Below are positions 1 through 36,357 of a stretch of DNA of 36,357 nucleotides, piece after piece. The DNA comes from a virus. The stretch spans positions 1 to 36,357 of the IMG/VR virus record IMGVR_UViG_3300012936_000060; one strand, given 5' to 3'. Position 1 is the first letter of the stretch; each line of letters opens with the position of its first letter. The translations under genes and the position numbers were made by a program. Below the pieces are notes generated by a model. The model worked only from the letters and a program-made list of their open reading frames with translations. It made no database searches and was not told the origin of the DNA.

Positions 1-135
1 ATTAGAAAAAAGTTAGAAAAAGAGAGAGAACAAGAGATAATGGAATCCACTTTACCTCCTGGATTTGTCGTAAATGGAGAAGAGGAAGAGACTTTTACAG
101 ATTCTGAAGGAACTGTTTGGTTCGTCGTTCGTTGA
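1..135 (+). CDS. C-terminal end of an upstream gene (partial, unidentified)
   Basis: An open frame runs from the first base to a TGA at 133-135, giving 44 residues of a protein whose start lies outside the window. It begins with a charged, probably helical stretch (KKLEKEREQEI) and ends with an acidic tail and TVWFVVR. In T4 the gene before 18 is 17 (large terminase), and position alone makes the terminase C-terminus a candidate. No ATPase or nuclease motif is visible in this short piece, so the identity is open. It is followed by a 74-base gap holding a late promoter for the sheath gene. Confidence 0.55.
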   Translation: MRKKLEKEREQEIMESTLPPGFVVNGEEEETFTDSEGTVWFVVR

Positions 136-148
136 AAAAATACTATTT

Positions 149-156
149 TATAAATA
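149..156 (+). promoter_or_regulatory. T4-type late promoter upstream of tail sheath gene
   Basis: Exact match to the T4 late promoter -10 box TATAAATA, 53 bases before the sheath start codon and in the gap after the upstream gene. In T4 this box is recognised by RNA polymerase carrying gp55 with the sliding clamp. The same octamer recurs before several other genes here, which supports a real function. Confidence 0.75.
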
Positions 157-209
157 TACTCGAATAGAAAATAGTTTTTTATTTTGTTTTAAAAAAAAAG
201 GAGAAAAAT

Positions 210-2111
210 ATGGCATCACTATTAAGTCCAGGTGTTATATCGAGAGAAATAGACTTGACAACAGCAACCCCTGCTGTTGCATCCACAGAAGGTGGAATTG
301 TTCTAAACGCTCAATGGGGCCCAGCAGATAAATTAGTTTTATTATCAGATGAGACTGATTTGGTAGATGTATATGGAAAACCGAATGACATTAACTTTGC
401 CAGATGGTTTTCTGCTAAAAACTTTTTATCATATTCTGGAGCATTATATGCTACTAGAGCTGTAGGAGATAGTTTCAGAAATTCAACTAGTGGAGGAACT
501 TCAGTACTGATTAAGAATAAAGAAATATTTGATGAGAAGTCAGTTGTCGCAAATGAAGGTTTGTTTGCTGCAAGATATGCTGGAGTAATCGGAAATAGTT
601 TGAAAGTTGTTCTTGTTGATAAATCGACATGGGGAAGTTCAAGTTATAGTTCAAACTTTCTAAGTGAACCTGATATAGATGAACTTCACATTGCAGTAAT
701 TGATGAAGGTGGATTATTTTCAGGTCAAAAAGGAACTGTTTTAGAAAAATTTGAATATGTTTCTAAATTTGGTGATGCTGTAAGAAAAGACGGAACAACT
801 AACTATTATAAAAAACGTGTTAATGAAGGTTCCGAATATATTTACATTTTAGATGACCCAAAAGCATCTTTTGGTGGTATTACTTCAGAATGGGTAAAAT
901 TTGATTCCGATTCTGGTAAAGCATCAATGGTTTCTGGTCAAGACATTAATGACATTCTTTTAGGAATATCTCTAGGTGATACCAAACCTGAAGCTGTGTT
1001 ATACAAAGTAGGGGATAGTTACAATATGCCCGATGGTATGACTGTAACTCTTACTGCTGGAGAAACTTATACTGAAGCTGACGGAACTGCTCATGCTCAT
1101 GATGATATAATCGGCACGGAGAAAACTCCTGCTGGTGATGGGGTTGAGGATTATAATTCCACTCAAGCTTTACTTTCCTATGAGATTTTACTATCTGGCG
1201 GAGTCGGTGGGGATCTTGCAGTATCTGACGGAGATCTGAATCTTGCATATGATTTATTTGTAGATGAGGAAGCTGTAGACATCTCTTTTCTAATTTCTGC
1301 TGATGCTAGTAAAGCGGTTGTAAATCACATTTTTTCAATTGTTTCAACAAGACAAGATTGTTTAGGCGTTATTTCACCTCTAAGAGAGCATTGTGTAGGT
1401 AAATCAGATCCTATGACCCTAATCAAAGATTATAGAGAAAAAGAACTTAATGTTGGAAGTTTGAGAGACTTAAAAGGTAGTTTCATGGTTATGGATGATA
1501 ACTGGAAATACCAATTTGATAAATATAACAACGTAAACCGATGGGTTCCTTGTAACGGTGATACTGCTGGGTTGATGTCCGAGAATGATGCAGAAAGAGC
1601 TGCTTGGGTTAGTCCAGGAGGTCGAAGTTTGAAGAATGTTATCAAACTTGCTTGGAAATCTACAAAAGCTGAAAGGGACGTTCTTTATCCTTTAGGGGTA
1701 AATTCAATCACTACATTTCCTGGTGAAGGTGCAATATTATATGGTGATAGAACTATGTTACTAAGACCTTCTGCTTTTGACAGGATTAATGTTAGAAGAC
1801 TTTTCATCGTATTGAGAAAGACTATTTCAAGAACTGCTCGATCCTTCTTGTTTGAAAATAACACTTCATACACAAGAGAAAGATTCAAGAGTACTGTTAT
1901 TCCTTTCTTGGAAGATGTTCAAGGAAGACAAGGTATTAGCGATTTCTTAGTTGTTTGCGATGACACTAATAACAATGGACAAGTTATTGATCAAAATAGA
2001 TTTGTCGGTGACATATACATAAAACCAGCTAGAAGTATAAACTTCATAGAACTTAATTTTGTTGCAGTTAGAACAGATGTTGAGTTTAGTGAAGTTGTAG
2101 GTTCTATCTAA
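210..2111 (+). CDS. gp18: Tail sheath protein (T4 gp18 family)
   Basis: This 633-aa protein forms the contractile sheath around the tail tube and shortens on infection. The N-terminus (MASLLSPGVISREID, then NAQWGPADKL and SDETDLVDVYG) follows the T4 gp18 pattern of LLSPG, QWGPA and E-DLV-FG. The C-terminal third carries the conserved sheath core (RLFIVLRKTISRTARSFLFE near residues 529-548, ending in ELNFVAVRTDVEFSEVVG). Length is close to T4 gp18 (659 aa). The middle, around residues 250-310, is a threonine- and glycine-rich insertion that is probably the variable outer domain. The start is fixed by a strong AAGGAG site just upstream and the expected N-terminus. It lies 17 bases before the tube gene and probably shares its late transcript. 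Confidence 0.97.
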   Translation: MASLLSPGVISREIDLTTATPAVASTEGGIVLNAQWGPADKLVLLSDETDLVDVYGKPNDINFARWFSAKNFLSYSGALYATRAVGDSFRNSTSGGTSVLIKNKEIFDEKSVVANEGLFAARYAGVIGNSLKVVLVDKSTWGSSSYSSNFLSEPDIDELHIAVIDEGGLFSGQKGTVLEKFEYVSKFGDAVRKDGTTNYYKKRVNEGSEYIYILDDPKASFGGITSEWVKFDSDSGKASMVSGQDINDILLGISLGDTKPEAVLYKVGDSYNMPDGMTVTLTAGETYTEADGTAHAHDDIIGTEKTPAGDGVEDYNSTQALLSYEILLSGGVGGDLAVSDGDLNLAYDLFVDEEAVDISFLISADASKAVVNHIFSIVSTRQDCLGVISPLREHCVGKSDPMTLIKDYREKELNVGSLRDLKGSFMVMDDNWKYQFDKYNNVNRWVPCNGDTAGLMSENDAERAAWVSPGGRSLKNVIKLAWKSTKAERDVLYPLGVNSITTFPGEGAILYGDRTMLLRPSAFDRINVRRLFIVLRKTISRTARSFLFENNTSYTRERFKSTVIPFLEDVQGRQGISDFLVVCDDTNNNGQVIDQNRFVGDIYIKPARSINFIELNFVAVRTDVEFSEVVGSI

Positions 2112-2128
2112 AATAGAGGAGTAGAATA

Positions 2129-2683
2129 ATGGGTTATTCAATACAAAACATTAAATCACAATTGGTTGGCGGAGGCGCTCGTTCTGCCCTCTTCAGAGCA
2201 TCTTTTGCTTATCCTTCAGGATTACAAGGGGAAAATTCCAGTGAGAAATTACAATTTATGTGTAAAGCTTCTTCTGGTATTCCACAGTCCACAATTGACC
2301 CTATAGAGGTTGATTACATGGGTAGGAAGATAAAAGTTGCTGGAACAAGACCAGCTTTTCCAGATTGGACGTTGACTATCATTAATGATGAGGACTTTCT
2401 TATTCGTAATGACTTAGAAAGATGGATGAATCTTATGAACGGTCACATTGATAACAGTCAAGCTGTATCAATGGGAGATTATAAGAGTGATGGTACAATC
2501 GAACAGTTATCAAAAGACGGTTCTATCCTTAGGACATATACTTTCAAAGGTATTTTTCCTACAGATTTAGCTGCTATTGCTTTGGATTGGTCTGTTGACG
2601 AGATTCAAAGTTTTGATGTAACTTTCTCAGTTGACTGGTGGGAAGCATCTGGAATAGATTATCCAAAAGGTGAAAATCAGTAA
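2129..2683 (+). CDS. gp19: Tail tube protein (T4 gp19 family)
   Basis: This 184-aa protein builds the inner tail tube through which DNA passes. It matches T4 gp19 along its length: a cysteine-containing FMCKASSGIPQST segment, GRKIKVAGTRPAFPDWTLTI (T4 has NRKINVAGDRTFDDWTVTV), then YTFKGIFPTDLAAIALDWS and the near-terminal FDVTFSVDWWEASG. It is slightly longer than T4 gp19 (163 aa), mostly at the ends. The start has a GAGGAG site at the usual distance. A terminator follows the stop codon, so this gene probably closes the sheath-tube transcription unit. Confidence 0.97.
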   Translation: MGYSIQNIKSQLVGGGARSALFRASFAYPSGLQGENSSEKLQFMCKASSGIPQSTIDPIEVDYMGRKIKVAGTRPAFPDWTLTIINDEDFLIRNDLERWMNLMNGHIDNSQAVSMGDYKSDGTIEQLSKDGSILRTYTFKGIFPTDLAAIALDWSVDEIQSFDVTFSVDWWEASGIDYPKGENQ

Positions 2684-2706
2684 TATTTTGTTATAACTAT
2701 AAAGAA

Positions 2707-2740
2707 GGGTTCTACTAAATAATAGTGGAACTCTTTTTTT
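2707..2740 (+). terminator. Intrinsic terminator after tail tube gene
   Basis: GGGTTCTACT (2707-2716) can pair at all ten positions, two of them G-U, with AGTGGAACTC (2724-2733) around a 7-base loop, and is followed by seven T (2734-2740). It ends 17 bases before the portal start codon. Confidence 0.8.
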
Positions 2741-2757
2741 ATATATTGGAGAATGTA

Positions 2758-4500
2758 ATGCCCAAGTTTCTAGGTTATGAATTCGATTTATTTGGTTTTT
2801 TGAAAACAGACGAAAAACCAGTTGCACCTATCCTGAACGAACCGAATGATGACGGTTCTAAGATTGTTGAAGTATCTCAAGATAAGGACGGTGCTGGTGT
2901 ATTTTTTACTTCTGGCACAACTCTAAACTACGATAGTTCCTTTCAAGATGAAAAAGACTTGATAAAAAAATATAGAAATATGGCTTTTCAACCAGAAGTT
3001 GATGAAGCAATAAATGATATTATTGTTGACTCTATTGTTGCAGATGATAGGGAAGATACTGTAAAGGTTGATCTACAAAGGACTGAGTGGTCTAAAGGGA
3101 TTCAAAAGAAGGTTGCCGAAGAGTTCTCAAATGTTTTAGATATTTTAGAGTTTAGAGGAAAGGGATTTGAGATGTTCAAATCTTGGTATATTGACGGAAG
3201 AATATTCTATCAAAAAGTCCCTCACAAAGATAAAAAGAAAGGTTTACATTCAGTCAAAAGATTAGATTCACTCAACATAAAAAAAGTGAAAGAGATTACA
3301 AAAAAGACAGATCAAAAGACTGGTGTTGAATATATCACAGGAGTCAAAGAGTATTACATTTACAACAAACAATCAAACTATCATCCAGGATATACCTCAA
3401 TGAAGGGTAATGTTACAACCAGTATCAAAATACCTGTTGATAATATTGCCTATGCTCATTCTGGGTTGTTTGATAGTGAAAAGGAACAAGTCCTCTCGCA
3501 CCTGCACAAAGCAATGAAGACTTTGAATCAACTTCTAATGCTAGAAGATAGTGTTGTGATATATCGCATCTCTAGAGCACCTGAAAGACGAGTGTTTTAT
3601 ATTGATGTGGGTAATCTCCCAAGAACAAAAGCAGAACAATATCTTCAAGATATCATGAGAAGGTTTAGGAATAAATTGGTATATGATTCATCAACAGGTG
3701 AAGTTCGTGATGATCGGAAATTCACGACTATGACTGAAGATTATTGGTTACCAAGAAGAGAAGGAAAAACAGGAACATCAATTGAAACTTTACCTGCAGG
3801 TCAAAACCTTGGTGAAATGGAAGATGTTGAATATTTCAAAAAGAAACTTTACAAGTCTTTGAACATCCCGACTTCTAGATTAGAACAAGAAACTGCTTTC
3901 AATATGGGAAGATCTGGTGAAATAACCAGAGATGAAGTGAAGTTTGCTAAGTTTGTTGATAGATTGAGAAGAAGATTCTCAGAAATATTCTATGACCTTT
4001 TATCCACACAACTGATTATGAAAGGTGTGATGACTAAGGAAGAATGGGATGAGAATAAAGATAGGATTGAGTTTGTCTATTCTAACAACTCTTATTTTTC
4101 TGAACTAAAGAGTATGGAACTGTTGAGGGAAAGATTTGCTTTAGCAACTGAAGCGGAATCATATGTTGGTGAATATCTATCTCGCAGATGGATGTATAAT
4201 AATGTATTCAAGTTTAGTGATGCTGAGATTGCTGCAATGAAGAAAGAGATTGACAAAGAACAAGACGATGGGGAAATCACACCTGACGATTTTGGTAATG
4301 CTGGTGCTGAACTAAAACCTCCAACTTCAAACTCTCAACAAAGACCCTCACCTCAACCTCAACCGAACAGACCAGATTCGAATGAGCAAATTGTTTTAGA
4401 TGATAATGATATTGTTTCCAACTTTGCGGAAGCTAATAACATGAACACTAAAACTGTATCACAACTTTTAGAAAAGTTTTCTGAAGTGGAAGATGAATAA
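2758..4500 (+). CDS. gp20: Portal vertex protein (T4 gp20 family)
   Basis: This 580-aa protein forms the dodecameric portal at one capsid vertex, through which DNA is packaged and to which the neck and tail attach. The family pattern is clear: KKYRNMAFQPEVDEAINDII, then WYIDGRIFYQKV, then VVIYRISRAPERRVFYIDVG, then the LPAGQNLGEMEDVEYFKKKL and RLEQETAFNMGRSGEITRDE segments. T4 gp20 is 524 aa; the extra length is a proline- and glutamine-rich low-complexity stretch near residues 520-550 plus a short tail. The start at 2758 (MPKFLGYEF) is preferred over an in-frame ATG at 2725 because GGAG at 2748-2751 is correctly spaced and the earlier ATG lies inside the terminator hairpin. No late promoter box lies between the terminator and this start, so transcription may depend on read-through. 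Confidence 0.96.
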   Translation: MPKFLGYEFDLFGFLKTDEKPVAPILNEPNDDGSKIVEVSQDKDGAGVFFTSGTTLNYDSSFQDEKDLIKKYRNMAFQPEVDEAINDIIVDSIVADDREDTVKVDLQRTEWSKGIQKKVAEEFSNVLDILEFRGKGFEMFKSWYIDGRIFYQKVPHKDKKKGLHSVKRLDSLNIKKVKEITKKTDQKTGVEYITGVKEYYIYNKQSNYHPGYTSMKGNVTTSIKIPVDNIAYAHSGLFDSEKEQVLSHLHKAMKTLNQLLMLEDSVVIYRISRAPERRVFYIDVGNLPRTKAEQYLQDIMRRFRNKLVYDSSTGEVRDDRKFTTMTEDYWLPRREGKTGTSIETLPAGQNLGEMEDVEYFKKKLYKSLNIPTSRLEQETAFNMGRSGEITRDEVKFAKFVDRLRRRFSEIFYDLLSTQLIMKGVMTKEEWDENKDRIEFVYSNNSYFSELKSMELLRERFALATEAESYVGEYLSRRWMYNNVFKFSDAEIAAMKKEIDKEQDDGEITPDDFGNAGAELKPPTSNSQQRPSPQPQPNRPDSNEQIVLDDNDIVSNFAEANNMNTKTVSQLLEKFSEVEDE

Positions 4501-4502
4501 TA

Positions 4503-5900
4503 ATGAACTTTGAACTTGATATAGATTCTGAATCAATAGTTTTGAAAGAGGGTATTGACAATTCTTTCAGAGCAGTTTTTGATATACAGAACTTTTCTGT
4601 TGAACTTGTAAAAGAAAGACCTAATATTGATATTTTCTTTCAAGAACAGTTTGCTCCAGAAAAACATATACCCTTCGGTGTATCTTTAGATGAGAGTTCA
4701 AATGTCTATGATTCAGACTTTAGAAAGTTTTTTGGAATTCAAACTTTCAACATTTTCTGTGAGAGTAATCAACCGAAAGATTTCAACGAAGACTTTGAAA
4801 AGTTCTTTGGAGTTATTAGTTCTAGTTTAGATTTTTCAACTTTACAGAATCTAAAACCTCAGAAGAAGGTTATTGTAGAACCAGAAATAGTTCTAGAGAA
4901 AACTGAAGAAGTGGTTGAAGAAGAAGTGATTGTTGAAGTTGAGAAACCTTTCCCATTCAGAGTTTCATTAAATGAATCAAACTTTGTATATGATTGCGAT
5001 TTCCGAAAATATTTCAATATTCATAATTTTGAAACCTGTATTGATAGGTCTAAAAAGATTGATGATTTAGTTTTCGAAGAACATTTCCAAATCAAAAAAC
5101 AACCAGAATATGATTACAACATTATTGAGAATCTAAGGAAAGACCTCAATAGTCGAAAGATAGTTACAAGGGAAGAGAGGGAGAGTGTAGTCCTCAATGA
5201 ACCAGAAGTTTCTGTATTGGAAGAGGCTAAAGAATCCCTAGAACCTAATGTTGAAGAAACTACGAGTGTAATCAAAGAGAATCATTTCTACAAGATTGTG
5301 GAAGTTGATGCTCCAGAATACATTGAACCAGAACCTGAGATTGAAGTTTCATACAAAGATGAAGTTGAACAACAACTTGCCGATATGGAAAACAAGTATG
5401 AAGATTTGCTCCAAAAGACTAAAGAAGGGTATCAATCTCAATTGAATAAGATGGTGAACGATTTTTCTGAGTTTAGAAATCATATCAATCAACAAGTAAC
5501 TAGAATGTCTTTTATATCCTCTGCTACTGGTGGTGGTGCGGTAAACATTTTAGATATGGATGATGTTGATAAAACAAATCTAAGTAACGGATACACCCTT
5601 TCATATAATGACACTTTTAAGAAATTTGAGTTTATAAATCCTTCAACTGTCGGATCCTCAGCTTCCTTTGATAGTATGCAATCAGATGTTTTTGATATAG
5701 TTCAAGAAGATTTAGATAATGGATATATAGATTTATCCTTCTCAGCTGACAGTAACTATTACGATATTTCTGAAGTTCAGATAAATGGTGTTGTGAATTA
5801 TTACCCGTTATACAGTTTTACAACTTCTAGAAGAATAAATATTTCAAACCTAAATGTGGGCGTTGGTGATAAAGTTAGGGTTGTTTACATAAAAAGTTAA
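4503..5900 (+). CDS. Putative virion structural / fibre-like protein with acidic N-terminal repeats
   Basis: This 465-aa protein begins two bases after the portal stop codon, so translation is probably coupled. Residues 1-240 are acidic and contain a diverged repeat: IPFGVSLDESSNVYDSDFRK near residue 58 and FPFRVSLNESNFVYDCDFRK near residue 150, with partial copies (NEDFEKFFGV, FEEHFQI) between and after. Residues 290-340 look like a coiled coil (VEQQLADMENKYEDLLQKTK onward), suggesting an oligomeric rod. A glycine-rich hinge (SATGGGAVNILDMDDVDKTN) follows, then a beta-rich C-terminal domain ending in VGVGDKVRVVYIKS, a diverged relative of the ends of the next three proteins. The role is not known; a neck- or head-associated fibre is suggested by position beside the portal. 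No enzyme motif is seen. Confidence 0.8.
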   Translation: MNFELDIDSESIVLKEGIDNSFRAVFDIQNFSVELVKERPNIDIFFQEQFAPEKHIPFGVSLDESSNVYDSDFRKFFGIQTFNIFCESNQPKDFNEDFEKFFGVISSSLDFSTLQNLKPQKKVIVEPEIVLEKTEEVVEEEVIVEVEKPFPFRVSLNESNFVYDCDFRKYFNIHNFETCIDRSKKIDDLVFEEHFQIKKQPEYDYNIIENLRKDLNSRKIVTREERESVVLNEPEVSVLEEAKESLEPNVEETTSVIKENHFYKIVEVDAPEYIEPEPEIEVSYKDEVEQQLADMENKYEDLLQKTKEGYQSQLNKMVNDFSEFRNHINQQVTRMSFISSATGGGAVNILDMDDVDKTNLSNGYTLSYNDTFKKFEFINPSTVGSSASFDSMQSDVFDIVQEDLDNGYIDLSFSADSNYYDISEVQINGVVNYYPLYSFTTSRRINISNLNVGVGDKVRVVYIKS

Positions 5901-5910
5901 ACTTTTTTTT
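5891..5910 (+). terminator. Weak AT-only hairpin with T-run at the gene end
   Basis: AAAAAGT (5891-5897) and ACTTTTT (5901-5907) are perfectly complementary around a three-base loop that is itself the TAA stop codon, and the T-run continues to 5910. The stem has only one G-C pair, so termination would be weak. It may equally be chance in AT-rich DNA. Confidence 0.3.
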
Positions 5911-5928
5911 CAAAAACGTGAAAAAGTG

Positions 5929-5938
5929 TTATATATAA
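5929..5938 (+). promoter_or_regulatory. TTATATATAA element upstream of fibre gene (variant late promoter candidate)
   Basis: TTATATATAA lies 75 bases before the next start codon, preceded by AAAAAGTG and followed by TATAGA. The core TATATATA differs from the late box TATAAATA by one base. Closely similar elements stand before the next two paralogous genes (7786 and 9523), which argues for function. Promoter class is inferred, not shown. Confidence 0.4.
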
Positions 5939-6013
5939 GTATAGAATACGAAAAACTTTTGAAACTTGAGAACTTCATATAATGTTAGAACATGGAAACT
6001 CAGGGAGTAGAAA

Positions 6014-7756
6014 ATGCCTTTGAAAATAAAAGGTAATCAGATAAAACACTCTTCCATAGCACTGGAAAACCTTGAAGATATAGACTCTGGGAAAATATTA
6101 GGTAGTGATGGGGACGGAACTCCTTCTCTAATATCATCTCAAGATATAAGGTCTATAGCAGGATTAACAACAACTGATAACGTTCAGTTTTCCGAAATAA
6201 ATGGTAATCAGGGAGTTTTCGCATCCTTAGACGCTGATGGTAGTGTAGTATTCAAGTCTGATTTGGCTATTAGTGGAAACCTTGTAGTAAAAGGTGATAA
6301 AACTAATATAGATACAACTAATCTAACAATAGATGACCCAATGATATATCTTTCAAAGGGTAACTCTTCAAACTTATTAGATATTGGTTTAGTAGGTAGT
6401 TACAAATCAACAGATAGTGGATCTAGTATTATTTCAAATGCTGATTTCGATTATGATATATCATCTGATGATTGGATTGATATTTCAATAGGACATTCTT
6501 CAAGGTATTACGTTGAATGGAGATCCTCCCCTAAAGATTTACACCTTCGTACTATATCTGGAAATTCTGGGGAAATTGCTATGGGGGCAATGGTATATCA
6601 AGATATAGAATTTTCCGTTGACACCTCAGGCGATAAATCTTATAAATTTGATGTAGAAATCATGGTTGGATATGCTCATTCAGGGGTATATTGCGAACTC
6701 TCTTTCTGGGATAGATCGGTAACTCCAACTTTCCGCACGAGAGCAGATGCTGAAGATAATAAGAAAGTATATGTTGGATCAATTCCTGGAACATATAATG
6801 TTGGAGCTTGGAGTCGTAGACAAAGCGACGATTATCATACTATGAGCTCAAATACAATAACTCCATCATCTGACCTTTCTGATGGATTTAACATATCCAT
6901 TAAAGTTGGTAATGGAACTATCACAGGAAGTAACCCTTGGGTTGGTGGTGGTTCGATTTATATCGCTGATGTAAAAATATACGAAATTGATGTCGCAACT
7001 GGGAATGAAACGGAGCTTATCCTACCTTCAGAGAAATTTTCTGGATTATTTCGAGACGCTAGTGATGGTAAATTTAAGTTGTTTGATACTGGTGAAGATT
7101 TGTCTTCTAGTACGACAGTAACTCCAAACTACACGCATATTTCTGGTTATCAATATAGTGTAGGTAAATTGGTTGCTGATATTGAAGGTGATATAACCTT
7201 CTCAACTAATAGAACGTTCACTCTGAGTGGTGATTTAGGTGGATCGGCAACATTTGACGGTTCTTCTAACGTAAACATCTCATCTACCTTTCAAGACGAT
7301 TCAATACAATACACAAATATAGATTTTCTTGTAGATGAAGATAATATGAGTTCTGATTCTGAAACTAAAGTTCCAACACAACAATCTGTAAAAGCGTATG
7401 TCGATAGTTCAATTTCAACTGGTGGGTTTTCAGACTTGGAAGTTAAAGATGTGAAAATGGTTTCTGAAGTTTCATCTGGAGTCTTTGAATTTATCAAAGT
7501 GAAGTATGTAATAGACAATATTTCAGTGAATTCTTCCGATGAAAGTTCGAACTATGTGACAATCAGTACTGCTATTGATAGTGAATTTGAAAGTTTATCT
7601 ACACTTTATATAAATGGTCAAAGGTTTAGATATTCTTCCGATAACGGTTCGAACAATGACTACTGGATTTCTCAATCTGGGACTAGGATAAACTTCAGTA
7701 GTGGACTAATAAAAAATAATGATCAAATAGAAATAAAATATTTTATAAAATCTTAA
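6014..7756 (+). CDS. Tail fibre-like structural protein, paralogue 1
   Basis: This 580-aa protein starts MPLKIKGNQIKHSSIALENL, very like the starts of the proteins at 7855 and 9596, and the N-terminal part carries ISSQDIRSIAGLTTTDNVQF. Around residues 85-115 is a NLVVKGDKTNIDTTNLTIDD-type module, common in marine T4-like phage fibres and repeated in four other proteins here. Residues 130-345 are a unique insertion without close match in its paralogues, rich in Tyr, Ser and Asp, perhaps a carbohydrate-binding beta domain. It is followed by NIDFLVDEDNMSSDSETKVP and QQSVKAYVDS, shared with the 9596 protein. The last 75 residues (LYINGQRFRYSSD to IEIKYFIKS) form the shared C-terminal domain. GGGAG precedes the start codon. 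A virion fibre or adhesin role is likely; the location in the particle is unknown. Confidence 0.82.
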   Translation: MPLKIKGNQIKHSSIALENLEDIDSGKILGSDGDGTPSLISSQDIRSIAGLTTTDNVQFSEINGNQGVFASLDADGSVVFKSDLAISGNLVVKGDKTNIDTTNLTIDDPMIYLSKGNSSNLLDIGLVGSYKSTDSGSSIISNADFDYDISSDDWIDISIGHSSRYYVEWRSSPKDLHLRTISGNSGEIAMGAMVYQDIEFSVDTSGDKSYKFDVEIMVGYAHSGVYCELSFWDRSVTPTFRTRADAEDNKKVYVGSIPGTYNVGAWSRRQSDDYHTMSSNTITPSSDLSDGFNISIKVGNGTITGSNPWVGGGSIYIADVKIYEIDVATGNETELILPSEKFSGLFRDASDGKFKLFDTGEDLSSSTTVTPNYTHISGYQYSVGKLVADIEGDITFSTNRTFTLSGDLGGSATFDGSSNVNISSTFQDDSIQYTNIDFLVDEDNMSSDSETKVPTQQSVKAYVDSSISTGGFSDLEVKDVKMVSEVSSGVFEFIKVKYVIDNISVNSSDESSNYVTISTAIDSEFESLSTLYINGQRFRYSSDNGSNNDYWISQSGTRINFSSGLIKNNDQIEIKYFIKS

Positions 7757-7785
7757 AAAATATAGACTCTTATACTATGGTGAAA

Positions 7786-7795
7786 TTATATATAA
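7786..7795 (+). promoter_or_regulatory. TTATATATAA element upstream of fibre gene
   Basis: An exact second copy of TTATATATAA, 59 bases before the next ATG, in an AT-rich 98-base gap with no other recognisable signal apart from a strong AAGGAG ribosome site. It is the counterpart of the element at 5929. A role as a variant late promoter is inferred. Confidence 0.38.
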
Positions 7796-7854
7796 TAGGG
7801 TGAAGTGAGAAATATATAATAAAAAATACATTTTTTTAAAAAAAGGAGAAAAAA

Positions 7855-9429
7855 ATGGCTTTACAAATTAGAGGTGACCAGTTAACAGGCATTAAGAATG
7901 CTTCAATTCATAATGATGCTGCAATTAACTTGTCAAAATTATCTTTATCTGATAGTGGTGAAGAGTTTTCTGGAGATTTAACTTTTTCTGGTGATAACAC
8001 TCATTCTGGTTCTAACAGTCTTTCTGGATCTATTTCATTAACTGCTGCTGGTTCTTTGGATGTTTCTTCTGGAGCTTTAACTCTTGCTGATAATCAAATC
8101 AGTGGAGATAAAGTAGAAGGTGGAACCATAGCTTCAATAACTATTAACTCTTTATCTTCTGGAACAGTTGATATTGATGGCGGTGCAATTGATGGAACTG
8201 CTATTGGTTCAAGTTCTCATTCTACTGGTAAATTCACAACTCTTGAATCTACTGGAGTTGCTACTTTAGCTTCTGCTGTTGTTACTGGTAACTTGACTGT
8301 AAACGGAACTACAACTACTGTTAATTCCACTACTGTTACTGTTGACGATCCAATTTTCACATTAGGTGGAGATGGAGATGCTGCATCTGATGACAATTTA
8401 GATAGAGGTATCGAATTCAAATGGCATAACGGTTCTGCTGCTAAATTAGGTTTCTTCGGTTATGATGATTCCGAAGAAGTATTTACTTTCATTCAAGATG
8501 CAACTAATACTAGTGAAGTTTTCAGTGGAAGTGTTGGAAATGTTAAGTTTGGTGCTATTGAAGGTTCTTCCTTCTCTGACGGTACTATTACTGGTGTTAC
8601 ATTCTTAGATGACGATTCAATGGCTAGTGCTTCAGATACTACCTTACCAACTTCCGAGTCTGTTAAGGCATATGTTGATAGTAAGACTAGTTCTGGTAAC
8701 TTGAATCTTTCCGCAAAGGTTGACAACACGTCAATCGAACTTGATGATAACAATAAATTGTCTATTAAGGACTTAGGTGTTACTAATGCTATGCTTGCTG
8801 GTTCTATTGCTAACGCTAAATTGTCCAACAGTTCTGTAACTATTGGTAATACTGAGATTGATCTTGGTTCAACTTCCACTACTTTAGCTGGATTAACTTC
8901 TGTTAGTTCAACTTCCTTTGCTGGTAACTTAGCGGGTAGTGTTGCGGCTAGTGATGGAACTGTATTAGTTAATGCAACATCCAAGTCCCTTTACCTAACT
9001 GGTAATGACACTGATGATTTAACTGAAGGTTCCTCCAATCTTTATTATACTAATGAAAGAGCTGATGCTAGAATCGCAGCAGCAAGTATTGGTGACGTTT
9101 CTGACGTTTCTTTATCTTCAACTAAAGAAGGCGGAGACATGCTTTTATGGGATGGTTCCGATTACGTAAACGTTAAGATGGTTATTGATAACCATACTAT
9201 AGGTGCATCTCCTGGTAATTCAATTACTTTAGGTGCTAGTTCCGATTCTAATTTTTATCATATGGCTCAAGTATACTTGAACGGTCAGAAAATGAGATTT
9301 TCGTCTGATTCTACTTTAGATTCTGATGAAGATTACTATTTCTCTGCTGATGGTGAAATAACTTTCTCAAACAGTCTTATCGTTGAAGGCGATAACGTTG
9401 AAGTTATTCTATATGTTGCGCAATCTTAA
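7855..9429 (+). CDS. Tail fibre-like structural protein, paralogue 2
   Basis: This 524-aa protein starts MALQIRGDQLTGIKNASIHN and is low in complexity, with Ser, Thr, Gly, Asp and Ala dominating. It has triple-beta-helix-like alternation (GDLTFSGDNTHSGSNSLSGS), a NLTVNGTTTTVNSTTVTVDD module near residues 145-165, a TTLPTSESVKAYVDS motif near residue 270, and NAMLAGSIANAKL spacers near residue 310. Such proteins usually form trimeric fibres. The C-terminal 70 residues (VYLNGQKMRFSSDS to VEVILYVAQS) are the domain shared with its neighbours. The start codon has an AAAAGGAG site. A strong terminator follows, so this gene ends a transcription unit. Confidence 0.83.
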   Translation: MALQIRGDQLTGIKNASIHNDAAINLSKLSLSDSGEEFSGDLTFSGDNTHSGSNSLSGSISLTAAGSLDVSSGALTLADNQISGDKVEGGTIASITINSLSSGTVDIDGGAIDGTAIGSSSHSTGKFTTLESTGVATLASAVVTGNLTVNGTTTTVNSTTVTVDDPIFTLGGDGDAASDDNLDRGIEFKWHNGSAAKLGFFGYDDSEEVFTFIQDATNTSEVFSGSVGNVKFGAIEGSSFSDGTITGVTFLDDDSMASASDTTLPTSESVKAYVDSKTSSGNLNLSAKVDNTSIELDDNNKLSIKDLGVTNAMLAGSIANAKLSNSSVTIGNTEIDLGSTSTTLAGLTSVSSTSFAGNLAGSVAASDGTVLVNATSKSLYLTGNDTDDLTEGSSNLYYTNERADARIAAASIGDVSDVSLSSTKEGGDMLLWDGSDYVNVKMVIDNHTIGASPGNSITLGASSDSNFYHMAQVYLNGQKMRFSSDSTLDSDEDYYFSADGEITFSNSLIVEGDNVEVILYVAQS

Positions 9430-9456
9430 TTTTTAGAATATTAATCTAAATATTCG

Positions 9457-9483
9457 GGAGTGGGGAAACCCACTCCTTTTTTT
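9457..9483 (+). terminator. Strong intrinsic terminator
   Basis: GGAGTGGG (9457-9464) pairs perfectly with CCCACTCC (9469-9476) around a GAAA tetraloop and is followed by seven T (9477-9483). The stem core GGAGTGG/CCACTCC is the same as in the terminator at 10793, so the two 3' ends look like copies of each other. Confidence 0.92.
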
Positions 9484-9522
9484 ATAAAAAATAATATTTT
9501 TTTCATTTTTTGGGTAAAAGTA

Positions 9523-9532
9523 TTATATATAT
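9523..9532 (+). promoter_or_regulatory. TTATATATAT element upstream of fibre gene
   Basis: Third member of the element set (compare 5929 and 7786), preceded by GTAAAAGTA and followed by TATTAGA, 64 bases before the start codon at 9596. Downstream, the leader contains TTGAAACTTGA (9544-9554), also present in the leader at 5959-5969, so promoter-like element and leader seem to have been duplicated along with the gene. Confidence 0.4.
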
Positions 9533-9595
9533 TATTAGACATATTGAAACTTGAATTCCATCGTAATGATAGATTATGAGATTCGAGGAGTAAAA

Positions 9596-10771
9596 ATGGC
9601 CTTAAAACTAAGAGGTAACACTCAGATAAAACTAAAATCTATCGAGTTAGAACACTTGAAAGATTTATCTCCAGGTCGAATTTTAGGTAGACCTGAAACT
9701 GCTTCTTCTAATTATGATGCCGATTCAGCATCCCCTTCCGAACTTCAGGGTGAAGATATTAGAAGAATTGCCGATTTACACACCGATGATAATGTAACTT
9801 TCGCTAATATAACAGGTTCAGTTGGAAATTTCAGCTCAACATTAACAGTACAAGGTAGTGGTACAGTAGCTTCAAACTTAACAGTTGAAGGTGACTTGAC
9901 CGTTTCCGGAACAACAACAAATATTGAAACAACAAATTTACTAGTAGAGGATCCATTAATTCAAATTGGAAAATCTAATGACGCAGATTCGAAAGACTTA
10001 GGATTTTTCGGTCTATATAATGACGGTTCTGACAAGTATGCAGGTCTTGTTAGAGATGCCAGTGATTCTGGAAAATTTAAACTATTCACAACTACAGAGG
10101 ATATAACGTCCGCAACAACTGTAGATTTCACAGACTTTTTAGATGGTACTAGTTATGCTTCAAAAGCTATAATGGTTGCAGATATAGAGGGTAATATTAC
10201 ATATGAAAATGATGTAACTTTTACACTTTCTGGTGATGTTTCTGGTTCAGCTACTTTTTCTGGAAGTAATGATCCAACAATATCAGTAACTATCGGAGAT
10301 AGTTCAGTTCAGTTATCAAATATTGATTTTCTTGTAGATGAAGATAATATGGACTCCGATTCCGAAACTAAAGTTCCAACGCAACAGTCTGTAAAAGCAT
10401 ATGTTGATTCTAAAGTTTCTGGTGGTGGTTTTTCAAATTTGGCAGCAAAGCAAATGCAAATGGTTTATAATAATGGAACAAGTAATGTTTTTGTTAATGT
10501 ACAACAAAATGTAGTGTATCATTCAGTCACTTCATCTGAAGCTTCTTCTGGTGAAATATCTTTATCCGTTGCTTCCGAAGATCAATTTGATGAACTATCT
10601 GACGTTTTTTTGAATGGTCAAAAAGTTAGATTTGGAACATCGACAGAAGTTGATACCGATACAACTAGAGAGTACTATTTTGATAGTTCTACAAGTAAGA
10701 TACATTTTCAAAGTAGTCTTTTGGTAGAAGGTGATAAACTAGAAATTGTATACTTCAGTGTAGTTCAATAA
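9596..10771 (+). CDS. Tail fibre-like structural protein, paralogue 3
   Basis: This 391-aa protein starts MALKLRGNTQIKLKSIELEH at an ATG with a GAGGAG site; an in-frame ATG at 9551 lacks such a site and would add 15 unrelated residues. It is the closest relative of the 6014 protein. Both share LKDLSPGRILG/LEDIDSGKILG, a DIRRIADLHTDDNVTF/DIRSIAGLTTTDNVQF segment, the NLTVEGDLTVSGTTTNIETT module, NIDFLVDEDNM-SDSETKVP and QQSVKAYVDS. It lacks the roughly 200-residue insertion of that protein and so looks like the bare scaffold. The C-terminal domain (VFLNGQKVRFGTSTE to LEIVYFSVVQ) is shared with its neighbours. A structural fibre role is likely; the exact place in the virion is unknown. Confidence 0.83.
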   Translation: MALKLRGNTQIKLKSIELEHLKDLSPGRILGRPETASSNYDADSASPSELQGEDIRRIADLHTDDNVTFANITGSVGNFSSTLTVQGSGTVASNLTVEGDLTVSGTTTNIETTNLLVEDPLIQIGKSNDADSKDLGFFGLYNDGSDKYAGLVRDASDSGKFKLFTTTEDITSATTVDFTDFLDGTSYASKAIMVADIEGNITYENDVTFTLSGDVSGSATFSGSNDPTISVTIGDSSVQLSNIDFLVDEDNMDSDSETKVPTQQSVKAYVDSKVSGGGFSNLAAKQMQMVYNNGTSNVFVNVQQNVVYHSVTSSEASSGEISLSVASEDQFDELSDVFLNGQKVRFGTSTEVDTDTTREYYFDSSTSKIHFQSSLLVEGDKLEIVYFSVVQ

Positions 10772-10781
10772 ATTTTAGTTT

Positions 10782-10789
10782 TATAAATA
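10782..10789 (+). promoter_or_regulatory. T4-type late promoter overlapping a terminator
   Basis: Exact TATAAATA, 10 bases after the stop codon of the upstream fibre gene and 3 bases before the terminator stem. With T4 late promoter spacing, transcription would start near 10795-10796, inside the left arm of the hairpin, so new transcripts would lack part of the stem while incoming ones would terminate. Confidence 0.7.
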
Positions 10790-10792
10790 GTT

Positions 10793-10822
10793 GGGAGTGG
10801 GTGTCCACTCCCAATTTTTTTT
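10793..10822 (+). terminator. Strong intrinsic terminator after fibre paralogue 3
   Basis: GGGAGTGG (10793-10800) pairs perfectly with CCACTCCC (10805-10812) around a GTGT loop, then AA and eight T (10815-10822). The stem core matches that of the terminator at 9457. Confidence 0.92.
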
Positions 10823-10841
10823 ACATTATAAGGAGTATAAA

Positions 10842-11114
10842 ATGGAAAAAGAAACAATCTATTCACTAAAACTTTCACAATCTGAAATCGAATATTTGAT
10901 ACAAGTTTTAGATACTATTGTAAAATCTCACGGTCTTCAAGTTGCCGAAAAATGCGCAAGTCTTCACAAAATTTTAGTAGAAACTGCTGAACCGATTCCA
11001 GAACCGAAAGAGGAAGTGGTTGAAGAAGTTTCCTTGGAAGAAGTTGAAGACGAGTTGGAGCAAATCATGGAAGTTCCTAAGAAAAGAAAAAGGTCAACCA
11101 AAAAGAAAAAATAG
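10842..11114 (+). CDS. Small charged protein, unknown function
   Basis: This 90-aa protein has a predicted helical N-terminal half (YSLKLSQSEIEYLIQVLDTI onward, to about residue 48), then a proline- and glutamate-rich acidic linker, and a strongly basic tail (KKRKRSTKKKK). The start at 10842 has an AAGGAG site; an alternative upstream in-frame start at 10791 would translate through the terminator hairpin. It lies between two late promoters and before the 1874-aa fibre gene. I do not recognise the family. A small assembly partner of the fibre is one possibility, since small charged genes also precede the 1489-aa and 1602-aa fibre genes. Confidence 0.75.
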   Translation: MEKETIYSLKLSQSEIEYLIQVLDTIVKSHGLQVAEKCASLHKILVETAEPIPEPKEEVVEEVSLEEVEDELEQIMEVPKKRKRSTKKKK

Positions 11115-11118
11115 ACCT

Positions 11119-11126
11119 TATAAATA
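11119..11126 (+). promoter_or_regulatory. T4-type late promoter upstream of 1874-aa fibre gene
   Basis: Exact TATAAATA, 4 bases after the preceding stop codon and 35 bases before the start codon of the giant fibre gene. The spacing leaves room for a short leader that includes the GGGAG ribosome site. Confidence 0.75.
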
Positions 11127-11161
11127 TCGAAAAATAATAATAAATTCTGAGGGAGTTCGCA

Positions 11162-14100
11162 ATGTCCAATCATATGCCAATACTAGTTGAAGATAGAAAT
11201 ACATTCGAGCAATGGAGACTCGCTACAAATCAAATAGTAAAGAGGCTAAATCTATTATATAATGCAGATAATACTTTAAGAATACAGGGTTCAGCCATTT
11301 TTAGGGATGATATATCTGTAGGTAGAAATTTAAATGTTACTGGTTTTGCGAATATATCAAAAAATCTAACAGTTGACGGTGATCTTGTAATAAAAGGAAC
11401 CACCACTACAGTTAATAGTGAAATAGTCACAATGGGTGACAAAGTTATAACTTTAAACTGGAGTGAAGAAAATCCTAATTATTACGATTCTAAATTGATT
11501 TCTGGTTTAGAAGTTAATTTGGGAACTGATGATAGTAATCTTTTTGCTACTGGTTTAACTACCATACAAGAATTTTTATATAATACTGATAAAAATGAAA
11601 CGACTTTCTATCTACAAGATAAGTTGACCATAACAATTCCCGCTTCATCTGACCCAGACGGAAATGTTATTCCGGAAACTCAACAAGATGTTATTTGGCC
11701 TACAGACTATTCTGGGGAAAAAACTATTGTTTTTCAGCAAGGTGAAATAAAACATAACTTTGTTATAAAACAAATTCTAGAACCAACAGAAGGTCTTTCC
11801 AACCCTGTTGTAACCGTTGAGGGTAATGCTGCTTTTATTTCTGAAAGTACAAATGACCCTATTGCTTTTGAAATATATAATTCAAAAAGACAGTTCTATT
11901 GGGATGAGGAGAATGCTAAATGGGTTCTAAAAGGTGCTATTCAGATACAAGGAGATGTAGAAGCTGAAGATGGATTCTTTGACAGAATTAATATTGGAGT
12001 TGAAAGAAAGTTAGATTCTGATGATTTTTTATCTATTGTAGTTGAAGATACTGTAACTTCAGATCCTTTATTAGTAAAAACTTCCGAGGTTGATAAAGTT
12101 GGAGGTTTTTTATGGACTGTTGATAAAGATGCTACAGATACTATTACTGATAAAAGATTGAGACTTGAACTTACAGATGGAACTTCTGATATAGAAACTA
12201 ATATTTTATTAGACCCAACCAGTAATTCTTTTATTATGAAGAAACTTGGAATTGGGAAAAGGACTCCTGAAGTTTCACTAGATGTTATAGGTAATGTAAA
12301 AGCTTCAGCAAGATTCGGTTCAGGTTCTGGTACAGTTGGTAATCCTGCATATCATTTCAATAGCGATAGTGATACTGGTATGTACCTAATAGATACTGGA
12401 AAGTTGTCTTTAGCAACAGGAGGTTCTGATAGAATTACAATAGATGCTGATGGAAAGGTTGGTATTGGAACAACAAGTCCAGTTGGATCATTAGAGGTTA
12501 TGACTGATGGAGATACAAGTTCTGACGGTATTATATTAAGAAGTTCCAGCACTGGAGGAAGAACCCTTCGACTATGGGCTACTGGAGATAAGGCACACAT
12601 AGGTGCTGGCGGGGGTACAGAAGATTTGATATTGAACCATGCTGGTGGAAATGTCGGAATCGGAACTTCAAACCCTCAACATCATTTTTCAGTCTATGAT
12701 GGGGATCAAGGTATTGATTTTCACATTAATTATGCTGGAGGTGCTTGGAATAGGATACTGAGTTACGATAGAACAACCGATGGCGTTGAACACCCTATTA
12801 AAATTCAAGGATTGAAGTTCACTGTAGACACAAATGGAACTGAAAGATTTAGAGTTCATGATGACGGAAATGTTGGTATTGGAACAAATATTCCTGTCGC
12901 AAAATTATCTTTATTTGAACCGTCCGAAAATGTTTCATTATCTTTACAAACATCAAATAAAAGTCGATGGTGGATAACTGCTGACGGTGACTCGGAAGCA
13001 ACAAATGCTCTAAGAATAGGGGGGACGGGAACCTCAGAACCATCCCAAGGATCAATTAATATCAATAGTTCTGGAAAAATCGGTATTGGAACTAATGCAA
13101 CTCCTCATAAATTAACCGTTTTAGGTGACTTGGGTGTTGGGGATAGTTTATATGGATCAACTCTTGATGGGATAGTATTCAGTTCAACTTCTACTAGCAG
13201 TTATCATAATACAATAAAACATACTAATACTGGATTGGAATTTGATAATACTGCTACTGTAGACAGAAATTATTCCTTTTTAGGCGGAAATGTCGGAATT
13301 GGAACAACAGCACCGAATACAAAACTACACGTAACAGATAGTAATGAAATCGTTGCAACACTCACAAACTCAACGAATGATGATAACACAAAAACGCTTT
13401 TAAGGTTTTCACAAAATGTTGATTCAGATAATGTATCTGGAAATATCGGAATTAATAGACTTGGTGCTAATGCTGGGTGTGGTTTTGAAATAAATTTAGC
13501 AGACTCAGATGGTAATGAGCAGAACAGATTAACAATTCTTGAAGGTGGAAATGTCGGAATTGGAACTGAAAGTCCTGATGAGTTGTTACATTTAGAAAAA
13601 TTGACAGATGGTGTTAATGAAGGTAATCCTGGAATAGTATTAGAAAATTCAGATCAAAAATGGACAATCTTTAATAGAGGAAGTTCCTCCGATAGATTTC
13701 AGATCAATGATATGACTGATCCGAACGCAACAACTGCACCTTTTAGGATTTTTCCAGGAGCTCCAACAGATTCAATTCATATTTCGGGTAATGGAAATGT
13801 TGGTATAGGTTTATCTAATGCAACAGAAAAACTTCATGTTGATGGGGCGATTGCTCTTACATCTCAAAGTAGCACCCCACCTTTAGCTCAATTTTATACC
13901 TCAGGTTCAATACTTTTTGCTGGATCTACACTTTGGGGGCATAATGGTACTCAATGGATAAGTCTTTTCAGTGGTCAAGCTTTTGATCCGACAAATGCTA
14001 TCGACTATTCTACAAATAACTGGTTGAGAGTAAATAGAGAAGATACATACGGTATAGCTGATAATAACGGTGACCCGATTGCAGATGCTGCTGGAACGGA

Positions 14101-16786
14101 TATATTTGCAACTCAAACTTGGTGGGATGTTGGTGTTGGTATAGAAGATCCAGTTACAAAATTACATGTTGTACAAGACACTCCAATCACAGGACAAACT
14201 TGGTCTGATAACCCACAATTTATAAATTTCGTAAGTACAAGATATACCGCAACGATAGAAAATAAAAATACAACTGGTAACGGATTACAAATAAGATGTA
14301 ATACAACTGATTCAAATGTTAATATTTTTAGATGCGTTAATAATAGTCCAACATATGATCCACTTTCGAACCCAGTTGATGATAGTGGAACTGAAAGATT
14401 TGTAATTAAGGGTGATGGAAATGTCGGAATCAATACTTCAGATCCTCTAAAAAAATTACATGTTAGACATGATAATCTACCAGAACCTGCCTCAACTGCG
14501 ATATCTTCAAGCACTTCAGCAGTAATTTCGGGAATAGATGGGGGTTTAGAACTTCTATCTGCTGATGATAATACTAGTGTTGCAAACTTTATCGGCCTTG
14601 GTAGATATAGTCAAGTTGATGGGAGTTTAATTCATAAATTCGGAATAGTTCACGAATGTAACACTGGAAGTCAAGGAAGTAATACAGGCCACAGTTTATC
14701 ATTCACTTATGGAACAGGTGTTAATTCATATGGTAATACTGAACATCTAACCATATTATCTGGCGGTAATGTTGGTGTTGGTGAAACAAATCCACAAGCA
14801 AGATTTTCAGTTTCAAGAGGTGATGACACTATAGAATTAGATCACATCACATCTCCAGACACTAATCGTATTTTGAGTTATAATCGCACATCAAATACTG
14901 AACTTCCTTTAAAACTTAGAGGTTCTATTTTGACCTTTGATACTAATTCAATTGAAAGACTTAGGATACTTAATAATGGAAATGTTGGAATAGGAGTTAC
15001 AAACCCTAAACAGAATCTAGAAGTTGGGGGAGTTGTAAAATTCGGATATATTTCAAATGACGGCGAGCCTGATTTAGCTGGTTGTATAAGATGGAATGCG
15101 ACTAGAGGGTTATTAGAAGGTAATGACGGAACTACAAACTGGACGGATGCTAACGGTAATTCTACTGGTTGGTTTGCAATCGGTAAACCTGATTGGGAAA
15201 GAAATGACGACACGGAAAGTGTGTTCTATAAAGTTAATGACATAAACAAAGATGGGTATGTTGGCATAGGGACTATCTCCCCTCAAAGAATTCTGGATGT
15301 TGAAGATTTTAGAAATCAATATGCCGCAAGAATTAAAAATACTCATACAACTGGTTCTGGATTACAAGTAGTTTGTTCTGAAACAACAAGTTCTGATAGT
15401 TACATATTTGCTTGTGAAAAGAAATCTACAACATCCCCTCAATTTCCTTTTGTGGTGAAGGGCGATGGAAATGTAGGTATCGGAACAACAACACCTTCTT
15501 CACCGTTACATATAAAATCAGCAACTGACCAAATCCTTAAACTCCAAACTACAGATCAAGTAACAAACGGCCCATTATATATGGGGTTTTACAATAATGG
15601 TGACGGTCAAAAAGGTTGGTTTGGTTATGGTTCAGGTCTAAATGAAGATATTTCAATATGGAATAAAGAATCTGGATCGGTAAAGTTTTCTACAAGTGAT
15701 GAAATTAGAATGACAATAACCTCATCTGGAAGAGTTGGTATTGGAACGACAAATCCAACAGAAAAACTTCATGTCGATGGAGGTTCGATCAGGGTTGATA
15801 TCGGAACTACACCTGATTCTGCTGCTATATTTTCTGGAGGGGGTTCAAATCTTCATATTGATCTTGATACTGGATATACAACTTTCAGAAACACTTCTGG
15901 TACTACATCAAATGAAGGATTCCGTTTCAAAGCTTCAAGCACGGGTAATGATTTAGTTACAATAAGAAATGACGGAAATGTCGGAATTGGAACTTCAACA
16001 CCTTCCGAAAAACTTGAAGTTGGTGGAAATATAAAATCCTCTGGTAATATAATATCCTCTGGAAAAATTGGAATCGGAACAACATCACCTTCGGAAAAAC
16101 TTGAAGTCGATGGAAGTTCGGTATTTGGTGATTTGAGTAATGATAATACTATCACAATATCAAAGAATCCTGTAACCGATAACACACTTCAAGAAAATGA
16201 TTATATAAATTTAACATTTAAACAGAGTACAGGGTATAACTATCACGAAGTTTCCTCTGATTATCAAGGGTCTTCTGGAAAAATGCAATTTAGACACTCA
16301 ATGTCTTTTCAAGGAAGTACTGCATTACATTCACCTTCTTACTCCAAACAACATTCATTTGATGGGAATAATTGGATATTTAATTATAGATTTTTACCAA
16401 ATCCTTCCGACGAAACTGGTGCCGATTTTGATCAGCGTCATTTGTTTTTTGGAGATATTGAAGCTTATTCTGGGGGAATAAAGGCATCTGGCGATATCGA
16501 ATCAACTTCTGATATCTCTATAAAAGAAAATTTAGAAATAATAGAGAATCCGATTGAAAAAGTAAAACAGTTGAATGGATACACTTTTAATAAAAATGGT
16601 GAAGAGAAAAGGTCTGCTGGATTGATTGCTCAAGAAGTTGAGAAAGTTCTTCCAGAAGTTGTCTCTGAAAATAGTGATGGAATTAAAAGTCTTGCCTATG
16701 GAAACATAGTGGCTTTGTTAGTTGAAACCGTGAAGGAACAGCAAAAACAAATAGACGAACTTAAACAACAAATATCGAATAAATAA
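11162..16786 (+). CDS. Giant tail fibre protein with S74 intramolecular chaperone C-terminus
   Basis: This 1874-aa fibre starts MSNHMPILVEDRNTFEQWRL. Residues 55-105 carry a LTVDGDLVIKGTTTTVNSE module. From about residue 360 to 1670 there are roughly 17 repeats of the type GNVGIGTTxPxxKLHV alternating with variable segments of 40-120 residues. The C-terminus is a peptidase S74 (endosialidase-type) chaperone domain: STSDISIKEN, then LNGYTFNKNGEEKRSAGLIA, QEVEKVLPEVV, and a terminal coiled coil. By analogy with endosialidase (Ser911, Lys916), cleavage would fall between Ser1783 and Asp1784, with Lys1788 as dyad partner, releasing about 91 residues after trimer folding. It is preceded by a perfect late promoter and followed within 17 bases by the next giant fibre. 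No catalytic depolymerase domain is recognised, so receptor binding is the likely role. Confidence 0.92.
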   Translation: MSNHMPILVEDRNTFEQWRLATNQIVKRLNLLYNADNTLRIQGSAIFRDDISVGRNLNVTGFANISKNLTVDGDLVIKGTTTTVNSEIVTMGDKVITLNWSEENPNYYDSKLISGLEVNLGTDDSNLFATGLTTIQEFLYNTDKNETTFYLQDKLTITIPASSDPDGNVIPETQQDVIWPTDYSGEKTIVFQQGEIKHNFVIKQILEPTEGLSNPVVTVEGNAAFISESTNDPIAFEIYNSKRQFYWDEENAKWVLKGAIQIQGDVEAEDGFFDRINIGVERKLDSDDFLSIVVEDTVTSDPLLVKTSEVDKVGGFLWTVDKDATDTITDKRLRLELTDGTSDIETNILLDPTSNSFIMKKLGIGKRTPEVSLDVIGNVKASARFGSGSGTVGNPAYHFNSDSDTGMYLIDTGKLSLATGGSDRITIDADGKVGIGTTSPVGSLEVMTDGDTSSDGIILRSSSTGGRTLRLWATGDKAHIGAGGGTEDLILNHAGGNVGIGTSNPQHHFSVYDGDQGIDFHINYAGGAWNRILSYDRTTDGVEHPIKIQGLKFTVDTNGTERFRVHDDGNVGIGTNIPVAKLSLFEPSENVSLSLQTSNKSRWWITADGDSEATNALRIGGTGTSEPSQGSININSSGKIGIGTNATPHKLTVLGDLGVGDSLYGSTLDGIVFSSTSTSSYHNTIKHTNTGLEFDNTATVDRNYSFLGGNVGIGTTAPNTKLHVTDSNEIVATLTNSTNDDNTKTLLRFSQNVDSDNVSGNIGINRLGANAGCGFEINLADSDGNEQNRLTILEGGNVGIGTESPDELLHLEKLTDGVNEGNPGIVLENSDQKWTIFNRGSSSDRFQINDMTDPNATTAPFRIFPGAPTDSIHISGNGNVGIGLSNATEKLHVDGAIALTSQSSTPPLAQFYTSGSILFAGSTLWGHNGTQWISLFSGQAFDPTNAIDYSTNNWLRVNREDTYGIADNNGDPIADAAGTDIFATQTWWDVGVGIEDPVTKLHVVQDTPITGQTWSDNPQFINFVSTRYTATIENKNTTGNGLQIRCNTTDSNVNIFRCVNNSPTYDPLSNPVDDSGTERFVIKGDGNVGINTSDPLKKLHVRHDNLPEPASTAISSSTSAVISGIDGGLELLSADDNTSVANFIGLGRYSQVDGSLIHKFGIVHECNTGSQGSNTGHSLSFTYGTGVNSYGNTEHLTILSGGNVGVGETNPQARFSVSRGDDTIELDHITSPDTNRILSYNRTSNTELPLKLRGSILTFDTNSIERLRILNNGNVGIGVTNPKQNLEVGGVVKFGYISNDGEPDLAGCIRWNATRGLLEGNDGTTNWTDANGNSTGWFAIGKPDWERNDDTESVFYKVNDINKDGYVGIGTISPQRILDVEDFRNQYAARIKNTHTTGSGLQVVCSETTSSDSYIFACEKKSTTSPQFPFVVKGDGNVGIGTTTPSSPLHIKSATDQILKLQTTDQVTNGPLYMGFYNNGDGQKGWFGYGSGLNEDISIWNKESGSVKFSTSDEIRMTITSSGRVGIGTTNPTEKLHVDGGSIRVDIGTTPDSAAIFSGGGSNLHIDLDTGYTTFRNTSGTTSNEGFRFKASSTGNDLVTIRNDGNVGIGTSTPSEKLEVGGNIKSSGNIISSGKIGIGTTSPSEKLEVDGSSVFGDLSNDNTITISKNPVTDNTLQENDYINLTFKQSTGYNYHEVSSDYQGSSGKMQFRHSMSFQGSTALHSPSYSKQHSFDGNNWIFNYRFLPNPSDETGADFDQRHLFFGDIEAYSGGIKASGDIESTSDISIKENLEIIENPIEKVKQLNGYTFNKNGEEKRSAGLIAQEVEKVLPEVVSENSDGIKSLAYGNIVALLVETVKEQQKQIDELKQQISNK
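15735..15993 (+). repeat. Duplicated fibre module, copy A
   Basis: This segment of the 1874-aa gene is a close copy of 22711-22969 in the 2804-aa gene. Both encode GxVGIGTT, SIRVDIGT or SLRVDIGT, PDSAAIF, GGGSNLHIDL, TFRNT and GFRFK, ending in DGNVGIGT, and they share identical runs such as cctgattctgctgctatatt. Confidence 0.85.
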
Positions 16787-16803
16787 GTTATAAAGGACTT
16801 ACT

Positions 16804-19800
16804 ATGCTAGCTAAAATACAGATAAGAAGAGATAACACCATAAATTGGTCGAATATAAATCCAACATTACTTTTAGGTGAGATTGGATATGAATTAGACA
16901 CTAATAAATTCAAGATCGGTGACGGTGTAAATTCTTGGAATACATTACCTTATCAATTAGGTCAATGGATATCGGATAGTTATGGTAATATATCCTATGG
17001 TGAAAATCCAAATGAGAATGATGTCATTATCAAAAACAATTTAAAAGTCGGTGGTGATTTATCTGTAAAAGGTACTACAACTTTTGTAAATACAAAAGAA
17101 TTAGTTATCAACGATAGAGTTTTAACTTTGAATTGGAATCTAGATGACCCAGCACATTATGATGGTCAACTAGTTTCTGGTATTGAAGTGAATGCTGGTG
17201 CAAACTGGAATTATAATTTAGATGATGCAGATACACTAAACGACTATAAAACTTTTTTTGCTAATGGTATTATTGAGACGTTTACATATGATTCAGTCAA
17301 TAAAGAAACTGTATTGAGTTTAGGTTCTTTGACATCTAGAAAAATGTCAGGAACTGTTTCATTATTTTTAAATTCTAAAAATGTTGTAGGTACAGGAACT
17401 TCCTTTTTATCTCAAGTAACTATAGGGTCTAAGGTTCTAATAGACGGTCAATTATATATTGTTGGAAACGTTTTCAGTGATACTTCTTTATCATTAACTT
17501 CGAATTCAACAAAAAACTCTTCTGATGTTGATATTTTTACTGATTATCTAGGTCTTTCTAATATGTGGCCACAAAATTACTTCAATAATAAAGTGATTTT
17601 TTTAGGTAATGAATCTCAAAATTTAGCATTCCCTATTAAGAGATATGAAAAAGATAGTGATAATGACCCTCCAAACCCAAAAATCATTTTAGATGGTGAT
17701 GTAAATAAGATAGAATATGAAATCTATACTGAATCTGATGGTGTTGTATTTGCAGATGATCATGTTAGGTCTGAAAATTTCACTTACAAAAACGATACGA
17801 GTCAAGATGAAACAGAAATAGTTTTAGAGAGAGCAATAGCAAACTGGCCGCAAGATTATAATTATCAAGATGAAGTCGGTCAAACTAGAAAATTTATAAA
17901 ACTGAATAAGGTTGATTTTCTAATAAAAAGACATGAACCTCTACAGGACGGTTCTTATATATTAGTTCTTGATGGTGATGCTACAACTATTCTACCTTCA
18001 AGTGTTTTCCAAATTCACAAAAATAAAAAACAATTTTACTGGACAAACGATATTTTGAATAAAGGGTGGCATCTAGATGATGATTTAATTGTTGATGGTG
18101 TTGTGGATTCTAAAAACTCCTGGGAAATAACTTCCGACTTTAAAGACTTATATAGAAGTGGGGGTAATGTAGGTATAGGAACTTTTGGAGGCCCAAAACT
18201 AAATTACGTTTTTGATGTGAAAGATATAACTACACAAACTTTCACATTAAGTATAACAAGAGACTTTGACTATGTTGTAGAAACTGACCCGAATACTGGA
18301 GAAGACGTAGAAGTTCAACAGTTCAAAGATTTTCTTGGGGGTGAATTTATAGTTGGGGATGAAGTAATTCAAATTATAAACTTCGAAGAGGTTTCAGGAA
18401 CGGTTGTTTCTTGGGATTTTCAAGCAGGTCAGGACGGAGTTCTTAAAGTTCAATCACAATACACTCTAGAATCAGGAAATATTAAGAATAATGGAGGGAT
18501 TGAGTTTGTTGTAAATTCGGTCACAGAAGTTATTAATACTGGTGACACTCAAGTTCTATTCAGATCTGACAATAACGTATATCTAAAACTTTTCAGTGAT
18601 GAAACTCCATCTAATGAAGATACAGCAAGTTCAATAAATTTACAATTCTATGACCGCTCTTTAGATTTGAACGGTTTGAAATCAACGATACAATGGGATG
18701 AAGCAACAGAAACTTTTAGAATAAATTATGGAGTTTCATCTAATAAACATTTGATCCTTGATAAAGATGGAAAGGTTGGTATTGGAACTGATACTCCCAT
18801 CTCTTTGTTAGAACTATCTGAACCTTCAACCACAAGCACTTTTATAGCTAACTTGAAAGATAATCTACCTTCAGTTTTAGATACTGACCCGACATATAAC
18901 GACTTTATACCTTTTCAAGTTTTACAAACTGATGGGGACGGTACAAAAAATTACTATCTGAAGGTAATTACAACTGATGATTTAGAAAAAATAATTCTAG
19001 GTAATAAGAATACAGATCCCGATATCGTTTTTGATACTGATGGATTGATTCATATGCCAACAACACTATCCGTTGATGCTTTGAAAGTAGGTCAGTTAGA
19101 AGGTGATAAATGGTTGGAAAGATTATTCAAACATTTTGGAATAGCAGCAAAAACTTCAAACTATGGAGTTGCTTTAGGTATTGAACAAATAACAGATGAT
19201 TCTGATTCAGATGCTGAAACTGAAATGTGGGGTATGGGTGTAAACTCTACTTCCGATTTAGGATTCTTCAAAAACTCAGACTTTGATTATAATACTTTAC
19301 CAGATGATCCAGGATTTACACTTCCAACTCCATCAATCATATTCAAGAGTGATGGAAAAGTTGGTATTGGAACAACTACTCCTACACAATCTTTACAGGT
19401 TGCTGGAAATATAAAAGGTGATGGAACTTTAGAAATTGACGGTACTACTACATTATCATCTACTTTAGATGTTACTGGAGCAAGTACATTATCATCAACT
19501 CTAGATGTATCTGGTGACGTAAAAGTAAATACAGATAAGTTTGTTGTAACAGCAGCATCGGGAAATACTGATATTGCTGGTGACGTAAAAGTAAATACAG
19601 ATAAGTTTGTTGTAACAGCAGCATCAGGAAATACTGATATTGCTGGAACTCTAGATGTTACAGGAGCAACAACTTTAGATTCTACATTAGGAGTTACTGG
19701 GGCAAGTACATTATCATCAACTCTAGATGTATCTGGTGACGTAAAAGTAAATACAGATAAGTTTGTTATTACAGCAGCATCAGGAAATACTGATATTGCT

Positions 19801-22800
19801 GGAACTCTAGATGTAACAGGTGCTACTACACTCGATTCAACTTTGAACGTTGCAGGAGAAAGTACACTTTCTTCAACTTTAGGAGTTACTGGAGCTACCA
19901 CATTACACTCAACTCTAGATGTTACAGATTCTACAACTTTGAAATCGGATCTGAAAGTTAGAACGATTGAAAGTGGAAGTTATGTTGATAAGTTCGTTGT
20001 AACTGCTAGTTCTGGAAATACTGATATTGAAGGAACCTTGGATGTCTTAGGTGATGTAAAAGTAAACACGGATAAGGTAGTTATTACAGCAGCATCAGGA
20101 AATACTGATATTGCTGGAACTCTAGATGTTACAGGAGCAACAACTTTAGATTCTACATTAGGAGTTACTGGGGCAAGTACATTATCATCAACTCTAGATG
20201 TAACAGGTGCGAGTACACTTTCTTCTACATTAGATGTTGCTGGTGATCTAAAAGTAAATACAGATAAGTTCGTTGTAACCGCTAGTTCTGGAAATACTGA
20301 TATTGCTGGAACTCTAGATGTAACAGGAGCAACAACTCTTGATTCTACTTTACAAGTCTTGAATAATACAGACCTTGATGGGACATTAGATGTACTAGGT
20401 GATCTAAAAGTAAATACAGATAAGGTAGTTATTACTGCATCGTCTGGAAATACGGATATTGCAGGAACTTTAGACGTTACTGGTGCTACTACACTCGATT
20501 CAACTTTGAACGTTGCAGGCAATGCCGATTTAGACGGTACTTTGGATGTCTTAGGTGATGTAAAAGTAAACACAGATAAAGTTGTTATTACAGCAGCATC
20601 AGGTAATACAGATATTGCAGGAACTCTAGATGTTACTGGAGCAAGTACACTTTCTTCTACATTAGATGTAACAGGTGCGAGTACACTTTCTTCTACATTA
20701 GATGTAACAGGTGCGAGTACACTTTCTTCTACATTAGATGTAACAGGTGATCTAAAAGTAAACACAGATAAAGTTGTTATTACTGCAGCATCAGGTAATA
20801 CTGATATTGCAGGAACTCTAGATGTAACAGGTGCGACAACCCTTGATTCTACTTTACAAGTTTTGAATAATACAGACCTTGATGGGACATTAGATGTACT
20901 AGGTGATCTAAAAGTAAACACAGATAAAGTTGTTATTACTGCAGCATCAGGTAATACTGATATTGCAGGAACTTTAGACGTTACTGGAGCAAGTACATTA
21001 TCATCAACTCTAGATGTAACAGGGTTGACGACTTTATCAGATAAGTTAGGTGTTGGAATAGCATTACCTTCAGATAAAGTTCACATAGATGGTGCGTTGA
21101 GGGTTTCTAATACTTGGTCTGGAATCAATACTCAATCAGGAGTTCTAGACTATATTTCTAATACAACCAGAATAATAACTCACGGAGATGGAACAGATAG
21201 AGGCGGTTTTCAAGTAATATCCCAAAAAGGGGACGGTTCAGAATCAATAACGCCATTATCTATAGATAAAGATGGAAATGTAGATTTCTCAGGTTCAATA
21301 AACGCAAATAATGGTGTAGTTTTTGGTGGTAGCACTAGCACTGAAAGTGGTGCTGTAAGATATAACAGCGGTGCTTGGGAAGGGTATAACGGATCTAGTT
21401 GGACTGAATTCGCACAAGTTGCTAGTATCGGCGGAACTCATATGACTGAAACAGCACCCACTAGTCCTCTTGTAGGAGACTTCTGGTGGGATACCAGTGA
21501 CGGTACTCTTAGAGTCTATTATGCTGATGGAGATAGTACACAATGGGTTACAGTATCAACTTCAGCTAACCTTACTGCTGATTCTGATATATGGTTGAAG
21601 GAACCGAATAATGATATAAACTACCCTGACGGGAATGTCGGAATCGGGACAACAACACCTCACGGTAAATTGTCATTAAATGATGTAACAAATAACACAT
21701 CAATAACTTTACAATCAAATAATCAAAGTCGATGGTGGATAACTGCTGATGGAACTACCACAACACCTTACACAAATGTTCTAAAAATAGGTGGAATTGG
21801 AGTTAATGAGGATAGTGAGGGTGCTATCAATATTAATGGTTCTCGTTATGTTGGTATCGGAACAGTAACACCCCAAGAAAAATTGGATGTTTATGGAAAT
21901 ATAAAACTCGGAAGTCATACTAATGATGGTGTTATAAGAGCATGGACGAGTCGGGGAACTGATGAGGGTGGAAATTCTACTAATGGAAGTAATCTAATAC
22001 TAAAAGCAGGTATTGGAACTGGATCAGGAACTAACGGCCAGATTGAGTTTCACACAGAACATAGCACATTAAACTACGGAAATGGATCTCCTCATGGTTC
22101 TGGTAGTGCTAAAATGGTTATAGATTCTGACGGAAATGTCGGAATCGGAACAAATAACCCTGTAGCAAATTTAGAAGTAAATGATCCGTACAGTCTTGGT
22201 GTAACTTTAGGCGACAGTAGAAGAATAGCAAGATTTGAAGGTCAAAGACATAAGTTAGACTTGAAGACTGTTAGAACAAAAACATTAGCAAGTGAAGATT
22301 GGAAAGATACAACATATAAACTTCTAATGATGGTTGATAATACTGAACATCAATCTATAGACTTTGTATCCGATTCAGATATGCGAGAACATGTTGATAT
22401 TAGAACAGGAAACCAATTATTCCATAGTAGATTTTATTCAGATGGAAATCTTGGAATCGGGACTTCCTCACCTGACACATATAATCTTGGAGGGTCTGGA
22501 AGATATGTTGATATAAAAGCTTCGAGTAGTCATGCAGTTTTGACTTTAGTGGACTCAAATAATGCTGGTTCTTATTTACAGTTTGGAAACCCTACAATTA
22601 GGAGAGGTTCCTTACACTTCTTTGATGGTTCGCATTTCGCAATCAGTACTAATGGTGGAAATTCTGGAACAAGCTTGACTGAGAGATTTCGAATAAAAAA
22701 TGATGGAAATGTCGGTATTGGAACAACTTCACCTTCAGAAAAACTTCATGTATATGGGGGTTCATTGAGAGTCGATATTGGAACTGCACCTGATTCTGCT

Positions 22801-25218
22801 GCTATATTTGCTGGTGGAGGTTCAAATCTTCATATTGATCTTAGTTCTGGATATTCGACTTTCAGAAATACTGCTGGGGATACATCAAGTAGTGGGTTCC
22901 GTTTCAAAAGTATAAGCAATGATTTAGTCACGATACAAAATGACGGAAATGTCGGTATTGGAACAACAAGTCCTACATCAAAATTAACAGTCTTCGGAGA
23001 CTCTTATGTTGGGAATGGAGATTTAATTCTAAACACTTCATCCAATACTAAACATCTTTATATTTCAAGATATGGTTCAAGATCCAATGAATATACACGT
23101 ATTGGAAGAGATGATGCAACAACTTATTTTACCACTAAAAACGATGAAACAGTTTCAGCTTATAGATTTCAATTTGAAAATACCGACACAGAAATTAATA
23201 ATGGTGCTAATGCGAATTCTTCTTATATTCATTTTCAAGGTGATGCTACTGGTGCGAAAATAAGCGTTAATGATGATCCAACCTCAACTGACCAAAAGAT
23301 TTTATTACATTCTAATGATGATTCGTATCTCATGGGCGGAAATGTCGGTATTGGAACAACAGTACCTCAAGAAAAGTTAGATGTAAATGGAGCAATAAGA
23401 CTCGCATCAACCGCAAACAATAATGCTGGAACAATAAAATACACCTCAAATGACTTCTTTGGATATAATGGTACTGAATGGTTATCACTAACATCAGGAG
23501 GAAGTGCTTCATCATATATTTCGGACACTGCACCAACTTCCCCAGAACATGGAGATTTTTGGTGGGATTCTGATGATGGTGAATTGAGAATATATTACAC
23601 CGATGCTGATGGGACTTCTCAATGGGTTACTATATCTGGTGGAGGGAGTTCTTCTGGTGGAAGTTCACCTTGGGGAACTTCTGGAAGTGATATTTATTAT
23701 AATACTGGAAAAGTAGGAATTGGAACAACACCTTTCACTCTCCCTAACACTGGTAACGGAGATCATACTTCTCCAAGACTTCATATTGCAAATCCAAGTA
23801 ATACAAGTTTGACTTCTAATAAAGTTGTTGATAATTTCTCAACTTTTCTATTAGAAGATTCAGAAGCAAGAATGCAATTAATAGGTGCAAATAGCGGGTC
23901 TTATGCAACTTCAATCACTTTGAGTTCGGTTGATCAATATTTAAATGCTGATAATGAAAGAGTTCAATCAAATTGGAGTTTAATTCATAGAGCTTCAAGT
24001 GCTGATAACAAATTTCAAATAGTACATCAAGATGTTGAAACAACAAATACTTGGTATGATGTTGCAGGAATTTCAACTGTAAAACATTTAACAATAGATA
24101 CTTCTGGAAATGTTGGAATAGGAAATACATGCCAATCCCCTGCCGCAAAATTAGAAGTTGGTGGGAATTTACAGTTAGATGCTAATAATGCCTCACTATA
24201 TCTAAAATCTGGAGCTGCTGGAACTACTGGAAAAGTATATTGGACATATGATAGTGATACTGCTATTTATGGTTCACTAGGTCTTGATTATGATTCAAGA
24301 AATACATTAGGAATGCATTTAGATTCTGGATATCCTATTACTTTAGATTCTGCTTCATATATTGATTTTAGCGTGAATGGTACTGCTAAAATGAGAATGT
24401 TGTCTGACGGAAAATTTGGAATTGGGACAACTTCACCGAGTGGTAAATTCAACGTTGCAGGGGGCGAGACACATTTAGATCATTCAACCTCCCCTCCTGC
24501 TAGAGGTTCTGCAATACGACTGGCTTCAAATAATGATATAACCCTATTTGCATCTAATCAATATTGGGGAACCGATGGTTCTGGGGGTGTAACCACTACA
24601 AGACGTTCGAGGGATGGAGGAACTTCAGCAATTCATATGAATCACTCTAGTGGTGCAGCTGCTGGAGATATTGCTTTTTCAACAGCACCTAATTCGACTC
24701 AATACACTGCTGCAACTATGACTACAAGAATGGTTGTTAAACAAGCTGGAGATGTTCAAATTTCAACAGGCAACTTAGTAATAGGAACTTCAGGGAAAGG
24801 GATTGATTTTAGTGCTACTGCAGGGACTGGTACAAGTCAACTTTTGGATGATTATGAAGAGGGAACTTTTACACCAATTCTTCACACTGGTGTTTATACT
24901 GGAACGTGGAATGATAATGGTAGCACAGGAATATACACTAAAATTGGTAATCTGGTTACAATATCTCTTTATTTAACTTCAAGTACAAATATATCTTTTG
25001 CGGATAAAACAAAATATATTGTTTTCAAGGGTTTACCTTTTTCAACCGCAGTAAATGGAAGCACAACAGGTTCAGTTGCTAACGGAGCTATAGCTACTTA
25101 TGGGCTAACGGGAACAGCACTTTTGGGAGATTCTTCAACCCAAATATATCTTTACGGATTTAATAGTAATGCTAGTATTAGCAATGTAAAGTTAACAATG
25201 ACATACCGAGTAAGCTAA
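16804..25218 (+). CDS. Giant tail fibre protein with Mtd-like N-terminus and internal repeat array
   Basis: At 2804 aa this is the largest protein in the window. Residues 1-52 (MLAKIQIRRDNTINWSNINP, then LLGEIGYELDTNKFKIGDG and WNTLPY) match the major tropism determinant N-terminal type found at the start of many phage fibres. Residues 75-130 resemble the same region of the preceding 1874-aa protein (VKGTTTFVNTKELVINDRVL). Residues 880-1415 are an array of TLDVTGATTLDSTL and GDVKVNTDKFVVTAASGNTD repeats. About 14 GNVGIGTTxP modules follow and precede this array. Two FWWD-DG-LR-YY-D-QWVT segments occur near residues 1555 and 2250. The last 125 residues (LLDDYEEGTFTPIL, then YTKIGNLVTISLYL) form a beta C-terminal domain common in phage tail proteins. 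The AAAGGA site and Mtd-like start fix the N-terminus. It is probably co-transcribed with the gene before it. Confidence 0.9.
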   Translation: MLAKIQIRRDNTINWSNINPTLLLGEIGYELDTNKFKIGDGVNSWNTLPYQLGQWISDSYGNISYGENPNENDVIIKNNLKVGGDLSVKGTTTFVNTKELVINDRVLTLNWNLDDPAHYDGQLVSGIEVNAGANWNYNLDDADTLNDYKTFFANGIIETFTYDSVNKETVLSLGSLTSRKMSGTVSLFLNSKNVVGTGTSFLSQVTIGSKVLIDGQLYIVGNVFSDTSLSLTSNSTKNSSDVDIFTDYLGLSNMWPQNYFNNKVIFLGNESQNLAFPIKRYEKDSDNDPPNPKIILDGDVNKIEYEIYTESDGVVFADDHVRSENFTYKNDTSQDETEIVLERAIANWPQDYNYQDEVGQTRKFIKLNKVDFLIKRHEPLQDGSYILVLDGDATTILPSSVFQIHKNKKQFYWTNDILNKGWHLDDDLIVDGVVDSKNSWEITSDFKDLYRSGGNVGIGTFGGPKLNYVFDVKDITTQTFTLSITRDFDYVVETDPNTGEDVEVQQFKDFLGGEFIVGDEVIQIINFEEVSGTVVSWDFQAGQDGVLKVQSQYTLESGNIKNNGGIEFVVNSVTEVINTGDTQVLFRSDNNVYLKLFSDETPSNEDTASSINLQFYDRSLDLNGLKSTIQWDEATETFRINYGVSSNKHLILDKDGKVGIGTDTPISLLELSEPSTTSTFIANLKDNLPSVLDTDPTYNDFIPFQVLQTDGDGTKNYYLKVITTDDLEKIILGNKNTDPDIVFDTDGLIHMPTTLSVDALKVGQLEGDKWLERLFKHFGIAAKTSNYGVALGIEQITDDSDSDAETEMWGMGVNSTSDLGFFKNSDFDYNTLPDDPGFTLPTPSIIFKSDGKVGIGTTTPTQSLQVAGNIKGDGTLEIDGTTTLSSTLDVTGASTLSSTLDVSGDVKVNTDKFVVTAASGNTDIAGDVKVNTDKFVVTAASGNTDIAGTLDVTGATTLDSTLGVTGASTLSSTLDVSGDVKVNTDKFVITAASGNTDIAGTLDVTGATTLDSTLNVAGESTLSSTLGVTGATTLHSTLDVTDSTTLKSDLKVRTIESGSYVDKFVVTASSGNTDIEGTLDVLGDVKVNTDKVVITAASGNTDIAGTLDVTGATTLDSTLGVTGASTLSSTLDVTGASTLSSTLDVAGDLKVNTDKFVVTASSGNTDIAGTLDVTGATTLDSTLQVLNNTDLDGTLDVLGDLKVNTDKVVITASSGNTDIAGTLDVTGATTLDSTLNVAGNADLDGTLDVLGDVKVNTDKVVITAASGNTDIAGTLDVTGASTLSSTLDVTGASTLSSTLDVTGASTLSSTLDVTGDLKVNTDKVVITAASGNTDIAGTLDVTGATTLDSTLQVLNNTDLDGTLDVLGDLKVNTDKVVITAASGNTDIAGTLDVTGASTLSSTLDVTGLTTLSDKLGVGIALPSDKVHIDGALRVSNTWSGINTQSGVLDYISNTTRIITHGDGTDRGGFQVISQKGDGSESITPLSIDKDGNVDFSGSINANNGVVFGGSTSTESGAVRYNSGAWEGYNGSSWTEFAQVASIGGTHMTETAPTSPLVGDFWWDTSDGTLRVYYADGDSTQWVTVSTSANLTADSDIWLKEPNNDINYPDGNVGIGTTTPHGKLSLNDVTNNTSITLQSNNQSRWWITADGTTTTPYTNVLKIGGIGVNEDSEGAININGSRYVGIGTVTPQEKLDVYGNIKLGSHTNDGVIRAWTSRGTDEGGNSTNGSNLILKAGIGTGSGTNGQIEFHTEHSTLNYGNGSPHGSGSAKMVIDSDGNVGIGTNNPVANLEVNDPYSLGVTLGDSRRIARFEGQRHKLDLKTVRTKTLASEDWKDTTYKLLMMVDNTEHQSIDFVSDSDMREHVDIRTGNQLFHSRFYSDGNLGIGTSSPDTYNLGGSGRYVDIKASSSHAVLTLVDSNNAGSYLQFGNPTIRRGSLHFFDGSHFAISTNGGNSGTSLTERFRIKNDGNVGIGTTSPSEKLHVYGGSLRVDIGTAPDSAAIFAGGGSNLHIDLSSGYSTFRNTAGDTSSSGFRFKSISNDLVTIQNDGNVGIGTTSPTSKLTVFGDSYVGNGDLILNTSSNTKHLYISRYGSRSNEYTRIGRDDATTYFTTKNDETVSAYRFQFENTDTEINNGANANSSYIHFQGDATGAKISVNDDPTSTDQKILLHSNDDSYLMGGNVGIGTTVPQEKLDVNGAIRLASTANNNAGTIKYTSNDFFGYNGTEWLSLTSGGSASSYISDTAPTSPEHGDFWWDSDDGELRIYYTDADGTSQWVTISGGGSSSGGSSPWGTSGSDIYYNTGKVGIGTTPFTLPNTGNGDHTSPRLHIANPSNTSLTSNKVVDNFSTFLLEDSEARMQLIGANSGSYATSITLSSVDQYLNADNERVQSNWSLIHRASSADNKFQIVHQDVETTNTWYDVAGISTVKHLTIDTSGNVGIGNTCQSPAAKLEVGGNLQLDANNASLYLKSGAAGTTGKVYWTYDSDTAIYGSLGLDYDSRNTLGMHLDSGYPITLDSASYIDFSVNGTAKMRMLSDGKFGIGTTSPSGKFNVAGGETHLDHSTSPPARGSAIRLASNNDITLFASNQYWGTDGSGGVTTTRRSRDGGTSAIHMNHSSGAAAGDIAFSTAPNSTQYTAATMTTRMVVKQAGDVQISTGNLVIGTSGKGIDFSATAGTGTSQLLDDYEEGTFTPILHTGVYTGTWNDNGSTGIYTKIGNLVTISLYLTSSTNISFADKTKYIVFKGLPFSTAVNGSTTGSVANGAIATYGLTGTALLGDSSTQIYLYGFNSNASISNVKLTMTYRVS
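19513..19644 (+). repeat. 66-bp tandem duplication
   Basis: Two head-to-tail copies, 19513-19578 and 19579-19644, each 22 codons. They differ at one synonymous base (tcg versus tca), so the duplication is recent. The reading frame is kept. Confidence 0.93.
20641..20748 (+). repeat. Three 36-bp tandem repeats
   Basis: Copies at 20641-20676, 20677-20712 and 20713-20748 encode ASTLSSTLDVTG each time. The last two are identical, and the first differs by one base (gca versus gcg). The period is a multiple of three. Confidence 0.93.
22711..22969 (+). repeat. Duplicated fibre module, copy B
   Basis: Counterpart of 15735-15993 inside the 2804-aa gene (about residues 1970-2055). Similarity at DNA level continues on both sides into the GNVGIGT units that flank it. 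Confidence 0.85.
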
Positions 25219-25242
25219 TAATTAAAAAATATATTATGATAA

Positions 25243-25250
25243 TATAAATA
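25243..25250 (+). promoter_or_regulatory. T4-type late promoter upstream of 97-aa gene
   Basis: Exact TATAAATA in the 51-base gap after the 2804-aa fibre gene, 19 bases before the next start codon. Initiation near 25256 would leave a very short leader that still contains the GGGG part of the ribosome site. Confidence 0.65.
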
Positions 25251-25269
25251 ATACTTAAAAGGGGTAAAA

Positions 25270-25563
25270 ATGAGTTTAGAAGAAAAAACTATAGAAGACA
25301 AAATTGAAGTACTTGAATCAGGTCATGTTCAAGTTAGATCCAAAACAGTAATCCTAAAAGACGGAGAACCTATTGCTGAAAATTATCACAGAAAAGTTAT
25401 CTCACCAGGAGATGATTATTCAGAAGAAAGTGAAAAGGTTCAGTCAATTTGTGAATTAATTCAAACTCAGGAAGTTGTTGATGAATATCTAGAAAAATTA
25501 GAATCTAATAATCCAATACTTCCTGAAACTGAGGAACCTGCTTCAGAAGAACCAGTAGAATAA
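25270..25563 (+). CDS. Small acidic protein, unknown function
   Basis: This 97-aa protein has a beta-like N-terminal part (KIEVLESGHVQVRSKTVILK, then AENYHRKVISPGDD), a helical segment and an acidic proline-rich tail (ETEEPASEEPVE). The pattern of an N-terminal strand region with HVQVR and (Y/F)HR-VISPGDD is one I associate with small proteins near fibre genes in marine T4-like phages, but no function is known to me. A late promoter stands directly upstream and the 1489-aa fibre gene begins 27 bases downstream. Co-expression with that fibre is likely. Confidence 0.75.
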   Translation: MSLEEKTIEDKIEVLESGHVQVRSKTVILKDGEPIAENYHRKVISPGDDYSEESEKVQSICELIQTQEVVDEYLEKLESNNPILPETEEPASEEPVE

Positions 25564-25590
25564 TAAAAAAATAAAAAAGAGGAGAGGGAT

Positions 25591-28500
25591 ATGGCAGCTA
25601 TAAATTTTCCAGCAAGTCCAAACGTAAACGATACACACACTCATAACGGTAAAATTTGGAAATGGAATGGAGTCCACTGGTCAGCAAATACTGAATCAGA
25701 AGGGTCTATTCAATCATCCTGGCACGCTTTGGGTTCAACAAATTACAGTTCATCAACTTCCCCTCAATATGATTATAAGTACTACAGAATAACTAATGAT
25801 ATAACTTACGATTATAACAGAGTTTATGAGGTAATAATAGATGCTGATGATAATGCTGGTCATGTAGCCATCTATCACCTTTATTTAAGTAGTCACAACC
25901 CATCCTCAACTGTCGCTTTAACGAAACATGATAGAATTATAATGAGTCATGTTTCTGGAAAACCGACTATGATGAGAGTTGCTTTAGACTCTAACGAACA
26001 CGTTTGGATTGCTGCAACTCAAAAATGGGGAAATATTCGAATAAGAGGGTTACATGAAAATGAAGATGTATCTTCAATGCCTTTTGCTGATTCTCAATTA
26101 GCTTCAATACCTTCACCTCAGTTTAATCAAACTACTCCATTTATTTGGGATGGTGATACTAACACTTTGGCATTAATGCCAGTTTCAAATTTGAATGGAG
26201 ACTTTGGTATTGGAACAGCAACTCCTCAGTCAGAACTAGACGTTAATGGTATTATAAGAGCAGGGAACAATACAAGTACAGGTGGAGGAACTGCTCTAAG
26301 AGTTCAATATAGCAGTGCAGGAGACCATACTGCAAACTTTGGTGCTCAGTATTCTTCTGGAGCTCCTATGCTAGGGTATTGTGTAGAATCTTCCCAAAGT
26401 GCTGTTGATACCTTTGTAAGTAGTGCTGATAATGCTGGTTTCGGGAGAGGTGCTTTAGTGGTTAGTCATGAACTTGATTACTGGAGTGCTGGAGGTCAAA
26501 CAACTACTGTCGGTAATCCAGTTACTATGTATAATAGATTTCATATTGACTCTTCTGGAAATGTCGGGATTGGAACAAATACATCAACAAATAGTAGATT
26601 AACATTATCTGGAGATTCTGCTAGCGTTGGAGTTGCTATAGCTTTAGATGATACAAATGCAAGCGGAAAGACTTACGGTATCAGATCCGATGTAGGGAAA
26701 CTTATTATTAGAGATTTTGATGAATCTGCTGATAGAATGAAAATAGATTCTGATGGAAGTGTTAATATTGGAAACTTTCGTATTGAGCAAGGAGGTACTG
26801 GATCTTACTTAGAAGGTGTGTCATCAATTGCTTTTAGAAATACAACCAATACTTGGGCAAGTGCAGCAAATCATGGAATAATGTCAACAGATCAAACTGG
26901 AACTTTTACTGATGACATCTCAATAAACTCTTATCACGATATATCAGTAAGGTTGGATGCAAATGATAATCATTCTGATGGATATTTTAGAATATATAAA
27001 GACACTACAACATCATCCAGTAGTACATTGTCTCATTATTTTGGACACAATACTACAGGACTAAATCTTTCATACATGAGTGGAAATGTGGGTATCAACA
27101 CATCTCCAAGAACTGATCATTATAGATTGAGTATGAGTGGTTATATTCATATGAACAATAATAATATAGATTATGTAAATCAATTACATTTCAATGACAA
27201 TGTTAGATTTTATGATGGCGGGGACGACAAATACTTACGATTTAAATATGGAAATTCTACTGAAGGTGGGATAAAATTTTACGATGGTGATGATTCACTA
27301 AAAGGATATATTTACGGTAGTGATACTGGATTTGGACTTCTTTCTAGTGCTGGTGAGTGGGCTGTAAGAATATACGGTAATGGTGAAACTCAGTTATACC
27401 ATGACGGTTCTGAAAAACTCAATACCAAATCAACTGGTGTAGACATTACTGGAGATTTACATGCCAATGGTGCACACGGAATATCCACTAACGGTTGGCT
27501 TAGAAATAGTCATTCAGCTGAAGGTCTTTACAACGAAACTAATCAGAATCACTTTTATAGTGCAAGTCAAAACTATTGGCACATAAACACAAATAGTTCT
27601 CAAAATCACGGTGGACTAGTTGTTTACAGTCAACATAACGGTACAGGAGCTAATGCAACTGCCCGCAAGGGTGCTTTATATTTCAGCACTAGCGGTTTTG
27701 GATTATTAGATGAAAACTGGAAATGGTCTTTTCAAGCAAAAGATTCTGAAGCAAGGCTTTGTTATGACGGAACTGTAAAACTCAATACAATATCAACTGG
27801 AGTAGGGGTTTCTGGAAACTTAGGAGTAACAGGGGGTTTGAATGTAACAGGTGCAATAACTGAAGGCGGAACCGCACTAGTAGATAAGTATGCATCAAAA
27901 GATCACTTACGTTCATTAGGGTCTATTTATTTAAATGATGGATCGGGGTCAACAATAACAACGTCCACCCTTATAGCTGAACTGGAAGGTATGGGAGCAT
28001 TTGATTCTTATGTTTCAGTTGGTAAAACTATTTGGAGTTATGCAGGTAATGATGATTTAACAGATGCTGGAAGATTTCAAGAAACTGCAGGAACTTCTTT
28101 TATAACTTGGACAGATAATTCTAATGATTCATCTAGAGGTAACATCACAGGTTTGTTTATTTGTCCAACTACAGGAGCATCAGCAGGAAAGGTGTTTATA
28201 TATAATGATCAAGGGCCAACTTATACGCCTGGATGGAGAGAGGTTTGGACTAACACTTCTGATGGTTCAGGTTCAGGTCTAGATGCTGATTTATTGGATG
28301 GTCAACAAGGTTCTTATTATTTAGATTATAATAACCTCACTAATACTCCATCGTCTGGATCATCGCAATCAACAACTTCAATTGATACTGAATACAATAC
28401 TATTGCTTACCCTAAAAAAGTTAATCCTACACCAATAACTTTATTTTCAGATCCAAGTATATCTAATTCTAATTTTGCTTCAACTAATACCTCTGTATAT

Positions 28501-30060
28501 TGGGGTAAGTCTGGTGGGACTAGTGTTACATACGTTGTTCCTGAGTTTAAAGATTTTAAAAAGAATCACAATGACAAATATAAATTGGGAATTTATAGTG
28601 CTAATGGTTACACTGAAGTTATCATAGAAGATTTAATATCAGTTAATCCGACATCTAGCGCCCATTATAGGGTTTATTGGGATGATGAATATGGAACAGA
28701 CTCTGTAATTTCGTTATATTTTACTGGTAATGACCTTTACTTAGTACTCGGAACTGGTGGAGGTAGTGGTTCAAACAATTCTTTTTATATTAATAGAATT
28801 GATATGTTCACTTACGAAGATTATAAGTGGGATTTGACTAATTCATCAGTATGGCCCAATGGCCCTTCTGATCACCCTACAAATGGGGCATTGACTTCCG
28901 CAGTGACAGTTTATAGAGAAAAATATGCAATACTTAGTCACATAAACACTAGCGATTTAAATCTCGATCAATATATTTTTGTTTATGATATATCAAACGG
29001 TTCCGTTACACAAATAAATACTTCAGGTCTTGCAAGACCTACAGTTTTATCAAATATTGACGGTTCTGCACTCTCTTTAACTGATAATGATTTTTACTTG
29101 ATTAGTCAACATTCATATGAAAGTGATCAAGGAACACACAGTATAATGAAAGTTGATACAAGTGATGAAGACCCTTCAAATTGGACAGTAACTGGTTATG
29201 GAACTAATGGATCCCATGAAAGAGCTTGTAGAAGGTTAGGTGTTGTGATAGATGGTGATATCTACTATACTGCATATTACCGAAATTATGTTAGTGCAAG
29301 AAGAGATATATTAAAATTAAGTGGATCAACAGTTTCTGTTTTTGATACGTCAACTATATTGACTAATGCTTCATGGGGAAGTTCTTGGATATATCAAATT
29401 TATTCACTAAAAAATATCAATTCGAATTATATAGCTCTTCATTTGATTCACAGTACTAAAAAGAGAGGTGTGGTTATTTTTGACACATCAACCAATACCT
29501 TCGTTGGTGATGTTATACAAATTAATAGTCTCCATTCTTCATATGGAAGCGGAAGTGTTGCACCTGTTGTTGATGAAGATGGAGTGGTTTACTGTATACC
29601 ATATTTAGATGCCATGAGTTCAACTCAAGCAAAGGTTACAGTTTTCAACATATCTACTGGAACTTCAAGTAAGGTTCATTATGATTTAGGTGATGCTTCA
29701 ATATGGGATGCTTCTCACGGCGATCATCAAATTTCAACTGCGATGTATATAACTGATAATAAAATATTTGGGAACAATCATTATAACGTAGGTAATAATC
29801 GTGGAATTCCTTATTATGATATTCAAAAACAATCAGGAAAAGTTTTACGACAACCAATAATAGGGGGGCATCCAGAATCTGATGGACATTCAGGGGATAA
29901 AACCTTCTACATGATTTCAATGAACAGGTTTAAAGATGGTAGAATGGCATCTATAGTCAACTACTATGATTCTAGTGCAGGCACGCATAATGTTGACACT
30001 TTGAGAACTAAGAAAAAATACATATCAATTTTTAATCCCGTTGAAACTGAAGCTGAATAA
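25591..30060 (+). CDS. Giant tail fibre protein with predicted C-terminal beta-propeller
   Basis: This 1489-aa fibre begins MAAINFPASPNVNDTHTHNG, then WKWNGVHWS, an N-terminal motif shared with the 1602-aa protein and typical of phage fibres. Residues 200-520 carry a few GxxGIGT modules. Residues 540-770 have YHDGSEKLNTKSTGVDITGD-type beta units. DADLLDGQQGSYY near residue 897 is another common fibre spacer. From about residue 1080 the style changes: seven units with aromatic strands such as KYAILSHIN (1111), DFYLISQHS (1167), DIYYTAYYR (1223), NYIALHLIH (1279), VVYCIPYLD (1332), KIFGNNHYN (1391) and TFYMISMNR (1438), spaced about 56 residues apart. This suggests a beta-propeller tip for receptor binding. 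A GAGGAGAGGG ribosome site precedes the ATG. Confidence 0.9.
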   Translation: MAAINFPASPNVNDTHTHNGKIWKWNGVHWSANTESEGSIQSSWHALGSTNYSSSTSPQYDYKYYRITNDITYDYNRVYEVIIDADDNAGHVAIYHLYLSSHNPSSTVALTKHDRIIMSHVSGKPTMMRVALDSNEHVWIAATQKWGNIRIRGLHENEDVSSMPFADSQLASIPSPQFNQTTPFIWDGDTNTLALMPVSNLNGDFGIGTATPQSELDVNGIIRAGNNTSTGGGTALRVQYSSAGDHTANFGAQYSSGAPMLGYCVESSQSAVDTFVSSADNAGFGRGALVVSHELDYWSAGGQTTTVGNPVTMYNRFHIDSSGNVGIGTNTSTNSRLTLSGDSASVGVAIALDDTNASGKTYGIRSDVGKLIIRDFDESADRMKIDSDGSVNIGNFRIEQGGTGSYLEGVSSIAFRNTTNTWASAANHGIMSTDQTGTFTDDISINSYHDISVRLDANDNHSDGYFRIYKDTTTSSSSTLSHYFGHNTTGLNLSYMSGNVGINTSPRTDHYRLSMSGYIHMNNNNIDYVNQLHFNDNVRFYDGGDDKYLRFKYGNSTEGGIKFYDGDDSLKGYIYGSDTGFGLLSSAGEWAVRIYGNGETQLYHDGSEKLNTKSTGVDITGDLHANGAHGISTNGWLRNSHSAEGLYNETNQNHFYSASQNYWHINTNSSQNHGGLVVYSQHNGTGANATARKGALYFSTSGFGLLDENWKWSFQAKDSEARLCYDGTVKLNTISTGVGVSGNLGVTGGLNVTGAITEGGTALVDKYASKDHLRSLGSIYLNDGSGSTITTSTLIAELEGMGAFDSYVSVGKTIWSYAGNDDLTDAGRFQETAGTSFITWTDNSNDSSRGNITGLFICPTTGASAGKVFIYNDQGPTYTPGWREVWTNTSDGSGSGLDADLLDGQQGSYYLDYNNLTNTPSSGSSQSTTSIDTEYNTIAYPKKVNPTPITLFSDPSISNSNFASTNTSVYWGKSGGTSVTYVVPEFKDFKKNHNDKYKLGIYSANGYTEVIIEDLISVNPTSSAHYRVYWDDEYGTDSVISLYFTGNDLYLVLGTGGGSGSNNSFYINRIDMFTYEDYKWDLTNSSVWPNGPSDHPTNGALTSAVTVYREKYAILSHINTSDLNLDQYIFVYDISNGSVTQINTSGLARPTVLSNIDGSALSLTDNDFYLISQHSYESDQGTHSIMKVDTSDEDPSNWTVTGYGTNGSHERACRRLGVVIDGDIYYTAYYRNYVSARRDILKLSGSTVSVFDTSTILTNASWGSSWIYQIYSLKNINSNYIALHLIHSTKKRGVVIFDTSTNTFVGDVIQINSLHSSYGSGSVAPVVDEDGVVYCIPYLDAMSSTQAKVTVFNISTGTSSKVHYDLGDASIWDASHGDHQISTAMYITDNKIFGNNHYNVGNNRGIPYYDIQKQSGKVLRQPIIGGHPESDGHSGDKTFYMISMNRFKDGRMASIVNYYDSSAGTHNVDTLRTKKKYISIFNPVETEAE

Positions 30061-30079
30061 ATAAGTAAAGGAGAATAAA

Positions 30080-30388
30080 ATGTCTGAAGAACAAGTTATA
30101 GATTATGATTCATTAGATGATCATCATAGAATGAGTGAAGGATTACCTTTTGTCAATGACATTCAATTGTCGAAAGATAGAAAAATTCAAAGATTAAAAA
30201 ATCTCTTAAGAGAGAAATTGAAAGACACTGACCACGTTCACACTTCAGAATTTTTAACGGAAGAAGAAAAAAAAGAAATTCTATCAGAAAGAAAAGAGTT
30301 AAAAAATAAATATGATTTAATAAAATCTGAAATTGAAAATAGTGAAACGAATGAAGAGCTCGGTATTATTTCAATTAGAGATTTATAA
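30080..30388 (+). CDS. Small charged helical protein, unknown function
   Basis: This 102-aa protein has a short N-terminal part (DYDSLDDHHRMSEGLPF) and a mostly helical, highly charged body (KDRKIQRLKNLLREKLKD, then LTEEEKKEILSERKELKNKY), probably coiled coil. It lies between two giant fibre genes, 19 bases after one and 40 before the other, with an AAGGAG site. The family is not recognised. By position it could be a fibre chaperone or adaptor; nothing in the sequence proves this. Its stop codon overlaps the next late promoter box. Confidence 0.72.
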   Translation: MSEEQVIDYDSLDDHHRMSEGLPFVNDIQLSKDRKIQRLKNLLREKLKDTDHVHTSEFLTEEEKKEILSERKELKNKYDLIKSEIENSETNEELGIISIRDL

Positions 30389-30391
30389 ATA
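30384..30391 (+). promoter_or_regulatory. T4-type late promoter upstream of 1602-aa fibre gene
   Basis: Exact TATAAATA that overlaps the stop codon of the 102-aa gene and lies 37 bases before the next start. A second perfect octamer at 30410-30417 sits too close to the start to leave a ribosome site in the transcript, so this first box is the better candidate. Confidence 0.7.
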
Positions 30392-30428
30392 CATATAGTC
30401 AAAATAATATATAAATAAGGAGAGGGAA

Positions 30429-33400
30429 ATGGCGTCAATAGACTTTCCAAATAACCCACAAATAGATGATATACACATTCATGAAGAATTAGCTTGGTCT
30501 TGGGATGGAGTCAGTTGGAAAAGACTATTTGAAGATCATAATTTTTCATCCAAAATCGGAGTCGGAACTTCTGCACCTCAAGAAGAAATTCACATAAGAT
30601 CAGTAACACCAGTAATTCGAATAGAAGATATTGATGGTGGTTACATGCAAATTGTAGGGTCTGACGGAAGTATAAGATTCGATGCCGATAATACAAACTC
30701 CATTGCTGATACAAATGTTAGATTTATAATTGATGGTTCTGAAAAATTTAGAATCGACTCTGACGGAAATGTCGGAATTGGGACATCTTCGAATCCGTAT
30801 GGGTATAGATTAGATGTAACAGGGGGTCGTGCTATCGTTCGTGGAAGTACCGAAGGTGTTTTAGTGCTTGATGACTCTGGCGTTGTAGATGCTTCAAGAC
30901 CGATTCAATACATCTCTTCCGATGGGGGATATCTTAAATTAGGGAACGCTAATAGATCATCTACTAACGGTACAACCAATTCAGTAAATCGACTAATAAT
31001 TGACCCTGATGGAAATGTTGATATCGGAAATTCTTCTAGTAATGTTGAACTCAAAGTTAATGATCATAAAGTATATCATGAAGGAAATTTAGAAATTGAT
31101 ACTGCTATTGTTTTCTCAACTGCTATGCAAGACACTCCAGAACAGAAATGGGTTTCATTCACAATCCCTCATATCGGAGGTTCTGGGACTTCCAACTATT
31201 ATTATTTTGATGTTTACGGATATTCTGATATTGGGACAATGGATTCTCAACTACATTACAGATTATACATCCATGTTAGAGCTGATGGTACAAATGAAAA
31301 TGCTATAAACATCAAACCTTTATTGATAATGGACGATCCTTTAGGTGGAGATGCTTCAGAAGAAAGGTTCAATTTTTACTACACTCAAACTTCTGTTACA
31401 GATAGTAAAGTTTGGATTCATCTTCCAGAAGACTATTCAGCTTTAGATATTTTATCTAGTAAGTTAGAATCTGGAGGGTTAAGTCCTGCAATATCAAGTA
31501 TGTTTGCTGAAACTTCAACACAACCTTCTGGATTAATTTCAGTGCCTGTTATAGAATCTTTGAGAACTGAAGGTGGGGATAACCCTAGAACATATATAAA
31601 AGGAAGTGTTGGTATTGGAACTGCCGCCCCTTCAAGAGTTTTACATGTTATGGACGGAACTAATGATGGTTCTGGTGGAGTAAAAGTTAGTAGTTATCTT
31701 CCAGTTATAGAACTTCAAGATATGAGTGCAAATGCTGGTAGTTCAAAAATTCAACAAGATCAATTGGCCATGAAAATAGGCCCAACAACTTCAGATACAT
31801 ACCTAGTTCTCAATACAGAAGATACTGAAAGAATGAGAATTGATAAAGATGGGAATGTTGGTATTGGGCAATCACCGACAAATAAACTCTCAGTTAATGG
31901 TAGAGCTGATTTTGATAGAATTGTTTTTACTAACGCATATCAAGCAGGGACTGAAAACTGGATAATATCCACAGGTGATACAGGAACTATCGCTGGGAGT
32001 AGTGGATACACCCATAATGGTGGTATAGGACTTTTTGCAAATGCGACATACCATAGTTCTGGAAATTTCAGTTTACAAGATACTTCATCATTAAGTGCAT
32101 CCGCTATCTCTGTTCAAGAAGATGGGCACATAAGATTTGCTGCTGTTGATGGACTTTCGTCTACAACTAATGTAAAATTACTTGCAAGTTATACGAGAAT
32201 GACTATTGAACCAAGTGGAAAAGTTGGTATTGGAACGCAAGCTCCATTAGCTCCTCTACACGTAGTAGTTCCTTCAACTTCTGCTGGTGGAACTTATGCA
32301 GGCGTTTTCGAAAATTTAAGTTCACAGGATTCAAGTCAACATGGTGTAAAAATTATTGTTGAACCTACTCCAAATACAGGAGTTGGAAACTATCCTCTGG
32401 TTATTTCTAATGATGGTGGTGTAACAAACGATTGTTTTCTAATAACAAATGACGGGAAAGTCGGTATTGGAACTACACCTTCAGCAAAGCTTCATATTGA
32501 AGGAGATAAGGACGCTACAAATTTAATCATAGGTGCACCTTTGCACACTGTTAGCGGTGGAGGTTTAGCAGATTACAGTGAAATACTTTTCGATAACAAT
32601 TATGTTACTGGATCTAGTGGTACGGCATACATAAGACATTATGCAAATTCACATCAAAATTCTGAAGGTGCACTTTATTTTGGTATAACTTCATCAACAG
32701 GAACTACATCTTCAGCACTTGCAATTCGAGGTACGGGAGAAACTTATTCTTACAATGATATAAGAATAAGTAAATCATTTCCAAAATTAATTCTAGACAG
32801 TCCTAGCACTTCAACTACTGGAGATGATTGGACTACTGAAGGTGCCATGATCGTATTAGGGGAATCAGCCGATGATGGGGCAGGAACAGGAACTGCCGCA
32901 CTTTACCTAACATATAACGGTAATGGTAACTCATATATTGGTACTGGTGGAGTGAATACTTCTACAGGTGTTCCTAATCAAGGGTATATACATTTTCCAT
33001 ATAACTTAGATCGGATAAATCTTGTAGCTGATAGGGTAGGTGTTGGAACGACAACTCCACAAGAACAATTGCACGTTGCAGGGAATGCATATATAACTGG
33101 AAATGCTGACATACAAGGTAGTATTGATATTGGAAGTGAAGTTGTTTTATCTGAATCTACAGATAGAGCTGACTTGTTACAAATAAGTTCTACTACAAGT
33201 CAGTGGGGTGGATTGCAAATCAGAAATAGTTCTGGCGAAGGTCGATGGTCTTTTATGACTGATGGTGAACATGCTGGAATCTATAATGACGAAGATAACC
33301 AATGGCATATACATATGACAGAATCTGCTGGTGTAAGATTATACTATAATGCTGTCAACAGATTGGAAACAACATCTACTGGAGTTGATATAACTGGTTC

Positions 33401-35237
33401 CTTAACAACTACAGGAACTCAATATTTCGACTTCACTGGCGGAACTCTTATGAGAGTTGGTAGCAATAGTGGTTCTGATGTAACTCTAATGAGGGTTAAT
33501 GCGAATTCGATTGCTAATGACTCTGGTGATTACGGTTTTAGTGTAAAATACATGGGAAGTAGAGCTAATAATGCAAATTCATATTCCATATTTTCAGATA
33601 ATCAAGCGTCAGGAACACAAATAGAAGCATTTAAAATAAATCAAGATGGAAAATTATATCAGGGTGGAACTAATGAAATTTGGCATGCTGGAAATTTGGA
33701 TGCTTCTTCATTAGGTAAATGGGATGATGCAGCTACAGCTGGTGGAATATATCGAAATTCAAGGGTCGGAATCGGAGACTTTTCTAATACTTTTGTAGGT
33801 GATGCACTACACATAGATATGGGTAGTGACTCTAGTAACGGATTAATACAAATTTCTTCAGATGCACAGACGAACACTTACGAGCTCGGAATGTATTTAA
33901 GAAAAACTCAAAATAATTTGTATGATTTTAAAGTGATGAGTCATCAAGATATGTTTAAACTTCAATATCGTGATTATTCTAATGCATTCGTTGACGCATG
34001 GACTTTCGTTCCACCAATTACTTCACAATGGGCAAATGGATTGGGTGTATTTGCTGGCAAATCAAGTTTTTCAGAAGATGTAGTGGTTGGAGATACTTTA
34101 GGGATTGGAACCTCCTTACCTGTTGACTCTGGAACACCATCTTCAACTACAACCAGAACAAAACTTCACATAGATAAAGGTTCTATTTTCATTAACAGTC
34201 CATGGCCTGGTTCTCAAGCATCTCCTATACGTAGTGAATATTGGGATACATTCGATTCTTCTAAGCAGAATAACATTGACAAAAACGTGATAATATTTGG
34301 AAATCCTTGGGCTTATGGAGCAAACAACGGCAATAATTACTCTTGGAGTGATATTAAACATAGAGTCGGTGTTGGTACTTATGATATAAAACTTACCACT
34401 AATGATGGGGATCATATTTGGAATGAAGATACAAATAGTTGGAATGGTCCGTATTATGACAATCCTGCAATAGGTTCCACTTGGTTATCTTTATGGATGC
34501 ATGATGATGATAATGCTGCATTTTTTAGGGTTGGAACAAAATATGCTAGTAATACTTATACTGGAGACGCAACCATTCAAGGAGATGCTTTTCAAGTATA
34601 TCAAAACGGTTTCACAAGATCATATGGTGCTATTAAAATAGGGGAAAGGGTAGCAGAACCATTTGATACAAATGATGCAAAAGGGTGTATACGATACAAC
34701 TCAACTACAGACGATTTTGAAGGAAATGTTACTGGATATCCAAATGGTTGGACATCACTTACTGGTGGGATAGGAAGTTTAGTATTATTTCCTACACCTG
34801 TAGTTTTTAAGAATCGTGATGGGGTTACAACTCTTGCTGATTTACCAATTGTTAAAAAATCAGACGGTGTAACGAATAGTGTCTGGAGAAGATTGAGTTA
34901 TAGTGCTGTAAGTTCTGAAATTCCAGCTGGGTCTGTTCTATTCTGTAGAGTTATGGGGGCTAGTGGAGGTTATACTTCCAATTCCCAATTTTATATAAAC
35001 AATGACGTTTCTGGTTCATCCGACGAGGCTATAGATTGGTGGGAACATGCTTGGATGATAAATTATGATGCTGGTGCAACAGCAGGTGGGGGTAATTTTT
35101 CTGGATATTCTAACCATGTTCAAGACGGATATTTCCTACCCAATGAAGGCGTTAACTCAAGCACTGATTCGGTACTAATAAGTTATTATGGAGGAGTTCA
35201 AAAAATATTAGTGTTAGGTTACGTTCGAATGTTTTAA
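30429..35237 (+). CDS. Giant tail fibre protein, paralogue of the 1489-aa fibre at its N-terminus
   Basis: This 1602-aa fibre begins MASIDFPNNPQIDDIHIHEE, then WSWDGVSWKRL, matching the start of the 1489-aa protein; this part is likely to bind the same partner or play the same attachment role. About ten GNVGIGTxxPxxKLHV-like modules are spread through residues 38-1250. DEDNQWHIHMTE and LYYNAVNRLETTSTGVDITG near residues 960-990 are related to units in the 1489-aa protein. The last 150 residues (from LVLFPTPVVFKNRDGVTT near 1451 to YGGVQKILVLGYVRMF) form a distinct C-terminal domain with no recognised family and no S74 motif; this is the likely variable tip. A GGAGAGGG site lies before the start codon. 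It is the last fibre gene before the head genes resume. Confidence 0.9.
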   Translation: MASIDFPNNPQIDDIHIHEELAWSWDGVSWKRLFEDHNFSSKIGVGTSAPQEEIHIRSVTPVIRIEDIDGGYMQIVGSDGSIRFDADNTNSIADTNVRFIIDGSEKFRIDSDGNVGIGTSSNPYGYRLDVTGGRAIVRGSTEGVLVLDDSGVVDASRPIQYISSDGGYLKLGNANRSSTNGTTNSVNRLIIDPDGNVDIGNSSSNVELKVNDHKVYHEGNLEIDTAIVFSTAMQDTPEQKWVSFTIPHIGGSGTSNYYYFDVYGYSDIGTMDSQLHYRLYIHVRADGTNENAINIKPLLIMDDPLGGDASEERFNFYYTQTSVTDSKVWIHLPEDYSALDILSSKLESGGLSPAISSMFAETSTQPSGLISVPVIESLRTEGGDNPRTYIKGSVGIGTAAPSRVLHVMDGTNDGSGGVKVSSYLPVIELQDMSANAGSSKIQQDQLAMKIGPTTSDTYLVLNTEDTERMRIDKDGNVGIGQSPTNKLSVNGRADFDRIVFTNAYQAGTENWIISTGDTGTIAGSSGYTHNGGIGLFANATYHSSGNFSLQDTSSLSASAISVQEDGHIRFAAVDGLSSTTNVKLLASYTRMTIEPSGKVGIGTQAPLAPLHVVVPSTSAGGTYAGVFENLSSQDSSQHGVKIIVEPTPNTGVGNYPLVISNDGGVTNDCFLITNDGKVGIGTTPSAKLHIEGDKDATNLIIGAPLHTVSGGGLADYSEILFDNNYVTGSSGTAYIRHYANSHQNSEGALYFGITSSTGTTSSALAIRGTGETYSYNDIRISKSFPKLILDSPSTSTTGDDWTTEGAMIVLGESADDGAGTGTAALYLTYNGNGNSYIGTGGVNTSTGVPNQGYIHFPYNLDRINLVADRVGVGTTTPQEQLHVAGNAYITGNADIQGSIDIGSEVVLSESTDRADLLQISSTTSQWGGLQIRNSSGEGRWSFMTDGEHAGIYNDEDNQWHIHMTESAGVRLYYNAVNRLETTSTGVDITGSLTTTGTQYFDFTGGTLMRVGSNSGSDVTLMRVNANSIANDSGDYGFSVKYMGSRANNANSYSIFSDNQASGTQIEAFKINQDGKLYQGGTNEIWHAGNLDASSLGKWDDAATAGGIYRNSRVGIGDFSNTFVGDALHIDMGSDSSNGLIQISSDAQTNTYELGMYLRKTQNNLYDFKVMSHQDMFKLQYRDYSNAFVDAWTFVPPITSQWANGLGVFAGKSSFSEDVVVGDTLGIGTSLPVDSGTPSSTTTRTKLHIDKGSIFINSPWPGSQASPIRSEYWDTFDSSKQNNIDKNVIIFGNPWAYGANNGNNYSWSDIKHRVGVGTYDIKLTTNDGDHIWNEDTNSWNGPYYDNPAIGSTWLSLWMHDDDNAAFFRVGTKYASNTYTGDATIQGDAFQVYQNGFTRSYGAIKIGERVAEPFDTNDAKGCIRYNSTTDDFEGNVTGYPNGWTSLTGGIGSLVLFPTPVVFKNRDGVTTLADLPIVKKSDGVTNSVWRRLSYSAVSSEIPAGSVLFCRVMGASGGYTSNSQFYINNDVSGSSDEAIDWWEHAWMINYDAGATAGGGNFSGYSNHVQDGYFLPNEGVNSSTDSVLISYYGGVQKILVLGYVRMF

Positions 35238-35261
35238 TAAAAACTATGAATAAATGTATAT

Positions 35262-35269
35262 TATAAATA
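35262..35269 (+). promoter_or_regulatory. T4-type late promoter upstream of prohead genes
   Basis: Exact TATAAATA in the 51-base gap between the last fibre gene and the 57-aa gene, 20 bases before its ATG. It would restart transcription for the prohead core and protease genes after the fibre region. Confidence 0.72.
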
Positions 35270-35288
35270 AATACGTGATGGAGTTATT

Positions 35289-35462
35289 ATGAGTAAAAAT
35301 TTTGAAATAATTGACAATATATCTAAAGGGAATTTGTCTAAAGCAAGAGAACTAGTGAAATTAGTTCTTGACCGTAAAGCAGTCGAATTTCTAGAAAAAG
35401 AAAAGGTGAACACCTCAAAAGACTTTTTAAAAGATAAGTCCGATGAGACTGGAGAAGAATAA
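35289..35462 (+). CDS. Short prohead-core-like protein (candidate gp67-type)
   Basis: This 57-aa protein (starting MSKNFEIIDNISKGNLSKAR) has GGAG at 35280-35283, five bases before the ATG. It is mostly helical: a helix with LSKARELVKLVLDRKAVEFL, then a lysine-rich tail ending DETGEE. Small proteins with an (I)-x-GNxxxAR-xx-(L/V)L-xKAVE-type helix occur beside gp21 in T4-like phages as prohead core components, and T4 places genes 67 and 68 here. Sequence similarity to T4 gp67 itself is not obvious to me, so the assignment rests on position, size and helix pattern. The stop codon is directly followed by the next ATG, suggesting coupled translation. Confidence 0.68.
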   Translation: MSKNFEIIDNISKGNLSKARELVKLVLDRKAVEFLEKEKVNTSKDFLKDKSDETGEE

Positions 35463-36005
35463 ATGAAATCTTTAAAAGACCTAAAAGCTGTAGAAGAAGA
35501 GAAAGCATTTGAAGTTAAGAACACAAAAACTTTTTCCAATCTAAGAAAAAACTCTCAAGATGAAATCGAAGAAGTTGCGAAAGCTGTAACTGGGAGAGAT
35601 CAAGAAATAATCGACCAACACCCTATGGAAGTTATTGACGGTACACAAGGCGATGACAAACCTACAGAAGATCAAAAGGGTAAACCTAAGAAAAAGAAAC
35701 TAAAAAAGAATGTTATGTCTGATGATAATGGGCCTACACCAAAACTTGAATCTAATATCAAAGATGTATATTCTGTAATCGTTGAATCTGTTGAAAAGAA
35801 TCGAGATAAAAAAATCTATTTCGAACAAGACGACAGTTCTTTTGTAGTTGACCCTAACGTATCTAAAATTATAAAGACTGTATATGAAAGTCTTAACAGG
35901 GATAATCGAAAAATCATGAGAGATAAGTTGAATGAAAACTTATCATCCTTCTGTAAGGTATTGTCTTTTTCAATGTGTCAATTAGGAAAAGTAGAAGAGA
36001 GTTAA
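35463..36005 (+). CDS. Lysine-rich protein between core-like gene and gp21 (possible prohead core protein)
   Basis: This 180-aa protein has three parts: a charged helical N-terminus (MKSLKDLKAVEEEKAFEVKN), a hydrophilic low-complexity middle with a basic cluster (KGKPKKKKLKKN near residues 73-84), and a folded-looking C-terminal part (DVYSVIVESVEKN, VDPNVSKIIKTVYESLN, ending in a Cys-containing helix). No known enzyme motif is seen. It occupies the place of T4 gene 68 (141-aa prohead core protein) directly before gene 21, with one base between stop and next start, so a scaffold or core role is the best guess. Charged, cleavable core proteins are typical of this region. Confidence 0.65.
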   Translation: MKSLKDLKAVEEEKAFEVKNTKTFSNLRKNSQDEIEEVAKAVTGRDQEIIDQHPMEVIDGTQGDDKPTEDQKGKPKKKKLKKNVMSDDNGPTPKLESNIKDVYSVIVESVEKNRDKKIYFEQDDSSFVVDPNVSKIIKTVYESLNRDNRKIMRDKLNENLSSFCKVLSFSMCQLGKVEES

Positions 36006-36006
36006 A

Positions 36007-36357
36007 ATGAAACTTATAAAAGAGTTGATAGAAGAAGAAAACCTTCATTTCATTACTGAAGATAAAGATGGTGAAAAAAGATACTATATTGAAGGCGTCT
36101 TTATGCAGGCAGATGTAAAAAACAAGAACGGTAGAATGTACGGTTCAAACATGCTTGCTGAAAAGGTTGAAGAGTATTCCAAAAATTTCATAGAAAAAAA
36201 TAGAGCATATGGAGAACTCGGACATCCATCAAATCCTTCTATTAATCTGGAGAGAGTTTCACATAGAATTATTTCATTAAGGAGAGATGGTTCAAACTTT
36301 GTAGGTAAGGCACAAGTATCTAGCACCCCCTATGGTAACATCGTCAAAGGTCTTTTA
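36007..36357 (+). CDS. gp21: Prohead core protease, N-terminal part (T4 gp21 family)
   Basis: The first 117 residues of the protease that matures the prohead by cutting scaffold and capsid proteins; the gene runs off the window in frame. The segment RYYIEGVFMQADVKNKNGRM corresponds to LYIEGIFMQAEVVNRNKRLY in T4 gp21, and AYGELGHPSNPSINLERVSH holds the conserved histidine of the U9-type serine protease (T4 has ALGELNHP). The catalytic serine region would lie just beyond the window edge and cannot be checked. The start is one base after the previous stop, so translation is probably coupled. Confidence 0.95.
   Translation, partial: MKLIKELIEEENLHFITEDKDGEKRYYIEGVFMQADVKNKNGRMYGSNMLAEKVEEYSKNFIEKNRAYGELGHPSNPSINLERVSHRIISLRRDGSNFVGKAQVSSTPYGNIVKGLL

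Follow-up and report, generated by a model that had tools for sequence, protein, structure and literature searches.

The 36,357-nucleotide stretch of viral DNA analysed here (the window; IMG/VR record IMGVR_UViG_3300012936_000060) carries eight fibre-type genes and three small genes between the portal gene gp20, which ends at 4500, and the prohead protease gene gp21, which starts at 36007. The fibre-type genes (A465, B580, C524, D406, E1874, F2804, G1489 and H1602) comprise 29,256 bp of coding sequence, and the small open reading frames encode 107, 97 and 102 amino acids. The block is probably the tail-fibre (host-recognition) cluster of a marine T4-superfamily lineage, relocated from its canonical site and much enlarged in this phage. 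The presence of these genes between portal and prohead core, as stated in the initial annotation, is borne out by profile matches and coordinates.

All features described below lie on the plus strand. The left flank consists of gp18 (tail sheath, 210–2111; phrog_23, E = 4e-109), gp19 (tail tube, 2129–2683; phrog_45, 1e-53) and gp20 (portal, 2758–4500; Portal_T4, 2.5e-169), which match their families with PHROG E-values of 1e-53 to 1e-189. The gp19–gp20 intergenic region holds a 17-bp hairpin with a T-run (2701–2739) that is kept in clade members. The portal ORF was listed from GTG 2725, which falls within this hairpin, so ATG 2758 is the likelier start. The right edge of the block is formed by a late promoter and a gp67-like gene (together 35262–35462); this gene of 57 aa (35289–35462) was found in all six relatives checked. 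It is followed by a gp68-like prohead core gene (180 aa, 35463–36005; weak phrog_4187 match), whose product is 78–84% identical within the clade, and by gp21 (36007–36357, cut by the window end; Peptidase_S77, 7e-19), which is 97–99% identical to that of the relatives G002 and G010. The gp67 and gp68 assignments rest mainly on position and character. With the 57-aa gene in place, the 67-68-21 order of T4 is intact, as had been claimed for the flanking head genes, although the gp67-like gene itself had been overlooked. Orthologues of gp18-gp19-gp20 and then 67-68-21 are thus present, parted by a block whose exact position is between 20 and 67. A search of the window for tRNAs and Rfam elements found none.

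Directly 3′ of the portal gene, in all 15 clade contigs that could be tested, lies A465 (4503–5900), a putative fibre or connector protein with a homologue in S-CREM2 gp129 (E = 9e-12). Profile searches gave it no family name. A weak AF2 model (pLDDT 48) predicts a disordered N-terminus bearing repeats, a coiled coil and a beta head, of which the latter two may resemble fibre proteins; a fold search with this model returned nothing informative beyond "fibre-like". B580 (6014–7756; phrog_697 and tail-fibre PHROGs) and D406 (9596–10771; profile matches) are paralogues, and D406, listed from TTG 9551, probably starts at ATG 9596, giving 391 aa. C524 (7855–9429; phrog_697, 3e-43; P-TIM40 gp107, 3e-35) is additional relative to G002 and G010. 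B, C, D and F all match phrog_697 together with further structural or fibre families. The small charged gene s107 (10842–11114), which probably begins at ATG 10842 to give 90 aa, shares 62–65% identity with its positional counterpart in G002. E1874 (11162–16786) matches many tail-fibre PHROGs as well as PDB 6f45 and 8ond, and its PF13884 match (1.2e-12, approximately 16508–16663) predicts a C-terminal Peptidase_S74 intramolecular chaperone, the trait of self-processing fibres. F2804 (16804–25218), also matched by PHROGs, begins with Mtd_N (3e-11), continues with a tandem-repeat shaft (19425–21023, TRF) and ends in a divergent C-terminal half. The Mtd receptor-binding protein pairs Mtd_N with a C-type-lectin variable region, and the same Pfam scan gave no lectin match in F.

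The remaining genes are s97 (25270–25563; phrog_6228), which has a homologue near a tailspike gene in phage DSL-LC05; G1489 (25591–30060), which is missing from the G002 and G010 clusters; the small charged gene s102 (30080–30388), whose relative in G002 lies at 124.3 kb and adjoins G-like fibres; and H1602 (30429–35237; phrog_9942, 1e-20; S-CREM2 gp128), for which a PDB search gave no match. For G and H, the matches are to tail-fibre families or to proteins annotated as tail fibres, which for G are those of Aeh1, S-8S55 and P-SSM2. The block would supply the adhesion fibres of the virion, which would bind receptors.

The block is divided into units by late promoters of the T4 type and by a terminator, of which the window has two copies. 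The late promoter TATAAATA occurs in intergenic sequence six times on the plus strand against 0.46 expected, and not at all on the other strand. One copy lies upstream of gp18 (149–156), one at 10782–10789, running into terminator copy 2 (10789–10816), and others ahead of E1874 (11119), s97 (25243) and H1602 (30410); the last (35262–35269) precedes the gp67-like gene in a context nearly identical to that of G002. The promoter and terminator arrangement 3′ of D is the same in G002, G010 and G028, and the terminator after D is kept in the clade, while the window has a second copy after C (copy 1, 9456–9477; GGGAGTGGGG..CCCACTCC followed by a T-run). This organization points to late expression of the block, as several units that these promoters and terminators would bound.

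The long gp20–gp21 gap of the window is not due to chance, given its range among other T4-like phages. The gap is 0.2–1.2 kb in nine isolates (T4, cyanophages, HTVC008M and others) and 0.3–9.0 kb in 112 other T4-like loci having both genes, about 100 of which have 2 kb or less. The possibility that 10-kb flanks hide long gaps was ruled out, because gp21 is present in all non-clade portal loci with at least 2 kb downstream. The comparison of gene order proposed in the initial annotation sets 0.2–9.0 kb elsewhere against 31.5 kb in the window. By comparison, fibre genes occupy this site in every testable close relative (portal 82–98% identical). In the three clade members whose sequence includes both flanks, the block spans 10.5, 10.6 and 31.5 kb, and the two complete clusters known besides the window consist of A, B, D, s107, E and F, so that the window holds about three times the fibre DNA of known relatives at the site. 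The block is common to the whole clade and is no fresh insertion; its size and content alone are unusual. The same eight fibre genes are not found in most relatives, and the fixed flanks and variable contents fit the earlier description of a cassette, but this cassette keeps its place throughout the clade and does not correspond to a mobile one.

In pelagimyophages, the canonical host-recognition cluster extends from VrlC to gp14 with a mean length of 44.6 kb (PMC7029224). The distance between VrlC and gp13 is 239–263 bp in eight clade contigs, and this interval of about 250 bp contains a conserved structured RNA and no fibre genes. Homologues of A, C/F, E and H sit between VrlC and gp13 in S-CREM2, P-TIM40 and HTVC008M, the homology being partial, domain by domain. 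Because the VrlC–gp13 interval is empty in the clade, relocation fits better than insertion; together with the clade-wide occurrence of the block, this rules out a simple insertion of alien genes, and of the earlier wording "inserted between portal and prohead core genes" the location stands. A swap of the block with gp13–gp20 is inferred as the simplest history, in which a single exchange of adjacent blocks would convert an ancestral VrlC-[fibres]-[gp13..gp20]-gp67 order into VrlC-[gp13..gp20]-[fibres]-gp67.

A less probable but serious alternative is that fibres were built up de novo between gp20 and gp67 from a resident A-like gene, the VrlC–gp13 cluster being lost separately. A-like collagen or fibre genes do occur in distant gp20–gp21 gaps (L129, 9.0 kb; L140, 7.5 kb; L132, 5.0 kb), and the A-like gene in L129 and L140 suggests that fibre genes may already have occupied this site before the origin of the clade; a search of isolates with the L140 A-like domain gave no match. 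In addition, VrlC lies beside gp13 in several other lineages with an ordinary gp20–gp21 gap (G034 and G035). The canonical site can thus become empty without relocation, and this adjacency was dropped as a clade-specific feature. Nevertheless, isolate homologues of A, C, E, F and H sit at the canonical site, and a third order of the same blocks in a sister lineage points to moves of whole blocks.

These sister contigs carry the arrangements gp055big|gp14 and fibre|gp13|gp67, and when portal and sheath sequences of the clade were used to look for the portal region of the sister lineage, only the fragment L371 was recovered. We lean slightly towards a structural order that is fluid around the fibre cluster, with gp13–gp20 or gp14–gp20 placed differently at least twice and the cluster serving as a block breakpoint; gp13 and its RNA element would then move as a unit.

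Besides relocation, the position after the portal might reflect co-assembly with the head, if the products, A foremost, were head- or neck-attached fibres similar to fibritin whiskers. We regard this as unlikely. The invariable location of A right after the portal gene, and its modelled coiled coil and small beta head, which recall a whisker-like trimer, are consistent with it, but tail fibres typically have S74, Mtd_N and LTF-like parts, the homologues stem from tail-fibre clusters, and the place of a gene does not determine where its product sits in the virion.

The fibres of the cluster diverge far more than its flanks. Between the window and G002, gp21, gp20 and the core protein are 97%, 88% and 78% identical, as compared with 50% for A, 24% for B, 37% for D, 8% for E and 9% for F over the longer protein. 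Between G002 and G010, F retains 93–100% identity at the N-terminus and 87–97% at the end, with 16–60% in the middle. As judged from sequence, anchor domains and flanks are conserved and mid-domains are exchanged between phages; the conserved N- and C-terminal parts would anchor and fold the fibres, and the central parts would be swapped. The clade probably started from a cluster A-B-D-s107-E-F, of 10.5 kb, and growth to 31 kb would have involved gain of C, lengthening of E and F, and addition of s97-G-s102-H. That the s97-G-s102-H extension (25270–35237) is an assembly chimera joined onto a normal 20-kb cluster is improbable. The 31-kb version is known from one contig, the patterns used to search IMG/VR recovered no second contig with H, and relatives of s102 and G are located elsewhere in G002 (124–128 kb); however, base composition is even, the H|promoter|gp67 junction is nearly base-for-base the same as F|promoter|gp67 of G002, and the added units carry late promoters of their own.

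An active device alternating host range within one phage, as the many paralogous fibres with repeats and the naming of Mtd_N after a switching phage family might suggest, is very improbable: all block genes lie on one strand, and neither reverse transcriptase (PF00078) nor serine recombinase (PF00239, resolvase) was found in the window or in the 137-kb relative G002, which may be incomplete, arguing against a diversity-generating retroelement and an invertible fibre switch of the serine-recombinase type, respectively. The broad or switchable host range proposed earlier thus has no direct evidence, although many fibres may correspond to several receptors. A host search via portal homologues in 85k genomes gave no match, and an FtsH search led to a single phage contig within a MAG of Flavobacteriales, in which the portal was not found elsewhere, a weak lead towards a Flavobacteriales host.

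In T4, genes 9–12 and wac form a block between gp8 and gp13. Like the window block, this places fibre genes together within the structural module, with late expression (probable for the window), whereas the window block has another position, is far larger and shows no detected orthology of individual genes. The pelagimyophage and cyanomyophage host-recognition cluster (PMC7029224) shares with it a large variable run of homologous tail fibres and syntenic flanks; it differs in its site (VrlC to gp14 rather than gp20 to gp67) and in holding glycosyltransferases and other cargo, for which the block, composed of fibre-type and small genes only, gave no Pfam match. S-CREM2 gp126–gp131 and P-TIM40 gp107 (GenBank OR473000, NC_028663) are relatives of A, C, E, F and H in the VrlC–gp13 interval of phages whose gp20–gp21 gap is 0.2–0.25 kb. 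The cyanomyovirus hyperplastic region g15–g18, as summarized from Millard 2009 in PMC2984593, is likewise a lineage-specific variable insert amid conserved structural genes; in that summary it occupies another site and carries metabolic genes rather than fibres. Part of E resembles Bdellovibrio fibres in sequence (PDB 8ond, 8ol4). We take these entries to be the mosaic adhesive trimers of PMC10769870. Such trimers are bacterial surface fibres and not parts of a virion.

The T4-type structural gene order is usually regarded as a conserved framework that varies at defined points. A whole clade with adhesion genes at another point indicates that this order can be rearranged around the host-recognition part, and the apparent third order in a sister lineage makes block movement in lytic phages, and the role of the fibre cluster in it, testable. 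Searches for fibres limited to VrlC–gp13 would overlook the adhesins of this marine group, in which gp20, a survey marker for T4-like phages, directly adjoins the variable block.

All genes named for the 36-kb IMG/VR virus record lie on one strand, and gp18, gp19 and gp20 are followed by a 30.7-kb fibre-type block and then by the prohead-core and gp21 genes. The block is composed of eight long fibre-type ORFs (A465, B580, C524, D406, E1874, F2804, G1489 and H1602, hereafter A–H) and three small ORFs (s107, s97 and s102), and the coding total of the long ones, 29,256 bp, agrees with the initial annotation. A 57-aa ORF at 35289–35462, overlooked there and conserved in six relatives, has the position and character (small, charged) of T4 gp67; therefore the T4 order 67–68–21 is intact and the block lies exactly between 20 and 67.

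The gp20–gp21 gap measures 0.2–1.2 kb in T4, HTVC008M, P-TIM40, S-CREM2, BUCT-ZZ01, phiM7, Va3, Serratia 3M and S-RIM2, and at most 2 kb in 100 of 114 scored IMG/VR loci, the single gap above 10 kb belonging to the clade formed by the window and its close relatives. None of the non-clade portal loci with at least 2 kb of downstream sequence lacked gp21, and gp21 loci with at least 5 kb upstream and no gp20 came solely from the clade and its sister lineage L101. Truncation is therefore not hiding long gaps in these surveys, which were seeded with exact peptides and may miss divergent relatives. Gaps of 3–9 kb are present in some distant lineages, and in three loci of this kind (L129, L140 and L132) the gap holds collagen or fibre-like genes, an A-like gene opening it in two.

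Sixteen IMG/VR loci encode portals 82–98% identical to that of the window, the nearest named phages falling below 50%. A directly follows the portal in all 15 clade loci reaching far enough, and a B/D-type gene comes next in 13 of 14. The complete clusters of two relatives, G002 (a 137-kb contig; 10.5 kb) and G010 (10.6 kb), share the order A, B, D, s107, E, F, gp67, core, gp21, which is retained in the right-hand part available from G028. Beyond this set, the window has an extra C, longer E and F and an added s97–G–s102–H part; this 31-kb form is known from one contig. G002 encodes its relatives of s102, G and H at 124–128 kb, a locus separate from the cluster.

Fibre content varies among close relatives between fixed flanks (gp20, core and gp21). 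Computed over the longer protein, identities between the window and G002 are 88% (gp20), 78% (core) and 97% (gp21) in the flanks, versus 50% (A), 24% (B), 37% (D), 62% (s107), 8% (E) and 9% (F) in the block, whose right edge (promoter and gp67 start) is nearly identical. Between G002 and G010, identity is 96% in gp19, 98% in gp21, 96% in s107, 95% in E and 84% in D, and lower in B (55%) and F (52%). In F, the first 240 residues are 93–100% identical, the middle 16–60% and the S74 end 87–97%; in B, the first 420 residues are 73–85% identical and the rest 37–62%. This pattern is typical of proteins that have exchanged putative receptor-facing parts between conserved anchors.

The motif TATAAATA, the T4 late-promoter core, occurs seven times in the window, exclusively on the + strand, with six intergenic copies against 0.46 expected (0/2000 shuffles). 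These lie at 149 (before gp18), 10782 (s107), 11119 (E), 25243 (s97), 30410 (H) and 35262 (gp67); T4-type late promoters precede most transcription units of the block, and the added s97–G–s102–H part carries its own. G002 and G010 share the promoters of s107, E and gp67, and the spacing of these is kept in G028. A strong terminator follows D in every clade member reaching that point. In the window, two near-copies of this hairpin flank D (9456–9477, after C, and 10789–10816), where relatives have one; the copy after C records the duplication or acquisition of a unit comprising a fibre gene and a terminator.

The block proteins are, by strong inference, receptor-binding fibres. E has a C-terminal Peptidase_S74 chaperone, and in the PDB it matches a long tail fibre distal subunit (6f45) and fibre proteins of Bdellovibrio; F begins with Mtd_N, and G matches annotated tail fibres. 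A is modelled at low confidence as a coiled coil with a beta head, and fibre and tail-collar proteins are among the matches of this model. Neither an RT nor a serine recombinase was found in the window or G002.

In pelagimyophages and cyanomyophages, the host-recognition cluster lies between VrlC and gp14 (PMC7029224), and the fibre clusters of HTVC008M, P-TIM40 and S-CREM2 agree with this placement. The corresponding VrlC–gp13 site spans only about 250 bp in the clade (eight contigs). Canonical-site genes of these isolates are related to A (S-CREM2 gp129), C (P-TIM40 gp107), E (in HTVC008M, and S-CREM2 gp128), F (P-TIM40 gp107 and S-CREM2 gp126) and H (S-CREM2 gp128). A single swap of adjacent blocks would account for both the empty site and these homologues. 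Relocation should be read with caution, however, since VrlC also adjoins gp13 in other lineages with a normal gp20–gp21 gap (G034 and G035). In contigs of other T4-like lineages (G034–G037; L277–L286), VrlC likewise adjoins gp13 and, where the sequence extends that far, very large proteins (2729–3689 aa) precede gp8; their fibres may likewise be located elsewhere.

L101, with 88% gp21 identity, groups with the clade at 100/100 support in the gp21 tree. Its order is fibre, RNA element, gp13, gp67-like gene, core and gp21, without gp14–gp20 in between, and contigs of similar divergence (L270) run from gp055big directly into gp14–gp15–gp16–gp17–gp18; we infer that both represent one lineage.

The RNA element, about 100 nt long and conserved directly upstream of gp13, accompanies this gene in both gene orders and, among 68 sources, is confined to the clade and its sister (L084:13519–13618, at about 53.5 kb of G002, and L101:3633–3735; also L016, L010, L017, L014, L276, L181 and L275). 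It folds into stem P1, nested hairpin P2, hairpin P3 and stem P4, with a P2–P3 kissing loop CUACC/GGUAG that varies to CUGCC/GGCAG and CUGCA/UGCAG. In the alignment, 99.6% of cells are paired and nine pairs changed on both sides (0/500 shuffles); no Rfam match was found up to E = 1.

A clade contig binned into a Flavobacteriales MAG (L291; PCBP01000063.1) carries eight syntenic clade genes, including a phage FtsH protease (90% identical); one viral contig in such a bin gives a weak lead to Flavobacteriales as host. The clade tail sheath (window 210–2111) ranges from 562 to 767 aa, with about 300 conserved C-terminal residues (~80%) and a divergent remainder, and its exposed part, too, may be under diversifying pressure. 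In addition, G002 encodes FtsH (AAA and peptidase M41), a RimK-like ATP-grasp protein and a zeta-toxin-like kinase at 96.9–109 kb (L086:16932–20000 and L087:7069–8964).
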